From Stappia indica (GTDB lineage Bacteria > Pseudomonadota > Alphaproteobacteria > Rhizobiales > Stappiaceae), in assembly GCF_009789575.1 (NCBI RefSeq), contig NZ_CP046908.1, positions 1 through 64,000 of the forward strand: 64,000 bases of DNA, read 5' to 3'. Within the stretch, counting starts at the first letter, position 1; the number at the start of each line of letters is the position of its first letter. Below the pieces are notes generated by a model. That model did no database searches and was not told the origin of the DNA. It saw only the letters and a program-made list of their open reading frames with translations. A program made the translations under genes and the position numbers. This document shows, one piece after another, positions 1 to 64,000 of this stretch.

Positions 1-682
1 TGGGGCCGTGACCGGCTGTGCCCGTCAGTTGCACGTCGAGGCCGCCGAGCGCCACTTCGGTTCCCGAGGTGGCCGCCGGCACATAGATCGTTGCCGCTCC
101 TCCCCCCGTCGATGCGCCCTTGCCGAGAGACGAACCGGTTGCAATATCGGCAATGCCGGCCGTGTCCTTGGCGGACAGCGTGGCAGTGACCCCAAGCGTG
201 CCGGCATCTGCCGGGACATTGACCGTCTGAATGCCGCCGCCGGTGCCGGTGAACGTTGCCGCGTGGTTGTGCGGCGGCAGGGTGGAGACGTTGAGGGTGG
301 TGGTGGGTACGCCGGATTGCATGGCGAAGGGCTGTGTCGGCAGGCCGGGGCCCGTGCCGTAGTGGAGAATCGCCCGGCCGCGCAGATCGGGGAGACCGAA
401 CTGGCCGCTCTGGGCCGAGCCGCCGTACTGGGTGCCGATCAGGCTGTAGAGGGCCTGGTTGCCGTTGATCGCGATCAGCCGTCCGTCGGCCGGGAGCCAG
501 TTCCGTGGGCACCAGTTGAACGCAAAGGCACAGACGGTGCCGATGTAGGCCTCCATGTTGCAGGCCTGTGCAGGCGTCGTGCCGACGACGAGCAGGCCGC
601 CGCCCAGGCCGAGCGTTCCGGCGATGCCGAGGGCGGAGAGCCCCCGGGCAAGGGTATGATGCAGGTGGAGTTTGCCCTTCAT
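1..682 (-). CDS. Secreted phage tail-collar domain protein (microcystin-dependent-protein type), C-terminus cut by window edge
   Basis: Only the N-terminal 227 or so residues are in the window; the gene runs off the left edge. The ATG at 682 follows a strong GGAAGGAG ribosome site. A long signal peptide (about residues 1-39, ending TPAQA) is followed by a tail-collar core: the start CNMEAYIGTVCAFAFNWCP, then NWLPADGR, ALYSLIGTQYGG, GLPDLRGRA and LPPHNH. These are the usual landmarks of Tail_collar (PF07484) proteins, which include phage tail fibres and the secreted Mdp family. With a Sec signal and no phage genes alongside, a cell-surface protein is more likely than a virion part. The function is not known. 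Confidence 0.8.
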   Translation of the reverse strand, partial: MKGKLHLHHTLARGLSALGIAGTLGLGGGLLVVGTTPAQACNMEAYIGTVCAFAFNWCPRNWLPADGRLIAINGNQALYSLIGTQYGGSAQSGQFGLPDLRGRAILHYGTGPGLPTQPFAMQSGVPTTTLNVSTLPPHNHAATFTGTGGGIQTVNVPADAGTLGVTATLSAKDTAGIADIATGSSLGKGASTGGGAATIYVPAATSGTEVALGGLDVQLTGTAGHGP

Positions 683-746
683 GCCAGTCTCCTTCCTATT
701 GCGCGCGGCCCGAATCGTGCCCGCAAAGTGCTATGCTGCGCATCGC

Positions 747-776
747 AGTATAGTTTTTCAATCTTAAGTTGGTAAA
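747..776 (-). promoter_or_regulatory. Candidate promoter of the tail-collar gene
   Basis: On the minus strand a TTTACC element is followed after 18 bases by TATACT, about 65 bases upstream of the start at 682. The stretch 745-805 is clearly more AT-rich than its surroundings. The rest of the 683-1062 gap between this gene and dusA holds no convincing reading frame or RNA structure that I can see. Inference from consensus only. Confidence 0.4.
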
Positions 777-1062
777 TATAGAATATTATCTCATTAGTTG
801 TAATGCGTACCGCAAGGTTGCAAAGCGGGACGCCGCCCGGCGGAGCGGATTTCGGGCAGCGCGCTCGCGTGAAAGGTACATCCGCGCCGCGCCGCGCACT
901 GGGGGAGGAGCGGTCGCCAGCCCCTTCGACGCGCGTGCGGCGGCGCTTGAGACGGTGGTTGAGACGGGCGAGGTGCACGATGGGAGGTCGAAACCGGGAG
1001 AGTTCGGCCCTAAAATGGAGTACACACACTCCGTTCCCGATGCACCCGATGTATGTAGAGTT

Positions 1063-2082
1063 ATGAGATATCAATCGAACAGGCTGGCCGTGGCGCCGAT
1101 GATGGAATGGACCGACCGCAACTGCCGGGCGTTCCACCGTCATCTCAGCTCCCATGCGCTGCTCTATACCGAGATGGTGGCGAGCGCCGCCGTCATTCAT
1201 GGCGACCGGGAAAAACTCCTTGGCTTCGACGCCATGGAACATCCCGTTGCCTGCCAGCTCGGCGGCTCGGACCCGCGCGAACTGGCCGAGGCCGCACGCG
1301 TGGTCGAGGCGTTCGGCTATGACGAGGTCAACCTCAATGTCGGCTGCCCGTCCGACCGGGTGCAGTCCGGCCGTTTCGGCGCCTGCCTGATGCGCGAGCC
1401 GGAGCTGGTCGCCGAAAGCGTCGCCGCCATGCGTGAGGTCGTCTCGATCCCCGTCACCGTCAAATGCCGCATCGGCGTCGACGACCAGGACCCGGAAGAG
1501 GCGCTCGACCGGCTTGCCGACGCCGTGGTCGCGGCCGGCGTCGACGCGCTGTGGGTTCATGCCCGCAAGGCCTGGCTGAAAGGCCTGTCGCCTAAGGAAA
1601 ACCGCGATATTCCGCCGCTAGACTACGACCGCGTCTACCGGCTGAAGCAGCGCCTGCCGGACCTTTACATCGGCATCAACGGCGGCATCGCCGACCTCGA
1701 TGAGGCGGAGGCGCATCTTGAGCGGGTCGACGGGGTGATGCTGGGCCGTGCGGCCTATCATGATCCCTGGCTGCTGGCCGATGTCGACCGCCGCTTGCAC
1801 GGGGCGGAAAATCCTGTGGCGACGCGCGAGGAGGCGGTCGAGGCCTTCCGCCCGTATATCCTGGCGCGGCTCGAAGAAGGCGGCCGGGCGAACCAGATGT
1901 TGCGCCACATGCTGGGGCTCTATCACGGGGTGCCGGGCGCGCGCTCCTGGCGCCGCCGCCTCACGGTGGACGCGGTGAAGCCGGGCGCCGGCATCGAGGT
2001 GCTGGACACGGCCCTTGCCGAGATTGCCAGTGCCGGACTGGACAAAGCGGCCGCCTTGGGTCAGTTAGAAGCCACGGGGTAG
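1063..2082 (+). CDS. dusA: tRNA-dihydrouridine(20/20a) synthase DusA
   Basis: This is a flavoprotein that reduces uridine 20/20a in the D-loop of tRNAs with NADPH. The protein has the DusA opening RLAVAPMMEWTDRNCR, the ELGGSDP-type segment (QLGGSDP), the catalytic loop NLNVGCPSDRVQ with its active-site cysteine, and VHARKAWLKGLSPKENR, which is typical of DusA rather than DusB or DusC. Starting at the ATG at 1063 gives 339 residues, the normal family length. An in-frame ATG at 1015 would add 16 residues, and the reading frame stays open to 769 without similarity to Dus proteins. The ribosome site is weak at either start. The gene appears monocistronic. Confidence 0.93.
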   Translation: MRYQSNRLAVAPMMEWTDRNCRAFHRHLSSHALLYTEMVASAAVIHGDREKLLGFDAMEHPVACQLGGSDPRELAEAARVVEAFGYDEVNLNVGCPSDRVQSGRFGACLMREPELVAESVAAMREVVSIPVTVKCRIGVDDQDPEEALDRLADAVVAAGVDALWVHARKAWLKGLSPKENRDIPPLDYDRVYRLKQRLPDLYIGINGGIADLDEAEAHLERVDGVMLGRAAYHDPWLLADVDRRLHGAENPVATREEAVEAFRPYILARLEEGGRANQMLRHMLGLYHGVPGARSWRRRLTVDAVKPGAGIEVLDTALAEIASAGLDKAAALGQLEATG

Positions 2083-2148
2083 GCGACCGGCTGAGTCCGG
2101 CCCGCCCGTCCCCGCTTCCTTCCCGCGCCGCATCCAGTGGGGGCTTTC

Positions 2149-2979
2149 ATGGATTTGTCGTCGATCAACGGCGAGGTCATCGGCCTCGCGCTTGCCCTTG
2201 TTGCGTCGGGCGCCGTCGCCGGCCTGCTTGCCGGCGTCTTCGGCATCGGCGGCGGGGCGGTGCTGGTGCCGGTGCTCTACCAGTTCCTCACCTGGCTCGG
2301 CGTCGACGAGTCCGTCCGCATGCACATCTCGGTGGCGACCTCGCTCGGCATCATCGTGCCGACGTCCATCCGCTCCTTCATGGCGCACAAGAAGCGCGGC
2401 GCGGCCGATCTCGAGTTGCTGAAGAGCTGGATCATCCCCGTGCCTGCCGGCGTGGTGGCCGCCAGCCTGGTCGCAGCCTATGTCTCCGGCGACAGCCTCA
2501 AGGGCATTTTCGCCGGCATCGCCGTGATCGTCGGCCTGCGCATGCTGTTCAACCGTGAAAGCTGGAAGATCGGCAACGACATCCCCGGCAATCCCATCCG
2601 GGCGATCTGCGGCGTGTTGATCGGCTTTTTCTCCACGCTGATGGGCATCGGCGGCGGCGTCATGAACAACACTTTCATGACCCTTTATGGCCGGCCCATC
2701 CACCAGGCGGTGGCGACCTCGTCCGGCACCGGCGTGCTGATCTCCATTCCCGGCGTCATCGGCATGATGTGGGCCGGCTGGGGCGAGCCGAACCTGCCGG
2801 CGTTCTCGCTCGGCTACGTAAACCTCCTCGGCGTGGCGCTGATCATCCCGATCACCACCTTTGCCGCGCCGTTCGGCGTCAAGATCGCCCATGCGCTGCC
2901 GCGCCGCTATCTCGAGGTCTTCTTCGGACTGTTCCTGCTGTCGGTGGCCGCCCGCTTCGCCTGGAGCCTGTGGGGCTGA
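2149..2979 (+). CDS. TauE/SafE family sulfite or organosulfur anion exporter
   Basis: A 276-residue polytopic membrane protein of the TauE/SafE (DUF81) family, which exports sulfite, sulfoacetate or related anions. It has the duplicated hallmark glycine motifs, GVFGIGGGAVLVP near residue 30 and MGIGGGVMNN near residue 170, each followed by a TS-rich helix (VATSLG, VATSSGTG), and about eight hydrophobic segments. The ATG at 2149 follows GTGGGGG; a GTG four codons upstream (2137) is possible but worse placed. The gene ends four bases from the convergent protease gene. The substrate cannot be read from the sequence. Confidence 0.88.
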   Translation: MDLSSINGEVIGLALALVASGAVAGLLAGVFGIGGGAVLVPVLYQFLTWLGVDESVRMHISVATSLGIIVPTSIRSFMAHKKRGAADLELLKSWIIPVPAGVVAASLVAAYVSGDSLKGIFAGIAVIVGLRMLFNRESWKIGNDIPGNPIRAICGVLIGFFSTLMGIGGGVMNNTFMTLYGRPIHQAVATSSGTGVLISIPGVIGMMWAGWGEPNLPAFSLGYVNLLGVALIIPITTFAAPFGVKIAHALPRRYLEVFFGLFLLSVAARFAWSLWG

Positions 2980-2983
2980 CGCC

Positions 2984-3700
2984 TCACGGCTCCAGGATCA
3001 ACCTGTTGCCCTCGACTCGCCAGCTCTTGAGCCGGTCCATCGCCGACATGCCGAGCAGGCTCGTTTCCAGCGCACCCGGCCGGGCAACGAAGGCGCGCAG
3101 GTCCGCAAGCGTGAACTCGCCGATCTGCAACCGGTCCAGCCGTACGGTGGCGACCTCGGTGCGCCCGTTCGCCGTCGACACCGGAACCGTGTAGGACAGC
3201 ACCGAAGGATCGATGCCGGCCGCCCGCGCATCGGCATCCGTCAGCGTCACGGCCGAGGCGCCCGTGTCGAACAGGAAGTCGACATCGGCGCCGTTGACCT
3301 GCGCGGCGATGCGGTAATGGCTGGAGCCGTCGCGGATGATCGTGATGGTGCCGGTCTGCGGATCGGTGAGCGCCATGCCGGGAACCAGCGTTCCGACCAC
3401 GCGGCGGGCGACGACCTCCAGTTCGTCCCGCCAGGCATAGCCGGTGACCAGCAGTGCACCGAGAGCCCCCCAGATGAGCAGGCTGCGCAGCAGCGCCGGC
3501 ACCTGGCGAGGGGAGGCGGCCATCGAGCCGCCGATCACCACGAGCAAGGCCAGCAGCGCGACGATGCGGGGGCCGGTTTCGGAATAGCCGCCGTCATCGC
3601 CCGGCATCTGGAAGCCGAACAGATACGCGACGAGGGCCGTCACGATCACGGCGGCCAGGAGCGCGAGGATGACGAGGCCTGCAGTCTTGCCGCGAAACAT
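2984..3700 (-). CDS. Membrane-anchored retropepsin-like aspartic protease (TIGR02281 family)
   Basis: A 238-residue protein with three hydrophobic segments in the first 90 residues (about 8-30, 45-60, 75-90), then a soluble clan AA aspartic protease domain. The single active-site motif DTGAS has its aspartate at residue 145. Retropepsin-like proteases of this kind act as dimers, and the topology puts the domain in the periplasm. The start at 3700 overlaps the stop of the upstream DUF1289 gene by one base, so the two are translationally coupled. This pairing is common in Hyphomicrobiales. The substrate is unknown. Confidence 0.85.
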   Translation of the reverse strand: MFRGKTAGLVILALLAAVIVTALVAYLFGFQMPGDDGGYSETGPRIVALLALLVVIGGSMAASPRQVPALLRSLLIWGALGALLVTGYAWRDELEVVARRVVGTLVPGMALTDPQTGTITIIRDGSSHYRIAAQVNGADVDFLFDTGASAVTLTDADARAAGIDPSVLSYTVPVSTANGRTEVATVRLDRLQIGEFTLADLRAFVARPGALETSLLGMSAMDRLKSWRVEGNRLILEP

Positions 3701-3882
3701 CAGCTTGCCTCCGCCGTCGAGGTGGTCCGCTCTGGAAGCGAGGCGTTGATCGCGCGCCGATGATCGTCCGAAAAGCCCGCCCAGCCGGCGATCTCGTCGA
3801 GCGTCCGCCGGCAGCCGACGCAAAGGCCGGTTGCCGGGTCGATCCGGCAAAGGCGGATGCAGGGGCTGTCGCTGCCAGTCAT
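3700..3882 (-). CDS. DUF1289 small cysteine-rich protein
   Basis: A 60-residue protein with the full DUF1289 signature: SPCIRLC, then GLCVGC, then [10 protein letters not shown], followed by a short helical tail. The four conserved cysteines suggest metal or Fe-S binding, but no function is established. The ATG at 3882 follows GCGAGAGAC and places the domain at the N-terminus as in relatives; another in-frame ATG lies at 3918 without a ribosome site. It is coupled to the aspartic protease gene downstream. Confidence 0.8.
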
Positions 3883-3933
3883 GTCTCTCGCTGGTCCTGT
3901 CGTTGCGGTGTCATCCATCCCATGTGGGAGATT

Positions 3934-5106
3934 TCATCGCCCGGACAAGATCGTGATCGGCGCGGCAAGGATCTTGAGCGGGAAGGTGACCGCCGCCTTG
4001 GCCGTGTTGCCCACTACGTCCAGGGTCGTCTCTGTCGGCCCGGATTGCTGTCGCAGCTCCAGCGACTGCAGTGCCTGGTTGAGTTCGGGCGCGACCTGGG
4101 CGAGCTGGGCGAACTTGCCGTGGTTCGCGGCATCGCCTCCCTTCACGGCAGTAAGGTCGATGACCACCGCGCCGAGCTTTGCCAGTTCCTCCTCGTCGCC
4201 ATAGGCGCCGAGCCGCTCGCCGCCGGCGAGCAGGCTGGACGCCCGCAAGGCCCGGTCATCGCGGGAAACGAGGATGACATAGGGCCGCTCCGGCCTGCCC
4301 GTGCGGCGCAGCTGCGCCTTGAACACGTCGACATCGACATCGGGTGCGGCCATCGCGATCAGGCCGATCTTGTGGGCCGGCAACGGCTTTCCGGAGATGC
4401 GGATCTGGCGGATCGTCTCCGTCAGCACCCAGTTGCCCATCGAGTGGGCCAGCACATTGACCCTGTCGGCACTGGAGGCGGTGAGCGCACGCAGGGTCCG
4501 CTCGAGCGAGTCCCGCGCGATGGTGGCGCTGTTGGTATCGTAGAGATAGCCGGTAACGTCGCCGCTGGAGGCCCAGGTGAACAGCACCGCCACGCTCGGC
4601 ATGTTGCTGTCGTGCTTCAGCTGCGTCATCCGGTAGAGCGCTTCGGGAAAGCGCGTGTTGTAGCCGTGGACGAAGAGGAAGACTTCGCGCTTGCCCTTCG
4701 GTCGTTTCGCCAGCTGGCGCTCCAGCTCGGCGCTGAAGCCCTTGTCGTCGAGATAGGCGGCCGAGCGCAGGGTGAAGTCCTTGGCCGGGTCGCCGGGCGG
4801 AATGGACGGCCATTCGATCGCCCCCGGCTTGTGGTCGGGCGGGACGGAAACGGTGGCGACCGCATGGTCGAGCCCGCCGCCGCGCTCGCCGCTGAACAGG
4901 CTGCCGCGGGTGGTGTCGCGCTTGCGAGTGGTGGCGACCAGGATCTCGTGCATCTTTGCGCCGGGTGCGGTCGCCTCTGTCTCGATCAGGCTGCCCGGGC
5001 CGGGACGCCCGGCGCAGGCGGCAAGGACCAGCGCGGCGACAAGGATCATCACCGCCGCCGGCCGGGCGGAGGCGTTTCTGCCGTAACGGGAAGCGGAACT
5101 CGGCAC
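3934..5106 (-). CDS. Lipoprotein alpha/beta hydrolase, DUF900 family
   Basis: A 390-residue serine hydrolase. The GTG at 5106, with TGAGGT upstream, gives an arginine-containing n-region, a hydrophobic stretch and a lipobox LAAC with the lipidated cysteine at residue 31, so it should be a lipoprotein. The later ATG at 5049 would remove the positive residues. The hydrolase core shows the oxyanion segment FVHGYNTRFPEA and the nucleophile elbow LAHSMGNW, as in DUF900 (PF05990) proteins, followed by the AAPDVDVDVF loop. Its substrate is unknown; family members are often called esterases. It lies 83 bases after cobS on the same strand. Confidence 0.85.
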   Translation of the reverse strand: MPSSASRYGRNASARPAAVMILVAALVLAACAGRPGPGSLIETEATAPGAKMHEILVATTRKRDTTRGSLFSGERGGGLDHAVATVSVPPDHKPGAIEWPSIPPGDPAKDFTLRSAAYLDDKGFSAELERQLAKRPKGKREVFLFVHGYNTRFPEALYRMTQLKHDSNMPSVAVLFTWASSGDVTGYLYDTNSATIARDSLERTLRALTASSADRVNVLAHSMGNWVLTETIRQIRISGKPLPAHKIGLIAMAAPDVDVDVFKAQLRRTGRPERPYVILVSRDDRALRASSLLAGGERLGAYGDEEELAKLGAVVIDLTAVKGGDAANHGKFAQLAQVAPELNQALQSLELRQQSGPTETTLDVVGNTAKAAVTFPLKILAAPITILSGR

Positions 5107-5188
5107 GCTGCGGACCTCACTTGAAACCGGCCGGCAGCGCCTGCCGAAAGCCGTTGTTCTTCTTATCAGCAAATGCGCCTGGATGCAG

Positions 5189-6016
5189 TCATTGCGCAAG
5201 GCAGAAGCCGAGAAGCAGGCCGACAAGGGCGAGCTGCTGTGTCGCGCCGAGCACATCGCCCGTGTGCCCGCCGATGCGTGCCCGTGCCAGCAGGGCGGTG
5301 CCGGTAGCTGCCGTAGCGGCAAGAAGCAGCGCGGCGAAGACGGCCGGGGCGGGAAGCAGGGCAAGACCGGTGAGCGCTGCGGCCAGGCCGAGGAGCATGG
5401 CAACCATCGCCGCGCGAGACGACGGCTGGCCGCTGGCCGCCGCGAGCCCGTCGGGGCGGGCAGGGGCAAGCGCCGTCCACACGCCGACCATGGCAGCGCG
5501 CGACGCGGCTTCAACCAGGATCAGCAGGAGAGCTGCCGAAAGCGCGCCGACACGCGCCATGAGGGCTGCGAGCAGCACGGCCCGCAATCCGACGCAGACC
5601 ACAAGCGCCAGCGTGCCGAAAGCGCCGATGCGACTGTCCTTCATGATCTCCAGCCGCCGCTCGCGCCGGCTGGCGCCGAAGAACCCGTCGGCGACATCGG
5701 CGAGCCCGTCCTCGTGCAACGCGCCGGTGAGCATCATCGCGAAGGCGACGGCAAGAAGCGAGGCGGCAAGCGGCGGCAGGTCCGTGAGGCCGAGGAGGGC
5801 CAGCAGCAGGGCCGGCGGCAGGGCGAGCAGGGCGCCGGCGACGGGCACGAGCCAGGCGGCGCGGGAGAAGGCGGGAAGCTGCGACGGATCGTCCAGCCGG
5901 TTCGCCGCCGGGACGGGCACGCGCGAGAAGAAGCGCAGGCAGGCCGCAAGGTCGGCAGCCGCGCGCAGCACGGGGTCAGTGATCCTGTCGCGGGGGACTT
6001 CGGCCTCAGGCTTCAT
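5189..6016 (-). CDS. cobS: Adenosylcobinamide-GDP ribazoletransferase (cobalamin synthase)
   Basis: This integral membrane enzyme joins adenosylcobinamide-GDP to alpha-ribazole in the last steps of B12 assembly. At 275 residues it has normal length, many hydrophobic helices, and the two conserved acidic motifs: HEDGLADVADGFFG near residue 100 and GHTGDVLGATQQ near the C-terminus. It is divergent from cobT, which makes its second substrate, with 107 bases between them. I see no cobalamin riboswitch in that gap. It is called cobV in Pseudomonas denitrificans naming. Confidence 0.93.
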   Translation of the reverse strand: MKPEAEVPRDRITDPVLRAAADLAACLRFFSRVPVPAANRLDDPSQLPAFSRAAWLVPVAGALLALPPALLLALLGLTDLPPLAASLLAVAFAMMLTGALHEDGLADVADGFFGASRRERRLEIMKDSRIGAFGTLALVVCVGLRAVLLAALMARVGALSAALLLILVEAASRAAMVGVWTALAPARPDGLAAASGQPSSRAAMVAMLLGLAAALTGLALLPAPAVFAALLLAATAATGTALLARARIGGHTGDVLGATQQLALVGLLLGFCLAQ

Positions 6017-6123
6017 TTTTCACTCATCCGACTTTGCGAGCCTGCGCCCGCCGGTTTATAGATCGGCCCCCGCCCGCCGCCAAGATCGTGCGGACTGCCG
6101 ATGCCAGCCGGAGTTTCCAGCCC

Positions 6124-7152
6124 ATGTCCCTTTCGCCGTCCGCGCTTCCCTTCGACGACATTCGCAACCTGATCCGCCAGATGCCCGGACCCGACGAGGA
6201 TGCGGTGGCGGAAGTGCGCGCCCGCGACGCGCAGCTGACCAAGCCTGCCGGTTCACTCGGCAAGCTGGAAGAGCTTGCCGAATGGCTGGCCGGCTGGAGC
6301 GGCCGCGGCCGTCCCAAGGTCAGCCGCCCGGTCGTCGCGATCTTCGCGGCGAATCATGGCGTGGCCGACAAGGGCGTCTCGGCGTTTCCCGCCAGCGTCA
6401 CCCGGCAGATGGTGGAGAATTTCGCAGCCGGCGGCGCGGCGATCAACCAGATCTGCATCGCCCACGATCTCGGCCTGAAGATCTTCGACCTGGCGCTGGA
6501 CATGCCGACGCCGGACATCACCGAGGAAGACGCCTTCGACGAGGCCAACTGCGCCGCGACCATGGCCTTCGGCATGGAGGCGGTCGCCGGCGGAACCGAC
6601 CTGCTGTGCATCGGCGAGATGGGCATCGCCAACACCACCGTTGCCTCCGCGCTGCTGGCCGGCCTGTTCGGCGGTGTGCCGGGCGACTGGGTCGGGCCGG
6701 GCACCGGTGTCGACGCCGAGGGCATGGCGCGCAAGCGTGCCGCCGTAGAGCAGGCCGTCGCCCGGATCGAGGGGACCAGCGATCCGCTCGAGGTGTTGCG
6801 CCGCGTCGGCGGGCGCGAGCTTGCCGCCATGGCCGGTGCGGTGCTGGCAGCGCGCCTGCAGCGCACGCCGGTGATCGTCGACGGTTTCGTCGCGACCGCC
6901 GCCGTCGCCGTGCTGCATGCGATGGATCCGCGCGCGCTCGATCATTGCCTCTTCGCGCATCTGTCCGCCGAGCCGGCGCATCGCATGGCGCTGGAAAAGC
7001 TCGGCAAGGAGCCGTTGCTGGACCTGGGCATGCGGCTCGGCGAGGGAACGGGCGCAGCGCTCGCCGCCGGTATCGTGCGTGCGGCCGCGCAGGTGCATGA
7101 CGGCATGGCGACGTTTGCCGATGCCGGCGTGTCGGGGAAGGGCGATAACTAA
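6124..7152 (+). CDS. cobT: Nicotinate-nucleotide--dimethylbenzimidazole phosphoribosyltransferase
   Basis: This enzyme makes alpha-ribazole phosphate from dimethylbenzimidazole and nicotinate mononucleotide for the lower loop of cobalamin. The 342-residue product has the family landmarks LTKPAGSLGKLEELA near the N-terminus, FAANHGVADKGVSAFP, GEMGIANTTVASAL, GPGTG and, near the end, the catalytic-loop context LGEGTGAALA. The ATG at 6124 is chosen because it begins the conserved domain; the open frame upstream to 6034 has no similarity. It runs divergently from cobS and converges with the AraC gene after 14 bases. Confidence 0.93.
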   Translation: MSLSPSALPFDDIRNLIRQMPGPDEDAVAEVRARDAQLTKPAGSLGKLEELAEWLAGWSGRGRPKVSRPVVAIFAANHGVADKGVSAFPASVTRQMVENFAAGGAAINQICIAHDLGLKIFDLALDMPTPDITEEDAFDEANCAATMAFGMEAVAGGTDLLCIGEMGIANTTVASALLAGLFGGVPGDWVGPGTGVDAEGMARKRAAVEQAVARIEGTSDPLEVLRRVGGRELAAMAGAVLAARLQRTPVIVDGFVATAAVAVLHAMDPRALDHCLFAHLSAEPAHRMALEKLGKEPLLDLGMRLGEGTGAALAAGIVRAAAQVHDGMATFADAGVSGKGDN

Positions 7153-7166
7153 CTCCCGCTTCCGTC

Positions 7167-8207
7167 TCAGCCGGCAGAAACCCGCGCCCTATAGGCGCTC
7201 GGCGTCTCGCCGGTCACGCGCAGGAATTCGCGGTTGAAGTTGGACTTGGTGTTGAAGCCGCTGGCCAGCATCGCGGCGGTCACGCCGTGGCCTTCTGCGA
7301 GCAGCTTGCAGGCGTGGCGGATGCGGTAGCCGTTGACATGGCGTGACACGTTCTCGCCCTGCGTGCGGTTGATCGCCGCCGAGAGCTGTTTCATCGGCAC
7401 GTGCAGGCGCCGGGCAAGGCGCGCGAGCGTCAGGTCCGGATCGAGGCACGCACCGCCCTGGTCGAGCAGTGCGCCGAGACGTGCCATCAACTCCTTGTCG
7501 GCCTCGATGTCCGCCCCGCTTTCGGCTCCGGTCTCCCTGGGGACGGCCTCGTCGCTATCGGGCCCTTCGTCCTCTCCCACCGATCCGGGGCGCGCGGCAA
7601 CGAGGCCGAGCAGGCCCACGGCCAGAAGCGCCAGCGACGAGGTGAGGCTGACCACCAGCGGGCGCAACCACGCTTCGCCGGACATCAGCGCGATGGCAAT
7701 CGCCGTATCGCTGACCGCCGACAGCAGAAGCGAGGCGCCGACCGCCTGCCAGATCCGCCGGGGCAGATGGCCGGCCTCGAGCCGTGCGAGCGGCAGGTCC
7801 TCGCGGCCGCGCGCCTGATAGAGGATCGCGGCGCCATACCCGGCATACAAGGCGACGAGGGCGGCATCCGGCAGCCACTGCAATGCACCCTGGCCGAGCG
7901 GCACGGCAAGGGCGGCGGCAAGCGGCGCGGCCACATGCGGCAGCGCGCCGGGCAGGGCAGGCGCGCGGATCGCCGCCTGCCGGAAGGCGAGATAAGCGAG
8001 CGGGGGCACGAGCGAGGCGGTGACCGGCAGCACCGGCTGAAGCGCAGCGATGCCGTAGTGCTGGACCAGGGAAATCAGGGTGCCCTGCAGCGCCGCCGCC
8101 CCGAGCAGCAAGGGAAAGAGCGAAGGCCCGTCCCGCAGCAGCACGAAGCGGCAGGCCAGGAATGCCAGCACGAGAGCGACGGCAAGGGGGATCGGCAGGA
8201 CGAGCAT
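7167..8207 (-). CDS. AraC-family transcriptional regulator with N-terminal membrane domain
   Basis: A 346-residue protein. About 220 N-terminal residues form six or seven hydrophobic helices (for example LVLPIPLAVALVLAFLA at the start); an acidic linker follows, and the last 100 residues form a two-helix-turn-helix AraC domain with RIRHACKLL and SGFNTKSNFNREFLRVTGETPSAY. Membrane-sensor AraC proteins of this layout occur in many proteobacteria. The ATG at 8207 follows GAGGACC. It faces a secreted hydrolase gene across 151 bases that contain a two-turn direct repeat, its likely binding site. The signal sensed is unknown. Confidence 0.85.
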   Translation of the reverse strand: MLVLPIPLAVALVLAFLACRFVLLRDGPSLFPLLLGAAALQGTLISLVQHYGIAALQPVLPVTASLVPPLAYLAFRQAAIRAPALPGALPHVAAPLAAALAVPLGQGALQWLPDAALVALYAGYGAAILYQARGREDLPLARLEAGHLPRRIWQAVGASLLLSAVSDTAIAIALMSGEAWLRPLVVSLTSSLALLAVGLLGLVAARPGSVGEDEGPDSDEAVPRETGAESGADIEADKELMARLGALLDQGGACLDPDLTLARLARRLHVPMKQLSAAINRTQGENVSRHVNGYRIRHACKLLAEGHGVTAAMLASGFNTKSNFNREFLRVTGETPSAYRARVSAG

Positions 8208-8262
8208 GAAGGGTCCTCGGTGAATCGTATCGGGCACGAGGCCGGACGCATCCCTGGTACAG

Positions 8263-8296
8263 GATCCGGTTGCAGTCGTCCTCGATCCGGTTTCAG
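8263..8296 (+). promoter_or_regulatory. Direct repeat, probable AraC operator
   Basis: GATCCGGTTGCAG (8263-8275) recurs as GATCCGGTTTCAG (8284-8296), matching at 12 of 13 positions with starts 21 bases apart, two helical turns. This is the usual arrangement for a monomeric AraC-family activator bound to tandem half-sites. It sits between the AraC gene and the divergent hydrolase, 63-96 bases before the hydrolase start. Confidence 0.55.
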
Positions 8297-8358
8297 GACG
8301 CAAGGGCGGGCTCGGGGTGGCATCGGGATCTCATCGCCACCCCGAAGGAGATCCCGCG

Positions 8359-9411
8359 ATGAAACGTCTTGCCCTTGCCGCCCTGCTGTCCGTTCTTACC
8401 GTCCTGCCTCCCGTTTCCGCAGTTGCTGAAACGCTGGCGATCCCCGGCTACGACCGGATGGACGTACCGGCCCGTCACCGCGCCCTGCCGATTGCCGCCT
8501 CGCTCTGGTATCCGGCAGGCCGGGCGACCTATCGAAACCTGATCGGCGACAGCGTCCTGTTCGAGGGCGCGCCGGCAATGGTCGGCGCGGCGGTCGCCGA
8601 GGGCCGCTATCCGCTGATCCTGCTGTCGCATGGCTCCGGCGGCGCGATGGACGGGCTGACGTGGCTGTCGTCGCGCCTGGCCGCGCGTGGGGCCATCGTG
8701 CTGGCGGTGAACCATCCCGGCACCACGTCGGGCGATTCCTCGCCGCGCCGGACCATGCGGCTGGCGCCGCGCGCCGCCGATCTGGGCGCCGCCCTGGAGG
8801 CCGTGCTCGGCGACCCGCAGTTCGCCCCGCATATCGACCGCGAACGCATTTCCGCGCTCGGCTTCTCGCTCGGTGGCAGCACCGTTCTGGGCCTCGCCGG
8901 CCTGCGGTTCGACCGCGACGCCTTCGCCGACTATTGCCGGAAGGCCGGAGAGGAAGCGGCCGGTTGCGATTTCCTGGCGAAGGGCGGAGTGCGGCTGGAT
9001 GCGTTGCCGGAGGCGTTTTCGGCCGATATGCGGGACCTGCGCGTCTCGGCGGTGATCTCGGTCGATCCAGGGTTCACCCATGCCGCGGCGGAGGAAAGCC
9101 TTGCCGGTGTCCGGGGGCCGGTCCTTTTCCTCAACCTGGGCGAGGAAGATCGCTGGCCGGCGGTGGATGTCGGTCCGCAGGGCAGCGGTCTGGCCGCCCG
9201 CGTGCCCGGTGCGCGCCATCTCGCAGTCGCACCGGCGCACCATTTCACCTTCCTTGGCGTGTGCAAGGAGGGCGGGGCGGAACTGCTGCGAAAGTGGCAG
9301 GACGATCCGATCTGCGACGATCCGCAGGGCGCGGACCGGGCGAGGGCGCATGAAGAGATCGTCGGGATCGTGGCCGACTTTCTCGGGCTGTCCCGGACAG
9401 GCGCCGAATAG
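8359..9411 (+). CDS. Secreted alpha/beta hydrolase (dienelactone-hydrolase / PAF-acetylhydrolase-like)
   Basis: A 350-residue protein with a Sec signal peptide (about residues 1-22, ending AVAE) and an alpha/beta hydrolase fold. The segment ILLSHGSGGAMDG supplies the oxyanion region, GFSLGGSTVLGL the nucleophile elbow with its serine, and APAHHFTFL near the C-terminus the catalytic histidine. The ATG at 8359 follows a perfect GAAGGAG. Periplasmic hydrolases of this type are usually annotated as alpha/beta hydrolase or dienelactone hydrolase without a proven substrate. It is likely controlled by the divergent membrane AraC regulator. Confidence 0.85.
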   Translation: MKRLALAALLSVLTVLPPVSAVAETLAIPGYDRMDVPARHRALPIAASLWYPAGRATYRNLIGDSVLFEGAPAMVGAAVAEGRYPLILLSHGSGGAMDGLTWLSSRLAARGAIVLAVNHPGTTSGDSSPRRTMRLAPRAADLGAALEAVLGDPQFAPHIDRERISALGFSLGGSTVLGLAGLRFDRDAFADYCRKAGEEAAGCDFLAKGGVRLDALPEAFSADMRDLRVSAVISVDPGFTHAAAEESLAGVRGPVLFLNLGEEDRWPAVDVGPQGSGLAARVPGARHLAVAPAHHFTFLGVCKEGGAELLRKWQDDPICDDPQGADRARAHEEIVGIVADFLGLSRTGAE

Positions 9412-9431
9412 AACGAAGGGCTCCGGACGGA

Positions 9432-9454
9432 AGGCGGCAGCGCGTGCTGCCGCC

Positions 9455-9455
<1 letters not shown>
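9432..9455. terminator. Hairpin between convergent genes
   Basis: A perfect 10-bp stem AGGCGGCAGC / GCTGCCGCCT with a 4-base loop lies between the convergent hydrolase and kinase genes and touches the kinase stop codon. Neither side has a good T-run, so it may act as a weak bidirectional terminator or a 3'-end stabiliser. Confidence 0.5.
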
Positions 9456-11023
<1,568 letters not shown>

Positions 11024-11179
11024 GTAACTCGGGCACCTGGTTGCCGGGGCCTTGCCCGGTTGGATCGAAACAGGTCCAGTGTGGTGACCAACCCTTAATA
11101 TCCGCCTCAAGGACGTGGTTAACCAAACGTCACGATCCTATATCGCGGGCGCATGGGCAGTCGGGGGCAAGGAGAGCGA

Positions 11180-11815
11180 ATGACAGCGAAAAGCGGATCG
11201 GGGCTTGCCGCGCTGGCGCAGGAGATCGGCGCCTGCCGGGCCTGCGTCACGGCTCCGACGGGACGGCCTCTGCCGCACGAGCCGCGGCCCGTCTGCGTCA
11301 TGTCCAGGACGGCACGCATCGCGGTCTGCGGTCAGGCGCCGGGAACGCGCGTTCACGCCAGCGGCCGGCCGTTCACCGATCCGAGCGGCGACCGGCTGCG
11401 CGAGTGGATGGGGATCGGCGAGGATGTCTTCTACGATCCTGCGAAACTCGCCATCGTGCCGATGGGGTTCTGCTTTCCCGGGCTCGACGACAAGGGCGGC
11501 GACCTGCCGCCGCGCCGCGAGTGCCGCCGGCTCTGGCACGACCGCGTCTTTGCCGCCATGCCGCAGCTGCGGCTGAAGCTCGTCATCGGCGCCTATGCGC
11601 AGGCCTATCACCTCGGCGACCATCGCCGCGGGTCGGTGCGCGAGACGGTCGCCGCCTGGCGCGAGATCCTGGAGGAAACCCGGGCCGAAGGCGTTGCGGC
11701 GATTGTGCTGCCGCATCCTTCGTGGCGCAACAATGCCTGGCTGAAGCGCAATCCCTGGTTCGAGGAGGAGTGCCTGCCGGTGGTGCGGGCGGAGGTGGCG
11801 CGTCTTCTGGACTGA
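11180..11815 (+). CDS. Uracil-DNA glycosylase family protein
   Basis: A 211-residue protein with the UDG superfamily motif A as VCGQAPGTRVHASGRPF and motif B as LPHPSWRNNAW. An early CRAC pair recalls the Fe-S-containing family 4/5 enzymes, but the second pair of cysteines is not obvious, so the cluster may be absent. The ATG at 11180 follows AAGGAGAG. The role in base-excision repair is assigned by family only; many close relatives are annotated just as uracil-DNA glycosylase family protein. It converges on the rhodanese gene. Confidence 0.8.
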   Translation: MTAKSGSGLAALAQEIGACRACVTAPTGRPLPHEPRPVCVMSRTARIAVCGQAPGTRVHASGRPFTDPSGDRLREWMGIGEDVFYDPAKLAIVPMGFCFPGLDDKGGDLPPRRECRRLWHDRVFAAMPQLRLKLVIGAYAQAYHLGDHRRGSVRETVAAWREILEETRAEGVAAIVLPHPSWRNNAWLKRNPWFEEECLPVVRAEVARLLD

Positions 11816-11826
11816 GGCGGGCAAAC

Positions 11827-11864
11827 AAAAAGGCCGGCGCCCGGGACGAGGCCCGAACGCCGGC
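11827..11864 (-). terminator. Rho-independent terminator of the rhodanese gene
   Basis: On the minus strand GCCGGCG pairs with CGCCGGC (11833-11839 with 11858-11864), followed by a run of five T. It begins about 60 bases after the sulfurtransferase stop. Confidence 0.75.
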
Positions 11865-11922
11865 GGAAGGTGCGGGGCGCGAGGCCCCGGGGAGTATCCC
11901 AGAGGGGGAAGCGTGCGGCCGA

Positions 11923-12897
11923 TCAGCCGAAAAGGTCGCTCAGGAAGGTGCGGACCTCGTCGAGGACCGTGCGGTCCGAGGTCATCGGCAGGGTTTCGTC
12001 CTGCGACCAGCCGACCATGCTGTCGTCGTAGAGCGACACGTTCTTGTAGCCGAGCAGCTCGTGCAGCACGAACCAGTTGGTCGCGGCCCAGTGGCCGGTG
12101 TTGCAGTAGGAGACGATCTCCACCGACTTGTCGCCCAGCGTTGCCGGCACCAGCGCGGAGATCTCGGCCTGCGGCTTCAGCTGGCCCTTCGCGTCGTCGT
12201 AGAAGACGGCCTGGTCGAGGCTGACGGATTCGGGGATACGGCCGAAGCGCGTCGCCTTGGAATGCTTGTCCAGTCCGGCGAACTGGTTGGCCGGGCGGCC
12301 GTCGATCAGCACGGCGGAGGTCTCGAGGCGCTTTGCGACATCGGAGGTCTGCGCGAGATAATCGGCCCGCGGCTCGGCGACGAACATGTCGCCGACGGGC
12401 GTCACGTTGCCGGTCTCGACCGGATGGCCGGCTGCGACCCAGGCCTTGTGACCGCCGTCGAGGATGGCGACCGCGTCGTGGCCGAGATACTTCACGGTCC
12501 AGTAGACGCGCGCTGCGGCGGAGAACTCGGAGCTGTTGCCGCCGGCCGGCACGATCACCAGCGCCTTGTCTTCCGACAGGCCGAGCTCCGAAAGGGCCGC
12601 CTCGAGCTTCTCGACGGACGGAAGGATGCCAACCAGGTCGCCGCGGTCGGTGCGCCAGTAACCGGGATACTCGCTCCACACGGCACCGGGCACATGGCCC
12701 TTGAGATAGTCCTCCTTGCCGGAGCCGGCGAAGGGCGAGCGGATGTCGATGACGACGACGTCGTCGCGCTCGAGATTGTCGGCGAGCCATTGCGGGCTGA
12801 CCAGCGGCGTCACTTCGGGCGCAGCAACGGCGACCGGTGCGGCGAAGGATGTGGCGACCACCAGAAGGGTCGCTGCAAGACGAGAGAACGCAAACAT
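11923..12897 (-). CDS. Periplasmic sulfurtransferase with two rhodanese domains
   Basis: A 324-residue protein with a cleavable signal peptide (about 1-26) and two rhodanese domains. The first (about 35-160) lacks a catalytic cysteine; the second carries the active loop CNTGHWA with the cysteine at residue 265. Rhodaneses move sulfane sulfur to thiophilic acceptors such as cyanide or thiols, here in the periplasm. The ATG at 12897 follows GGAGG. It is divergent from a DecR-like regulator across 225 bases, which suggests a role in cysteine or sulfide handling. Confidence 0.88.
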   Translation of the reverse strand: MFAFSRLAATLLVVATSFAAPVAVAAPEVTPLVSPQWLADNLERDDVVVIDIRSPFAGSGKEDYLKGHVPGAVWSEYPGYWRTDRGDLVGILPSVEKLEAALSELGLSEDKALVIVPAGGNSSEFSAAARVYWTVKYLGHDAVAILDGGHKAWVAAGHPVETGNVTPVGDMFVAEPRADYLAQTSDVAKRLETSAVLIDGRPANQFAGLDKHSKATRFGRIPESVSLDQAVFYDDAKGQLKPQAEISALVPATLGDKSVEIVSYCNTGHWAATNWFVLHELLGYKNVSLYDDSMVGWSQDETLPMTSDRTVLDEVRTFLSDLFG

Positions 12898-13069
12898 CTG
12901 CCTGCCTCCAGAAAAGATGGCCGCCTGCGAGCCTTGCAGACGCCTTTTCAAGGGAGGAGTTGACACCGGAGACAAAACGCGGCAAGCGAAATCGAGACGG
13001 AAATTGGAAGAAAAATCCAATATTCTCCACTCTCCAGCCAGTAGAAGAAAATGAGAGTTGCCTGAATGC

Positions 13070-13089
13070 GATTCATTGGAAAATGAATC
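13070..13089. promoter_or_regulatory. Palindromic operator candidate for the Lrp/DecR regulator
   Basis: GATTCATT-GGAA-AATGAATC is a perfect 8-bp inverted repeat in an AT-rich stretch, 34 bases upstream of the regulator start and in the shared region with the divergent rhodanese gene. Lrp/AsnC proteins bind AT-rich dyads of this kind. Function is inferred from position. Confidence 0.55.
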
Positions 13090-13122
13090 CGTGCACCTCT
13101 CGAGCCGCCGAGCCAGGAACCC

Positions 13123-13620
13123 ATGATCGACCGCATCGACAGACGCATCCTTTCGATCCTCCAGGAGGATTGCACCATTCCGGTCGCCGAAATCGGCCGC
13201 CGCGTCGGACTTTCCACGACCCCTTGCTGGCGCCGCATCCAGAAGCTGGAGGAGGACGGCGTCATCCAGCGCCGGGTGGCGATCCTCGATCCGAAGAAGA
13301 TCAACGTGAAGGTCACCGCCTTCGTGGCGATCACCACCTCGCGGCACAACGACGACTGGCTGCGCAAGTTCGCCGACGTCATCTCCGAGTTCCCCGAGGT
13401 GATCGAGTTCTACCGGATGGCCGGGCAGGTCGATTACCTGTTGCGCGTCGCGGTGCCGGATATCGAGGCCTATGATGCGTTCTACAAGCGCCTGATCGCC
13501 AAGATCGACATCTCCGACGTCTCCACCTCCTTCGCGATGGAGCAGATCAAGTCGACAAGCCAGCTGCCGCTCGGCTATGTCCAGACGGAGAAGCCGCGCG
13601 CCGAACGCGACGACCAGTAG
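13123..13620 (+). CDS. Lrp/AsnC-family regulator, DecR (YbaO)-like
   Basis: A 165-residue regulator: an N-terminal winged helix (about 1-60, with STTPCWRRIQKLEEDG as the recognition region) and a C-terminal RAM ligand-binding domain. The segments EFYRMAGQVDYLLRV, YDAFYKRLI and SSFAMEQIKST-like (TSFAMEQIKSTSQLPL) are close to what I recall of E. coli DecR/YbaO, which activates cysteine-detoxification genes. The start follows CCAGGAACCC. Its divergent neighbour is a periplasmic sulfurtransferase, which fits a cysteine or sulfide response, although that remains inference. Confidence 0.85.
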   Translation: MIDRIDRRILSILQEDCTIPVAEIGRRVGLSTTPCWRRIQKLEEDGVIQRRVAILDPKKINVKVTAFVAITTSRHNDDWLRKFADVISEFPEVIEFYRMAGQVDYLLRVAVPDIEAYDAFYKRLIAKIDISDVSTSFAMEQIKSTSQLPLGYVQTEKPRAERDDQ

Positions 13621-13645
13621 GGCGCGCCAGCAAGGGAGGCGAGAC

Positions 13646-14149
13646 ATGGGAAAGCATTCGCGGCGGCAGGGCCAGACCTGGCGACGGCTTGCGGTTGCCG
13701 GCCTGATGGCATGCGCCGTGTCCGCCGCCCCGGCGATGGCCGCCGACGGGCCGCAGATCCGCCAGGTGGAGCGGTCTTACGAGGACGTGCGCTTCGACCT
13801 GGAGAACGCGATCATCAATCGCGGCCTCGTCATCGACCATGTCTCCAATGTCGGCGACATGCTGGCCCGCACGGCCGCCGACGTCGGGTCGCAGACGCAG
13901 GTCTTCGTGAATGCGGAAGCGCTGCTGTTCTGCTCTGCCCGCCTGTCGCGCGCGGCAATGGAGGCGGCGCCGGAAAACCTCGCCTTCTGTCCCTATTCGG
14001 TGTTCGTCTACGAGACGCCGGATGCGGGCGGAAAGGTCTCCGTCGGCTATCGCCCGCTCCCCGAAACGGGAAGCGAGGCATCGCGGGCCGCCATCGCCGA
14101 GGTGAACGCGCTGCTCGCCGGCATCGTTGAGGAAGCTGGCGGCGAGTGA
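13646..14149 (+). CDS. Secreted DUF302 domain protein
   Basis: A 167-residue protein with a signal peptide (about 1-32, ending AMAAD) and a DUF302 fold: SYEDVRFDLENAIINRGLV, VIDHVSNVGDM, LLFCSARLS, NLAFCPYSVFVYE and KVSVGYRPL are typical segments. DUF302 proteins have no settled function. The ATG at 13646 follows AAGGGAGG. It starts 25 bases after the DecR-like gene and may share its transcript. Confidence 0.8.
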   Translation: MGKHSRRQGQTWRRLAVAGLMACAVSAAPAMAADGPQIRQVERSYEDVRFDLENAIINRGLVIDHVSNVGDMLARTAADVGSQTQVFVNAEALLFCSARLSRAAMEAAPENLAFCPYSVFVYETPDAGGKVSVGYRPLPETGSEASRAAIAEVNALLAGIVEEAGGE

Positions 14150-14171
14150 GCGAGCCGATGCCGGTCTCGCC

Positions 14172-14591
14172 TCAGGCGTTCTCGCCGACCTGCGGCCAGT
14201 AGGTGCCGAGGCACCAGACATTGTCCTCCGGGTCGCGGCAGATGAATTCGCGGCTGCCGTAGTCGCGGGTGACGAGCGGCTCGACGATGACCGCGCCCGC
14301 CGCCTCGGCGCGGGCGAAGGCCGCATCGATGTCCTCGACGGCGATGTAGAGCGTCTTGCCGGCCGGGCCGTCCGGCTGGCCGACGATCTGCGCGAAATCG
14401 TCGTCGCGCGCCTGTCCCAGCATCAAGATCGAGCTGCCGAGCGCGAGCTCGGCATGGGCGATCGTGCCGTCAGGCGCCTCGTGGCAGGTATGGACGGTGA
14501 AGCCGAAGGCCTGTTGCAGCCACTCCACCATCTGGCGGGCGTTGCCGAAGCGAAGGGCCGGAAAGATGCAAGGGGCAGAGGATGTGGTCAT
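14172..14591 (-). CDS. VOC (glyoxalase/bleomycin-resistance) superfamily protein
   Basis: A 139-residue single-module VOC protein: PALRFGNARQMVEWLQQAFGF at the start, IAHAELALGSSILML, the linker YIAVEDIDAAFARAEAAGA and the end region FICRDPEDNVWCLGTYWP. VOC proteins are metal enzymes or binding proteins with varied substrates, so no reaction can be named. It is 72 bases downstream of an AraC regulator on the same strand, a common pairing, and probably co-transcribed with it. Confidence 0.83.
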   Translation of the reverse strand: MTTSSAPCIFPALRFGNARQMVEWLQQAFGFTVHTCHEAPDGTIAHAELALGSSILMLGQARDDDFAQIVGQPDGPAGKTLYIAVEDIDAAFARAEAAGAVIVEPLVTRDYGSREFICRDPEDNVWCLGTYWPQVGENA

Positions 14592-14663
14592 GGGTCGTCT
14601 TTGTCCTCGTTGCGGAACGAGGGCAGAGATAGCCGCCGTATCCGGCAGACGATTGAACAAATG

Positions 14664-15515
14664 TCACCTGCCCGGCGGGTCGTGCCAGGTCGCGGAGCCG
14701 AGTTTGTCGAGGCTCAACCACCATGCGCGCGGCGTGAGCCCCGCGAAGTCCTCGAACTCCCTGATCATGTGCGCCTGGTCCGAATAGCCGCCGGCGCAGG
14801 CGATATCCGCCCAGTCGGGGCGCTTCGCCGCGCGGGCAAGCGCCTGCGCCCGGTTGAAGCGGGCGATGCGGGCAACTGTCTTCGGCGAAAGGCCGAACGC
14901 GCGCGAGAAGCGGTCGGCAAGATGCTTGCGGCTCCAGCCGATCCGCGTCGCCAGATCGTCGATGCGATGCACAGCTCCGGACGCGATGAGGCCGAAGGCA
15001 GCGTCCACCAGAGGGTGGGAGGGCTCTGCGGCCGCCGCCCCGAAGCGGGCGGCGAGGAAGCCTTCCGCGCAGTCGAGCCGGGCGTTCCAGTCGTCGGTAT
15101 CCTCCAGGCGCCGACGAAGCTCCGAGATCTGCGGATGGGCAAGATCGGCCAGCGGCACCATCCGTCCGGCGAATTCGGACGCCGGGATGCCGAGGAGGCG
15201 CTGCGCGCCGACCGGCGTCAGATTGACCTGCAGGCAGGCGGAGCGGCCGCTCGAGGCGATGAAGATGCGCGCAGTATCGAGACCGGCGATGAAGCTCGGC
15301 TGCTCGTCTCCAGCCACGGGCGCACGGCCGAGACGGATGCGGAAAGGCGTGCCGAAACTGATGATCAAGGGGGCGGCGAGCGAGGCGGTCTCGATCTGGC
15401 GGATCGCAAATCCGCCCGTTTCCTCATAGGTGGCGACTTCGGTGTAGAAGGGGCGCAGGGCAGGCGGCGCGGGCCTGTGCAGGAAGACGACCTCGCAGTC
15501 GGCAGGCATGGTCAT
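14664..15515 (-). CDS. AraC-family transcriptional regulator (DUF6597-type N-terminus)
   Basis: A 283-residue protein with an N-terminal sensor-like domain (APPALRPFYTEVATYEE, then FGTPFRIRLG and LQVNLTPVGAQRLLGIPASE) and a C-terminal AraC helix-turn-helix domain (WSRKHLADRFSRAFGLSPKTVARI, then CAGGYSDQAHMIREFEDFAGLTP). The ATG at 15515 is the simplest start; an upstream in-frame ATG at 15611 would add 32 residues, and neither has a strong ribosome site. It probably controls the VOC gene behind it. Confidence 0.83.
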   Translation of the reverse strand: MTMPADCEVVFLHRPAPPALRPFYTEVATYEETGGFAIRQIETASLAAPLIISFGTPFRIRLGRAPVAGDEQPSFIAGLDTARIFIASSGRSACLQVNLTPVGAQRLLGIPASEFAGRMVPLADLAHPQISELRRRLEDTDDWNARLDCAEGFLAARFGAAAAEPSHPLVDAAFGLIASGAVHRIDDLATRIGWSRKHLADRFSRAFGLSPKTVARIARFNRAQALARAAKRPDWADIACAGGYSDQAHMIREFEDFAGLTPRAWWLSLDKLGSATWHDPPGR

Positions 15516-15701
15516 GCCAGGTGTATGCGGGGCGGGAAGGCCCGCCTCCGGCGGTTCTTGATCGGCAACAAGTCCAATGGGGTCGCGCCGATGGTCTGTC
15601 CGTGTGGTCATGGCCCAGGATGCTCCCGGCTCCTCCCCCTCAGCGGGGTCTGGGATGAGGCGCAGGGTGGCGCAGTCCGGCGCGGCATGCAACCCGGCCG
15701 G

Positions 15702-15724
15702 CCCGGCGGCAAGGCGCCGCCGGG
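15702..15724 (-). terminator. GC-rich hairpin after the dehydrogenase gene
   Basis: CCCGGCGGC and GCCGCCGGG form a 9-bp stem 13 bases beyond the dehydrogenase stop. The minus strand has no T-run after it; on the plus strand CTGTTTT follows. Terminator activity is uncertain. The rest of the 15516-15736 gap shows nothing else. Confidence 0.35.
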
Positions 15725-15736
15725 CTGTTTTCAGGT

Positions 15737-16615
15737 TTACTTGTCGGCGTTCTGCAGCCGGGCGATCAGGCTGGACGTGTCCCAGCGGTTGCCGCCCATG
15801 GCCTGCACTTCCGCATAGAACTGATCGACCAGCGCGGTGACCGGCAGGCGGGCGCCGGTCTCGTTGGCGGTCTTCAAGCAGATGCCGAGATCCTTGCGCA
15901 TCCAGTCGACGGCGAAGCCGAAGTCGAACTTGTCGTCGCGCATGGTCTGCCAGCGGTTCTCCATCTGCCAGGACTGGGCCGCGCCCTTCGAGATGACCTC
16001 GATCACCTTGGCCACGTCGAGATCGGCCTTCTTGGCGAAGTGGACCGCTTCCGACAGGCCCTGCACCAGACCGGCGATGCAGATCTGGTTGACCATCTTG
16101 GTGAGCTGGCCGGCGCCGGCCGGGCCCATGTGGCCGACCATCTTGGCAAAGCACTCGATGGCCGGACGGGCGGTCTCGAAGGTGTCGGCATCGCCGCCGA
16201 CCATGACGGTCAGCGCGCCGTTTTCCGCGCCTGCCTGGCCGCCGGACACCGGGGCATCGAGGAAGCCGCAGCCCTTGGCCTTCGCGGCCTCGTAAAGCTC
16301 GCGCGCCACTTCCGCCGAGGCGGTGGTGTTGTCGATGAAGATCGCACCCTTCTTCATGCCGTGAAAGGCGCCGTCCGGGCCGGTGGTGACCGAACGCAGG
16401 TCGTCGTCATTGCCCACGCAGGCGAAGACGAAGTCGCAGCCCTCGGCCGCCGCAGCCGGCGTTGCGGCATGCGAGCCGCCGTGCTCGGCCGCCCACTTCT
16501 CCGCCTTGGCTGCGGTGCGGTTGTAGACGGTGACCTCGTGGCCGCCACGCGACTTGAGGTATCCGGCCATCGGATAGCCCATGACCCCGAGACCGATGAA
16601 TGCAACTTTCGCCAT
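15737..16615 (-). CDS. NAD(P)-dependent oxidoreductase, 3-hydroxyisobutyrate dehydrogenase family
   Basis: A 292-residue beta-hydroxyacid dehydrogenase. The Rossmann motif VAFIGLGVMGYPMAGYL is at the N-terminus, the substrate motif DAPVSGGQAGAENG near residue 120, and the catalytic-lysine segment GAGQLTKMVNQI near residue 170. Family members oxidise 3-hydroxyisobutyrate, tartronate semialdehyde, succinic semialdehyde or similar substrates; the exact one cannot be told here. The start at 16615 follows GGAGGGG. No linked pathway genes are present. Confidence 0.88.
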   Translation of the reverse strand: MAKVAFIGLGVMGYPMAGYLKSRGGHEVTVYNRTAAKAEKWAAEHGGSHAATPAAAAEGCDFVFACVGNDDDLRSVTTGPDGAFHGMKKGAIFIDNTTASAEVARELYEAAKAKGCGFLDAPVSGGQAGAENGALTVMVGGDADTFETARPAIECFAKMVGHMGPAGAGQLTKMVNQICIAGLVQGLSEAVHFAKKADLDVAKVIEVISKGAAQSWQMENRWQTMRDDKFDFGFAVDWMRKDLGICLKTANETGARLPVTALVDQFYAEVQAMGGNRWDTSSLIARLQNADK

Positions 16616-16779
16616 TGCGCCCCTCCGTTTGCATCTGTTGGCTGAGCCATCCCGGTCGGGACGGCAATTGTATGATGTCGCATCCTCTTTAGCGCATCAT
16701 CGTGCCAGTGTCAGGTAGCAGTGCCAGGGGCAAGCGTCGGCAAGGGGCATATCGGAGGCGAGGTCTCGCGAAGAATGCC

Positions 16780-16802
16780 GGCCGGAGCGCAGGGCTCCGG
16801 CC
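16780..16802 (-). terminator. Hairpin terminator after the 47-residue small gene
   Basis: A perfect 9-bp stem GGCCGGAGC / GCTCCGGCC with a 5-base loop lies six bases after the stop of the small gene on the minus strand. A short T-containing stretch (CATTCTTC) follows it. Confidence 0.55.
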
Positions 16803-16808
16803 GATGGT

Positions 16809-16952
16809 TCACTTGTCTTCGCAAGCGGTCGGCGGGTTTGCAGCCCGGCGCTTCACCGGACGCCAGATCTGGCGCGGCGCTTCCAGGGGAGGCAGGACCT
16901 GGTCCTCGGCGCGCAGCGCGATCAGATAGGTTCGTGCAAGTGCGTCGATCAT
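16809..16952 (-). CDS. Small 47-residue protein of unknown function
   Basis: ATG at 16952 preceded by GGAGAGCC, 47 codons, then a hairpin terminator six bases after the stop. The product starts MIDALARTYLIALRAEDQ, continues with a proline- and arginine-rich middle (LPPLEAPRQIW, RPVKRRA) and ends ACEDK. It has no membrane segment and no motif I recognise. A good ribosome site, a matching terminator and a position divergent to the LysR gene argue that it is real. It is too short for standard gene-length cut-offs. Confidence 0.55.
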   Translation of the reverse strand: MIDALARTYLIALRAEDQVLPPLEAPRQIWRPVKRRAANPPTACEDK

Positions 16953-17034
16953 GTTCGGCTCTCCATCAACGGCGTTTCATTGAGGAAAGCATTGCGGTTT
17001 TCGCCCGTTCATGCGACTCAGGAAAAACTTGATC

Positions 17035-17053
17035 ATGTAAGTGAGGCTTACAT
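17035..17053. promoter_or_regulatory. Dyad over the ribosome site of the LysR gene
   Basis: ATGTAAG-TGAGG-CTTACAT is a perfect 7-bp inverted repeat whose 5-base centre holds the ribosome-binding sequence and which abuts the start codon at 17054. It could be a LysR autoregulatory site or an RNA hairpin that hides the ribosome site. Confidence 0.5.
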
Positions 17054-17944
17054 ATGGACTGGAGCCGGATGCCCTCGCTCGCCAGCCTGCGCGCCTTCGC
17101 TGCGGTGGCCGAGGCGGGAACGCTGGCGGCGGCGGGACGCAAGCTGAATGTCAGCCACGCTGCGATCAGCCAGCAGGTGCGGGCACTGGAAGCGTATCTG
17201 GGGGCCGAACTGGTGGTGCGCGAGGGGCGGGGACTTGCCCTGACGCAGGAGGGGCGCGCGCTGGCCGGCCATCTCGACGAGGCCTTCTCGCTGATGCACA
17301 GGGCGGTGGCGGAACTCACCGACGCCGACCGTACCCGCCCGCTGCAGGTGACCATGACGCCGACCTTCGCGGTCAGCTGGCTGATGCCGCGCATCTCCGA
17401 GTTTCGGCATCGGCACCCGGATATCGAACTGATGCTGAACCCGACGGCGGACGTGGTCGAGCTCGAGCCGGGCGGCGTCGATCTCGCCATCCGCTTCGGC
17501 AAGGGGCAGTGGCGGGGGCTGAATTCGGAGCCGCTGCTGCTGACCGGATTCGTCGTCGTGGCGGCGCGCTCGCTGGTCGGCGACGCGGATTTCACGGATC
17601 TGACGAAACTGCGCGAGTATCCCTGGCTGCAGGAACTCGGGGCAAATGAAAGCGCCAACTGGTGGGACCGCCAGGGCATCGCCCCGAACCGCGGCACCAA
17701 CCTGCACTTGCCCGGCTACATGATGCTGGAAAGTCTGCGGCGCGGCGACGGGGTGACAGCCGCCGCGCGCGCCTTCATCGAGCCGGAAATCCGCTCGGGC
17801 CATCTGCGGGTCCTGTTCGAGGACGAGGAGCGCGGCAACGGCTACCACCTCGTCACGCGGCCGGGTGTGCAGCGGCCGCCGCTCAAGACCTTCATCGCCT
17901 GGCTGCGAAGCCACCGCGACGGGCAGGGTGCCGCGTCGGGCTAA
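17054..17944 (+). CDS. LysR-family regulator, GcvA-like
   Basis: A 296-residue LysR protein: helix-turn-helix at 5-65 with LRAFAAVAEAGTLAAAGRKL, SHAAISQQVRALE and ALTQEGRAL; the effector domain follows from about residue 90 with VTMTPTFAVSWLMPRI and the GcvA-group segment VDLAIRFGKGQW. The closing LVTRPGVQRPPLKTFIAWL is also typical. Its stop overlaps that of the convergent PLP-enzyme gene. The likely target is its own promoter region and the divergent 47-residue gene; the effector is unknown. Confidence 0.85.
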   Translation: MDWSRMPSLASLRAFAAVAEAGTLAAAGRKLNVSHAAISQQVRALEAYLGAELVVREGRGLALTQEGRALAGHLDEAFSLMHRAVAELTDADRTRPLQVTMTPTFAVSWLMPRISEFRHRHPDIELMLNPTADVVELEPGGVDLAIRFGKGQWRGLNSEPLLLTGFVVVAARSLVGDADFTDLTKLREYPWLQELGANESANWWDRQGIAPNRGTNLHLPGYMMLESLRRGDGVTAAARAFIEPEIRSGHLRVLFEDEERGNGYHLVTRPGVQRPPLKTFIAWLRSHRDGQGAASG

Positions 17945-19104
17945 CGGGCGAGCGGCGCAAGGGCGGAGGACAGGTCCGCGATCAGGTCGCCCGCATCCTC
18001 GATGCCGACGGACAGGCGCAGCAGGTTGACCGGAACGCCGGTGGCGTCGCCCTCGATGGTGTGGCGATGCTCGACAAGGCTCTCGACGCCGCCGAGCGAG
18101 GTTGCCCGCTTGATCAGCTCCAGCCTCCCGGCGACGGCAAGGGCTTCCGCGGCTCCGCCCTTGACCAGGACCGACATCAGGTAGCCGCCGCTCGTCATCT
18201 GGCGGCTGGCGACGCCGTGCGAAGCGTGGCTGGCAAGGCCCGGATAGAGGACGCTCTCCACCGCGGGATGTGCCTCCAGCATCTCGGCAACGGCCTGCGC
18301 ATTGGCGCACATGCGCTCCATCCGCAGGGACAGGGTGCGCAGGCCCCGCAGCAGCAGATAGGCCTCGAAGGGACCGAGCACCGCACCGGCATCGTGCCGC
18401 TCCTCGCGAATGAAGCGCCAGGCGTCGCTGTCCGCGTCGCGGCAGGTGACGATGCCGGCCAACACGTCGGAATGGCCGTTCAGCGCCTTGGTCGCCGAAT
18501 GCACGACGAGATCCGCGCCGAGCTCCAGCGGCTTCATCAGCAGCGGCGTGGCGGCGGTGGCATCGACCGCAAGAACGGCCTTCAGCGCATGGGCAGCCTC
18601 GGCGATGGGGGCGATGTCGGCGACGGTCAGCCAGGGGTTGGACGGCACCTCCAGGAAGACGAGGTCCGGCCCGGTCTCGCGGAGCGTCTCGCAGAAACGC
18701 GCCGTGTCGGCCGCATCCGCCTCGATCAGGGCGATGCCCGCATGAGCGCAATGCTTGCGCAGCCAGGAGGTGGTGCCCCAATAGATACCGGACTGCGCGA
18801 CGATGGTGCCGCCCGGCCGCACGCTGCGCAGCGTCGCGGAGATTGCGGCCATGCCGGAGCCGAAGGCGCGGCTCTCGGCGCCGTTCTCCAGCGTGGCGAC
18901 GAGGCTTTCGATCTGCCGCACGAGGTCGCTGTCGTCCCGCGAGTAGATGTGGGCAGCGCTGGTCAGCCGGTAGTCGGTGTCGCGGGCGAAGGTGGTCGCG
19001 GTGTGGATCGGCGGAACCACCGCGCCGTTGACCGGGTCGATGCCGCCGCCGCCATGGGCGAGAAGCGAGGCGGGAGCAAGGCTGCGGTTGGTCGTTTCGG
19101 CCAT
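17941..19104 (-). CDS. Trans-sulfuration-type PLP enzyme (cystathionine gamma-synthase/lyase family)
   Basis: A 387-residue fold-type I PLP enzyme. The lysine that binds PLP is residue 206 in SATKALNGHSDVLAG; other landmarks are PIHTATTFA, FGSGMAAISATL, EVPSNPWLTV and TSLGGVESLVEH. Members make or break cystathionine, homocysteine or methionine, and the specificity cannot be settled from sequence. It differs from the usual type in YSRDDSD replacing the common YxRxxNP, which may mark a sub-specificity. It lies 100 bases behind an amino-acid ABC importer operon, suggesting an amino-acid substrate taken up by it. The start at 19104 follows CGGAG. Confidence 0.83.
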   Translation of the reverse strand: MAETTNRSLAPASLLAHGGGGIDPVNGAVVPPIHTATTFARDTDYRLTSAAHIYSRDDSDLVRQIESLVATLENGAESRAFGSGMAAISATLRSVRPGGTIVAQSGIYWGTTSWLRKHCAHAGIALIEADAADTARFCETLRETGPDLVFLEVPSNPWLTVADIAPIAEAAHALKAVLAVDATAATPLLMKPLELGADLVVHSATKALNGHSDVLAGIVTCRDADSDAWRFIREERHDAGAVLGPFEAYLLLRGLRTLSLRMERMCANAQAVAEMLEAHPAVESVLYPGLASHASHGVASRQMTSGGYLMSVLVKGGAAEALAVAGRLELIKRATSLGGVESLVEHRHTIEGDATGVPVNLLRLSVGIEDAGDLIADLSSALAPLAR

Positions 19105-19204
19105 GGGGAAACTCCGGTGAGACTGATCTTGAGGCAAGCGGTAGCCGCGAAACGCCGGCCCCGCAATGGGGCAGGCGTTACGATTTTTCGCGGAAGGGAA
19201 CTGG

Positions 19205-20041
19205 TCAGTTGCGGCGCAGGTGCCGGGTCAGGCGTAGCTCGATCTCGTCCCAGAGCCGTCGCAGCGCCTCGACGACGATGAGATAGAGCACGGCCGCCCA
19301 GATATAGGCCTGGAAGTCGAAGGTGCGCGAATATGCCCGCCGCGTCTCGCCCATCAGGTCGAAGATCGTCACCAGCGAGACGATGGCCGAGCCCTTGATC
19401 ATCAACACCAGCTCGTTGCCATAGGGACGAAGCGCGACGATCATCGCCTGCGGCAGGATCACCTTCCAGAAGGTGATGCCCTTGCGCAGGCCGAGCGCGG
19501 CTGCGGCCTCCCACTGGCCCTTGTCGACATTCTGGACCGCGCCGCGCAGGATCTCGGCCTGGTAGGCGGCCGTGTTCAACGTGAAGGCGAAGACGGCGCA
19601 ATACCAGGCGTCGCGGAAGAACCACCACAGGCCGATGTCGCTGAAGAAGGGGCGGAACGTGCCGGCGCCGTAGTAGATCAGGAAGGCCTGGGCGAGCAGC
19701 GGCGTGCCGCGGAAGAAGTAGACATAGGCGTAGGCAATACCGGAGATGAACGGGTTGCGCGAGGCGCGCGCCAGCGCCACCGGCAGCGACAGTGCCGCGC
19801 CGGCGACCATCGACAGGCCGACCAGTTGCAGCGTGATGATGATGCCGTCGAGATACTTCTGCCAGTAGTCGCGGAAGAAGTCCGACATGACGTTGCTGGC
19901 GAGGTAGTAGAGCAGGTTGGCGCCGGCAACGATCCAGAGCGCCATGAGGAGATGGCCGGCGATACGCGCTCCGGTCCAGCGGCGCTGGCGGGCCGGCGGT
20001 GCCGGCTGCGGGGCGAGCGTCTGGCTGCTGACCCAACTCAT
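19205..20041 (-). CDS. Polar amino-acid ABC transporter permease (HisM/ArtM type)
   Basis: A 278-residue inner-membrane permease with the family EAA loop (ILRGAVQNVDKGQWEAAAALGLRKG) and the flanking segments VYFFRGTPLLAQ and LPQAMIVALRPYGNELVLMIKGSA. It would pair with the second permease to import a polar or basic amino acid. The ATG at 20041 overlaps the stop of the upstream permease (ATGA), so the two are coupled. No ATPase gene is in this operon. Confidence 0.9.
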   Translation of the reverse strand: MSWVSSQTLAPQPAPPARQRRWTGARIAGHLLMALWIVAGANLLYYLASNVMSDFFRDYWQKYLDGIIITLQLVGLSMVAGAALSLPVALARASRNPFISGIAYAYVYFFRGTPLLAQAFLIYYGAGTFRPFFSDIGLWWFFRDAWYCAVFAFTLNTAAYQAEILRGAVQNVDKGQWEAAAALGLRKGITFWKVILPQAMIVALRPYGNELVLMIKGSAIVSLVTIFDLMGETRRAYSRTFDFQAYIWAAVLYLIVVEALRRLWDEIELRLTRHLRRN

Positions 20042-20751
20042 CGCGGTGCCTCGCCGCGACGCGTCCAGGTCTCGATCCGGGACAGCCCGGCAGACGAGAT
20101 CATGGACAGAACCAGATAGATCAGGCAGGCGCCGCCGAAGAACAGGAAGGGCTCCTTGGTGACGCGGGCGGCGATGCCGGCCCACCGCAGGAGGTCGTCG
20201 AGCCCGATGGCCGACACGAGGGCGGTTTCCTTGAGCAGGATCAGCCAGAGATTGCCGAGCGCGGGCAGGGCGAGGCGGATCAGTTGCGGCAGGATGACAA
20301 GACGCATCGTCAGCGAGCGACTGAGGCCGAGCGCATAGCCGCCCTCGTACTGCCCCTGGCGGATCCCGCGGAACGCCGAGAGGAAAGCCTCCGAGGCGTA
20401 GGACGAGAACACCAGCGACAGCGCGACCATGCCGGCGACGAACGAGTTCACGTCCACGGTCGCGCCGGTGACGAAGACGCGGGCGATCTCGTTGAGCAGC
20501 ATCTGTCCGCCGTAATAGACGAGAAACAGGGTCAGCAGCTCGGGCAGGCCGCGGAAGATGGTGGTGTAGACATTTGCCGCCGAGCGCAGCGACGGTTCGC
20601 CGGAGTTCTTGGCCAGCGCGATCAGGAACCCGAGCACGAGGCCGAAGGGCAGCGAGGCCAGCGCCAGCGACACGGTTACGAGAACGCCGCGCGCGATCTC
20701 GTCGCCCCAGCCGTCCGGGCCGAACGATATCAGGGTGAGAGCTTCATTCAT
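20038..20751 (-). CDS. Polar amino-acid ABC transporter permease (HisQ/OccQ type)
   Basis: A 237-residue permease with FRGLPELLTLFLVYYG and the EAA loop AFLSAFRGIRQGQYEGGYALGLSR, plus LILLKETALVSAIGLDDL. These match the HisQ/ArtQ/OccQ subfamily for basic amino acids and opines. It follows the binding-protein gene after 64 bases and overlaps the next permease by four. Confidence 0.9.
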   Translation of the reverse strand: MNEALTLISFGPDGWGDEIARGVLVTVSLALASLPFGLVLGFLIALAKNSGEPSLRSAANVYTTIFRGLPELLTLFLVYYGGQMLLNEIARVFVTGATVDVNSFVAGMVALSLVFSSYASEAFLSAFRGIRQGQYEGGYALGLSRSLTMRLVILPQLIRLALPALGNLWLILLKETALVSAIGLDDLLRWAGIAARVTKEPFLFFGGACLIYLVLSMISSAGLSRIETWTRRGEAPR

Positions 20752-20815
20752 GCGACGGAACCGCTGGTCTTAGCGGGACGGCAGACGACTGCCGCCCCGC
20801 GAGGTTCAACGGTCG

Positions 20816-21595
20816 TCAGCCGCCATAAACGTCGAAGTCGAAATACTTCGACTGGATCTGCTCATAGGTGCCGTTGGCGCGGATCGCCTCGATGGCCTTG
20901 TTGAACATTTCCTTGAGCTCGGGCTCGTTCTTGCGGATGGCGATGCCGGCGCCCTCGCCGTTGATCACCGGGTCCGGCGTCAGGGTGCCGAGCAGCTTGC
21001 AGCAGGCGCCGTCCTCGGTGGCGAGCCACTCGGACAGGACGACGACGTCGTCGATCACCGCATCGATGCGGCCCGAGGCGACGTCCAGCTTGTACTCGTC
21101 CGGCGTCGGATAGAGCTTCAGCTCGGCATCGCCGAGCTTGGCCTCGGCATAGTTGGAGTGGGTGGTCGACGACTGCGCGCCCAGCAGCTTGCCGGCCAGC
21201 GCTTCCTTGGTCGCGGCCGCAATGTCGCTATCCTTGGGGACGGCGATGGCCGGCGGCGTGTTGTAGTACTTGTTGGTGAAATCGACCTTCTGCAGGCGCT
21301 CCTCGGTGATCGACATGGAGGCGATCACTGCGTCGAACTTGCCGGCCTGAAGCGCCGGGATCATGCCGTCCCAGTCCTGGACGACGAATTCGCACTCGAC
21401 CTTCATCTCGGTGCAGAGCGCCTTGGCGATGTCGATGTCGAAGCCGACGAGCTGGCCGTCGGAGGTCAGGTTGTTGAAGGGAGGATAGGCGCCCTCGGTG
21501 CCGATCAGCACCTTGGTCCAGTCCTTGGCCTCGGCTGCGCCTACGGTAGCAATGGCCAGCGCGGCTGCAGCCGCGATCTTCATCAAACGCATCAT
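20816..21595 (-). CDS. Periplasmic amino-acid-binding protein of the ABC importer (family 3)
   Basis: A 259-residue protein with a signal peptide (about 1-23, ending AEA) and the family 3 solute-binding signature GFDIDIAKALC, followed by VQDWDGMIPALQAGKFDAVI and SITEERLQKVDFTNKYY. These are close to the lysine/arginine/ornithine, octopine and nopaline binders. The GACC pair (two adjacent cysteines with one more earlier) is also seen in such proteins. The start at 21595 follows AGGGGAT. It is first in the importer operon. Confidence 0.9.
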   Translation of the reverse strand: MMRLMKIAAAAALAIATVGAAEAKDWTKVLIGTEGAYPPFNNLTSDGQLVGFDIDIAKALCTEMKVECEFVVQDWDGMIPALQAGKFDAVIASMSITEERLQKVDFTNKYYNTPPAIAVPKDSDIAAATKEALAGKLLGAQSSTTHSNYAEAKLGDAELKLYPTPDEYKLDVASGRIDAVIDDVVVLSEWLATEDGACCKLLGTLTPDPVINGEGAGIAIRKNEPELKEMFNKAIEAIRANGTYEQIQSKYFDFDVYGG

Positions 21596-21790
21596 GTATC
21601 CCCTGCGGTACTGTTTTCTGCCCGCGTCCATTTTTCCGGCGCGAGGTCAGATTTCATACTCCCATCAAAATTATCCGAAGTTCAACCGCTTTACGCTGGA
21701 TTGTCCCCATCGCTCACACAGAACGGGGAACGTTGTTCCGCAATTGTTTCCGGTATCGTAGGGGAAGGTGCAGGGAGTTTTGCGTCTGGA

Positions 21791-21935
21791 CTAGAGCCCT
21801 TTCGGCCAACTCGAAGTCAATTCTGCTTCTTGATTGGGGCGGCGATCCGGCGTCGAAACGGTCGCCGTGCGATGCCGTAGCATCGGGCAAGATCGCTCCG
21901 TCAGAACGGCTCCGAATTGGCAGAAAGGGCTCTAG
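21791..21935. repeat. Intergenic imperfect palindrome, about 145 bases
   Basis: The ends CTAGAGCCCTTTCGGCCAA (21791-21809) and, reversed, CTAGAGCCCTTTCTGCCAA (21917-21935) match at 18 of 19 positions. Similarity continues inward on both arms (TTCGxAGxC, TTCTG, and ACGG at the centre near 21863). It could fold into one long hairpin. The moeA stop codon TAG lies in the right end. It resembles the palindromic repeats scattered between genes in Hyphomicrobiales. The remainder of the 21596-21931 gap holds only the importer promoter region. Confidence 0.7.
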
Positions 21936-23221
21936 CGTGCGGCGAGGCCGTAATCGCCGAAACTGATGAAATCGACGAGCTGTCCCTCGGCGACAGATGT
22001 CGTCTCCTCGGGGATCTCGATCAGGCCGTCGGCCTCGCGCAGGGAGGTGATGAGGCCCGAGCCGTCGCGGGCGAACTTGCGCACCACCGTGCGCCCGCTC
22101 GCATCGCGGCCCAGAATGCCGCGATAGAACTCGCGGCGGTCGGGCTTCTTCTTCGGCACGGAGAAGGCGGCCGGGATCTGGTAGCGCACAGGCTCGAAGA
22201 AGGTGCCGCCGCCGAGCGCAGACAGGACCGGCAGGACGTAGAGCAGGCCGCAGACCATGGCGGCAACCGGATTGCCCGGCAGGCCGAGCGTGACGCAGTC
22301 GCCGATACGACCGAAATTCATCGGCCGGCCGGGCTTGATCGCCAGTTGCCACATGTGCCGGCTGCCGAGGTCGTCGATGGCGTCGACGAAATGATCTTCC
22401 TCGCCGCGCGAGGCGCCGCCGGTGGTGACGATGACATCGTGGGTCGCGGCGGCGCTCGCCAGGGCCTCGCGCACCGCCTCTGCGCGATCCGGCAGGATGC
22501 CGAAGTCCGTGACCTCGACGCCGCTCGCCGCCACCAACCCCGACAGGAGAAAGTGGTTGCTGTCGTAGACGCCGCCAGCGGGCAAAGGCTGACCGGGGCG
22601 CCGCAACTCGTCGCCGCTGGAGACCAGCGCCACGCGCAGCCTGCGGAACACCTCGACCCTGTCCGTGCCGGTGGAGGCGATTGCCGCAATGTCCTGCGGT
22701 CTCATCCGGGCGCCGGCTTCTACCAGAACCTCGCCGGCTTTCAGGTCTTCGCCGGCCTTGCGCCGGTTGGCGCCGGGCTTCAGGCCGGCGGGAACATGCA
22801 CGAAGGTCTGGCCGCTGCGCTCCGTCAGTTCGCAGTCTTCCTGCATGGCAACCGTATCGGCCCCTTGCGGCATCAGGGCGCCGGTGAAGATCCGTGCGGC
22901 GCTGCCGGACGCAAGGGGGCCGTCCAGAGGGTGGCCCGCGGCGATGCGCGCGCAGACCGGCAGGAGGCCGTCGCCGGCGGAGAGATAGTGCTCATGGAGA
23001 AACGCGTAGCCGTCGACCGCGGAATTGTCGGCGAGCGGGACGTTCTGAGGCGCCGAGACGGCTTCTGCCAGAATACGCGCATGGGCGTGGGCGAGCCCGA
23101 CGCTCTCCTGCTCCACCACCGGGACGATCCGCTCGCGCAGGATGGCCAGCGCCTCCGCGTGGCGCAGCCGGTCGCGGTCGTGCAGGAAGCAGTCGTCAAG
23201 CAGTCGTCTGGTCGGAGCCAT
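21932..23221 (-). CDS. moeA: Molybdopterin molybdenumtransferase MoeA
   Basis: MoeA inserts molybdate into adenylylated molybdopterin. The 429-residue product shows PLADNSAVDGYAF, AARIFTGALMPQGADTVAMQED, VALVSSGDEL, GVYDSNHFLL and TTGGASRGEEDH, all standard for MoeA, and GLPGNPVAAMV near the C-terminal domain. It is the last gene of the overlapping fdhD-mobA-mobB-moeA operon; its first 26 bases overlap mobB. The stop codon is contributed by the palindromic repeat. Confidence 0.95.
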   Translation of the reverse strand: MAPTRRLLDDCFLHDRDRLRHAEALAILRERIVPVVEQESVGLAHAHARILAEAVSAPQNVPLADNSAVDGYAFLHEHYLSAGDGLLPVCARIAAGHPLDGPLASGSAARIFTGALMPQGADTVAMQEDCELTERSGQTFVHVPAGLKPGANRRKAGEDLKAGEVLVEAGARMRPQDIAAIASTGTDRVEVFRRLRVALVSSGDELRRPGQPLPAGGVYDSNHFLLSGLVAASGVEVTDFGILPDRAEAVREALASAAATHDVIVTTGGASRGEEDHFVDAIDDLGSRHMWQLAIKPGRPMNFGRIGDCVTLGLPGNPVAAMVCGLLYVLPVLSALGGGTFFEPVRYQIPAAFSVPKKKPDRREFYRGILGRDASGRTVVRKFARDGSGLITSLREADGLIEIPEETTSVAEGQLVDFISFGDYGLAAR

Positions 23222-23750
23222 GGCGCGTCCCGGAAAGTCCGCAGGTGGTCAGGATGAAGCCGGCGATGCCGTCGATATCGTCGAGATGGTAGACCGGCAG
23301 GGCAGTATCCGCCACGGCGCTGTCGGAAGCGATGGCGACCACATGCGGATCGCCCGGAGAAAGCGGCTCGCCGCGCGTAGCAGAAGACCGCCGCAGCTCC
23401 AGCTTGGGCAGCGGCTCGCGCTTGTAGCCCTCGACCAGCACCAGGTCGCAGGGCGACAGGCGGGCAAGGATCTCTGTCAGCGAAGGTTCCGCCTCGTCGC
23501 GCAACTCGTGCATCACGGCCCAGCGGCGACCCGAGACCAGGGCGGTCTCGACAGCGCCGGCCGTCCGGTGGCGATGGCTGTCCGTGCCCTCATGGTCGAT
23601 GTCGAAGGCATGATGCGCATGCTTGACCGTGGCAACGCGAAACCCGCGCGCGGTGATCGCCGCGACCAGGCGCTCGGTCATGGTGGTCTTGCCGCTGTTC
23701 TTCCACCCGGCGATGCCGAAGACCGGGGCAGGGGCGCTTTTGTCGATCAT
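23196..23750 (-). CDS. mobB: Molybdopterin-guanine dinucleotide biosynthesis adaptor MobB
   Basis: A 184-residue P-loop protein: GIAGWKNSGKTTMTERLVAA (Walker A, residues about 12-31), VKHAHHAFDIDHEGTDSHRHRTAGA and VLVEGYKREPLPKLE. MobB binds GTP and helps MobA attach GMP to molybdopterin. It overlaps mobA by four bases and moeA by 26, so the operon is tightly coupled. Confidence 0.93.
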   Translation of the reverse strand: MIDKSAPAPVFGIAGWKNSGKTTMTERLVAAITARGFRVATVKHAHHAFDIDHEGTDSHRHRTAGAVETALVSGRRWAVMHELRDEAEPSLTEILARLSPCDLVLVEGYKREPLPKLELRRSSATRGEPLSPGDPHVVAIASDSAVADTALPVYHLDDIDGIAGFILTTCGLSGTRHGSDQTTA

Positions 23751-24373
23751 GCACCGGCCTTTAAGAGATCTTCGGCCGCAGCCAGATCCTCGGGCGTGTT
23801 AATGTTGAAGAACGGATCGGGCGCACCAAGCGGCGGGGTGAAGTCGGCGCTTGTGTTGGGATGCATGTCGACGAAGGCCAGCACCTTTCGCGTCTGACCT
23901 TCACGCAGGAAAGTCTCGAGCGAGTCCGCGACCGCGACCGGCCAGTAGCCGAAGACCGGGTGCATGTGCCCATCGGCCCGGGCCAGCACGATCCGGTGCG
24001 GATCCTCGCCGCGTGCGGCAACGAGCCGGGCGGCAAGATCCACCGGATAGAACGGCGTGTCGCCGGCGACAGACACGATCCCTTGCGCACTCGGCGCATG
24101 GACCTGAGCCCAGCGGAGACCCGCGAGAACGCCCGCCAGCGGCCCGGCAAAGCCCTCGACGGGGTCGGGGACGACCGGAAGGCCGAATCCGGCGAAGCGG
24201 TCGGCCTCGCCATTCGCGTTGAGCACGAGAGGGCCGACCTGCGGCCGGAGCCGTGCGATGACGCGGGCGAGCATGGTTTCCCCGCCCAGCGCCAGCAGCG
24301 GCTTGTCGCCGCCGCCCATGCGGCGGGCAAGGCCGCCGGCCAGGATGCACCCTGCGAGATCTGCAGTGCTCAT
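23747..24373 (-). CDS. mobA: Molybdenum cofactor guanylyltransferase MobA
   Basis: A 208-residue nucleotidyltransferase with the GTP-binding start CILAGGLARRMGGGDKPLL and the metal-site region VSVAGDTPFYP. It makes the guanine dinucleotide form of the cofactor (bis-MGD) that the formate dehydrogenase encoded at 29-34 kb should require. The start overlaps the fdhD stop as ATGA. Confidence 0.94.
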   Translation of the reverse strand: MSTADLAGCILAGGLARRMGGGDKPLLALGGETMLARVIARLRPQVGPLVLNANGEADRFAGFGLPVVPDPVEGFAGPLAGVLAGLRWAQVHAPSAQGIVSVAGDTPFYPVDLAARLVAARGEDPHRIVLARADGHMHPVFGYWPVAVADSLETFLREGQTRKVLAFVDMHPNTSADFTPPLGAPDPFFNINTPEDLAAAEDLLKAGA

Positions 24374-25290
24374 GCGGCATCGTCCTCGCTGCGCGCACCC
24401 TTGCGGGCGTGGCGCGGGTCCTCCCGCTCGCCCGCCTCTGGCAGCGCGTCGTATTCGACCCGCTCAGGTCCCGACAGCACGACGAAGCGCTGGCCGCGCG
24501 CCCGGCCGATCAGCGTCAGCCCGACGCGGCGGGCAAGCTCCACGCCCCAGGCGGTGAAGCCCGAGCGCGAGACGAGGATGGGAATGCCCATCATCGCGGT
24601 CTTGATGACCATCTCGGAGGTCAGCCGGCCGGTCGTGTAGAAGATCTTGTCCTGCGGCGGGACATGGTTGAGCCACATCCAGCCGGCGATCTTGTCGACG
24701 GCATTGTGCCGTCCGACGTCTTCCATATAGGCGACCGCCCGGTCTTCCTGGCACAGCACGCAGCCGTGGATCGCCCCGGCTTCCAGGTAGAGCGAGGGCT
24801 GGGTATTGATCTTGCGGGTGAGGGCGTGCAGCCAGGAGGTGCGAAGACGGGCCGCGGGATCGAGCACGATCTCGTCGAAGCGCTCCATCACGTCGCCGAA
24901 GACGGTGCCTTGCGCGCATCCGGAGGTGCGCACCTTCTTCTTCATCTTCTCCTCGTAGTTGGTCTCGCGCTCGGTGCGCACGACCACAACCTCGAGGTCG
25001 TCGTCATAGTCGATGCCGGTGATGCGGTCGTCCGGCCGCAGCATGTTCTGGTTCAGCAGGTAGCCGACGGCCAGAAGATCCGGACGGTCGCCGATCGTCA
25101 TCATCGTGACGATCTCCTGCGCGTTGAGATAAAGCGTCAGCGCCCGCTCCGTGACGACGCGGATCTCCACCTCGCGGCCGGTCTGGTCGATGCCGGTAAC
25201 CGGGGTGGACAGGCGCTCGTCCTGCGGATCGGGCCGGACGAGGAAGTCCGGCAGCCGTTCCGGAGCTGCGTCTTTTCGAAGATCCTGCAA
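24370..25290 (-). CDS. fdhD: Formate dehydrogenase accessory sulfurtransferase FdhD
   Basis: FdhD passes sulfur from a cysteine desulfurase to the Mo-bisMGD cofactor, which is needed for FDH activity. Landmarks are LLAVGYLLNQ, SGCAQGTVFGD, the catalytic loop GCVLCQEDRAV with its CxxC-type pair, and EDVGRHNAVDKIAGW. A TTG at 25290 follows GGGAGGACAGC and gives 306 residues. The frame is open to another TTG at 25365 without a ribosome site, so I prefer the internal start. The C-terminus carries an extra charged tail of about 25 residues. First gene of the mob/moe operon. Confidence 0.93.
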   Translation of the reverse strand: MQDLRKDAAPERLPDFLVRPDPQDERLSTPVTGIDQTGREVEIRVVTERALTLYLNAQEIVTMMTIGDRPDLLAVGYLLNQNMLRPDDRITGIDYDDDLEVVVVRTERETNYEEKMKKKVRTSGCAQGTVFGDVMERFDEIVLDPAARLRTSWLHALTRKINTQPSLYLEAGAIHGCVLCQEDRAVAYMEDVGRHNAVDKIAGWMWLNHVPPQDKIFYTTGRLTSEMVIKTAMMGIPILVSRSGFTAWGVELARRVGLTLIGRARGQRFVVLSGPERVEYDALPEAGEREDPRHARKGARSEDDAA

Positions 25291-25416
25291 GCTGTCCTCC
25301 CTGCCGTGCCGCCCGGAATCCGCCCGTGAGACGGGCGCGCGGCGCACGGTGTCTGTTGCGACCAAACTAGGGAAGGAGGGGCGAGGCTGGCAAGGGGATG
25401 GACGCGCGCTCTGGCC

Positions 25417-25899
25417 TCAAGCCGATATGGCGCGCGGCTGGGAGGAGAGACGGGCCTGGCGGGCGGCGCTGAAGATCACTGCCGAAGCCAGATCGTCATA
25501 GCTTGCAAGATCCGGCGCCTGGCAGATCGGGATGTAGAGATTCGACAGCACGCCGTCATGCGAATCGAGCGCATCGGCGAAAAACATCGGCATGCCGGGC
25601 AGAAGACGCGCCGTGTCGTCGCGCCGGTCGATGATCTGGCAGCCGATGTGCCGGGTGTCGTCGACAATGCGCGCATAGGCGCTTTCGACTGCGCCGCACT
25701 CGCCCTCCAGCACCTGGAAAAAGGTGTGTCCGGCGAGCAGCAGCGCACCCGTGAGGCCGTCTCGGGCATTGTTGCGGCGCGCGACCGCGAGCAAGCGGTT
25801 GACCTCCTCGTCGAACGACAAGGTCATGTCGCTAAAGTTGATCCTGCTCCTGTAGCTGAGCCGGGTGATGGTCATGGACTGCCTCGATGCGTCTGTCAT
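25417..25899 (-). CDS. BLUF-domain blue-light photoreceptor
   Basis: A 160-residue protein that is essentially one BLUF domain plus a helical C-terminus. The flavin-site triad is complete: tyrosine 16 in TRLSYRS, asparagine 44 in RRNNARDGLTGALL and glutamine 62 in FFQVLEGE. The segment IVDDTRHIGCQII is typical of the fourth strand region. BLUF proteins bind FAD and rearrange hydrogen bonds in blue light; single-domain forms act through protein partners. The start could also be the ATG at 25875. It lies 107 bases downstream of a second, altered BLUF gene on the same strand. Confidence 0.87.
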   Translation of the reverse strand: MTDASRQSMTITRLSYRSRINFSDMTLSFDEEVNRLLAVARRNNARDGLTGALLLAGHTFFQVLEGECGAVESAYARIVDDTRHIGCQIIDRRDDTARLLPGMPMFFADALDSHDGVLSNLYIPICQAPDLASYDDLASAVIFSAARQARLSSQPRAISA

Positions 25900-26006
25900 G
25901 GCATGCAGTCTAGTGACAACCCCTTGGTGTTCCGTAAGTGGAAAACCGAAGTCTTGCCTGTGACCATTAACTCGCTGGCAAGCAAGCAGGATCGCCGCTG
26001 CGAGGC

Positions 26007-26474
26007 TCAGACCAGGAGTGCCGCGCGGGTATAGCGGCAATCCTCGATCCGCCGGGCAAGGCACCGGACCGCATCCGCGACCTGCGCGAAATCGGCAGAG
26101 CCTGGGCCTGCCAGCACATCGGCAACCTTCGCGGGCATTTCCATGCGATGGTCCTGCGTGCTGGCCCCGCTATTGGCAAGGCAGAGCCAGCAATGGGGAA
26201 ACAGGCGGGCGCCGAGCGGGCCTTCGCAGAGAAGCTCGACGCGGGACAGCCCAAGATCTCCCTCAGTGCAGGCGCGGCTGTCCGCGAGCCCCGAAGCCTC
26301 GCCCTCCAGCCAGAGCAGGACATGGTCCCCCTGTCGCAGAAGAGCGCCCGTGACACCGTTGAGGCGGTTGAGACGACGCGTCCGGTCGAGCAGGCGGTCG
26401 ACTTCCGCGGAAGGAACGCCGTCAAGGGAGCTGCCGTCGATGCGGGCCCTGTAGCAGATCGCACTCAGTACCAT
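26007..26474 (-). CDS. BLUF-like protein lacking the photoactive glutamine
   Basis: A 155-residue relative of the downstream BLUF protein. Tyrosine 8 (AICYRA) and asparagine 36 (RLNRLNGVTGALL) are kept, but the position of the essential glutamine is leucine 54 (HVLLWLEG). In studied BLUF proteins loss of this glutamine abolishes the light reaction. The C-terminal half is also divergent, with LFPHCWLCLANS. The ATG at 26474 follows AAGGATCGG. It may be a light-blind partner or a flavin/heme-free interaction domain. This call rests on alignment by eye. Confidence 0.72.
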   Translation of the reverse strand: MVLSAICYRARIDGSSLDGVPSAEVDRLLDRTRRLNRLNGVTGALLRQGDHVLLWLEGEASGLADSRACTEGDLGLSRVELLCEGPLGARLFPHCWLCLANSGASTQDHRMEMPAKVADVLAGPGSADFAQVADAVRCLARRIEDCRYTRAALLV

Positions 26475-26660
26475 TTTTCCGATCCTTGCTTGCGGTCTCC
26501 CCAGCCGCGTTTGCAGTTTGCCGCGCAAGGTCTCGACCAATGGTTAAGGAGACGTCGACGGGCGCGCGAAAATCGCTCCCTGCTGCCGTTTTGTCGCGTT
26601 TGCGCCGGTCATGACCGCGGACGGGCCGGGCGTGTTTGCGGGCCTGCGACGGGAAAGCAA

Positions 26661-26688
26661 TTGACGTTTCCGGGCACGGCCTTACGTT
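26661..26688 (+). promoter_or_regulatory. Candidate promoter of the Mrp gene
   Basis: TTGACG at 26661 is followed after 16 bases by TACGTT at 26683, about 60 bases before the Mrp start. TTGAC-type -35 elements are typical of housekeeping promoters in alphaproteobacteria. Consensus match only. Confidence 0.35.
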
Positions 26689-26745
26689 CCGCGCATGTGA
26701 TCGGGCACGGGAACTGTGATGTTCTGGAAGAAAAAGAGGGATGCA

Positions 26746-27927
26746 ATGCCGACGCGCGAAGAGGTCCTTGCCGAGCTTTCCAAGGTCAAGGGACCGGATC
26801 TCGAAGGGGATATCGTATCGCTCGGCCTTGTCTCGGATGTTTTCATTTCCGAGGGAAAGGTGATCTTTTCGATCACCGTGCCGGCGGAACGGGCGCAGGA
26901 GCTGGAGCCTATGCGGCAGGCGGCCGAGAAGGTCGTCGGAAAGCTCGCCGGCGTCGAGAAGGTGCTGGCGGCGCTGACCTCCGAGCGCCAGGGCGGGCCC
27001 GGAGCCAAGGCGCCGCCGCCGGTGCGGCCGGCACCCGCGGCCGCCGACATGGGCAGTGTTCCGCCGCCGATGCAGCGCCGTGCGGCACCGGCAGCGCCCG
27101 AGCAGGCGGCAAAGCCTGGCGTGCCGGGCGTGAAGGCGATCATCGCGGTCGCCTCCGGCAAGGGCGGCGTCGGCAAGTCGACCACCACCTGCAATCTGGC
27201 GCTGGCGCTGCAGGCCAACGGACTCAAGGTCGGCGTGCTCGATGCGGACATCTACGGCCCGTCGATCCCGCGCCTCTTCCGTGTCTCGGGTCGGCCGGAA
27301 CCGGTGTCCGGTCGTATCCTCAAGCCGCTCGAGGGTTACGGCATCAAGGTGATGTCGATGGGCTTTCTGGTGGACGAGGAGACGCCGATGATCTGGCGCG
27401 GGCCGATGGTGATCTCCGCCATCACCCAGATGCTGCGCGAGGTCGCCTGGGGCGAGCTGGACGTGCTCGTGGTCGACATGCCGCCGGGAACCGGCGACGC
27501 GCAGCTGACCATGGCGCAGAACGTGCCGCTGGCCGGGGCGGTGATCGTCTCCACGCCACAGGACCTGGCGCTGATCGATGCGCGCAAGGGGCTCAACATG
27601 TTCCGCCGCGTGGATGTGCCGCTGCTGGGCATCGTGGAGAACATGAGCTACTTCCTGTGCCCCGATTGCGGCGGGCGCCACGACATCTTCGGCCATGGCG
27701 GAGCGCGTGCGGAAGCCGAGAAGCTGGGCGTGCCGTTCCTCGGCGAAGTTCCGCTGGACATGGCGATCCGCATCAACTCGGACGCCGGTACGCCGGTGAC
27801 CGTTACCGACCCTGAAGGGCCCCATGCCGCGATCTATCGCGACATCGCATCGAAGGTATGGGCGGAGATCGAGCGCAACCGCGAAGGCGGACAGCGCGCC
27901 GCGCCGCGCATCGTCATCGAGAGCTAG
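26746..27927 (+). CDS. apbC: Mrp/ApbC family Fe-S cluster carrier ATPase
   Basis: A 393-residue protein: an N-terminal DUF59/MIP18-like domain (about 1-85), an alanine/proline-rich linker (about 90-135), then a P-loop ATPase domain with the deviant Walker A ASGKGGVGKSTTTCNLA, VLDADIYGPSIPRLF, VVDMPPGTGDAQLT and the bridging CxxC in YFLCPDCGG. Such proteins form dimers that carry [4Fe-4S] clusters to target enzymes. The ATG at 26746 follows AAGAGGG; two earlier starts (26716, 26719) would add about ten residues. It is just upstream of the Fe-S-rich formate dehydrogenase operon, but a strong terminator separates them. Confidence 0.92.
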   Translation: MPTREEVLAELSKVKGPDLEGDIVSLGLVSDVFISEGKVIFSITVPAERAQELEPMRQAAEKVVGKLAGVEKVLAALTSERQGGPGAKAPPPVRPAPAAADMGSVPPPMQRRAAPAAPEQAAKPGVPGVKAIIAVASGKGGVGKSTTTCNLALALQANGLKVGVLDADIYGPSIPRLFRVSGRPEPVSGRILKPLEGYGIKVMSMGFLVDEETPMIWRGPMVISAITQMLREVAWGELDVLVVDMPPGTGDAQLTMAQNVPLAGAVIVSTPQDLALIDARKGLNMFRRVDVPLLGIVENMSYFLCPDCGGRHDIFGHGGARAEAEKLGVPFLGEVPLDMAIRINSDAGTPVTVTDPEGPHAAIYRDIASKVWAEIERNREGGQRAAPRIVIES

Positions 27928-27981
27928 GGTCACCCCAGGCACGCATCCTTCAGGGGGGGAAAGCCTGGACGTCTTGTGCAA

Positions 27982-28016
27982 GGGCTTCGCGGCCGAATGT
28001 CGCGAAGCCCTTTTTG
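27982..28016 (+). terminator. Rho-independent terminator after the Mrp gene
   Basis: A perfect 10-bp stem GGGCTTCGCG / CGCGAAGCCC with a 9-base loop is followed by TTTTTG. It is the clearest terminator in the window and isolates the following formate dehydrogenase operon. Confidence 0.88.
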
Positions 28017-28201
28017 TTGCTGGCGAATCGCGACGCGACTGATGGCGGAAGTTCTTGGCAAGAACACTCGCGAACGGACGTTTGACTGTTCGGCTGCGCA
28101 TTTTTGAAACATGACTATTTCAGTTAGCTTTTACCTCACGGCAAAACGCCTCACTCGATCCATATATTTTGTCGCATCTCCAAGGGAGTTTCCCGGGGTT
28201 T

Positions 28202-28216
28202 TTGTGCGGCGCACAA
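28202..28216. promoter_or_regulatory. Palindromic operator candidate upstream of the formate dehydrogenase operon
   Basis: TTGTGCG-G-CGCACAA is a perfect 7-bp dyad in the AT-rich leader 28018-28386, which otherwise has no convincing reading frame. A second half-site TTGTGCG is at 28264-28270, and a dyad TGCAT-GAA-ATGCA at 28287-28299. The first lies 171 bases before the chaperone start. The regulator is not identified in the window. Confidence 0.5.
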
Positions 28217-28386
28217 TGGATTGGCCGGATCGCGCTATGCATTCCGTGTCATTTAGTGTTCTTTTGTGCGAAAAAATCCACGTAAGTGCATGAAATGCAT
28301 GAATATCTCGCACGCAACGCAATACCGAAAGCGTTTGCTTGCACCCGTCCAAAATGACAATCTGCAAGTCGAGGGAGATTGACTGG

Positions 28387-29058
28387 ATGATCAACAAGCC
28401 GGATTTCGGCGCCGCCGTTGCGGACTCCGAAACGACGGACGCACATGCGGTAGGGAAGCTGGCTGTCGCCCCCGAGGACGGGGAGCGGGCCATCCTCTAC
28501 GGCATTCTGGCGAGCGGGCTGGAGCAGGCCGCGGATCGCGGCTGGCTGGCCGCTGTCGCGGCGCTCCCGCGGCTCGACGGAGAAATCGGTGCTCCGCTGG
28601 CAGAGCTTTCCCGTATCTCTGCGACTGTCGATCCCGAGGCGCTTCGGCGCGAGTATCACGACCTGTTCATCGGTGTCGGCCGGGGGGAGCTCGTCCCTTA
28701 CGCTTCGTACTATTTGACCGGTTTCCTGAACGAGAAGCCGCTGGCTCTGCTGCGTCAGGACATGCGCAGGCTCGGTATCGAGCGCGATCCCGACATTCAC
28801 GAGCCGGAGGACCACATCGCGGCGGTTTGCGCGATGATGGCCGGACTGATCGACGGCAGCTTCGGCGAAGGGGGCGAGGACGAGGCTTCCGCCTTCTTCC
28901 GCGCCCACCTTGCCGTTTGGGCGCCCTATTTCTTCAAGGATCTGGCGGCGTCCACGACGGGCGAGCTGTATCCGGCGCTGGGGCGTCTGGGGCAGGCGTT
29001 CCTTGCGGTCGAGGTCGAGGCGGACAGGCTTTTTGCGGAGCGCCGCAAGACGGGTTGA
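28387..29058 (+). CDS. TorD/DmsD-family molecular chaperone for formate dehydrogenase
   Basis: A 223-residue all-helical protein with the TorD family landmarks REYHDLFIGVGRGELVPYASYYL (the family Y/F-x-x-L-F-x-G-P-G region) and EPEDHIAAVCAMM, where EPxDH is at residues 139-143. These chaperones hold molybdoenzyme precursors until the cofactor is in place and proofread TAT export. Its position as first gene of the FDH operon points to the alpha subunit as client. The ATG at 28387 follows GAGGGAG. Confidence 0.88.
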   Translation: MINKPDFGAAVADSETTDAHAVGKLAVAPEDGERAILYGILASGLEQAADRGWLAAVAALPRLDGEIGAPLAELSRISATVDPEALRREYHDLFIGVGRGELVPYASYYLTGFLNEKPLALLRQDMRRLGIERDPDIHEPEDHIAAVCAMMAGLIDGSFGEGGEDEASAFFRAHLAVWAPYFFKDLAASTTGELYPALGRLGQAFLAVEVEADRLFAERRKTG

Positions 29059-29143
29059 GTATCTGGCCCGGCGACGACCGGGCAAAGGCGGGCAGTCGGC
29101 ACAGCAACTGCCCAGGGCAATGGTGATGGAACGAGAGGGTGTC

Positions 29144-29335
29144 ATGAGACGCAAGGACACAGCGATTGAGGCGGATCGTCGGAGCTTCCTGAAGCTTGCA
29201 GGGCTCGGTGCCGTCGCAGGTACCGCGACGCTCGTCACCGGCGAGGCCGAAGCGGTCGAGGCCGACAAGGCGGCCGGCAGCGGCTATCGCGAGACCGAGC
29301 ATGTGAAGACCTTCTACGACACGGCCCGGTTCTGA
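29144..29335 (+). CDS. Formate dehydrogenase region TAT-target small protein
   Basis: A 63-residue protein with a strong twin-arginine signal, DRRSFLKLAGLGAVAGTA (arginines 12-13), then a short mature part of about 25 residues ending HVKTFYDTARF. It matches the TIGR02811 type found beside FDH alpha genes in many proteobacteria. The role is unknown; it could be exported bound to the enzyme or be a decoy/assembly factor. The ATG at 29144 follows GAGAGGG. It ends 118 bases before the alpha subunit. Confidence 0.85.
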   Translation: MRRKDTAIEADRRSFLKLAGLGAVAGTATLVTGEAEAVEADKAAGSGYRETEHVKTFYDTARF

Positions 29336-29452
29336 CCCCCAAGGTCGCCGGACTGTCTTGAGTCGAAATCAATGCCCCGAGCCACAGGCAAAAAGGGGCA
29401 TGCGCAGAATGACCGTCACGAAGCGGACCTGCGCAATCGAGGGAGAAACGTG

Positions 29453-32434
29453 ATGCTGAGGAAGAAGACGAGCGGGACTGCGCGTCGTTCCAGCCTGGCT
29501 TCCGCGATCGAGGCGATCGGCGCCAGCGCGATGGATCGCCGTACGTTCCTGCGCAGGTCGGGCCTTGCTGCGGGCGGGCTCGCGGCGGCCGGGGCACTCA
29601 CCGGCGGCATGGTGCGCAAGGCCGAGGCGGCCGGGCCGACCAATGCCAAGGTGGATATCAAGAAGACGGTTTGCACGCACTGCTCCGTCGGCTGTACCGT
29701 GCTGGCGGAAGTCCAGGACGGCGTGTGGACTGGCCAGGAGCCGGGCTTCGACAGCCCGTTCAACCTCGGCTCGCATTGCGCCAAGGGCGCCTCGGTGCGT
29801 GAGCACGCTCATGGCGAGCGCCGCCTGAAGTACCCGACCAAGCTGGTCGGCGGAAAGTGGGAGCGCATTTCCTGGGATCAGGCGATCAACGAGATCGGCG
29901 ACCAGATGCTGAAGATCCGCGACGAGAGCGGTCCGGACAGCGTCTACTGGCTCGGTTCGGCCAAGCACAGCAACGAGCAGGCCTACCTGGTGCGCAAGTT
30001 CGCCGCCTTCTGGGGCACGAACAACGTCGACCACCAGGCGCGTATCTGTCACTCCACCACGGTCGCAGGTGTCGCGAACACCTGGGGCTACGGTGCGATG
30101 ACGAACTCGTACAACGACATCCACAATTCCAAGGCGATCTTCATCATCGGCGGCAATCCCGCCGAGGCGCACCCGGTCTCCCTGCTTCACGTGCTGAAGG
30201 CGAAGGAAGAGAACGCCGCGCCGCTGATCGTATGCGATCCGCGCTTCACCCGCACCGCAGCGCATGCGTCCGAGTATGTCCGTTTCCGTCCGGGCTCCGA
30301 CGTCGCACTGGTCTGGGGCATCCTTTGGCACATCTTCGAGAACGGCTGGGAGGACAAGGAGTTCCTGCGCCAGCGCGTCTGGGGCATGGACCAGGTCAAG
30401 GCCGAGGTGGCCAAGTGGACGCCGGAAGAGACCGAGCGCGTCACCGGCGTACCGGGGTCGCAGCTGAAGCGCGTCGCCCGTACCCTGGCCAACAACCGTC
30501 CGGGCACCGTCATCTGGTGCATGGGCGGCACCCAGCACACCAACGGCAACAACAACACCCGCGCCTACTGCGCCCTTCAGCTGGCTCTCGGCAACATGGG
30601 CAAGGCCGGCGGCGGCACCAACATCTTCCGCGGCCATGACAACGTGCAGGGGGCGACGGACCTGGGCGTGCTTGCCGACACGCTGCCGGGCTACTACGGC
30701 CTGGCAGAGGGCTCCTGGCGCCACTGGGCGCGCGTGTGGGGCGTTTCCTACGACAGCCTTGCCGAGCGCTTCGCCACGATGAAGGGCGCAGACGGCAAGG
30801 ACAAGCCGATGATGTTCGAGAACGGCATCACGGTGTCGCGCTGGATCGACGGCGTGCTGGAAGACAAGGCGAACCTGCTTCAGCCGGACAACACCCGCGC
30901 GATGGTGTTCTGGGGCCATGCTCCGAACTCGCAGACCCGTCTGCCCGACATGAAGCGGGCGATGGAGAAGCTCGACCTGCTGGTCATCATCGATCCGTTC
31001 CCGACCATGTCGGCGGTGATGCATGACCGCAAGGACGGCGTCTACCTGCTGCCGGCGACGACCCAGTTCGAGACCTACGGCTCGGTGACGGCATCGAACC
31101 GCTCGCTGCAGTGGCGCGAGAAGGTCATCGATCCGCTGTTCGAGTCCAAGACCGACCACACCATCGCGTATCTCTTCGCGAAGAAGTTCGGTTTTGCCGA
31201 GGACATGTTCAAGAACATTGAGGTGAACGGCGAGGAGCCGCTCATCGAGGACGTGACCCGCGAGTTCAATCGCGGCATGTGGACCATCGGTTACACCGGC
31301 CAGTCGCCGGAGCGGATGAAGCTGCACATGGAGAACCAGCACACGTTCGACCGCACGACCCTGCGCGCCAATGGCGGCCCGGCGGATGGCGACTTCTACG
31401 GCATGCCCTGGCCGTGCTGGGGGACTGCCGAGATGAATCATCCCGGTTCGGCGGTGCTCTACGACACGTCTCTGCCGGTCGCCGAGGGCGGCATGGGCTT
31501 CCGTGCCCGTTTCGGCGTGGAGAAGGACGGCGACAACCTGCTGGCCGAGGGCTCCTGGCCGGTCGGTTCGGAAATCGAGGACGGCTATCCCGAGTTCACC
31601 ATGGCCATGCTGATCAAGCTCGGCTGGGACAAGGATCTGACGCCGTACGAGCGGCGGATGATCGAGTGGACGGCCGGCATGATCGATACCATGCCTTCGT
31701 CGGAAGAGGTCGGCGAGACCTCGCAGACCGGCGAAATCCCGTCGGACTACAACGACCGGGTCGGCGGCGTGAACTGGAAGACCGACCTGTCCGGCGGCAT
31801 CCAGCGCGTTGCGATCAAGCACGGCTGCGCGCCTTACGGCAACGCCAAGGCCCGTGCCGTCGTGTGGACCTTCCCGGATCCGGTGCCGCTGCACCGCGAG
31901 CCGCTCTACACCAGCCGCCGCGACCTGCTCGACAAGTATGCGACCTATGAGGACAAGACCTTCTGGCGCGTCCCCACCCGCTACAAGTCGATCCAGGAGA
32001 ACGACTATTCCAAGGACTTCCCGATCATCCTGACCTCGGGGCGTCTGGTGGAATACGAGGGCGGCGGCGACGAGACCCGCTCCAACCCGTGGCTGGCCGA
32101 GCTGCAGCAGGACATGTTCATCGAGGTCAATCCGCGCGATGCCAACAATCTTGGCGTTCGCGACAGGGAAATGGTCTGGGTGCACGGTCCGGAAGGCGGC
32201 AAGGTCAAGGTGATGGCCATGGTGACCGAACGCGTCGGCGTGGGCGTTGCCTTCATGCCGTTCCACTTCGGCGGCCATTTCCAGGGCGAGGACCAGAGGC
32301 ACAAGTATCCGACCGGTTCGGATCCCTATGTGCTCGGCGAGGCGACCAACACGGCCCAGACCTACGGCTATGACAGCGTCACCCAGATGCAAGAAACCAA
32401 GGCCACGCTCTGCCGCATCGAGCGCGTGGCGTAA
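29453..32434 (+). CDS. fdhA: Formate dehydrogenase alpha subunit (Mo-bisMGD, Cys type)
   Basis: The 993-residue catalytic subunit oxidises formate to CO2. It starts with a TAT signal (MDRRTFLRRSGLAAGG, arginines 29-30). The [4Fe-4S] site has cysteines 74, 77, 81 and 109 (CTHCSVGC and SHCAKG). The active site is Cys199-His200 in HQARICHSTTV, cysteine instead of selenocysteine. Further landmarks are GGNPAEAHPVS, VCDPRFTRTA, WCMGGTQHTNGNNNTRA and the C-terminal cofactor domain with TSGRLVEY. Length fits FdnG/FdoG-type membrane-linked enzymes. The ATG at 29453 follows GGGAGAAAC. Cofactor genes at 22-25 kb and 48 kb and a chaperone gene upstream support it. Confidence 0.95.
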   Translation: MLRKKTSGTARRSSLASAIEAIGASAMDRRTFLRRSGLAAGGLAAAGALTGGMVRKAEAAGPTNAKVDIKKTVCTHCSVGCTVLAEVQDGVWTGQEPGFDSPFNLGSHCAKGASVREHAHGERRLKYPTKLVGGKWERISWDQAINEIGDQMLKIRDESGPDSVYWLGSAKHSNEQAYLVRKFAAFWGTNNVDHQARICHSTTVAGVANTWGYGAMTNSYNDIHNSKAIFIIGGNPAEAHPVSLLHVLKAKEENAAPLIVCDPRFTRTAAHASEYVRFRPGSDVALVWGILWHIFENGWEDKEFLRQRVWGMDQVKAEVAKWTPEETERVTGVPGSQLKRVARTLANNRPGTVIWCMGGTQHTNGNNNTRAYCALQLALGNMGKAGGGTNIFRGHDNVQGATDLGVLADTLPGYYGLAEGSWRHWARVWGVSYDSLAERFATMKGADGKDKPMMFENGITVSRWIDGVLEDKANLLQPDNTRAMVFWGHAPNSQTRLPDMKRAMEKLDLLVIIDPFPTMSAVMHDRKDGVYLLPATTQFETYGSVTASNRSLQWREKVIDPLFESKTDHTIAYLFAKKFGFAEDMFKNIEVNGEEPLIEDVTREFNRGMWTIGYTGQSPERMKLHMENQHTFDRTTLRANGGPADGDFYGMPWPCWGTAEMNHPGSAVLYDTSLPVAEGGMGFRARFGVEKDGDNLLAEGSWPVGSEIEDGYPEFTMAMLIKLGWDKDLTPYERRMIEWTAGMIDTMPSSEEVGETSQTGEIPSDYNDRVGGVNWKTDLSGGIQRVAIKHGCAPYGNAKARAVVWTFPDPVPLHREPLYTSRRDLLDKYATYEDKTFWRVPTRYKSIQENDYSKDFPIILTSGRLVEYEGGGDETRSNPWLAELQQDMFIEVNPRDANNLGVRDREMVWVHGPEGGKVKVMAMVTERVGVGVAFMPFHFGGHFQGEDQRHKYPTGSDPYVLGEATNTAQTYGYDSVTQMQETKATLCRIERVA

Positions 32435-32446
32435 GGGGGAAAAACC

Positions 32447-33046
32447 ATGGCACGGATGAAATTCCTCTGTGACGCCGAGCGCTGCATCGAGTGCAATGCC
32501 TGCGTCACTGCCTGCAAGAACGAGCACGAGGTGCCGTGGGGCATCAATCGTCGCCGCGTGGTGACCATCCAGGACGGCAAGCCGGGCGAGCGCTCGATTT
32601 CCGTCGCCTGCATGCACTGCTCCGACGCGCCCTGCATGGCGGTGTGCCCGGTCGACTGCTTCTATCAGACCGACGAGGGTGTGGTCCTTCACTCCAAGGA
32701 CCTGTGTATCGGTTGCGGCTACTGCTTCTATGCGTGCCCCTTCGGCGCGCCGCAGTATCCGCAGGCGGGCAACTTCGGTTCGCGCGGCAAGATGGACAAG
32801 TGCACCTTCTGCGCCGGCGGCCCCGAGGCGGACAATTCCTCGGCCGAATACGCCAAGTACGGCCGCAACCGTCTGGCTGAGGGCAAGCTCCCGCTCTGTG
32901 CGGAGATGTGCTCGACCAAGGCTCTGCTGGCTGGCGACGGCGACGTGGTCTCGTCCATCTATCGCGAGCGTGTCGTGGCCCGCGGCTTCGGCTCCGGAGC
33001 CTGGGGATGGGGAACCGCCTACGAGCAGAAAGCCGGCAGCTTCTGA
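32447..33046 (+). CDS. Formate dehydrogenase beta subunit, 4x[4Fe-4S] (FDH3 type)
   Basis: A 199-residue electron-transfer subunit with sixteen cysteines in four clusters: ERCIECNACVTACKNEH, CMHCSDAPCMAVCPVDC, CIGCGYCFYACPFG, and the split set KCTFC with LCAEMCSTKAL. It carries electrons from the alpha subunit to the cytochrome b. Unlike E. coli FdnH it has no C-terminal membrane helix, and it has no signal of its own, so it should be exported together with alpha. It begins 12 bases after the alpha stop. Confidence 0.94.
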   Translation: MARMKFLCDAERCIECNACVTACKNEHEVPWGINRRRVVTIQDGKPGERSISVACMHCSDAPCMAVCPVDCFYQTDEGVVLHSKDLCIGCGYCFYACPFGAPQYPQAGNFGSRGKMDKCTFCAGGPEADNSSAEYAKYGRNRLAEGKLPLCAEMCSTKALLAGDGDVVSSIYRERVVARGFGSGAWGWGTAYEQKAGSF

Positions 33047-33074
33047 TCGGTCGCTCCAGCCGTTGAAAATGACA

Positions 33075-33095
33075 GGGGCGGCCTGCGGCCGCCTC
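33075..33095 (+). terminator. Intra-operon hairpin, possible attenuator
   Basis: GGGGCGGCC (33075-33083) pairs with GGCCGCCTC (33087-33095) with one G-T pair, in the 103-base gap between beta and the small lipoprotein gene. There is no T-run, so it may stabilise the upstream message or lower downstream expression and is not a full stop. Confidence 0.35.
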
Positions 33096-33149
33096 TGTTG
33101 CGTCGGCGAAGCTTTGCACCCGCCGTAATCCGATCGAGGAGAGAGTGAC

Positions 33150-33347
33150 GTGAAATCGGGATCCGCCACCTGGGGCATGTTGGTCGTCGCGGGAGCGCTG
33201 CTGGCGCTGGTTCCGGGCTGCCGGGACGACGAGCAGAATCGCCCGCTGCATCTCGAAAAGGGCGTCTATCAGGGTGCGGAAGATGCCCCGCTGACGGCGG
33301 AAGAGCAACGTGCCCTGCAGGAGCGCGGCAACCGGCAGCGCTTCTAG
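33150..33347 (+). CDS. Small lipoprotein-like protein of the formate dehydrogenase operon
   Basis: A 65-residue product starting at GTG 33150 after GAGGAGAG. It has a hydrophobic segment (WGMLVVAGALLALVPGC) ending at cysteine 24, a plausible but imperfect lipobox, then a charged mature part (LHLEKGVYQGAEDAPLTAEEQ). Similar short proteins are found between FDH subunit genes in alphaproteobacteria. It may help anchor or assemble the periplasmic complex. No function is known. Confidence 0.72.
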   Translation: MKSGSATWGMLVVAGALLALVPGCRDDEQNRPLHLEKGVYQGAEDAPLTAEEQRALQERGNRQRF

Positions 33348-33403
33348 AAACTCGACGAGAGCCTGAAGATCAAGCCTGTGGACGGAACAGGGGAGGGACT
33401 AGG

Positions 33404-34564
33404 ATGAACGACACGGGAACCGCGCGCCCCGCACATATCTCGGACGGTGTTGTCCGGCGGCTTCGCATCGCTCTCTTGGCGGTTTTCGCCGCGCTGTTCC
33501 TTGCGATTGCGGTGCAGGATCCGGCTCTTGCGCAGCAGCCGGTCGACAACGATCCGGCAGCCGCATCGCCCGTACAGGGACAGGTGCCCGGCAACACGCT
33601 GGGAACGGATTCCGATACCGAAATGTGGCGTGCCGTGCGCCAGGGCGTCGCCGGACAGGTGTCCATCCCGGACCAGAACGCTGCGACCCTCGTCCAGTCG
33701 GAGGGGGAGCTTTGGCGCTCGATCCGCAATGGCCCGCTTGCGCTCTATGCCAGCTGGGCGATGCTGGCGATGGTGGTGGTGCTGAGCCTGTTCTTCGCGA
33801 TCCGCGGCCGGATCCGCATCGAGCACGGCCGGTCCGACCAGACCATCACGCGCTTTGCCGCCTTCGAACGTTTCGGCCACTGGCTGCTTGCATCATCCTT
33901 CATCATCCTGGCGCTGACCGGCCTCAATGTGATGTACGGCCGATACGTTTTGCTGCCGTTGATCGGCCCGGAAGCCTTCGGCGCGCTGACGATCTTCGGC
34001 AAGTACCTGCACAACTATCTCGCCTTCGCCTTCATGGCGGGCCTCGTCATCATCTTCGTGATGTGGGTGAGCCACAACCTGCCGCACAAGACCGACATCA
34101 AGTGGGTGCTTCAGGGCGGCGGCATCTTCTCGCGCAAGCTTCACCCGCCTGCGAAGAAGTTCAACGCCGGGCAGAAGGTCATCTTCTGGCTGACGATCCT
34201 CGGCGGCCTGTCGATCTCCCTGTCCGGCTGGACTCTGCTCTTTCCGTACACCACGCACTTCTTCTCCGGCACGTTCGAGCTGGTGAACACCGTGTTCGGG
34301 ACCGCGCTGCCGGTGCCGCTGTCGCCCTTGCAGGAGCAGCAGCTCGCCTCGCTCTGGCACGCGATCATGAGCGTGTTCCTGATCTGCGTGATCATCGCCC
34401 ACATCTACATCGGCACCATCGGCATGGAAGGCGCGTTCGATGCGATGGGGTCCGGCGAGGTCGATCTCAACTGGGCGAAGGAGCACCACTCGCTCTGGGT
34501 CGACGAGGTGATGGCTCGCGAGGCGGAGCACAAGGGGACGACAAAGATCCAGCCCGCAGAATAG
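33404..34564 (+). CDS. Formate dehydrogenase gamma subunit, cytochrome b556 type
   Basis: The membrane anchor and quinone-reducing subunit, 386 residues. A signal-like hydrophobic start (about 20-43) and a periplasmic extension of some 70 residues come before the four-helix cytochrome b core. Core helices begin with ERFGHWLLASSFIILALTG, YLHNYLAFAFMAGL, FWLTILGGLSISLSGW and LWHAIMSVFLICVIIAHIYIG, which hold candidate heme-ligand histidines. The N-terminal extension is longer than in E. coli FdnI. The start follows GGGGAGGGAC. It is 57 bases after the small lipoprotein. Confidence 0.92.
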   Translation: MNDTGTARPAHISDGVVRRLRIALLAVFAALFLAIAVQDPALAQQPVDNDPAAASPVQGQVPGNTLGTDSDTEMWRAVRQGVAGQVSIPDQNAATLVQSEGELWRSIRNGPLALYASWAMLAMVVVLSLFFAIRGRIRIEHGRSDQTITRFAAFERFGHWLLASSFIILALTGLNVMYGRYVLLPLIGPEAFGALTIFGKYLHNYLAFAFMAGLVIIFVMWVSHNLPHKTDIKWVLQGGGIFSRKLHPPAKKFNAGQKVIFWLTILGGLSISLSGWTLLFPYTTHFFSGTFELVNTVFGTALPVPLSPLQEQQLASLWHAIMSVFLICVIIAHIYIGTIGMEGAFDAMGSGEVDLNWAKEHHSLWVDEVMAREAEHKGTTKIQPAE

Positions 34565-34577
34565 ACCGGAGCATGAC

Positions 34578-35966
34578 GTGTCGGCAGTGATCAACGCCTT
34601 CTTCGTCATTCTGGGGCTCATGCTGGTGGGCGGCCACGCGGTCGCCGCCGGCGACGAGCCTGTGCAGGCCTGGCCGGAGCGGCTGCAGGGGCATGGCGGT
34701 CCGGTTCGTTCGGTCGCGCTCGATACGGATGACAAGCGCGCGCTGACGACATCCTTCGACTACTCGGTCATCCTCTGGAGGTTCGAGACGGGCGAGGGGG
34801 AGGTCGTTCATCGCATGATCGGCCACGAGGCCGCGGCGAACGATGCCGCCTTCGCCGGAGAGCAGCGCGCCGTGTCGGTCGGCGATGATGGCTCCGTCAT
34901 CCTGTGGAACCTGTCCGACGGCGCGGTGCTGGACCGCGTCGATACCGGCGACGACAAGATGCTGGCGGTCTCCGTCAGTGCCGATGGGCAATTTGCCGCG
35001 ACGGCCTCGTGGGATCGTACCGCCAGGATCTTCGCGCTGGAGGGCGACAGGCTGTCCGAGCGCGCGGTGCTGGACGGGCATCGCGGCAACGTCAATGCCG
35101 TCGCCTTTTCCCAGGACGGCGGCCGTGTGTTCACCGCCTCCTATGACGGCGCCATCCGTGTGTTCGAACGCGAAAGCGGAGAGATGCTGCGCGAGGTCTA
35201 TTCGCACGGCTGGGGCGTCAACGTGATGCGCCTGCTCCCGGGCGAGACGCATCTGGCCTTCGGCGCGACGGATGGCGCGGTTGCCGTGATCGACATCGCG
35301 CAAGGCGCGGTGTTCAAGCAGCTTGCTAGCCACGAACGGCCGGTTCTGTCTCTGGCGCTGTCGCGCGACGGGAGCCGGCTTGCCAGCGGCGGCGGCGACG
35401 GGCGCATCCGTGTCTACGACACCGGCGAGTGGGGCTTGCTGGAAGAGTTCGAGAACCCCTATGGCCCGGTCTGGGGACTCGCCCTGCCGTCCGGTGGCGC
35501 GGTCGCGCTTTATGCCGGGCTGGACGATCACGTGAACACCTGGCAGGTGGCGCCGCGCGAGCCGTTCGAGCCGGTGGAAAGCCAGTTTCCGCGCCGGTTC
35601 CAGGTCTCGGCGGAGGACGATCTCGGACGCCGGCAGTTCGCGCGCAAGTGTTCCGTCTGCCACACGCTTACACCCGATGGCGGCAATCGCGCCGGCCCGA
35701 CGCTCTACGGCGTGTTCGGGCGGCGCGTCGGCACCTTGCCCGGCTATCCCTATTCCGATGCGCTGAAGCGTCTCGACTTCCTGTGGGACGAGCAGACGAT
35801 CTCGGATCTCTTCGACCATGGCCCCGACGTAGTGACGCCGGGCTCCAAGATGCCGATCCAGCGTCTGCGGAGCGACGAGGAGCGTGATGCGCTGGTGGCC
35901 TATCTGAAACGTGCGACCGCGCCCGAAGGGAGCGGGGCGGACAGCCAAGGAGAACAGAAGCAATGA
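34578..35966 (+). CDS. WD40 beta-propeller fused to a class I cytochrome c
   Basis: A 462-residue secreted protein: signal peptide (about 1-24), WD40-like repeats over about residues 30-335 (for example SVILWRFETG, SVILWNLSDG, RTARIFALEG, AIRVFERESG, RIRVYDTGEW), then a cytochrome c domain with CSVCH (Cys358, Cys361, His362) and the axial methionine probably 425 in GSKMPIQ. It starts at GTG, 14 bases after FDH gamma, so it belongs to the operon. It is a good candidate for a periplasmic electron acceptor or docking subunit of FDH. The C-terminal ATGA overlaps the next small gene. Confidence 0.88.
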   Translation: MSAVINAFFVILGLMLVGGHAVAAGDEPVQAWPERLQGHGGPVRSVALDTDDKRALTTSFDYSVILWRFETGEGEVVHRMIGHEAAANDAAFAGEQRAVSVGDDGSVILWNLSDGAVLDRVDTGDDKMLAVSVSADGQFAATASWDRTARIFALEGDRLSERAVLDGHRGNVNAVAFSQDGGRVFTASYDGAIRVFERESGEMLREVYSHGWGVNVMRLLPGETHLAFGATDGAVAVIDIAQGAVFKQLASHERPVLSLALSRDGSRLASGGGDGRIRVYDTGEWGLLEEFENPYGPVWGLALPSGGAVALYAGLDDHVNTWQVAPREPFEPVESQFPRRFQVSAEDDLGRRQFARKCSVCHTLTPDGGNRAGPTLYGVFGRRVGTLPGYPYSDALKRLDFLWDEQTISDLFDHGPDVVTPGSKMPIQRLRSDEERDALVAYLKRATAPEGSGADSQGEQKQ

Positions 35967-36127
35967 AGGCGTTCCTGAGCGCAATCCTGGCGCTCGCGGT
36001 GATCGGGACGGGGGCCTGGGCCTATCTGACCCGCGAGCTCGATTATTCGTCGGCCTCGGTCTACTCGTCCCACACTCCGGGTGCGGTCCGGCTGTCCCCC
36101 GATTCCGGCAAGCGACCGGGCGAATGA
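35963..36127 (+). CDS. 54-residue single-pass membrane protein, coupled to WD40-cytochrome c and protease genes
   Basis: Starts at ATG 35963 inside the stop of the WD40-cytochrome gene (ATGA) with AAGGAGAACAG just upstream, and ends in another ATGA shared with the protease gene. The product has one N-terminal hydrophobic helix (MKAFLSAILALAVIGTGAWA) and a short polar tail with TRELDYSSASVYSSHTPG and AVRLSP. The double stop/start overlap and good ribosome site make it a real gene although it is very short. It may anchor the cytochrome or the protease. I recognise no family. Confidence 0.75.
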   Translation: MKAFLSAILALAVIGTGAWAYLTRELDYSSASVYSSHTPGAVRLSPDSGKRPGE

Positions 36128-37044
36128 TCCGTTCGGCAGCGGCCGTCCTGGCGTTCCTGCTCGTTGGCGCGCCGACGGTTCTTGCCGAGACTGCTGGCGC
36201 CTCTGCGGCTCTGCGATCCGTCGTTGCGTTGTTGCCGGATTGGCCGGCGGACCAGCGGCGGACGGAGGAACCGGAGGGATCCGCCGTCGTCGTCGGCGAG
36301 GGCGGTTTGCTGCTGACCGCCGATCATGTGATAGGCGCGGCGAAAAGCGTTCGCATCCGCATTGGCGACGGCAGCGTCCACGCTGCCGAAATCGTACACC
36401 GTGACCCGGAAACCGATCTGGCTGTGCTGAGAGCGGGCATCGAATTGCCGGCCCTTGCGGCGGCGCGCGATCTTGAACCCGCCAGCCCCGTCTGTGCGCT
36501 CGGCAATGCCTTCGGTCTCGGCATCTCGGTGACGTGCGGCGTGGTCTCGGCGACCGGTCGAGGGGGCATCGGCTTCAACGCCGTGGAGGACTTCGTGCAG
36601 ACCGATGCCGCCGTCAATCCAGGCGCCTCCGGCGGGGCGCTGGTGGACGCGCAAGGGCGCCTTGTCGGCATCCTCTCGGCGATCTACACGAAGTCCGGCG
36701 ACGGCGATATCGGTGTGAACTTTGCCGTCTCCTGGGCGTTGGCCGGCAGGGTTCTCGAGGCTGTCCGGGAGGGGCGCTCGCCGCGACGTGCGCTCGGGGC
36801 AAGCCTGCGGCCGACGCCCCCCGGTCCGCTGGCGGCCGGCCTTCAGGTGCTTTCGGTTCGCGAAGGAAGCCCTGCGGCGCGAGCGGGGCTGCAGACCGGC
36901 GATGTGATCCTTGCGGTGGACGGCTGGCCTGTTGCGAGTGTCGCACTGCTGCGCGGGCGGCTGGAGCGAGGCGACGCGACCGGCATCGTGACCTTGCGCC
37001 GGGGTGAATCGATTTCTGAAGCGGAGCTCGATCTCTCCGATTGA
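36124..37044 (+). CDS. Periplasmic HtrA/DegP-like serine protease with one PDZ domain
   Basis: A 306-residue exported protein: signal peptide (about 1-21), a trypsin-like domain with triad His68 (TADHVIG), Asp98 (ETDLAVL) and Ser169, and one PDZ domain (about 215-300, with VREGSPAARAGLQTGDVILAV). The serine motif is GASGGAL; most relatives have GNSGG, so the oxyanion loop is slightly altered. It overlaps the 54-residue gene by four bases and is probably last of the FDH operon. Whether it processes or checks the exported FDH parts is not known. Confidence 0.87.
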   Translation: MIRSAAAVLAFLLVGAPTVLAETAGASAALRSVVALLPDWPADQRRTEEPEGSAVVVGEGGLLLTADHVIGAAKSVRIRIGDGSVHAAEIVHRDPETDLAVLRAGIELPALAAARDLEPASPVCALGNAFGLGISVTCGVVSATGRGGIGFNAVEDFVQTDAAVNPGASGGALVDAQGRLVGILSAIYTKSGDGDIGVNFAVSWALAGRVLEAVREGRSPRRALGASLRPTPPGPLAAGLQVLSVREGSPAARAGLQTGDVILAVDGWPVASVALLRGRLERGDATGIVTLRRGESISEAELDLSD

Positions 37045-37136
37045 TCAGTCACTTGTGGCCGCTTCCGGATTCATTTTCCGAATATTATCCTGCAGCCACC
37101 ATCCGGTTAGGCTGCTGCATCGAAAGGACAGGTCTC

Positions 37137-37328
37137 ATGAACGACGAAACCTTCAACATGTCCCTCAGGAAGTTCCTCAAGCAGGTCGGCGTGACCTCGC
37201 AACAGGCTCTGGAGACTCATGTTCGCACCAGCGGACTGACCGACGGCACGCTCACGGCGAAGGTCGTGTTGACGCTGGAGGGCCAGGAGTTCGAGCATGT
37301 GGTCACGGGCAAGATCGACCTGGGCTGA
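37137..37328 (+). CDS. DUF6494 family small protein
   Basis: A 63-residue soluble protein with FNMSLRKFLKQVGVTSQQALE, then LTAKVVLTLEGQEFEHVVTGKIDL. I assign it to DUF6494, which is found beside formate dehydrogenase in alphaproteobacteria and has no known function. The ATG at 37137 follows AAAGGACAG. It begins the group of cytoplasmic FDH accessory genes. Confidence 0.78.
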   Translation: MNDETFNMSLRKFLKQVGVTSQQALETHVRTSGLTDGTLTAKVVLTLEGQEFEHVVTGKIDLG

Positions 37329-37386
37329 GCCATCCTCGCACGCCCTGGGCGTTGCCGGATTCAACTTTTGAAGGAACACAGTCATC

Positions 37387-38202
37387 TTGCCGGAAAATAA
37401 CGTCAACGAGCTCCCGGAGCCGGTTTTCCCGCCGTTGCTGAAGGGGCACAGGCTGGATGGTGGCGATCATCCCTTCGAGGCTGCTGTGGCGGGTGCAGAA
37501 GCAGGCCACTATTCGGCTGGAGATCTGCTGTGGTCGTCCGATCCGGCGCATGTCCGCATCGCGCTGGTGCTGGAGCCTGAGGTGGAGCCGGCGCGCGGGG
37601 TCGAGATGTTGTTCCTCGCCATGGTCGCGGCGACGGATGCGATCGGCGCGCTGATCCCGCCGGAAATCGCCCTGACCTACGAATGGCCGGCCGTGCTGCG
37701 CGCCAACGGGGCAAGGGTGGGCCGGGCCCGGTTCGCGCAGGCGAGCGAAACCGGCGAGGACGGCGCACCGCTCTGGCTGGTGGTCGGCATCGAGGTGCGC
37801 CTTGCTCCCGTCGACGGAGCGATGGAACCGGGCGAGATGCCGCATCTCACCAGCCTTGCCGACGAGGGCGGGGCGGAGCTGGAGCATCGGCTTGCCATCG
37901 AATCCCTGTCGCGACATCTGCTCACCTGGATCCATTCCTGGGACGTCGACGGCTTCGCGCCGGTTCTGGACAACTGGCTGTTCCGCGCCGATGGCTATAG
38001 GGAAGAGATCGTGCTACCCGGACCGGAGGGCGAGCAACGCGGCGTGTTCCTGGGGATCGACGAGACCGGCGGCCTTTTGCTGAAGCCAGCCGACGGGGTC
38101 TCTGCGGTCGCGCTTTCGCTCGGCGAGCACCTGGCGCATCTCGACCGGCGCGACAGCGAGGATGCCACCTTGGCGCTGCACAACAGGGGAATTGACCAAT
38201 GA
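37387..38202 (+). CDS. Biotin/lipoate-ligase-like protein with DUF4444-type C-terminus, ligase motif lost
   Basis: A 271-residue protein starting at TTG 37387 after GAAGGAAC. The N-terminal part has the layout of a biotin/lipoate ligase (LVLEPEVEPARGVEMLFLAMVAATDAIG and LTYEWPAVLRANGARVGRARF, matching the KWPND and lysine strand). The GRGRRG adenylate loop is replaced by AGDLLWSSDP and no lysine stands at the catalytic place. The C-terminal half (SWDVDGFAPVLDNWLFR, FLGIDETGGLLL) is DUF4444-like. Probably not an active biotin ligase; a role in FDH maturation is inferred from its neighbours. It overlaps the DUF6505 gene. Confidence 0.75.
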   Translation: MPENNVNELPEPVFPPLLKGHRLDGGDHPFEAAVAGAEAGHYSAGDLLWSSDPAHVRIALVLEPEVEPARGVEMLFLAMVAATDAIGALIPPEIALTYEWPAVLRANGARVGRARFAQASETGEDGAPLWLVVGIEVRLAPVDGAMEPGEMPHLTSLADEGGAELEHRLAIESLSRHLLTWIHSWDVDGFAPVLDNWLFRADGYREEIVLPGPEGEQRGVFLGIDETGGLLLKPADGVSAVALSLGEHLAHLDRRDSEDATLALHNRGIDQ

Positions 38203-38687
38203 CGCGGCTGCTCAAGGCGATCCGGCTCGATGTATCGGACACGAAAGTGTTTCCGCTCGCGGCGGAAGCGGGAGACTGGGTCATCCCCGGCACGTTCGCC
38301 TTTCGCGCCTATACCGACGAGGGCCTGACTGGAAAGCTGCGCCAGGCGTTCGTCTCCGGCTTCCTGTCGCTGGAGAACTTCGGCTGGACGACACTTGCGA
38401 CCCCGGCCGAAATCTCCGACGAGGAGCGGGAGAGGCTGCTGGAAAGGCTCTGCGAGCACTTCGTCGAAGAGCATGGCGCCCCCTCCATGGAGGCGGCGCG
38501 CCCCGTTGCCGAGGCGGAACTCAATGACACGGCGGAGATTGCAGCGGAGCTCGACCTCAACGCATTGCTGGCGATCAGCCGGGAGATCGACGAGGGCGAC
38601 GGAACGATCCGCGAGAGCTTCCATCTTGTGACGCCCCCTGGCGATGCGCCCCACGCCCGCATCTGGGACGTGACCGAGGACGACTGA
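38199..38687 (+). CDS. DUF6505 family protein
   Basis: A 162-residue soluble, acidic protein (LLKAIRLDVSDTKVFPLAAEAGDWVIPG, then AFVSGFLSLENFGWTTLATPAEIS). I place it in DUF6505, a family that accompanies FDH accessory genes. ATG at 38199 overlaps the upstream stop (ATGA), and its own stop overlaps the next start, so translation is coupled on both sides. No motif suggests a reaction. Confidence 0.75.
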   Translation: MTRLLKAIRLDVSDTKVFPLAAEAGDWVIPGTFAFRAYTDEGLTGKLRQAFVSGFLSLENFGWTTLATPAEISDEERERLLERLCEHFVEEHGAPSMEAARPVAEAELNDTAEIAAELDLNALLAISREIDEGDGTIRESFHLVTPPGDAPHARIWDVTEDD

Positions 38688-39700
38688 TGCCGCAATTCTG
38701 GAAATCGTCAGGGGCGCACCTGTTGAGCCGCGATGCGAGCGGCTATCTCGAAGTGACGCCGGACTTCCTTCGAGCTTATTTCACCCGGCCGGAGATCCAT
38801 CCCGTCGAGGAGTCCTGCGAGGCCGAGCATCGCCTGTTCGAGACGCTGATGACCGATCCCTTCGCCGCGGTCGGCGAAAGCGATCTTGCGGCCATCGCCG
38901 ATCCGGATGCGGCCGACAACTACCGCGTTGTCCTGCGCTTCCGGGACCATCTGGTCACGCATGGCAGCCTGGAAGGAGGCTATGCGGCCCTTTTCAAGGG
39001 CACTGGCATCGACATTCCGCCGATGTTCATCGATCAGCTCGTGCACCTGATCACCCATAACGTCCTGCGCAAGGTGGCGGACCCGTTGCGCGTGCGCGCC
39101 GGCGAGCTCCTGTTCCGGGAGCAGGCCGTGACCACCGCGGAAGGGCAGCTGATGCTGGCCGATGCCGAGATGGTGGAGACCTATTCGCGCACCGGGGGGC
39201 TCGGTGGTCTCGGTGCGCTGCTGGCGGAAGCCGGCACGCCCATGCCGTCGGTCTCGCTGGACGTGCTCACCGAGGAAAATGCCTCGATCTACTGGGACCG
39301 GTCGGACCGCTTCGACACGGCCATCGATTTTCGCTTTACCGAGCCTGCGCTGGACGCCTTCGCCAGGGTGCTGGAGAGCTGGATCGGCCACTTCCACGGG
39401 GTATCCGTGCGCATCCAGCCGCAACAGTCGATCCGCGACGAGCGCTGGTCCTGGCATGTCGGGCTCGATGCGGAGGCGACCCGCATCCTCAATGCCCTCT
39501 ACGAGGGGCGGCAGGTCGGGGAGGCGGATCTGGGGCGCATCGTCGCCCTGTTCCGCATGGATTTCGACAATCGGGGCGATGCCATCGAGAGCATGCGCGG
39601 TAAGCCGGTCTGGTTGGGGCTGGCGATGGGCGCGGACAATATCGTGCGCATGAAACCCCAGAACCTGTTGACAAACCTGCCCGTTCGGCCTCGAAACTGA
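38687..39700 (+). CDS. DUF6352 family protein
   Basis: A 337-residue soluble protein beginning FWKSSGAHLLSRDASGYLEV, with RPEIHPVEESC and later IDQLVHLITHNVLR and EQAVTTAEGQLMLADAE. The middle part has SVSLDVLTEENASIYWDRSDRFDTA. These fit DUF6352, another uncharacterised family linked to formate dehydrogenase. It starts one base into the DUF6505 stop. It is the last of the first accessory block; a transporter gene of another kind follows 44 bases later. Confidence 0.77.
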   Translation: MPQFWKSSGAHLLSRDASGYLEVTPDFLRAYFTRPEIHPVEESCEAEHRLFETLMTDPFAAVGESDLAAIADPDAADNYRVVLRFRDHLVTHGSLEGGYAALFKGTGIDIPPMFIDQLVHLITHNVLRKVADPLRVRAGELLFREQAVTTAEGQLMLADAEMVETYSRTGGLGGLGALLAEAGTPMPSVSLDVLTEENASIYWDRSDRFDTAIDFRFTEPALDAFARVLESWIGHFHGVSVRIQPQQSIRDERWSWHVGLDAEATRILNALYEGRQVGEADLGRIVALFRMDFDNRGDAIESMRGKPVWLGLAMGADNIVRMKPQNLLTNLPVRPRN

Positions 39701-39744
39701 ACGTCCCGCCCGCGGCCCCTGTCCGCAAGCAATCGGACATCGCC

Positions 39745-40647
39745 ATGTTCACCTCCGAAAACGGCCGCGCCATCCTGTTCATGATGCTGGCCATGGCCGG
39801 TTTCATCGTGAACGACAGCTTCGTCAAGCTGGTCTCCGAGCGCCTGCCGCTTGGCGAGATCATGTTCGTGCGCGGCGTGATGGCGCTGGTGCTGGTGTTG
39901 GGGCTCGGCGTGATCAACGGCGAGGTGAGGCGGTTTCACCTGCTGGCGAGCCGGCTGGTCGGACAGCGCGTCTTTGCCGAGGTGACTGCGACGGTGCTGT
40001 ACCTGACGGCGCTCTTCAACATGGAGATCGCCAACGCCACCGCGATCCTCCAGGCGTTGCCGCTGCTGGTGACGGCAGGTGCGGCAATGTTCCTGGGCGC
40101 GCCGGTCGGCTGGCGGCGCTGGACGGCCATCACGGTCGGCTTCAGCGGCGTCCTTCTGATCGTGCGTCCGGGCATGGAGGGGTTCAACGCCTGGGCGCTG
40201 ATGGCTCTCGCCGGAGTGCTCTTCATGGCCTTGCGCGACCTCACGACCAGCGTGCTGCCGAAGAACGTCCCGACGCTCGGCGTCACCTTCGCCACTCTTG
40301 TCGGGGTCACCGTCACGGGGCTTGCGCTCTCCCTTGGCGAAGAGTGGACGATGCCGTCGCTTCTGGACCTGACATTCCTTGCCGCGGCCGCCTGTTTCAT
40401 CCTGATCGGCTTCGTCTGCATCATCAACGCGATGCGCATCGGCGACATCTCGCTGGTCGCCCCGTTCCGCTATTCGATCATCGTCTGGGCGATCATCATC
40501 GGCTATTTCGTGTGGGGTGACGTCCCCGACCTGCCGACACTCGCCGGAATCGCCATCGTCGTTGCCACGGGGCTCTACAGCCTGATGCGTGAACGCAAGA
40601 AACTGAACGAGGCCGGACCTGCCGCTACGGCCGACTTGCCTCGATGA
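39745..40647 (+). CDS. DMT-superfamily (EamA) transporter
   Basis: A 300-residue protein with ten hydrophobic helices in two EamA repeats (about 8-135 and 150-285). Landmarks are IVNDSFVKLVSERLPLGEIMFVRG, NATAILQALPLLVTA and ISLVAPFRYSIIVWAIIIGY. Members export amino acids, nucleosides or other metabolites; the substrate is not evident. No clear ribosome site precedes the ATG. It does not belong to the FDH set by family and appears inserted in it. Confidence 0.87.
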   Translation: MFTSENGRAILFMMLAMAGFIVNDSFVKLVSERLPLGEIMFVRGVMALVLVLGLGVINGEVRRFHLLASRLVGQRVFAEVTATVLYLTALFNMEIANATAILQALPLLVTAGAAMFLGAPVGWRRWTAITVGFSGVLLIVRPGMEGFNAWALMALAGVLFMALRDLTTSVLPKNVPTLGVTFATLVGVTVTGLALSLGEEWTMPSLLDLTFLAAAACFILIGFVCIINAMRIGDISLVAPFRYSIIVWAIIIGYFVWGDVPDLPTLAGIAIVVATGLYSLMRERKKLNEAGPAATADLPR

Positions 40648-40704
40648 GCGGCAGGTCTCGCCAAGGCTTGCCAACGTGCCGTCGCACGCCATAAAGCAGA
40701 TCGT

Positions 40705-41928
40705 ATGACAAATTCCCTCCCTTCGGCAGTGCCGGAGCGGCGCCCCACAATCGCGCTCCTTGTTGCCGTCTCCGCCGTCAATCCCCTGGCTCTCAATATC
40801 TACCTGCCGTCGATGCCGACGCTGGTGGATATCTTCGATACGACCGCCGGCATGGTGCAGCTGACGCTGTCGCTCTACCTGGCGGCCGTGGCGATCGCCC
40901 AGATCGGCATCGGCCCGCTCTCGGACCGGCACGGGCGGCGCCCGGTGCTGATGTGGGGCCTCGGCATCTTCATCGTCGGCAGCGTCGTCTGCGTACTGGC
41001 CGACACCATCGAGACGATGCTGATCGGCCGTGTGCTGCAGGCGGCCGGCGGTTGCGCGGGCATCGTGCTGGGGCGCGCCATCGTGCGCGACCTGTTCGAC
41101 CGCAGCCAGGCGGCCAGCATGATCGGCTACGTCACGATGGGGCTGGCGGTGGCCCCGATGATCGGGCCGGCCATCGGCGGTGCGCTGGACGAGAATTTCG
41201 GCTGGGGCACCAGTTCCTACCTGATGGTGGTTCTCGGCATCATCGTCTTCATCTGGGCCTGGTTCGAACTGCACGAGACCAACCACAACCGCGCCGCCGC
41301 CGGCGGCGGATTGCGCGGGCTGGTGCGCAGCTACGGTGTGCTTGCCCGTTCGCCGCTGTTCGTCAGTTACGCGCTGACCTCGGCCTTCACGTCCGCCGTG
41401 TTCTTCTCCTTCCTCGGCGGAGCGCCCTTCATCGCGGCGAAGCTCATGAACATGACGCCCTCCACCTACGGGCTCTATTTCATGATGGTCGCGGCGGGCT
41501 ATATCGTCGGCAACTGGACGTCCGGGCGTTTTTCCGCACGGATCGGCATCGGCCGGATGATCAACGGCGGCAACATCATCCTCAGCCTTGCGGTGATCGC
41601 CATTGCCGTCGCCTTCGGGATGGGGCACGTGCATCCGATGTCGCTGTTCGGCCCGATGTTCGTCGTCGGCGTCGGAAACGGCATGTCGCTGCCCAACGCC
41701 ATTGCCGGTGCCGTCAGTGTCCGGCCGGATCTTGCCGGCGCCGCTTCGGGCTTCACGGGCAGCATGCAGATCGGCGCCGGTGCGATCACCTCGGCACTGG
41801 TCGGCTGGCTGCTGACGGGGGTTCTCTGGCCGGGCACCATCTGGCCGCTGGTTCTCGTCATGGCCGTCAGCTGCTGCGTGGCCGTCGCATCCGGCGTTGC
41901 GGCAAGGCTGCTTGAAGCGGCGGAATAG
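40705..41928 (+). CDS. Bcr/CflA-type MFS multidrug efflux transporter
   Basis: A 407-residue MFS transporter with twelve predicted helices. It has LNIYLPSMPTL at the first helix, the loop motif GPLSDRHGRRPVLMWGL and, in helix 5, AVAPMIGPAIGG, which is typical for drug/proton antiporters of the Bcr/CflA group (chloramphenicol, bicyclomycin, sulfonamide type). The actual substrate is unknown. It lies 57 bases after the EamA gene on the same strand. Confidence 0.88.
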   Translation: MTNSLPSAVPERRPTIALLVAVSAVNPLALNIYLPSMPTLVDIFDTTAGMVQLTLSLYLAAVAIAQIGIGPLSDRHGRRPVLMWGLGIFIVGSVVCVLADTIETMLIGRVLQAAGGCAGIVLGRAIVRDLFDRSQAASMIGYVTMGLAVAPMIGPAIGGALDENFGWGTSSYLMVVLGIIVFIWAWFELHETNHNRAAAGGGLRGLVRSYGVLARSPLFVSYALTSAFTSAVFFSFLGGAPFIAAKLMNMTPSTYGLYFMMVAAGYIVGNWTSGRFSARIGIGRMINGGNIILSLAVIAIAVAFGMGHVHPMSLFGPMFVVGVGNGMSLPNAIAGAVSVRPDLAGAASGFTGSMQIGAGAITSALVGWLLTGVLWPGTIWPLVLVMAVSCCVAVASGVAARLLEAAE

Positions 41929-42039
41929 GCAAGCCGTGCGGCAGGCGGTATCGTCTTTGCCTGTTCGCCGCTTGTCGGCGCCGCGCATTGCACCAGTTAC
42001 CGGCAGTTCGTGAAGCCGAAAGCCACACGAGGTCCTGCA

Positions 42040-43458
42040 ATGTCGAGAAGGTCCGGGCCGTCGCGCCGTTTGCTGATTCAGTCTGCGCTCGCCGCGGGCG
42101 CCTTGCCGTTTCTGCCTCGTGTCTCCCTGGCGGGCACATCCGGCCCGACCACTTTGGTGGCAAGGCCGGGCACGGCATCGCTTTGGGAAGAGGGCGGTCC
42201 GCTCGCCGAGATCTGGGGCTATGACGGCGGCGTGCCCGGGCCGGTTCTTCGGATGCGGCAGGGAGAAACCTTGCGCGTGAACTTTCGAAACGAGCTCGAC
42301 CAGCCCTCGACCATCCATTGGCACGGCATCCGGATCGACAATGCCTATGACGGCGTTGCCGGCCTGACGCAGGAACCGGTCGCGCCCGGCGAGACGTTCG
42401 AATATCTCGTAAAGGCACCGGACGCGGGCACCTTCTGGTACCACCCGCACAACCGCAGCTGGGAGCAGATGGCGCGCGGCCTCTATGGCGTTCTCATCGT
42501 GGAGGAGCAGGACCCCGTCGCCGTCGACCGCGATCTCGTCATGGCCTTCGACGACTGGCGGCTCAACGAGGCGCGGCAGATCGATGTGGCGAGCCTTGGC
42601 ATGCTGCACGACTGGGCCCATGCCGGCCGGCTCGGCAATGTGCTCACCGTCAACGGGCAGCCCTATCTGAAGCAGGTGGTCCGACCCGGCGAGCGATTGC
42701 GCCTGCGCATCCTCAACACGGCCAATGCACGCGTGCTCCAGCTTCGGTTCGCCGGCCTTTCGCCGGTCGTCCTGGCGCTGGATGGCCAGCCGGTGGAGCC
42801 TTATCCCCTGGCCGACGAGACGCTGGAGATCGCCCCGGCGCAGCGCTGCGATCTCATGGTCGACGTGCCGGGCGAGGCGGCTGTGTTCAAGGTCGAGGAA
42901 GTTTCCCGCGAGCCCTTTGCGGCGTGCGAGCTGCGCGCCGAAGGAAACCCGGTCGCCCGCGCAGATCCCTTGCCCGAGACCTTGCGGCTGCCGGCGAACC
43001 CGCTGACGACCGCGCTCGATCTCGATGACGCCCTGTCGGTCGATCTGCTGATGGAGGGCGGGGCGATGGGGCGCATGAGCGAAGCGATGCTGCATGGTGA
43101 GAAAAAGGGCATGCGCGATCTCGTGGAGGCAGGCAAGGTCTGGAGCTTCAACGGCATCGCCGGCAGCCATCACGACCCGGCGCTGTTTTCAGCCGGGCTT
43201 GGGCGCACGGTGCGCATGCCTATCGTCAACGACACGCGCTGGCCGCATGCGATCCACCTGCACGGCCACCACTTCCGGGTTCTCAACCGGAACGGCGCGC
43301 CGGTTGCACGGGAAGAGTGGCGCGACACGGTGCTGACCGCACCGGGCGAGCGTGTCGAAATTGCCTTCGTCGCGGACAATCCCGGCAAGTGGATGCTCCA
43401 CTGCCACATGCTCGAACATCAGGAAGCCGGCATGATGAGCTGGTTCGAGATAAGCTGA
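42040..43458 (+). CDS. TAT-exported multicopper oxidase
   Basis: A 472-residue periplasmic oxidase. The N-terminus has a twin-arginine signal (PSRRLLIQSALAAGALPFLP). Copper ligands are complete: HWHG (His93, His95), WYHPHNRS (His135, His137), IHLHGHHF and the C-terminal HCHMLEHQEAGMM, where the cysteine is the type 1 copper ligand and the last methionine its likely axial ligand. It resembles the FtsP/CueO/CumA group. No copper-resistance genes are adjacent. The ATG at 42040 follows GAGGTCCTGC; a GTG at 42010 is possible but has no ribosome site. Confidence 0.9.
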   Translation: MSRRSGPSRRLLIQSALAAGALPFLPRVSLAGTSGPTTLVARPGTASLWEEGGPLAEIWGYDGGVPGPVLRMRQGETLRVNFRNELDQPSTIHWHGIRIDNAYDGVAGLTQEPVAPGETFEYLVKAPDAGTFWYHPHNRSWEQMARGLYGVLIVEEQDPVAVDRDLVMAFDDWRLNEARQIDVASLGMLHDWAHAGRLGNVLTVNGQPYLKQVVRPGERLRLRILNTANARVLQLRFAGLSPVVLALDGQPVEPYPLADETLEIAPAQRCDLMVDVPGEAAVFKVEEVSREPFAACELRAEGNPVARADPLPETLRLPANPLTTALDLDDALSVDLLMEGGAMGRMSEAMLHGEKKGMRDLVEAGKVWSFNGIAGSHHDPALFSAGLGRTVRMPIVNDTRWPHAIHLHGHHFRVLNRNGAPVAREEWRDTVLTAPGERVEIAFVADNPGKWMLHCHMLEHQEAGMMSWFEIS

Positions 43459-43516
43459 CCCTCGCCGCAGGGCGGACAGGTCGAGGCCACACCAACAGGA
43501 GAGGAACGTTTCCCGC

Positions 43517-43819
43517 ATGGCCAACAGACAGGAACGGCGCGCAGGGCGCGCGTCAGGGACGCTCGACACGACCGGATTCCTGCAGGTCGCGGGAAAATTC
43601 ATCGACGTGGCGAACCGCGAGAACCGCAAGATCCCGGCGACCGACCTGCAGATGGCGTTTCTCTGGGCTGCCGCACGCTACAACGCGCATGTGGCGAAGA
43701 CCGTAATCGGGGTCGAGGATCACGAGGAGTTCGTAACCCGGATGGTCGAGAGCTATCGCGAGATGCTGCGCCAGAACCTCGCCGATCCGGAGCTGGATCC
43801 GCCAGCAGGAAGCGCTTGA
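43517..43819 (+). CDS. DUF5076 family protein
   Basis: A 100-residue soluble protein with FIDVANRENRKIPATDLQMA and LWAAARYNAHVAKTV, which I assign to DUF5076. Function unknown; the family often lies near formate dehydrogenase genes. The ATG at 43517 follows GAGAGGAACG. It converges with the 4Fe-4S protein gene across a hairpin. Confidence 0.72.
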   Translation: MANRQERRAGRASGTLDTTGFLQVAGKFIDVANRENRKIPATDLQMAFLWAAARYNAHVAKTVIGVEDHEEFVTRMVESYREMLRQNLADPELDPPAGSA

Positions 43820-43832
43820 GGTAGATCGGGTG

Positions 43833-43861
43833 AAAACCGGTCGCCGCCGGGCGGCGACCGG
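43833..43861 (-). terminator. Rho-independent terminator of the 4Fe-4S protein gene
   Basis: A perfect 11-bp stem CCGGTCGCCGC / GCGGCGACCGG with a 3-base loop; on the minus strand it is followed by TTTT. It begins six bases past the stop at 43868 and lies between the convergent genes. Confidence 0.8.
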
Positions 43862-43867
43862 CCAATA

Positions 43868-45907
43868 TCAGTTGTCCTTGAGGAAGTCGTCCGCGGTCAG
43901 CGGTCCTTTTTCCATGGCCAGGTAATCGTCCGTGGTGACGATCCGCGGCCGCGCACCGCCGCGCAGCGGCGTGTCGTCCATCTCCCACTGCGCCGAGATC
44001 CGGCAGTCATCGCACATCTCGATCAGGGCGATCTGGTCGGCACGCTGGAACATCCAGTGCTTGCCGGAGAGTTTTTCGCGGATGCGGGCGATGGATGAGC
44101 GGGTACCGAAGGCCTTGCCGCAGGAGACGCAGGTGGCCGGCTCTTCCTCATGCAGCACCTCCGGCCGCATGGCGCTTGGCGCGGCGTTGTAGCGCGCATC
44201 CAGCGTGATGACCTGCTCCGGACAGGTATTGGCGCAAAGGCCGCACTGCACGCAGGCTGCTTCCGTCAGGCTGACCTGGGGCTTGTCCGGGTTGTCGGAG
44301 AGCGCTGCTGTCGGACAGGCGGAAACGCAGGCGAGGCAGAGCGTGCAGCCGTCCGAGGCGATCTGGATGCGGCCATAGGGCGCGTGCGCAGGCAGGGCGA
44401 TCATCTCCTGCGGCATCGGAGCGCCCTCCAGCAGCCGGGCGATTGCGCTGCGGGCGACGTCGCGCTTGGTGCCGACCGGATCGAAGCTTGCAGAGCGCAC
44501 GGATAGCGGGGTCGCCTCCAGCTTGAAATAGCTGGAGACGGCGTCCGGGTCGTCTTCGACGGCGATGGCGAAGGCGCCGTGAGGCTTGTGCCCCATGCCG
44601 GCGAGCAGGCTCTCGCAGAGCTCGATCTCCATGCGCAGGGCGTCCAGCTCATGCGCCTTGGAGGGCGGACAGAGGAACACGATGCGCTTTGCGCCGGCGA
44701 GGACGGCGGCGAGCATCGCGTCATGGCCGAAGCTCGTGACGGCATGGGCGCCATGCGGCAGCACGTTGCCCGGCAGGCCTTCGCCGAGGCGGGCGAGCGC
44801 ATTGATGATGTCGCCGCCATGCTGGCTTTCGTGGATGAGGAGAACGGCATCCTTGCCGCCCGCCTCGCGATAGGTGCCGAGCAGCGCCTGGAGCCGGCGG
44901 ATCTGGCTGCCGCGCTCCGGGTAGCGGTAGCTGACGGCGCCTGTGGGGCAGTGGGCTGCACAGGAGCCGCAGCCGCCGCAAATGCCCGGGTCGATGACGA
45001 TCTCGCGCCCCGTGCTCGAAATCGCCCCCGCGGGACAGGCATCCAGGCAGTTGGTGCAGCCGGTCTTGCCCGAGCGACCATGGGCGCAGATCGAAGCGTC
45101 GTAGGTGACGTAGAGCGGCTTTTCGAACGTGCCGACCATGTCCGCGATGTCGAACATCGCCCGTGCCACGGCGGCCGGATTGCCGGGGTCGACGCGGATG
45201 TAGCCGTCGCGCTTGGAGGGCGCGCTGACCAGCGGCGTTCCGCCCGACAGGTCGAGGATCAGGCTGCAATTGGCGCGTGCGCCGTCGCGGGCCAGGGCAA
45301 AGGAAGGCGCGCCGCGAGACGATGGCAGCATCTGGGCGTAGCCGTCGACCGTGACCTCGAAATCGCCGAGCGATCCCTTGAGCATGCGGATGCGCCCCAT
45401 GTGCACCGGGATTTCCAGCGTGCCGGGCAGAATGAGATCGGAGGCATCGCTGAGCAGCAGCGAGACCGACAGCCGACCCTCCAGGGCCCGTGCCGCGTCG
45501 AGCGCCTGCTGGCCGGCGCCGTAGACGAGGCAGACCCCGTCCGACTCGATCGAGTGCAGGGCGGCGGGAACGGAGGGTGTCAGCGCTTCGGCGAGCAGGG
45601 CCGAGATCTTCGGATGCGGGTCGGTCGACGTGCCGCACCAGCCGGCGCGTTCGCGGATGTTGACGAAGGAGAGCTCCTGGTCGGCACCCCGTTCCTCGGC
45701 GACCTCCTGGAACAGCGGGGCTTCCTGCGTGCAGGCGACAAGGAGCGGCTCACCGGTCGCCAACGCCTTTTCGAACGAGGCGATCTGCGCGCGGCACAGC
45801 TGGGTATGAACGGTGTGGTCCTTGTCCAGCCCTGCGATGCGGCCTGCGTCGAGACGCATGGTCTTCTCGCAGTTGCACAGCATGACCCGGGGTTTGCTCG
45901 ACGCCAT
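43868..45907 (-). CDS. Polyferredoxin-like 4Fe-4S protein of the formate dehydrogenase module (HdrA/MvhD-like parts)
   Basis: A 679-residue cytoplasmic protein with four ferredoxin clusters in two pairs: CTNCLDACPAGAI and CGGCGSCAAHCPTGA near residues 295-335, and CTLCLACVSACPTAA with CVQCGLCANTCPEQ near 540-590. Further cysteine pairs are at both ends (LCNCEKT; CVSCG and MCDDC). The N-terminal third has CTQEAPLFQEV, and a segment near 370-460 (HGAHAVTSFGHDAMLAAVLAGAKRIVFL) looks like the MvhD/delta region. The start at 45907 follows GGAGGAAC. It may deliver electrons or clusters to FDH. It is divergent from DUF3305. Confidence 0.8.
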   Translation of the reverse strand: MASSKPRVMLCNCEKTMRLDAGRIAGLDKDHTVHTQLCRAQIASFEKALATGEPLLVACTQEAPLFQEVAEERGADQELSFVNIRERAGWCGTSTDPHPKISALLAEALTPSVPAALHSIESDGVCLVYGAGQQALDAARALEGRLSVSLLLSDASDLILPGTLEIPVHMGRIRMLKGSLGDFEVTVDGYAQMLPSSRGAPSFALARDGARANCSLILDLSGGTPLVSAPSKRDGYIRVDPGNPAAVARAMFDIADMVGTFEKPLYVTYDASICAHGRSGKTGCTNCLDACPAGAISSTGREIVIDPGICGGCGSCAAHCPTGAVSYRYPERGSQIRRLQALLGTYREAGGKDAVLLIHESQHGGDIINALARLGEGLPGNVLPHGAHAVTSFGHDAMLAAVLAGAKRIVFLCPPSKAHELDALRMEIELCESLLAGMGHKPHGAFAIAVEDDPDAVSSYFKLEATPLSVRSASFDPVGTKRDVARSAIARLLEGAPMPQEMIALPAHAPYGRIQIASDGCTLCLACVSACPTAALSDNPDKPQVSLTEAACVQCGLCANTCPEQVITLDARYNAAPSAMRPEVLHEEEPATCVSCGKAFGTRSSIARIREKLSGKHWMFQRADQIALIEMCDDCRISAQWEMDDTPLRGGARPRIVTTDDYLAMEKGPLTADDFLKDN

Positions 45908-45992
45908 GTCGTTCCTCCGTGGCGCGCGCCCGTCCTGCCCAGGGGCACCGGCGAGCCGCTCTTGTTCGATTTGCCTGACACTAGCGCAATTC

Positions 45993-46009
45993 GTGAGGAT
46001 TTTCCTTAC
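45993..46009. promoter_or_regulatory. Dyad in the divergent promoter region of the 4Fe-4S and DUF3305 genes
   Basis: GTGAGGA-TTT-TCCTTAC is a 7-bp dyad with one mismatch in the 248-base gap between divergent start codons. A TTGTGCG half-site follows at 46020-46026, like the one upstream of the FDH operon. Functional assignment is inference. Confidence 0.35.
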
Positions 46010-46155
46010 CTGCCTGAACTTGTGCGCATCCTTGTCGGTCGTGGACGTAAGGTGCGAGCGTCCGCCAACACGGCCGCATTGCCTTTCCCCTTCGCGTGCC
46101 CCAGAATTACGTAGATACGGCAATATCGGACCGCATCGTGCGAGGAGGATTTTAC

Positions 46156-46692
46156 GTGCAAAGGGAAGTGCTTGCGCCGTTCGGCATCGTGCTGGAACGT
46201 CGCCCGTCCTCCTCGAAATGGGCGGACTGGTCGTGGAAAGTCACGGAAGTGATCCCCGACGCACCGGCCACCGACGGATGGACGGTCATCCACGACGGCG
46301 ATGGCATCACCCGCTATCTGTCCGCGCCGCACATGCTTGTCCTGCATCACAAGATGGTGGAGGCCTACGACGCCAACATCGAGACCGGCACGCCGTCGAT
46401 CTGGGCGATGCTGGACGACGAGATCACGCCGAAGACACCGCCCTACAGGGTGCGCGGCGTGACGGCCGATCCCTATGAGGCACAGGGCGTGCTCGACAGC
46501 GCCGCCGGACTGGTGGAGCGGGTCGCCATGCCGCGCGAGACGGTGGCCTGGATGGCGCACTATCTCTCCTCGCTGCCGGAGGCGCCGGCTTTCCGCAAGC
46601 GCCGGCGTGATCGCATCGAGACCGAGAAGCAGATCTTCGGCAAGGAGCCGATCTTCTCGCCGCTCGGCCGCAGGGAGGAGCGGGAGCCGTGA
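46156..46692 (+). CDS. DUF3305 family protein
   Basis: A 178-residue soluble protein with FGIVLERRPSSSKWADWSWK, YLSAPHMLVLHHKMVEAYDAN and PSIWAMLDDE, typical of DUF3305. GTG at 46156 follows AGGAGG at ideal distance; the frame is open 60 bases further up with no ribosome site. DUF3305 and DUF3306 genes go with formate dehydrogenase in many alphaproteobacteria but have no known activity. It overlaps the DUF3306 gene by four bases. Confidence 0.83.
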   Translation: MQREVLAPFGIVLERRPSSSKWADWSWKVTEVIPDAPATDGWTVIHDGDGITRYLSAPHMLVLHHKMVEAYDANIETGTPSIWAMLDDEITPKTPPYRVRGVTADPYEAQGVLDSAAGLVERVAMPRETVAWMAHYLSSLPEAPAFRKRRRDRIETEKQIFGKEPIFSPLGRREEREP

Positions 46693-47453
46693 GCGCCGAG
46701 ACCGACCGCGGCTTTCTCTCGCGCTGGTCGCAGCGCAAGCAGGCAGCGCGCCAGCAGGTCGGCGAGCGCGCCGAAGACGAGCAGGCGGGTCTCGTCGACG
46801 AGCCGAGTTCCGAACTCTCCCACGGCGAGCCGGAGGGCGAAGCCCAGCATCTGGGCTCGACGCGCGAAGAGGTTGCCGAGGCCAACCGGGCGGCAGCCGA
46901 GGCTGTCGATCTCGAGACGCTCGCCTTCGACTCTGACTTCTCGCTCTTCCTGAAGGAGGGCGTCTCCACCCAGCTCAAAAACGCGGCGCTGCGCAAGCTC
47001 TGGCGTTCCAATCCGGTGCTGGCCTGCGTCGACGGCCTCAACGACTACGACGAGGATTACCGTACGGTCGAGACCTTTGCTGACGGGATCCGCTCGTCCT
47101 GGCAGGTCGGCAAGGGCTACAGCTGGATGTCCGAGGTAGAGGAAAAGCTGGAGGCGGTGGCCGATGCTGTCGATATCCAGCCCGCTTCGGACGAGGTTCT
47201 TGAACGCGCTTCGGGCGAGGCGATGCCGGACACTCCGCAAGGCCTAGAGATCGAGGTCTCCGACCTCTCAGATTTGGAGAGCGATGACCCGAAGGCTCTG
47301 GCGGAGACGCCCGAGGCAGAGAGCGAGCCGGTGCAAGAGCGGCTTTCGCTCATGGCACCCATGACCCGCGATGACGGGGAGGTGGCTCGTCCGCGCACGC
47401 CTGCCGCCCAGGAGCCCGCTCGTCCCGCACGTCGGCGTGTCCGCTTCACCTGA
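46689..47453 (+). CDS. DUF3306 family protein
   Basis: A 254-residue protein. The family core is FLSRWSQRKQAAR at the start and LKEGVSTQLKNAALRKLWRSNPV with ACVDGLNDYDEDY near residues 95-130. Between and after these the chain is very acidic and probably disordered (EEKLEAVADAVD, SDLSDLESDDP), with a basic end RRVRF. GTG start, coupled to DUF3305. Function unknown. Confidence 0.82.
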   Translation: MSAETDRGFLSRWSQRKQAARQQVGERAEDEQAGLVDEPSSELSHGEPEGEAQHLGSTREEVAEANRAAAEAVDLETLAFDSDFSLFLKEGVSTQLKNAALRKLWRSNPVLACVDGLNDYDEDYRTVETFADGIRSSWQVGKGYSWMSEVEEKLEAVADAVDIQPASDEVLERASGEAMPDTPQGLEIEVSDLSDLESDDPKALAETPEAESEPVQERLSLMAPMTRDDGEVARPRTPAAQEPARPARRRVRFT

Positions 47454-47488
47454 AGAGGCGAACTGCCGGCGCACCTGCTGGGACGGGA

Positions 47489-47827
47489 CTACTGGGGCGG
47501 AAACTGGTTCTCGCAATAGCTGACCGCGCGTGAGCGGAACGTATTGTAGCGCGCCGCGTCGACCAGTCCTTCCTTGCGCATCTGGTCCACCGCGCCGACG
47601 CGTTCGGCAAGGCATGCGTCGAGTTGCGGGTTGCCCGAGGAGGCCATGCCGGCGCTGACGGTGCCCGAACTTTCGAACGGCGTCATGGCAACGCCGGCGA
47701 AGCCGACCTTTCCGATCCACACCATGGCAGCAGCCAATCCCACGGCGACGGCGAGCGCGGCTAGGCGCGCTCCAAGGCCGTCGATGGCCCGCGGGCGAGC
47801 AGGGCGGGAGACGGGAGCCTCCGCCAT
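47489..47827 (-). CDS. Small single-pass membrane protein coupled to moaA
   Basis: A 112-residue protein starting one base after the moaA stop. It has a cytoplasmic start (PVSRPARPRAIDGLGAR), one hydrophobic helix (about 23-37, LAALAVAVGLAAAMVWIG) and a periplasmic part with two cysteines (LDACLAERV and VSYCENQ) that could form a disulfide. I recognise no family. Being downstream of moaA suggests only co-transcription. Confidence 0.62.
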   Translation of the reverse strand: MAEAPVSRPARPRAIDGLGARLAALAVAVGLAAAMVWIGKVGFAGVAMTPFESSGTVSAGMASSGNPQLDACLAERVGAVDQMRKEGLVDAARYNTFRSRAVSYCENQFPPQ

Positions 47828-47828
47828 T

Positions 47829-48830
47829 TCAGCCGCCCGTCACGCTCATGTGGCGGGAAACGGCGGGCTGGCGCGTGCGTCGGTCGATGATGAAGTCGTG
47901 GCCCTTCGGCTTGCGCCCGATCGCCTCGTCGATGGCGGAGTAGAGCAGATCGTCGCTCTCCGAGGCGCGAAGCGCCGCGCGAAGGTCGGCGCTGTCGTCC
48001 TGCCCAAGGCACATGTAGAGCATGCCGGTGCACGTCACTCGAACCCGGTTGCAGCTTTCGCAGAAATTGTGGGTCATCGGCGTGATGAAGCCGAGCCGCC
48101 CGCCCGTCTCCGCGATACGCACGTAGCGTGCCGGTCCGCCGGTCTTGTACGGGATGTCCTCGAGCGTCAGGCGCTCGGCAAGATTGGCGCGCACGAGAGA
48201 AAGCGGCAGGTACTGGTCCGTCCGGTCCTCGTCGATCTCGCCGAGCGGCATGGTCTCGATCAGCGTCAGGTCGTAGCCGTTGCCGTGGCACCATTCGACC
48301 ATCGGCACGATCTCGTGCTCGTTGACGCCCTTCAAGGCGACCATGTTGATCTTGACCGACAGGCCCGCTTCCGTGGCCGCACGGATCCCGTCCATCACCT
48401 TCGCAAGATCGCCCCAGCGGGTGATCGCGCGGAAGCGCGCCGGGTCCAGCGTGTCGATGGACACGTTGATGCGGCGCACGCCGCAGTCGTAAAGTTCCGA
48501 TGCGTAGCGTGCGAGCTGCGATCCGTTGGTTGTGATCGTCAGCTCCTCCAGGTCGCCGCTGTCGATATGGCGCGAGAGCGAGCGGATAAGGCTCATGATG
48601 TTCTTGCGCACCAGCGGTTCGCCGCCGGTCAGGCGCAGCTTGCGCACGCCCTTGACGATGAAGGCGGAGCACAGCCGGTCGAGTTCCTCGAGGCTCAGAA
48701 CCTCCCGCTTGGGCAGGAAGGTCATGTCTTCGGCCATGCAATAGACGCAACGGAAATCGCAACGGTCGGTGACGGAAACGCGGAGATAGCTGACGGTTCG
48801 CCCGAACGGGTCGATCATCTGCTGGGACAT
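47829..48830 (-). CDS. moaA: GTP 3',8-cyclase MoaA
   Basis: The radical SAM enzyme that starts molybdenum cofactor synthesis from GTP. The 333-residue product has the SAM cluster motif CDFRCVYC near residue 24-31, LRLTGGEPL, and the C-terminal second cluster set [11 protein letters not shown] with MCLG, and ends in the double glycine that MoaA needs. The start at 48830 follows AAGGAAC. Together with fdhD, mobA, mobB and moeA it ties cofactor synthesis to the FDH locus. Confidence 0.95.
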
Positions 48831-49056
48831 CGTGTGTTCCTTGCCCGGCCGCGGGTGCGGCCTCTTGATACCTGGACGCCGGATGCGCGGTGCCTCCGGT
48901 CTCCTCCCCATTTGGGTATGAAGGTAGCGGAAAGAAGACTTGCGTCAATTGTGCGCAGGTAGGAGATGCAGCCGGCTGCCGTGGCGCTTGCAGTTTGCCG
49001 CAGCCCCACTATCGTCGCGGCCAACGCAAGCAATGCAACCGGGAAGGATTTGCAAC

Positions 49057-49428
49057 GTGACCGACAGCAAGCCCTGGCCGACGGAACTCCGCCTGAGCAA
49101 GGATCGCAAGCGGCTCTCCGTCACCTTCGACACTGGCGAGGCGCACGAGTACTCCGCCGAGTATCTGCGCGTCTGCTCTCCCTCTGCGGAGGTGCAGGGA
49201 CACTCGCCGGCACAGCGCAAGACGGTGCCCGGGAAGATGAATGTAGGGATCATGCAGATCGATCCCGTCGGCAACTATGCCGTCCGCATCCATTTCGACG
49301 ATCTTCACAATACCGGGATCTTCTCCTGGGACTATTTCCTCAAGCTGGCGAACGAGCGCGAGGAACTGTGGGGCGGCTATCTGCGCGAGCTGGAGGAAAA
49401 GGGCCTTTCGCGTGAGCCGCGGCGCTGA
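49057..49428 (+). CDS. DUF971 domain protein
   Basis: A 123-residue protein made of one DUF971 (gamma-butyrobetaine-hydroxylase-like N-terminal) domain: TELRLSKDRKRLSVTFDTGE, LRVCSPSAEVQGH and GNYAVRIHFDDLHNTGIFSWDYF. Such domains accompany Fe-S proteins and are fused to Mrp in some bacteria. GTG at 49057 follows GGGAAGGA; an ATG at 49033 lacks a ribosome site. It is divergent from moaA. Confidence 0.82.
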   Translation: MTDSKPWPTELRLSKDRKRLSVTFDTGEAHEYSAEYLRVCSPSAEVQGHSPAQRKTVPGKMNVGIMQIDPVGNYAVRIHFDDLHNTGIFSWDYFLKLANEREELWGGYLRELEEKGLSREPRR

Positions 49429-49501
49429 AACTGGCGTCGACAGCCGCCTGGAATCGTCTGCATAGTTGCTGCAGATGGAATCACGTCGGAGAGTGCGAAT
49501 C

Positions 49502-50215
49502 GTGAGCGGTGATGAAGCGACAATCCGGGCTGCCGGACAGCAGGGCGCGGGCAATTCAAGCGGTATGAGCCGCCGGGCGCTTCTGGCCGGCCTGCCCCTG
49601 TTGCTTGCGGCGTGCCAGACCAAGAGCGGCGCGATCAAGAATGCCGGCCTCGAAGTGACGACGGAAGGTGCCCCGAATTATGCGCTGGCCTATGCGGCGC
49701 GGCGCGACGGCGGCTTCAACATTCCGGCCATCCCGTGGAAGGAATTCGACCCGCGCTACCTGCGCCAGTCGGTGCGCTACATGAGCCGCCACGAACCGGG
49801 AACCGTTGTCGTCGATCCGCACGCCAAGTTCCTCTATCTCATCCAGCCGGGCGGCAAGGCGATCCGCTATGGCATCGGCGTCGGCCGCGCGGGGTTCGCC
49901 TGGTCGGGCGATGCCACGATCCGGTTCAAGCGCGAATGGCCGAAGTGGTTCCCGCCGGCGGAGATGATCGACCGCGATCCTTCCCTGGAGAAGTATCGCG
50001 ACGGCCAGGAAGGCGGTCCGCGCAATCCCATCGGTGCGCGCGGTCTCTACCTTTGGCAGGGCAACGTCGACACCCTGTACCGGATCCACGGCACCAACCA
50101 GCCGCGTTCCATCGGCACCAACGCTTCGTCGGGCTGCATCCGCATGTGGCACCAGGACATCATCGACCTCTACAACCGGGTGGAAGTCGGCGCGAAGGTG
50201 GTCGTCCTCGGCTGA
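49502..50215 (+). CDS. L,D-transpeptidase (YkuD), lipoprotein
   Basis: A 237-residue cell-wall enzyme that makes 3-3 peptidoglycan cross-links or attaches proteins. A signal with SRRALLAGLPLLLAAC carries a lipobox (LAAC). The YkuD domain follows (PGTVVVDPHAKFLYL) and ends with the catalytic HGTNQPRSIGTNASSGCIRM (histidine and cysteine). GTG at 49502 follows GGAGAG; ATG codons at 49475 and 49565 are alternatives. It converges on a cytochrome c gene after two bases. Confidence 0.87.
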   Translation: MSGDEATIRAAGQQGAGNSSGMSRRALLAGLPLLLAACQTKSGAIKNAGLEVTTEGAPNYALAYAARRDGGFNIPAIPWKEFDPRYLRQSVRYMSRHEPGTVVVDPHAKFLYLIQPGGKAIRYGIGVGRAGFAWSGDATIRFKREWPKWFPPAEMIDRDPSLEKYRDGQEGGPRNPIGARGLYLWQGNVDTLYRIHGTNQPRSIGTNASSGCIRMWHQDIIDLYNRVEVGAKVVVLG

Positions 50216-50217
50216 GA

Positions 50218-50679
50218 TCAGCGAGACGCGGCCGCCAGCCTTTCGGCATAGGCGAGGATGGCTTCGAGGTCGTCCTGCGTCAGGATGACCTCGGCCAGCG
50301 TGGCCGGACTGTCCTGCGGGCGCGGCGGTTCGTTCTCGAAGCGCAGGTGCGCCGGGTGCGGACGTCGTGCAAGGAAGGTCGCGAACCGGTCGTGCCAGTC
50401 TTCCAGCGCACTGACCATGATCATGAAGGACGGGGTGGAGGAGATGCCGGTCATCCGGTTCTCCGGCGTCACCACATGGCACCGGGCGCAATGCAGTTGC
50501 GACAGGGCCTTGCCGCGCTGCACCAGTGCCTCGCCCGGCGATTGCGCAGCAGCCGGAACGGGCGCCAGCAGCACCGCATGGAGACAGGCGGCGATCAGCG
50601 CCCGCACAGCGCTTTTTCGCAAACGCGGCAACCGGGAAGTCGCTCTGCCCTGCCGCCGTTGTGTGCTGTCCAGTGTCAT
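50218..50679 (-). CDS. Periplasmic c-type cytochrome
   Basis: A 153-residue protein with a long basic start, a hydrophobic signal segment (about 24-45, ending PAAAQS) and one heme site CARCH. The later part, FMIMVSALEDWHDRFATFLA, is unusual for class I cytochromes, and the axial methionine is not certain. The C-terminus (LTQDDLEAILAYAERL) has the last helix of the fold. No electron partner is adjacent. The start at 50679 has a weak ribosome site. Confidence 0.8.
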   Translation of the reverse strand: MTLDSTQRRQGRATSRLPRLRKSAVRALIAACLHAVLLAPVPAAAQSPGEALVQRGKALSQLHCARCHVVTPENRMTGISSTPSFMIMVSALEDWHDRFATFLARRPHPAHLRFENEPPRPQDSPATLAEVILTQDDLEAILAYAERLAAASR

Positions 50680-50754
50680 CGCTGGTCGCCCCGCCTTCTC
50701 CCGCAAGCACGCGCTAACACTGGCAGGATCGCGCTGGAGCGACGACAGATCAAT

Positions 50755-50783
50755 GCAAAAGGGCCGGCGAAACGCCGGCCCTT
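50755..50783 (-). terminator. Rho-independent terminator after the second L,D-transpeptidase
   Basis: A perfect 11-bp stem AAGGGCCGGCG / CGCCGGCCCTT with a 3-base loop; on the minus strand TTTTG closes it. It separates the transpeptidase gene from the cytochrome gene. Confidence 0.82.
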
Positions 50784-50809
50784 GTCATCTGGATGCAGCT
50801 TTGGAGCGC

Positions 50810-51400
50810 TCAGCGCTTGACCACCACCCGCGCGCCGACATCGACGCGGTCGTAGAGATGCACGACGTCGTCATTGGCCATGCGGATGCAGCCCGACGAA
50901 ACGGCCGTGCCGATGGTCCAGGGCTCGTTGGAGCCATGGATGCGGTACAGGGTGTTGCCGAGATACATGGCACGCGCGCCCAGCGGGTTGTTCGGTCCGC
51001 CCGGCATGTGCGCCGGAAGCACGCGGCCCTTGGCGCGCTCGCGGGCACGCATCTGCGGCGGCGGCGTCCAGCCCGGCCACTCGGCCTTGCGGCTGATCCG
51101 CTGGCTGCCCGCCCACTGGAAGCCCTCGCGGCCGACGCCGATGCCGTACTTCATCGCACGGCCATTCTCCTGGACGTGATAGAGGCGGCGCTCGCCGGTA
51201 TCGATGATGATCGTGCCTGGCGCATGAGGGCCATCATAGCGCACGGTCTCGCGACGGATCGGCGACTTGCCGCTCGGCGCGCCGTGAGCGCTGAAGTCCA
51301 CCCACTTGCGGGTGGCAGGATCAAAGAAGCTGTTTGCGGCCGCAGGCGTCGCGATGGTCGCGGCGACGAGCGTTGCGGCAAGCAGGTTGAAAAGGCGCAT
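50810..51400 (-). CDS. L,D-transpeptidase (YkuD), secreted
   Basis: A 196-residue enzyme with a signal peptide (about 1-23) and a YkuD domain: APGTIIIDTGERRLYHV, YGIGVGREGFQW, GARAMYLGNTLYRIHGSNEP and the catalytic SSGCIRM. It is a paralogue of the enzyme at 49502-50215 but has no lipobox. The ATG at 51400 follows GGGGAAAC; one five codons upstream (51415) has no ribosome site. The gap from 51401 to 51707 holds its promoter region and nothing else I can support. Confidence 0.87.
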   Translation of the reverse strand: MRLFNLLAATLVAATIATPAAANSFFDPATRKWVDFSAHGAPSGKSPIRRETVRYDGPHAPGTIIIDTGERRLYHVQENGRAMKYGIGVGREGFQWAGSQRISRKAEWPGWTPPPQMRARERAKGRVLPAHMPGGPNNPLGARAMYLGNTLYRIHGSNEPWTIGTAVSSGCIRMANDDVVHLYDRVDVGARVVVKR

Positions 51401-51707
51401 ATCCAGTTTCCCCATCCGGTGGTCGTCCGAACCAGCCCCTGAACCTTTGCGACGACGCGATGAAACTCGGATGACAACACGTCTCGGCAGAGATGGTGCT
51501 GCGGAGGAGACTCCGGTGCGTGGTTCGCGTGGCGCTGTTTAACGATCTGGCTCCGAAACGATACTTCCCATTGTCCCTTGCAATGCGGTTAATGCAAAGG
51601 TCTCGACAGACAGGAAACTGCCATATTCGGAAAATGGTTGGCGTGACGGCGGTCACATGATCGTGAGTTCGCTGCCCGAAGGTGGCGGCAGTGCCGCCGT
51701 CACGCCC

Positions 51708-51738
51708 AAAAGTGGAACCTCGGCCGTCAGCCGAGGTT
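51708..51738 (-). terminator. Terminator overlapping the fumarase stop codon
   Basis: AACCTCGGC and GCCGAGGTT form a perfect 9-bp stem (51716-51738) with a 5-base loop that contains the fumarase stop; TTTT follows on the minus strand after five bases. Translation ending in the loop may affect folding. Confidence 0.7.
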
Positions 51739-53361
51739 CAGCTCCTTGAAGAAGTCGTTGCCCTTGTCGTCGATGACGATGAACGCGGGGAAGTCCTCTA
51801 CCTCGATGCGCCAGATCGCCTCCATGCCGAGTTCCTCGAACTCGACGACCTCGACCTTTTTGATGCAGTCCTGGGCAAGGCGGGCGGCCGGACCGCCGAT
51901 GGAGCCCAGATAGAAGCCGCCATGAGCCTGGCAGGCGCGGCGCACCTGCGCGGAGCGATTGCCCTTGGCGAGCATCACCATCGATCCGCCGGCTGCCTGG
52001 AACTGGTCGACATAGGCATCCATGCGACCGGCCGTGGTCGGGCCGAAGGACCCGGAGGCATAGCCTTCCGGCGTCTTGGCCGGGCCGGCATAGTAGATCG
52101 GGTGATTCTTGAAATAATCGGGCAGCGGCTCGCCCTTTTCCAGCCGCTCGCGCAGCTTGGCATGGGCAAGGTCGCGCGCAACGATCAGGGGGCCGCTCAG
52201 CGACAGCCGCGTCTTGATCGGGTGCCGGGTCAGCTCGGCGAGAATCTCCGGCATGGGCCGGGTCAGGTCGATCTTGACGACGTGATCGGAGAGGGTGTCG
52301 TCCGTGACCTCCGGCATGTATTTGTGCGGCTCGCGCTCGAGCTGCTCCAGATAGATGCCGTCGCGGGTGATCTTGCCGAGGGCCTGACGGTCGGCCGAGC
52401 ACGACACGCCGATGCCGATGGGCAGCGAAGCCCCGTGGCGCGGCAGGCGGATGACGCGGACGTCGTGGCAAAAATACTTGCCGCCGAACTGCGCGCCGAC
52501 GCCGGTCGCCTGGGTCAGCTTGTGGATCTGCTCTTCCATCTCCAGGTCGCGGAAGGCGTGCCCCAGTTCGGAGCCGGTCGTCGGCAGCTGGTCGAGATAG
52601 CGGGCGGAGGCGAGCTTGACCGTCTTTAGGGTGGTCTCGGCCGAGGTGCCGCCGATGACGATAGCCAGGTGATAGGGCGGACAGGCGGCCGTGCCGAGGG
52701 TCAGGATCTTCTCCTTGATGAACTCGACGAGCCGGTCCGGCGTCAGCAGCGACGGGGTGCCCTGGTAGAGGAAGGTCTTGTTGGCCGAACCGCCGCCCTT
52801 GGCCATGAACAGGAACTTGTAGGCGTCGTCGCCCTCGCTGTAGAGCTCGACCTGCGCCGGCATGTTGTTGGAGGTGTTCTTCTCCTCGAACATCGACAGC
52901 GGCGTCAGCTGCGAGTAGCGCAGGTTCTTCTTGAAATACGCATCGCGCGCGCCCTCTGCCAGCTTCGCCTCGTCGCTGCCGTCGGTCCACACGCGGCGGC
53001 CCTTCTTGCCCATGATGATGGCGGTGCCAGTGTCCTGGCACATCGGCAGCACGCCGTGAGCGGAGATGTTGGCATTCTTCAGAAGGTCGAAGGCCACGAA
53101 CTTGTCGTTCTCGGTCGCCTCCGGATCGTCGAGGATCTTGCGCAGCTGCTCCAGATGACCGGGCCGCAGGTAGTGGTTGATGTCGCCGAAGGCTTCCTCT
53201 GCAAGGATGCGCAGCCCTTCCGGCTCCACCACCAGCACTTCCTCGCCCTGGAACGTCGCCGTCGAGACGTAGTCGGACGTGAGCTTGCGATAAGGCGTGG
53301 GGTCCGCCCCCAGGGGGAACAGCGTGGAGTGGCGATAGTCGGGAGGAGTGGACTCGGACAT
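51727..53361 (-). CDS. fumA: Fumarate hydratase, class I ([4Fe-4S])
   Basis: A 544-residue TCA-cycle enzyme that hydrates fumarate to malate. It has both class I domains; the cluster cysteines are likely in [17 protein letters not shown] and TAACPPYHL. Landmarks in the C-terminal domain are [20 protein letters not shown] and SMVMLAKGN. Class I fumarases are sensitive to oxygen, unlike class II. The ATG at 53361 follows AAGGCAG. Monocistronic, with its own terminator. Confidence 0.94.
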
Positions 53362-53506
53362 CGGTCTGCCTTGGCTGGAAGCTGAGGTGGATAGGTTTGG
53401 ATGCCTTTTACGCCATCACCTTGCCGCCCGCCAAGTCGACTTGCGCCGGAGGCCGCGCGGAAAGGGGAGCGCGGGCGATCGCGCCCCCTTCTGGCGCCAT
53501 TCGGCG

Positions 53507-54073
53507 TTACCGCGTGGCGGTGATGTCGATCCTGACGGCAACCTCGTCGCCGACGGTCGAGGCCGGGATGTCCGAGCCGATACCGAAGGCCAGGCGCCTG
53601 AGCGGAACGTCGGCCCGGGCACGGGCGGTGTCGCCGTCGATCTCCAGCGTGAAGGGCAGGGTAAGCGGGACCGCCTTGCCCTTGATCGACAATTCGCCGG
53701 CGGCCTCGTAGCGCCCTTCGCCGAGCGCCGTGATCTTGGACGATTCGAACACCGCCTGCGGATGGCTGGAGGGATCGAACCACGAGGCGCTCGACAGGGT
53801 CTGGTCGACCTGCGGCTGGCCGGTGCCGGCCGTGCCGGTTTCGACGACGGCCCGGATACGGGCATCTGCGATGTTGTCCGGGTCGAGCGAGATCTCGGCC
53901 GACCAGTTTTCGAAGCGGCCTTCCACCGGGCTGCCGTTCTGCATGGCGACGAAGGACAGGCTGCTTCCGGCCGTGTCGACGGTCCAGTCGCTGGCTGCGG
54001 CAGGGCCGGCGACAAGAAGGCCTGCCAGCGTGAAGCCGACGAGGCGGCCACGGAAATTTCGGGATGCGAACAT
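53507..54073 (-). CDS. YceI-family periplasmic protein
   Basis: A 188-residue lipocalin-like protein with a signal peptide (about 1-28) and the YceI pattern DWTVDTAGSSLSFVAMQNGSPVEGRF, ASWFDPSSHPQAVFESSKI and GELSIKGKAVPLTLPF. YceI proteins bind isoprenoid chains such as polyprenyl or quinone precursors. It is third in an operon yceI - cytochrome b561 - yceI; this copy is diverged from the first. Confidence 0.88.
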   Translation of the reverse strand: MFASRNFRGRLVGFTLAGLLVAGPAAASDWTVDTAGSSLSFVAMQNGSPVEGRFENWSAEISLDPDNIADARIRAVVETGTAGTGQPQVDQTLSSASWFDPSSHPQAVFESSKITALGEGRYEAAGELSIKGKAVPLTLPFTLEIDGDTARARADVPLRRLAFGIGSDIPASTVGDEVAVRIDITATR

Positions 54074-54165
54074 CGTGAAGAACCTTGTGTCTGGGCCCGT
54101 CGCAGCGCGCCTCCGGGAGGGGAGAGCGACGCAGAGCGAGGGCGTCCGTCAGGGACGGTGTTTCG

Positions 54166-54753
54166 TCAGTCGGTACGGCGTGCCGGTGCGGTGCGGATCA
54201 TGCGGCGCAACACGTCATCGCGGTTGAGAAAATGATGTTTCAGTGCCGCGGCCACATGCAGCAGCACCAGAAGCAGCAAGCCGTTGGCCAGCAGCTCATG
54301 CACCTCCTTGAGTGCGCTTTCCGCTTCCGCCTTCGTGCCCAGCGCCGCCGGGACGGGCAGGTGCGGGACAGGCAGGACGTCGAACACCACGGTCGGGATG
54401 CCCCAGGGCGACGCCGAGACCATCAGCCAGCCGGATAACGGGATCGCCAGCATCAGGGCGTAGAGCCCGGCATGCCCGAGATGGGCCGCCAGCCGCTCGA
54501 TCTTCGGCATCGTCTCCGGCAGGGCGGGAGAGGGATTGGCAAAACGCCAGGCGAGCCGCACCACCACGAGCGCCAGCACCAGGAAGCCCAACGACTTGTG
54601 CAGCTGATAGAGCGCAAAAGTGTCGGGCGCCATCGGGTCGAGCCCCGTCATGTACTTGCCGAACAGGAACAGCCCGATGATGAGCAGCGCCATCGTCCAG
54701 TGGAAAACAATGGCAACAAGGCCGTAGCCAAAGCGGGTGTTGCGCAGGTGCAT
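54166..54753 (-). CDS. Cytochrome b561
   Basis: A 195-residue four-helix membrane cytochrome. It starts at ATG 54753 after GGAGACGCC. Heme-ligand candidates are in GLVAIVFHWTMALLIIGLF, YQLHKSLGFLVLAL, HLGHAGLYALMLAIPLSG and LLLLVLLHVAAALKHHF. Such proteins oxidise quinols or move electrons across the membrane, for example to superoxide. Genes for YceI proteins flank it, a known pairing that hints at a shared quinone substrate. Confidence 0.9.
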   Translation of the reverse strand: MHLRNTRFGYGLVAIVFHWTMALLIIGLFLFGKYMTGLDPMAPDTFALYQLHKSLGFLVLALVVVRLAWRFANPSPALPETMPKIERLAAHLGHAGLYALMLAIPLSGWLMVSASPWGIPTVVFDVLPVPHLPVPAALGTKAEAESALKEVHELLANGLLLLVLLHVAAALKHHFLNRDDVLRRMIRTAPARRTD

Positions 54754-54823
54754 GGCGTCTCCAATCCTGGCTGCCGGCAGGAGCGGGAGCGGGCCCGGGA
54801 GGAGGCCCGCCCCGCACATCCGC

Positions 54824-55399
54824 TTACTTCGCCTGCAGCGCTTCGGCGCTGAAGGAGATGGTAACTTCGTCGCCGACATAGGGCACGAACATGTTCATGC
54901 CGAAGTCCGAACGCTTGACGACGGTGGTCGCATCCAGACCGACCGCCGGGGTCTTGGCCATCGGATGCTCGCCGATCGAGTTGATGGTCACGTCGAACGT
55001 CACCGGCTTGGTGATGCCCTTGATCGTCAGATCGCCGGCCACGGCGAGGGTGTTCTCGCCGGTCTTCTCGACGCCGGTCGACACGAAGGTCGCGGTCGGA
55101 TGCGCTGCGACCTCGAAGAAGTCTGCGCTCTTGAAGTGCGTGTCGCGCTCGCCCCAGAAGGTGTCGAGGCTGTCGACATTGACGGTCATCGAGATCCGCG
55201 AATTGGCCGGCGTTTCCTGGTCGATCACCAGCTCGCCAGTCCAGTCGCCGAAGCGGCCGTCTGTCGTCGAGTAGCCGAGATGGTTGTAGGAGAAGGTCAG
55301 GTTGGCGTGAGACTTGTCGAACTCATAGGCGACCGGCTCGGCAATCGCGGGGGCCGCGGCGAGGGCGACCGCGAGTGCGGCAGCGGACAAACGCATCAT
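54824..55399 (-). CDS. YceI-family periplasmic protein
   Basis: A 191-residue protein with a short signal peptide (about 1-20) and strong YceI features: YEFDKSHANLTFSYNHLGYS, DTHFKSADFFEVAAHPTATF and GDLTIKGITKPVTFDV. First gene of the operon. The ATG at 55399 follows AGGAGTT; a second ATG is next to it. Confidence 0.9.
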   Translation of the reverse strand: MMRLSAAALAVALAAAPAIAEPVAYEFDKSHANLTFSYNHLGYSTTDGRFGDWTGELVIDQETPANSRISMTVNVDSLDTFWGERDTHFKSADFFEVAAHPTATFVSTGVEKTGENTLAVAGDLTIKGITKPVTFDVTINSIGEHPMAKTPAVGLDATTVVKRSDFGMNMFVPYVGDEVTISFSAEALQAK

Positions 55400-55663
55400 G
55401 TGGAACTCCTGGCATATCTGTTGACGGTAAGGGCACCGACCGCTCTTGCGGCCTGCCGTGGAGATCGTATGAAGGCGTTGCGTCATCAACCGCATCCGGC
55501 TGAATTCACTGTACGCGCTGCGTGAACAATAAAACGATGTGGGGCCTCACTGTATGACGCTTGCGTGAAATCGTCAGGTCGGGCACCTTCGCGTGGACCA
55601 CGCGAAGCCGCGCGGCAAAAGGCCCGAAAGGGGCCGGCCGGATCGGATATGGAGATGCGGAAT

Positions 55664-56296
55664 ATGATCGACCTTTACACATGGAGCACGCCGAACGGCC
55701 GCAAGGTCTCGATCATGCTGGAGGAGTGCGGGCTTCCCTATGAGGTGTTCCCGGTCGACATCACGAACGCGGAGCAGCACGCGCCGGCTTTCGTCCATAT
55801 TTCTCCCAACAGCAAGATCCCGGCGATCATCGACCGGGAAGCGGGTGTGAGCCTGATGGAATCCGGTGCCATACTGCTCTATCTCGCCGAGAAGACCGGC
55901 CGCTTTCTCCCCCCGGAGGGACCGGAGCGGTTGCGCGTCATCGAATGGCTGATGTGGCAGATGGGCGGTTTTGGCCCCATGCTCGGCCAGGCCCATCATT
56001 TCCTGCATTTCAATCCCGGCAAGGCGCCCTATGCCGAGGAGCGCTATGCCAGCGAAGCCAAGCGGCTTTACAGCGTCCTGGATCGGCAGCTGTCGGAGCA
56101 CCAGTTCGTCGCCGGCGACTATTCGATCGCCGACATGTCGATCTGGCCCTGGGCAAGCCGTTTCGAGTGGCAAGGAATAGATCTGGCGAATTATCCCAAT
56201 GTGCGGCGCTGGTACCTGGAGGTTGCGGCACGGCCGGCGGTCCAGCGCGGCTATGACGTGCCGAGCGTTACCGCCGGGATCCCCATGCCGACCTGA
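55664..56296 (+). CDS. Glutathione S-transferase family protein (YfcG/Ure2-like)
   Basis: A 210-residue GST with the thioredoxin-like N-domain (IDLYTWSTPNGRKVSIMLEECG, NSKIPAIID, LMESGAILLYLAEKTGRFLP) and the helical C-domain (GDYSIADMSIWPWASRF). The TPNGRK start and WLMWQMGGFGPMLGQAHHF segment are typical of the YfcG/YghU group, which reduces disulfides with glutathione and lacks the usual tyrosine/serine. The ATG at 55664 follows GGAG. It converges with a paralogue. Confidence 0.88.
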   Translation: MIDLYTWSTPNGRKVSIMLEECGLPYEVFPVDITNAEQHAPAFVHISPNSKIPAIIDREAGVSLMESGAILLYLAEKTGRFLPPEGPERLRVIEWLMWQMGGFGPMLGQAHHFLHFNPGKAPYAEERYASEAKRLYSVLDRQLSEHQFVAGDYSIADMSIWPWASRFEWQGIDLANYPNVRRWYLEVAARPAVQRGYDVPSVTAGIPMPT

Positions 56297-56333
56297 GACG
56301 GGCATGGGGCCGGCATGGCGCGGGCTTCAAAAG

Positions 56334-57032
56334 TCAGGACGGAATGGATACGGCGCGCTGCGAGGCAGGGCGCTCGGAGCAGTCGGCAAACCAGCGCTGG
56401 ACATTCGCCAGCGTGTCGAGGCCGGTGATCTCGCCCGCGCCGTAGAAGCCGCCGAGCGTGCGGATCCAGGGCCAGATCGACATGTCGGCGATCGTGTAGT
56501 CGTCGCCCATGATGTAGGAGCGCCCCTCCAGGCGTTGCTCCAGCACGGCGAGCAGGCGCTTTGCCTCCGCCGTGTACCTTTCGCGCGGATAGGGATCCTT
56601 GACCTTGTCGGCGACGAAATAGTGGAAATGGCCGAGCTGTCCGAACATCGGCCCGAGCCCTCCCATCTGCCACATCAGCCACTGGATACAGTGGTAGCGC
56701 CCCGCCGGATCGGCCGGGATCAGCTTTCCGGTCTTCTCGGCGAGATAGAGCAGGATCGCGCCGCTTTCGAACAGGGCCAGGGGTTCGCCGCCCGGCCCAT
56801 TCGGGTCGAGGATCGCTGGGATCTTGTTGTTCGGGTTCAGCGACAGGAATTCCGGCGTCATCTGGTCGTTCGTGTCGAACGAGATCTTGTGAGCCTCGTA
56901 GGGGAGACCGAGTTCCTCCAGTGCAGCGGACACCTTGATGCCGTTCGGGGTCGCCAGCGAATAAAGCTGCAGCCGGTCAGGATGCTGGGCCGGCCAGCGA
57001 TGCGTGATCGGAAAATCGGTGAGTGAGACCAT
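56334..57032 (-). CDS. Glutathione S-transferase family protein (YghU-like)
   Basis: A 232-residue relative of the convergent GST. It has an extra N-terminal 20 residues, then LQLYSLATPNGIKVSAALEE, NNKIPAILDPNG, FESGAILLYLAEKTGKLIP, WLMWQMGGLGPMFGQLGHF and DDYTIADMSIWPW. YghU-type enzymes bind two glutathiones per subunit and act on disulfides and peroxides. The start at 57032 follows GGGAG. Confidence 0.9.
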   Translation of the reverse strand: MVSLTDFPITHRWPAQHPDRLQLYSLATPNGIKVSAALEELGLPYEAHKISFDTNDQMTPEFLSLNPNNKIPAILDPNGPGGEPLALFESGAILLYLAEKTGKLIPADPAGRYHCIQWLMWQMGGLGPMFGQLGHFHYFVADKVKDPYPRERYTAEAKRLLAVLEQRLEGRSYIMGDDYTIADMSIWPWIRTLGGFYGAGEITGLDTLANVQRWFADCSERPASQRAVSIPS

Positions 57033-57285
57033 GATTTTGCTCCCGGAAAGCGTGTCGGTGCGCCCTTCTTAGGAAATCCGCGCCGACCTGTCGCGGCATG
57101 TTTGGGCGGCGTCGGCGAAGGTTGCGGCCCATCACACGCAAAGTGCATTTTGGTCTTGGACTTGTCACGATTGCATGCTCCGATCCGCGCTCGATAAGTT
57201 GAGAACCGCACCGGCACATGGCGCCCTCGCGAGGGACGAGCCGCATTGGGCTCGCAAGCCAGGCCGGAAGCCCCGGGGGGACGTC

Positions 57286-60200
57286 ATGCGCGGCAAGTTC
57301 GGAAGATTCGGTCTCGGCGGCACTCTTGTGCCGGCTCTGGCCGGCATGCTCGCTCTCGGCCTTGCGGCCGGTCCCCATGCGCTGGCGCAGGAGAGCAGCG
57401 AACGCCGCATCGTGACGGTCGACGATGCCGATTATTTCGGCGCCGACTTCAGGACGCTGAAAGACGTTGATCTCGACACCTGCAAGACCGCCTGCCTAGA
57501 CAGCGACCAGTGCCGGGCCTTTACCTACAACACGTCGGCCCGCTGGTGCTTCATGAAGTCCGATGTGGGGCAGTTGCAGTCCTTCGCTGGAGCGGTCGCC
57601 GGCCGTGTCGTCACGGTTGCACGCCGGGACGACACAAGCCGGAAGGCCCGCAACGAAGAACTCTCCTTCCTCTCGCGCTCGCTCATGGACGATGCGGCGG
57701 CCTATGCCCGGCGCCTGCCGCGCAACTTCAAGGCAGGCGGAGAGAGCGCCGGCCAGCTCGAAGCCCAGGCGCGTACGGCTTTCGGATCGCGCAATTTCGA
57801 CGAGGCGGAGCGCCAGTTCGCCCGCGCGCTCACGCTGGACGCAGAGCGCAACGATCTGTGGTCGGGGCTGGTCGGCTCGCTGTTGGCGCAGGAACCGTCC
57901 GACTGGCAGCGGCGCAGCCAGGTCGAGATCGATGGCACCCTGGCCGCGATCAACACCTATCTGACGGCTGCCGGCGAGGACGAGCGTGTTCGCGCCCTCG
58001 ACCTGCTGGCGTCTTCGCTCGAGCGACGCCAGCTGTACAAGCCGGCGATCAAGGCTCTGCGTGCCGGCCTCGCCCTTGATGAAGTGCCCGCGCGCCGCGG
58101 GCGCTACGACAAGATGGTGGCGACCCATGGCTTCCGCATCCTCGATCATCAGGTCGACTCCGATGCGGTAAGCCCGCGAATCTGCGTCGTGTTTTCCGAC
58201 ACGCTGCAGCGAGGCACCGACTTTGCTCCCTTCGTCCAGGTGACGGGCGAGGGCACCTATTCTGTCGAGAGCGAGGGCGCCCAGATCTGCGTCGACGGCA
58301 TTCGCCACGGCGAACGTTACGCGCTGCAGATGCGCTCCGGAATCCCGTCGGCCGACGGAGAAAAGCTCGAAAAGTCCGCAAACCTGACCGTCTACGTTCG
58401 TGACCGCGCGCCTTCGGTGCGGTTCCTCGGCCGGGCCTATGTCCTGCCGGCTGGCGACGGCGCCACGATCCCGCTGGTGACGGTGAACACCACAAGCGTG
58501 GAGACGGAGATCTATCGTATCGGCGAGCGTGGTCTTTCGCCTGCACTCCGCGACCGCCGCATCCTGTCGCAGCTCAACGGCTATCAGTCGGAGCAGATCC
58601 GCGACGAGTACGGCGAAAAGCTCTGGTCCGGCACCGTGGAAACGGAACAGCGGCTGAACCAGGATGTCACGACCGCGGTTCCGGTCGCCGACTTCGGACT
58701 TGCCATGCAGCCGGGCATCTACGCCATGACCGCCCGTGCGCGAGAGGACAAGCAGAACGAGTGGGGGCCTTGGGCGACCCAGTGGTTCCTGGTGTCGGAT
58801 CTCGGTGTCAGCTCCTATACCGGAGCTCAGGAAACCCTCGTCTCGGTCCGCAAGCTCTCCGATGCCGGTCCGGTCGAAGGGGCCAAGGTGAAGCTGGTCG
58901 CGGTCAACAACGATATCCTCGGCGAGACCGTAAGCGATGCCGATGGCTTTGCGACCTTTCCTCCAGGCCTGTCGCGCGGAACGGGCGGCCGTGCCCCGGC
59001 CCTTGTCAGTGTCGAGGCCGCGGAAGGCGGGGACTATGCGTTCCTCGATCTGACCAAGCCGGCGTTCGATCTGTCCGACCGCGGCGTGGAGGGACGAGCA
59101 GCACCCGGTCCGGTCGATGTCTTTGCCTGGCTCGACCGCGGCGTCTTCCGCCCAGGCGAAACGGTTCATGTCGGCGCGATGGCGCGCGACCGCACGGCGA
59201 TGGCGGTCGGTGGCCTGCCGTTGACCTTCATTTATGAGCGCCCCGACGGCGTCGAGCACCGCCGCGTGCAGATCTCCGAGGCCGGTGCCGGTGGCCGCGC
59301 ACACGCGCTGGAGCTTCCCGCAAGTGCCCAGCAGGGCAGCTGGTCCGTCCGCATCCATGCGGACCCCAAGGGCGAGGCGCTGGCGCGTCTGTCCTTCCTC
59401 GTGGAGGATTATCAGCCGGAACGCGTCGACTTCACCCCGCAGACCGAGGCAAAGGCCTTCGATCTCGAGGCGCCGCCGACGGTCTCGCTGCAGGCGAGCT
59501 TCCTCTATGGTGCCCCAGCCTCCGGCCAGCGGGTCGAGGGCGAAGTCGTCGTGTCGCCCACGCGTCAGTTCCCCGGCTATTCCGGCTTCACGTTCGGCCT
59601 TGCCGACGAGCAGATCTGGCCCGAGCGAACCGCCTTGCCGGACGGCGTCGCGACGGATGAGGACGGCAAGGCCAGCTTCACGCTGCCGGTGCCGCAGCTG
59701 CAGCCGACGACGGCGGGCTACACTGCCAAGGTGATCACGCGCGTGGTCGAGGCCGGCGGGCGCTATGTCGAGCGCAGTCTCGATCTCCCCGTCTTGGCCG
59801 ATGGCCGCAGGATCGGCATCAAGCCGGCATTCGACGGCGGTGTCGATGAGGGCGCGCCGGCCGAGTTCGAGCTCGTGGCACTCGATCGGCAGGGCGAGCG
59901 GATCGCGGCCGACGTCCAGTGGACGCTCTCGCGCATCGATACGCGCTACCAGTGGTATCGCGCCGACGGACGGTGGTCCTTCGAGCCGGTGACCACCAGC
60001 CGTCGCGTCGCGAATGGTGAACTCGACCTTGCCGCGGATCAGCCCGCACGTCTGTCCGTGCCGGTCGAGTGGGGCGAGTACCGCCTCGAAGTTGCGGCGA
60101 ACGGGGCTGAGCCGGCGGCGACGAGCATCACCTTCAACGCCGGATGGTATGTCTCCTCTGCCTCTTCGCAGACGCCCGACGTGCTCGATGTCGGCCTCGA

Positions 60201-62799
60201 CAAGAAGGCCTATCGCTCCGGCGATACGGCAAAGCTGCGGCTGAAGCCGCGCTTCGACGGCATCGCCCTCGTTTCCGTGATGGCCGACCGGCTGATCGAA
60301 AGCCGCGTGGTCGAGGTTTCGGAAGGCGAGACGGAGATCGATCTCACCGTGACCGACGACTGGGGCAGCGGCGCCTATGTTACCGCCACCCTGCTGCGCC
60401 CGATGGATCTGGAGGCGAAGCGCATGCCCTCGCGCGCGCTCGGCCTGCAGTGGCTCTCCGTCGATCCCGGCGAGCGTCGGCATACGGTGAAGATCGATGC
60501 GCCGGAGACGATGCGCCCGCGCTCGACCATGGAGGTCGGTTTGACGATCTCCGGTCAGCCCGCCGGCAAGCCGGCTTTCGTGACCGTGGCGGCTGTCGAT
60601 GTGGGCATTTTGAACCTCACCCGGTTCCAGACGCCGGATCCGGCCGGCTGGTATTTCGGCCAGCGGCGCCTCGGCGTAGAGATCCGCGACTATTACGGCG
60701 AACTGATCGACCGGACCGTCGGCGATCTCGGCGTGGTGCGTTCGGGCGGTGACGGCGGCGGCATGTCCTTTGCCGCCCCGCCGCCCCAGGAAGAGCCGAT
60801 GGCGCTGTTTTCCGGCGTCGTCGAGACCGACGCGGATGGAAAGGCGACCGTCACTTTCGAGGTTCCGGACTTCAACGGCACCGTGCGGCTCACCGCAGTC
60901 GCCTGGAGCGAGAGCGGCGTCGGCCATGCCGAGAGGGACGTGACGGTGCGCGACCCGCTCGTCGTGACCGCCACGCTGCCGCGCTTCCTTGCACCTGAGG
61001 ACCAGTCGCGTCTTCTGGTGGAGATCGACAATGTCGAGGGCGCTGCAGGCGACTACGTGCTGCAGGCGTCCGTCGAAGGGCCGGTCTGGCTGCAGGCGGA
61101 AGATGCCTCCCGTACCCTGTCGCTTGCCGCTGGCGAGCGCCAGACCCTGCGCATGCCGCTGATGGCGGAGACCGGCACGGGCGATGCGACCCTGACCTTG
61201 ACGCTGGAAGGACCCGACGGCCCGGTTGCCGAAAAGGTGCTCTCTCTCGGTGTTCGCGATACGATGCCGCCGCTGACGCGCCGGTCCTTCGTCACGCTGG
61301 CGGCCGGTGCCGGCCTGACGCTCGACGCCGGTACGCTGGCCGGGATCGTTCCGGCGAGCGCCAGCGTGAGCGTCGCGGCCGGCGGGGCCGCGCGGATCGA
61401 CATCCCGGGGCTTCTGGGAGCGCTCGACCGCTATCCCTATGGCTGCACCGAGCAGATGACCAGCCGCGCGCTGCCGCTGCTCTACCTCAACGAGTTGGCC
61501 GTCGCGAGCGGCCTCAAGACCGACGGCGAGATTCGCGGCCGGATCGAACAGGCGATCGTGCGGGTGCTGGGCAACCAGAGTTCGAATGGTTCGTTCGGCC
61601 TGTGGTCCAGCTTTGGCACACAGGACACCTGGCTCGATGCCTATGTCACCGACTTCCTGCTGCGCGCCCGCGACCGGGACTACAACATCCCGACCCAGGC
61701 GCTGGAGTCTGCTCTGGAGAACCTGGAGAACCGCATCGCCTACGCGTCGGACTTCGACGACGGCGGCGAGGGGATCGCCTATGCGCTCTACGTCCTGGCC
61801 AGTGCCGGGCGCGCATCCATCGGTGACCTTCGCTACTACGCGGATGTGAAGCTCGACGATTTCGCAACGCCGCTCGCCAAGTCGCAGATCGCTGCGGCGC
61901 TTACGCTATATGGTGAAAGCGGGCGGGCGGAGCGTGCCTTCGAGACCGCAGTCGGCGAGACAGGGCAGCCGGAAAACACGAGCTATCGCTCCGACTACGG
62001 GACTGCCCTGCGCGACTCCGCCGGCGTGCTGGCCTATGTGACACGCGCCAGCGCCGCCTCTGTCGATACGGCCAGCCTGACCCGCGATGTCGCGAACCGG
62101 CAGGACGCGACGCCTGCGCTGTCCACGCAGGACATGGCCTGGCTGCTGGTGGCCGGTCATGAACTGGAGCAGAAGGCGGAGGCCGCAAGCTTTGCGGTCA
62201 ACGGTACAGCTGTCAGCGGGCGGCTGGACCGGCGTCTGACCGGCGAGACCGTCTCCGGGCAGCCCATGCGGGTCGAGAACCGGGGCGACAAGGCCACCGA
62301 TGTGGTGATCACCGTCAGCGGACGCCCGGTGGAGCCGGAACCGGCAGGCGGAACCGGCTACAGCATTACCCGTGCGCTCTACGACCTCGACGGAAACGAG
62401 CTCACCTCCGAGGCTGTGCCGCTCAACACCCGGGTGGCGGTCGTGCTGACGGTCACGCGCGACCGGCCGGGCAAGGGGCGGATCATGGTCGTCGACCGGC
62501 TGCCGGCGGGGCTGGTGATCGACAATCCGCGGCTGGTGCGCTCGGGCGATCTCGGCGGCCTCGATTGGCTGTCGACGGTCGACAACACCGACCATGTCGA
62601 GTTCCGCGACGACCGCTTCGTCGTCGCGCTGGACGAGTCCCAGCAGAACATCGATGTCATGACCTTCGCCTATCTGGCGCGGGCGGCGCTGCCGGGCAGC
62701 TTTGCCCATCCGCCGGCGACTGTGGAGGACATGTATCGGCCCGACCTTGCGGCCCGCACCGATACGGGGCGGCTCGAGGTGCTGGGTCCGCTGCGCTGA
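57286..62799 (+). CDS. Alpha-2-macroglobulin family protein with N-terminal PAN domain
   Basis: A 1837-residue periplasmic protease trap. It has a signal peptide (about 1-33, ending ALAQ), an apple/PAN-like domain with paired cysteines (about 40-110: DLDTCKTACLDSDQCRAFTY and RWCFMKSD), a helical repeat region (about 150-270), many MG domains, and the thioester motif GCTEQ with the cysteine at residue 1387. There is no lipobox, unlike the E. coli lipoprotein (YfhM), and the PAN domain is additional. It lies 24 bases upstream of pbpC, its usual partner, and may protect the wall against foreign proteases. Confidence 0.92.
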   Translation: MRGKFGRFGLGGTLVPALAGMLALGLAAGPHALAQESSERRIVTVDDADYFGADFRTLKDVDLDTCKTACLDSDQCRAFTYNTSARWCFMKSDVGQLQSFAGAVAGRVVTVARRDDTSRKARNEELSFLSRSLMDDAAAYARRLPRNFKAGGESAGQLEAQARTAFGSRNFDEAERQFARALTLDAERNDLWSGLVGSLLAQEPSDWQRRSQVEIDGTLAAINTYLTAAGEDERVRALDLLASSLERRQLYKPAIKALRAGLALDEVPARRGRYDKMVATHGFRILDHQVDSDAVSPRICVVFSDTLQRGTDFAPFVQVTGEGTYSVESEGAQICVDGIRHGERYALQMRSGIPSADGEKLEKSANLTVYVRDRAPSVRFLGRAYVLPAGDGATIPLVTVNTTSVETEIYRIGERGLSPALRDRRILSQLNGYQSEQIRDEYGEKLWSGTVETEQRLNQDVTTAVPVADFGLAMQPGIYAMTARAREDKQNEWGPWATQWFLVSDLGVSSYTGAQETLVSVRKLSDAGPVEGAKVKLVAVNNDILGETVSDADGFATFPPGLSRGTGGRAPALVSVEAAEGGDYAFLDLTKPAFDLSDRGVEGRAAPGPVDVFAWLDRGVFRPGETVHVGAMARDRTAMAVGGLPLTFIYERPDGVEHRRVQISEAGAGGRAHALELPASAQQGSWSVRIHADPKGEALARLSFLVEDYQPERVDFTPQTEAKAFDLEAPPTVSLQASFLYGAPASGQRVEGEVVVSPTRQFPGYSGFTFGLADEQIWPERTALPDGVATDEDGKASFTLPVPQLQPTTAGYTAKVITRVVEAGGRYVERSLDLPVLADGRRIGIKPAFDGGVDEGAPAEFELVALDRQGERIAADVQWTLSRIDTRYQWYRADGRWSFEPVTTSRRVANGELDLAADQPARLSVPVEWGEYRLEVAANGAEPAATSITFNAGWYVSSASSQTPDVLDVGLDKKAYRSGDTAKLRLKPRFDGIALVSVMADRLIESRVVEVSEGETEIDLTVTDDWGSGAYVTATLLRPMDLEAKRMPSRALGLQWLSVDPGERRHTVKIDAPETMRPRSTMEVGLTISGQPAGKPAFVTVAAVDVGILNLTRFQTPDPAGWYFGQRRLGVEIRDYYGELIDRTVGDLGVVRSGGDGGGMSFAAPPPQEEPMALFSGVVETDADGKATVTFEVPDFNGTVRLTAVAWSESGVGHAERDVTVRDPLVVTATLPRFLAPEDQSRLLVEIDNVEGAAGDYVLQASVEGPVWLQAEDASRTLSLAAGERQTLRMPLMAETGTGDATLTLTLEGPDGPVAEKVLSLGVRDTMPPLTRRSFVTLAAGAGLTLDAGTLAGIVPASASVSVAAGGAARIDIPGLLGALDRYPYGCTEQMTSRALPLLYLNELAVASGLKTDGEIRGRIEQAIVRVLGNQSSNGSFGLWSSFGTQDTWLDAYVTDFLLRARDRDYNIPTQALESALENLENRIAYASDFDDGGEGIAYALYVLASAGRASIGDLRYYADVKLDDFATPLAKSQIAAALTLYGESGRAERAFETAVGETGQPENTSYRSDYGTALRDSAGVLAYVTRASAASVDTASLTRDVANRQDATPALSTQDMAWLLVAGHELEQKAEAASFAVNGTAVSGRLDRRLTGETVSGQPMRVENRGDKATDVVITVSGRPVEPEPAGGTGYSITRALYDLDGNELTSEAVPLNTRVAVVLTVTRDRPGKGRIMVVDRLPAGLVIDNPRLVRSGDLGGLDWLSTVDNTDHVEFRDDRFVVALDESQQNIDVMTFAYLARAALPGSFAHPPATVEDMYRPDLAARTDTGRLEVLGPLR

Positions 62800-62823
62800 C
62801 GCCGTAACCGGAAGGGGCGGCCT

Positions 62824-64000
62824 ATGGCACGGACAGGACGGGGCAGGCGAGTGCGGTGGCTGGCGATCGGCCTTTCCTGCGCCGCCGCCCTGTGCCTTTT
62901 TGCCATCGGCGCGCTGCTGGCTGTCCAGGTCTTCTCGCTGAAGCGGGATGATTTGCCCGGCACCGTGGAGATGTCGCGCTCTGTCAGCGACCGAAACGGT
63001 CGGCTGCTGCGGGCCTTCCAGACGAGCGACGACCGCTGGCGCATGCCGGTTTCTCCTGGCGATGTGGACCCGCTCTATGTGTCGATGCTGCTCGCCTATG
63101 AGGATCGGCGCTTCCGCGATCATCATGGCGTCGATCCGCTGGCGATCCTGCGGGCTGGTGCTCAGCTTGTGGCCAATGGGCGGATCGTTTCGGGCGCCTC
63201 GACCCTGACCATGCAGACCGCGCGGCTTTTGACCGAGGCGCCGACCCGCTCGCCCCTGTCGAAGTGGCGCCAGATCGTGCTGGCGCTTGCGCTCGAGCGC
63301 CATCTCGACAAGCAGGAGATCCTGTCGCTCTACCTCGCGCGCGCGCCTTTCGGCGGCAATATCGAGGGTGTGCGGGCGGCAAGCCACGCCTGGTTCGGCA
63401 AGGAGCCGGCCCGGTTGACGCCGGCGCAAGCGGCGCTGCTGGTGGCTCTGCCGCAATCGCCGGAGGGGCGCCGGCCCGACCGCTTTCCCCAGGCTGCACG
63501 CACAGCCCGCGACCGGGTTCTGCAGGCCGCAGTGGAGGCGGGGCTGCTGACCCCGGAAGATGTCGCGGCAGCGAAACGCGAGGCGATCCCGGAGCGGCGC
63601 CGTCCCGTTCCGATGCTTGCTCCGCATGCGACCCGCCAGGCACTCAACCAAAACGAGGCGACCGACCAGCGCCTCACCATCGAAGCCGACCTGCAGGCGC
63701 GGCTGGAGGCGATGGTGGCGGAGCGCGCCGCTCGGCTGGGCAGCCACGTTTCCGTTGCACTGATCCTTGCCGACAATGCCAGCGGCGAGATCCTGGCGCG
63801 CGTCGGCTCTGCCGACCTGTTGTCGCAGGCACGCCGCGGCCATGTCGACATGAGCGGCGCGATCCGCTCTCCCGGATCGACGCTGAAGCCGCTGATTTAT
63901 GGGCTTGCCTTCGAGCAGGGCGTCGCACACCCAGACAGCCTGATCGAGGACCGGCCGACCACGGTCGCCGGCTACAGCCCGACCAATTTCGATCTGTCGT
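62824..64000 (+). CDS. pbpC: Penicillin-binding protein 1C, C-terminus cut by window edge
   Basis: The first 392 residues are present. There is a cytoplasmic basic start, one membrane helix (about 13-38), the GT51 glycosyltransferase domain with the catalytic Glu93 in AYEDRRFRDHHG, GASTLTMQTARLL and ILSLYLARAPFGGNIEGV, then the start of the transpeptidase domain with the serine motif GSTLKPLIYG. PBP1C makes glycan strands and is usually encoded beside alpha-2-macroglobulin. The ATG at 62824 follows GGAAGGGGCGG. Confidence 0.93.
   Translation, partial: MARTGRGRRVRWLAIGLSCAAALCLFAIGALLAVQVFSLKRDDLPGTVEMSRSVSDRNGRLLRAFQTSDDRWRMPVSPGDVDPLYVSMLLAYEDRRFRDHHGVDPLAILRAGAQLVANGRIVSGASTLTMQTARLLTEAPTRSPLSKWRQIVLALALERHLDKQEILSLYLARAPFGGNIEGVRAASHAWFGKEPARLTPAQAALLVALPQSPEGRRPDRFPQAARTARDRVLQAAVEAGLLTPEDVAAAKREAIPERRRPVPMLAPHATRQALNQNEATDQRLTIEADLQARLEAMVAERAARLGSHVSVALILADNASGEILARVGSADLLSQARRGHVDMSGAIRSPGSTLKPLIYGLAFEQGVAHPDSLIEDRPTTVAGYSPTNFDLS

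Follow-up and report, generated by a model that had tools for sequence, protein, structure and literature searches.

An FDH3-type formate dehydrogenase locus of Stappia indica and its candidate FdhE-independent biogenesis set

The first 64,000 nucleotides of Stappia indica NZ_CP046908.1 (GCF_009789575.1; positions 1-64,000, forward strand), hereafter the window, contain at 28387..47453 a locus predicted to encode an FDH3-type formate dehydrogenase (FDH) together with accessory genes. On balance, we favor the reading that this FDH, with its Tat signal and with cytochrome b as its anchor, is served by a biogenesis set of its own that would operate independently of FdhE, at the stages of bis-MGD handover and Fe-S loading. 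The core of this set is best read as DUF3305, DUF3306, a polyferredoxin and a TorD-type chaperone, with a predicted FdhD usually nearby.

Families in the window were called from HMM matches judged against model cut-offs, with Pfam at E <= 0.01. Co-occurrence was scored in a class sample of 142 Alphaproteobacteria genomes (20 with FDH3, 122 without) and a phylum sample of 398 Pseudomonadota genomes, in which FDH3-beta was counted at E <= 1e-50. Neighboring genes were counted by HMM in 37 named loci with FdhA, linkage, also by HMM, in 80 named DUF6352 stretches, and gene content in 20 phylum loci hand-picked from 61 FDH3-beta genomes.

Organization of the locus

The locus extends from the ATG of the TorD gene at 28387 to the stop codon of DUF3306 at 47453, and its features and those flanking it are as follows.

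25365-21932, minus strand: FdhD-MobA-MobB-MoeA run
24370..25365, minus strand: FdhD sulfurtransferase (TIGR00129, 151 bits, cut-off 140.9)
23747..24373, minus strand: MobA, MGD synthesis (TIGR02665, 200 bits; N-half of NF011058, 197 bits)
26716..27927, plus strand: Mrp/ApbC-type Fe-S carrier (HMM), a recurrent neighbor from a ubiquitous family
28387..29058, plus strand: TorD/NarJ-family chaperone (PF02613, 105 bits, cut-off 22.2)
29120..29335, plus strand: FDH-region TAT mini-protein (TIGR02811, 51.1 bits, cut-off 48.45; start uncertain, 29120-29144)
29453..32434, plus strand: FdhA, bis-MGD catalytic subunit (ORF open from 29372, start probably at 29453)
32447..33046, plus strand: FdhB, FDH3-type beta subunit (NF038355 'FDH3 subunit beta', 345.1 bits, cut-off 240)
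33150..33347, plus strand: small lipoprotein, 65 aa (lipobox LVPGC by eye)
33404..34564, plus strand: FdhC, cytochrome b subunit with an N-terminal extension (TIGR01583, 146 bits, cut-off 115.85)
34578..35966, plus strand: WD40 beta-propeller with a cytochrome c domain, CSVCH (NF043008, 53.6 bits, below the cut-off of 240)
36124..37044, plus strand: HtrA/Do-like protease with a PDZ domain (HMM)
37137..37328, plus strand: DUF6494 (HMM)
37387..38202, plus strand: biotin/lipoate ligase-like protein, ligase motifs lost (PF16917, 192 bits)
38199..38687, plus strand: DUF6505 (160 bits)
38687..39700, plus strand: DUF6352 (PF19879, 305 bits, cut-off 25)
39745..43819, plus strand: EamA, MFS, multicopper oxidase and DUF3144 genes, separating DUF6352 from the polyferredoxin
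43517-43819, plus strand: DUF3144 (PF11342, 49 bits, cut-off 25)
43868..45907, minus strand: polyferredoxin, 679 aa, divergent from DUF3305 (four 4Fe-4S motifs, C-terminal CX2C pair)
46156..46692, plus strand: DUF3305 (PF11749, 106 bits, cut-off 25; ORF opens at 46096, start picked from a ribosome-binding-site-like stretch)
46689..47453, plus strand: DUF3306 (HMM; a single conserved core, the rest poorly conserved)
47489..47827, minus strand: small protein, no family matched (N-terminal segment hydrophobic by eye)
47829-48911, minus strand: MoaA

FdhB scores above the NF038355 cut-off that defines the FDH3 beta subunit, FdhC belongs to the membrane cytochrome b gamma family by TIGR01583, and the chaperone belongs to the TorD/NarJ family by PF02613. 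FdhA has a Tat motif (DRRTFLRRS, found by eye) that predicts export, so the mature enzyme is expected to face the periplasm. Its active-site residue is Cys, not Sec.

A preliminary description of this DNA had placed TorD, the TAT mini-protein, DUF6494, the ligase-like protein, DUF6505, DUF6352, the polyferredoxin, DUF3305 and DUF3306 around the FDH subunits, and HMM matches bear out each of them. The small lipoprotein named there has a lipobox but matched no family; tblastn places copies of it in the FdhB-FdhC interval of several related loci. A DUF5076 gene reported at 43517-43819 has to be withdrawn, as only DUF3144 matched there. Absent from that list were the WD40-cytochrome c, the HtrA-like protease, Mrp/ApbC, the FdhD-MobA-MobB-MoeA run and MoaA.

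The same description inferred joint expression from tight spacing and overlapping genes. Three stop/start overlaps are indeed present (ATGA between the ligase-like gene and DUF6505, TGATG between DUF6505 and DUF6352, GTGA between DUF3305 and DUF3306), but gaps separate the genes elsewhere in the cluster and the polyferredoxin lies on the minus strand; given these gaps and the four intervening genes for EamA, MFS, multicopper oxidase and DUF3144, the argument for a single joint transcript holds only in part. These four, matched by HMM in 9, 10, 5 and 21 of the 80 named DUF6352 loci, respectively, are probably interruptions that lie outside the system, DUF3144 less certainly so. The small protein at 47489..47827 recurs in relatives' clusters (24/37 named loci with FdhA). 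Mrp/ApbC is found near FDH in 11 of the 37 named loci and 6 of the 20 phylum loci, a nearness that says little, since Mrp is ubiquitous (23/23 genomes, 14/14 controls).

The PDZ-bearing HtrA-like protease within the cluster might suggest regulation or quality control, with the DUF proteins and the protease sensing or degrading misassembled FDH and having no part in cofactor handling. We regard this as improbable: the HtrA-like gene was found in only 16 of the 37 named loci with FdhA, and the DUF proteins of the window match no DNA-binding or kinase family (Pfam, E <= 0.01).

DUF3305 and DUF3306 co-occur with FDH3

Across the phylum sample, DUF3305 was found in 61/398 genomes and FDH3-beta in 61/398; the two lists, compared by reading, contain the identical 61 genomes, drawn from 14 families. 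In the class sample, DUF3305 and DUF3306 share one set of 23 among the 142 genomes, inside which all 20 FDH3 genomes fall (20/20 versus 3/122 of the others), and two of the three remaining genomes (G071 and G127) have an FdhA on the DUF3305 contig. When only genomes of at least 2.4 Mb are considered (n = 75), the counts are 20/20 versus 3/55, with a Fisher p of 2e-15 that is uncorrected for phylogeny. The association of the cluster is beyond chance. Each of the 20 picked phylum loci contains DUF3305, DUF3306, the polyferredoxin, TorD and FdhABC (20/20), and 15/20 contain FdhD. Conservation in Alphaproteobacteria, as first proposed, holds for the whole set, which is found mainly there, but the DUF3305/DUF3306/polyferredoxin core extends to the other classes sampled.

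Copy numbers of FDH3-beta and DUF3305 are not strictly matched: five genomes have two FDH3-beta copies, and only G330 among them has two DUF3305 genes, the others (G369, G418, G443, G458) having one. In one genome, G125, fdhD-mobA-DUF3305-DUF3306 and the polyferredoxin are present although no FDH3-beta exceeds the cut-off.

The accessory genes could be passive hitchhikers, traveling with fdh in one transferable cluster and having no functional tie to it, and the cluster is plasmid-borne in Bradyrhizobium and Sinorhizobium. That explanation is very improbable in view of the identical genome lists across many families, and of DUF6352 genes that are unlinked and still accompany FDH3, 280 kb away in G028 and on other large contigs in G051, G105 and G128.

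A MobA-DUF3305 fusion model

The NCBIfam model NF011058, named 'MobA, DUF3305 domain-containing', has 382 positions and a cut-off of 820 bits. The window MobA matches positions 8-199 with 197 bits and the window DUF3305 matches positions 223-372, in the C-half, with 68 bits; both scores are far below the cut-off because each is a half match. All DUF3305 proteins compared (53/53) matched the model. The putative MobA-DUF3305 fusion rests on the name and layout of NF011058: the window encodes homologues of the two halves in separate genes, ~22 kb apart, and the loci examined contained no fused ORF. The order fdhD-mobA-DUF3305-DUF3306 occurs in G051, G125 and G128.

We take SO4504 and SO4505 to be DUF3306 and DUF3305, respectively. 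In the published table for a Shewanella regulator mutant, SO4502-4506 decrease jointly with SO4509 (FDH alpha) (PMC2535785), a decrease that is not specific, because FDH-N genes and fdhE fall too (PMC2535785).

Polyferredoxin and the absence of FdhE

FdhE is required by E. coli for its exported FDHs (PMC10609526), and a 2023 review describes fdhE as systematically associated with exported FDHs (PMC10609526), yet FdhE (PF04216) was found in 0/20 FDH3 genomes of the class sample, including G000, with a positive E. coli control. Only 3/142 class genomes have FdhE above the cut-off, all three without FDH3, and with FdhE so rare, its absence from FDH3 genomes does not amount to a significant exclusion (p = 1). 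The earlier statement that known factors already cover cofactor insertion was therefore too strong, FdhE being missing from these genomes. An undescribed maturation, regulation or electron-transfer step, which the preliminary description had suggested, fits the data; maturation is favored because of the MobA-DUF3305 fusion model and the FdhE absence. No sequence relation of DUF3305 or DUF6352 to FdhE was seen by hhalign (probability 0.05-0.2%, against a single FdhE sequence, which makes this a weak test), and none was detected between DUF6352 and TorD.

The polyferredoxin is well conserved: of its 16 ferredoxin cysteines, 15 are retained in 36 or all of the 37 sequences and the remaining one in 30/37, and the C-terminal CX2C pair is retained in 36/37. 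Its four conserved cluster motifs would suit an electron-transfer function, with the polyferredoxin as cytoplasmic redox partner of a reversible FDH, the WD40-cytochrome c as periplasmic acceptor (CXXCH and a signal-like N-terminus by eye; HMM matches in 28/37 named loci with FdhA) and the DUF proteins organizing the chain with no role in assembly. This scheme is unlikely. The Tat motif of FdhA points to the periplasm, whereas the polyferredoxin has no signal peptide by eye; the WD40-cytochrome c HMM had no match in 18 of the 20 phylum loci, in all of which the core set is complete; and the DUF3305-MobA model would be left unexplained.

A probable add-on in Alphaproteobacteria

The ligase-like protein, DUF6505 and DUF6352 are best read from their distribution as a mainly alphaproteobacterial add-on. 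In the class sample, ligase-like copies of at least 110 bits occur in 14/20 FDH3 genomes versus 2/122 others, a count that includes one off-cluster copy (G087, 114.7 bits) taken on score; DUF6505 is above the cut-off in 11/20 versus 2/122, and DUF6352 is found in 17/20 versus 3/122. DUF6494 (15/20 versus 10/122, or 8 with G071 and G127 classed as FDH-positive) is tied to FDH3 only loosely. The co-occurrence check proposed at the outset thus came out in favor of DUF3305/3306, DUF6352, the ligase-like protein and DUF6505, and of DUF6494 in part. The add-on is dispensable, because three FDH3 genomes (G022, G075, G096) are without DUF6352 and nine without DUF6505. Conversely, DUF6352 occurs in G007 without FDH3 or DUF3305, and 31 of the 80 named DUF6352 stretches, some of them short contigs, show no other cluster gene within the stretch itself. 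The DUF6352 AlphaFold model (pLDDT 91.8) has no clear match in the PDB.

Active biotin/lipoate ligases carry a catalytic Lys and a GRGRRG adenylate loop. The window protein belongs clearly to PF16917, so it could be conceived as a working lipoate/biotin-type ligase with an FDH subunit as its substrate. This is barely credible: the window protein has R in the catalytic Lys column and lacks the loop, K occupies that column in 2/62 PF16917 copies and the loop is present in 0/62, whereas two BirA-type controls retain both. The nearest solved structure to the ligase-like profile is 3BFM (E = 1.3e-76), a PDB entry titled 'biotin protein ligase-like protein of unknown function', for which a single search of open-licence papers found no publication.

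Proposed assembly of FDH3

We infer the following steps of the favored FdhE-independent biogenesis. TorD would shield apo-FdhA and its Tat peptide, while DUF3305, with MobA and FdhD, would receive the sulfurated bis-MGD cofactor or present it to FdhA. In the cytoplasm, the polyferredoxin, perhaps with Mrp/ApbC, would load the Fe-S clusters of FdhAB or keep them reduced, and DUF3306 may be a small adaptor. Together, DUF3305, DUF3306, the polyferredoxin and TorD would fill the role played by FdhE for FDH-N/O. Alphaproteobacteria often carry a second module besides, made of the non-catalytic ligase-like protein, DUF6505 and DUF6352, which probably serves as a further assembly scaffold.

More tentatively, DUF3305-DUF3306-polyferredoxin may represent a further, dedicated maturation pathway for exported FDHs, separate from FdhE and from NarJ/TorD alone, in which DUF3305 would hand bis-MGD (perhaps W-bis-MGD) from MobA/FdhD to FdhA, and in which Alphaproteobacteria would have recruited a dead biotin-ligase fold, with DUF6505 and DUF6352, as a scaffold holding cofactor or subunits. 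The helpers probably contribute to loading the metal cofactor, and this would help explain how an FDH of this type forms when the classical helper FdhE is missing.

Comparison with known systems

The nearest solved relative of the window FDH is SoFdhAB of Shewanella oneidensis (PDB 9VAP), to which FdhA (9vap_A, 1429 bits) and FdhB (9vap_B, 336 bits) align; FdhC matched no 9VAP chain, only 1kqf_C. FdhA and SoFdhA have in common the active-site stretch RICHSTTVAGV, and FdhA has Y and T in the columns of SoFdhA Y776 and T927 (by alignment count, the numbering of paper and chain being assumed equal), residues called vital for oxygen protection (PMC13397495). SoFdhAB has been described as a W/Cys enzyme, both oxygen-tolerant and capable of direct electron transfer in CO2 reduction (PMC13397495). 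The FDH3 class includes SoFdhAB, and an accessory set that co-occurs with this class one to one makes the assembly needs of the class directly testable; a defined set could aid heterologous production of FDH3-class enzymes. In Cupriavidus, membrane-FDH mutants were without fitness effect (PMC11540253).

The Campylobacter jejuni FdhABC operon contains the TorD homologue FdhM and fdhD (PMC10609526), and the window likewise has a TorD-type chaperone and FdhD. The link of DUF3305/3306 to fdh was already published in part in 2015: in the portion of Bay et al. (2015) drawn on here, DUF3305, DUF3306 and hybA lie upstream of 60% of dmsD-fdhGHI operons, torD-fdh operons include lipoproteins and ferredoxins, fdh tat and fer4 appear in one of the figure legends, and DUF3305/3306 are described as putative membrane proteins suggested to be co-regulated (PMC4464133). 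Relative to that portion, the one-to-one co-occurrence, the MobA link, the FdhE absence and the alphaproteobacterial add-on appear only in the present analysis (PMC4464133). The FdhE of FDH-N/O has four CX2C motifs (PMC10609526) and the C-terminus of the window polyferredoxin two; FdhE and the set in the window are alike in being accessory factors tied to exported FDHs.

Organization of the locus

The following features were placed in and around the FDH cluster:

28387–47453, both strands: FDH cluster, from profile matches and reading of ORFs
From 28387, +: TorD-type chaperone, TAT mini-protein, FdhA, FdhB, small lipoprotein and FdhC, in this order
29453–32434, +: FdhA
After FdhC, +: WD40-cytochrome c protein, HtrA-like protease, DUF6494, biotin/lipoate-ligase-like protein (below, ligase-like protein), DUF6505 and DUF6352, in order
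34578–35966, +: WD40 beta-propeller fused to a cytochrome c domain, inside the cluster
Between DUF6352 and polyferredoxin: EamA, MFS, multicopper oxidase and DUF3144 genes
3′ of DUF3144 and before DUF3305, −: polyferredoxin
Last genes of 28387–47453, +: DUF3305–DUF3306
47489–47827: small protein whose N-terminal segment is hydrophobic, no family
Upstream of the cluster, −: FdhD–MobA–MobB–MoeA
Upstream of the cluster: Mrp/ApbC carrier
25417–26064, between FdhD and Mrp: BLUF blue-light sensor domain protein (PF04940)
Downstream of the cluster: MoaA

A preliminary description had proposed that the accessory proteins are jointly expressed with the enzyme. The association of most members with FDH was confirmed and strengthened by the co-occurrence census below; the joint-operon argument is weaker than claimed, as the polyferredoxin lies on the − strand and the EamA, MFS, multicopper oxidase and DUF3144 genes intervene. 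The last of these, previously called DUF5076, is DUF3144 by profile match.

The enzyme belongs with FDH3: FdhB scores above the cut-off of NF038355 (‘FDH3 beta’), and FdhA is close (1429 bits) to SoFdhA of PDB 9VAP, described in PMC13397495 as a Cys-W, oxygen-tolerant enzyme. The active-site stretch is kept in the alignment of the two, and the SoFdhA oxygen-tunnel residues Y776 and T927, counted along the printed alignment with paper and chain numbering assumed equal, align with Y and T. Because of these two residues, the window FdhA may be oxygen tolerant.

DUF3305 and DUF3306 track FDH3

All class-level counts refer to the same 142 alphaproteobacterial genomes, and the Fisher tests of co-occurrence leave phylogeny uncorrected. 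FDH3-beta exceeds its cut-off in 20/142, and DUF3305 and DUF3306 share an identical set of 23, consisting of these 20 plus genomes G071, G125 and G127. In G071 and G127, FdhA lies on the DUF3305 contig, interrupted by the contig end. G125 (locus L133, 8683–13065) carries fdhD-mobA-DUF3305-DUF3306 and a polyferredoxin with no FDH3-beta over cut-off; the row may be a remnant, may serve a different enzyme, or its FDH3 may lie on a contig absent from the assembly. This row adjoins apparent DNA-repair genes. Across 398 Pseudomonadota genomes, with FDH3-beta called at E ≤ 1e-50, FDH3-beta and DUF3305 occur in the identical 61, spread over 14 families, at least three of which (f2, f140, f141) also hold genomes lacking both.

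Gene order was compared in 20 phylum loci hand-picked from these 61 genomes; 18 of the loci do not come from Alphaproteobacteria. All 20 carry DUF3305, DUF3306, polyferredoxin, TorD and FdhABC, FdhD is close by in 15/20 and Mrp in 6/20, and the polyferredoxin shares the DUF3305 strand in 17/20. Ligase-like protein and DUF6505 occur in three of the 20 (L243, L244 and L236, the last outside the class), and DUF6352 in two, L243 and L244, both from the same taxonomic order as the window.

A mainly alphaproteobacterial layer of accessory genes

DUF6352 is found in 20/142 class genomes (17 with FDH3), DUF6494 in 25 (15), DUF6505 over cut-off in 13 (11) and ligase-like copies of at least 110 bits in 16 (14); PF16917 overall is a general family, over cut-off in 85/142. 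DUF6352 also accompanies FDH3 at a distance: 280 kb away in G028, and on separate large contigs in G051, G105 and G128. G007, an 810-contig assembly with 7% contamination, has DUF6352 without FDH3 or DUF3305. G119, which lacks FDH3 and DUF3305, has a DUF6505 copy (L119 L140 5365–5793) with an internal stop, perhaps a decaying remnant.

We also compared 80 named DUF6352 loci, the best 80 of 581 confirmed relatives and biased to near kin; contig ends cut these stretches. The nearest are Stappia, with S. indica locus L149 at 94% in DUF6352. FdhA is present in 37/80. Together with it occur the ligase-like protein (35/37), DUF3305 (33/37), polyferredoxin (32/37), DUF6494 (30/37), WD40-cytochrome c (28/37), the small protein of 47489–47827 (24/37; 31/80 overall), DUF6505 (21/37), HtrA-like protease (16/37) and Mrp (11/37). 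Of the 31 loci that have the ligase-like gene, DUF6505 and DUF6352, 30 show them as an unbroken same-strand triplet in that order, and polyferredoxin and DUF3305 lie on opposite strands in 32/34. DUF6352 stands without other cluster genes in 31/80 stretches (a stretch-level count; one has an MFS match and some are short contigs), which counts against the DUF6352–FDH3 tie seen in unlinked genomes.

The same cluster lies on plasmids, annotated in RefSeq, from Bradyrhizobium sp. 131 and from Sinorhizobium meliloti LMB1, in the latter adjoined by mobA and fdhD. G022 and G096 have a second Mrp/ApbC copy within the cluster, flanked by DUF6494 and the ligase-like gene (L113 14944–16005; L114 4110–5234), with another copy elsewhere in each genome.

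The GRGRRG loop and catalytic Lys, which we take to be the ligase motifs, were scored against two BirA-type controls and occur in 0/62 and 2/62 ligase-like copies, near-duplicates included. The closest solved structure, 3BFM, is of unknown function. The DUF6352 AlphaFold model is confident (pLDDT 91.8); VIA-align against the PDB gave no clear match, which is no proof of a new fold.

DUF3305 and a proposed cofactor step

NCBIfam NF011058, ‘MobA, DUF3305 domain-containing’, spans 382 positions with a cut-off of 820 bits. The window MobA matches positions 8–199 (197 bits) and DUF3305 positions 223–372, and all 53 DUF3305 proteins of alignment A5 match the model; scores fall far under 820 because each protein is a half match. 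No fused MobA-DUF3305 ORF was found in the loci examined. In G051, G125 and G128, FdhD is followed by MobA and then directly by DUF3305.

The locus is best read as a biogenesis set for FDH3-class enzymes, in which DUF3305 would act at the cofactor step; we infer all mechanistic steps. Electron transfer is a possible alternative for the polyferredoxin and the likely one for WD40-cytochrome c (34578–35966), a candidate periplasmic electron partner that recurs in related alphaproteobacterial loci. Against biogenesis stand the half-match NF011058 scores, a copy-number mismatch (five phylum genomes have two FDH3-beta copies, with two DUF3305 in G330 and one in the other four) and unspecific Shewanella expression. 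There, SO4504/4505 are presumably DUF3306/3305. In the expression table of PMC2535785, SO4502-4506 and SO4509 drop together in a regulator mutant, as do the FDH-N genes and fdhE.

Comparison with known systems

That DUF3305 and DUF3306 adjoin fdhGHI operons was reported by Bay et al. 2015 (PMC4464133). FdhE is described in a review (PMC10609526) as systematically associated with exported FDH and as bearing four CX2C motifs. PF04216 (FdhE) is over cut-off in 3/142 class genomes, none with FDH3, each copy ~1.2–1.3 kb from a weak FDH-beta model match; phmmer with the E. coli protein, run without a positive control, found no FdhE-like ORF in 138 loci. FDH3 thus occurs without FdhE, and the rarity of FdhE in the class sample means that mutual exclusion does not follow. 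By hhalign, DUF3305 and DUF6352 show no relation to FdhE. The polyferredoxin keeps a C-terminal CX2C pair in 36/37 sequences, beside four 4Fe-4S motifs, and its likeness to the four CX2C motifs of FdhE is one of analogy.
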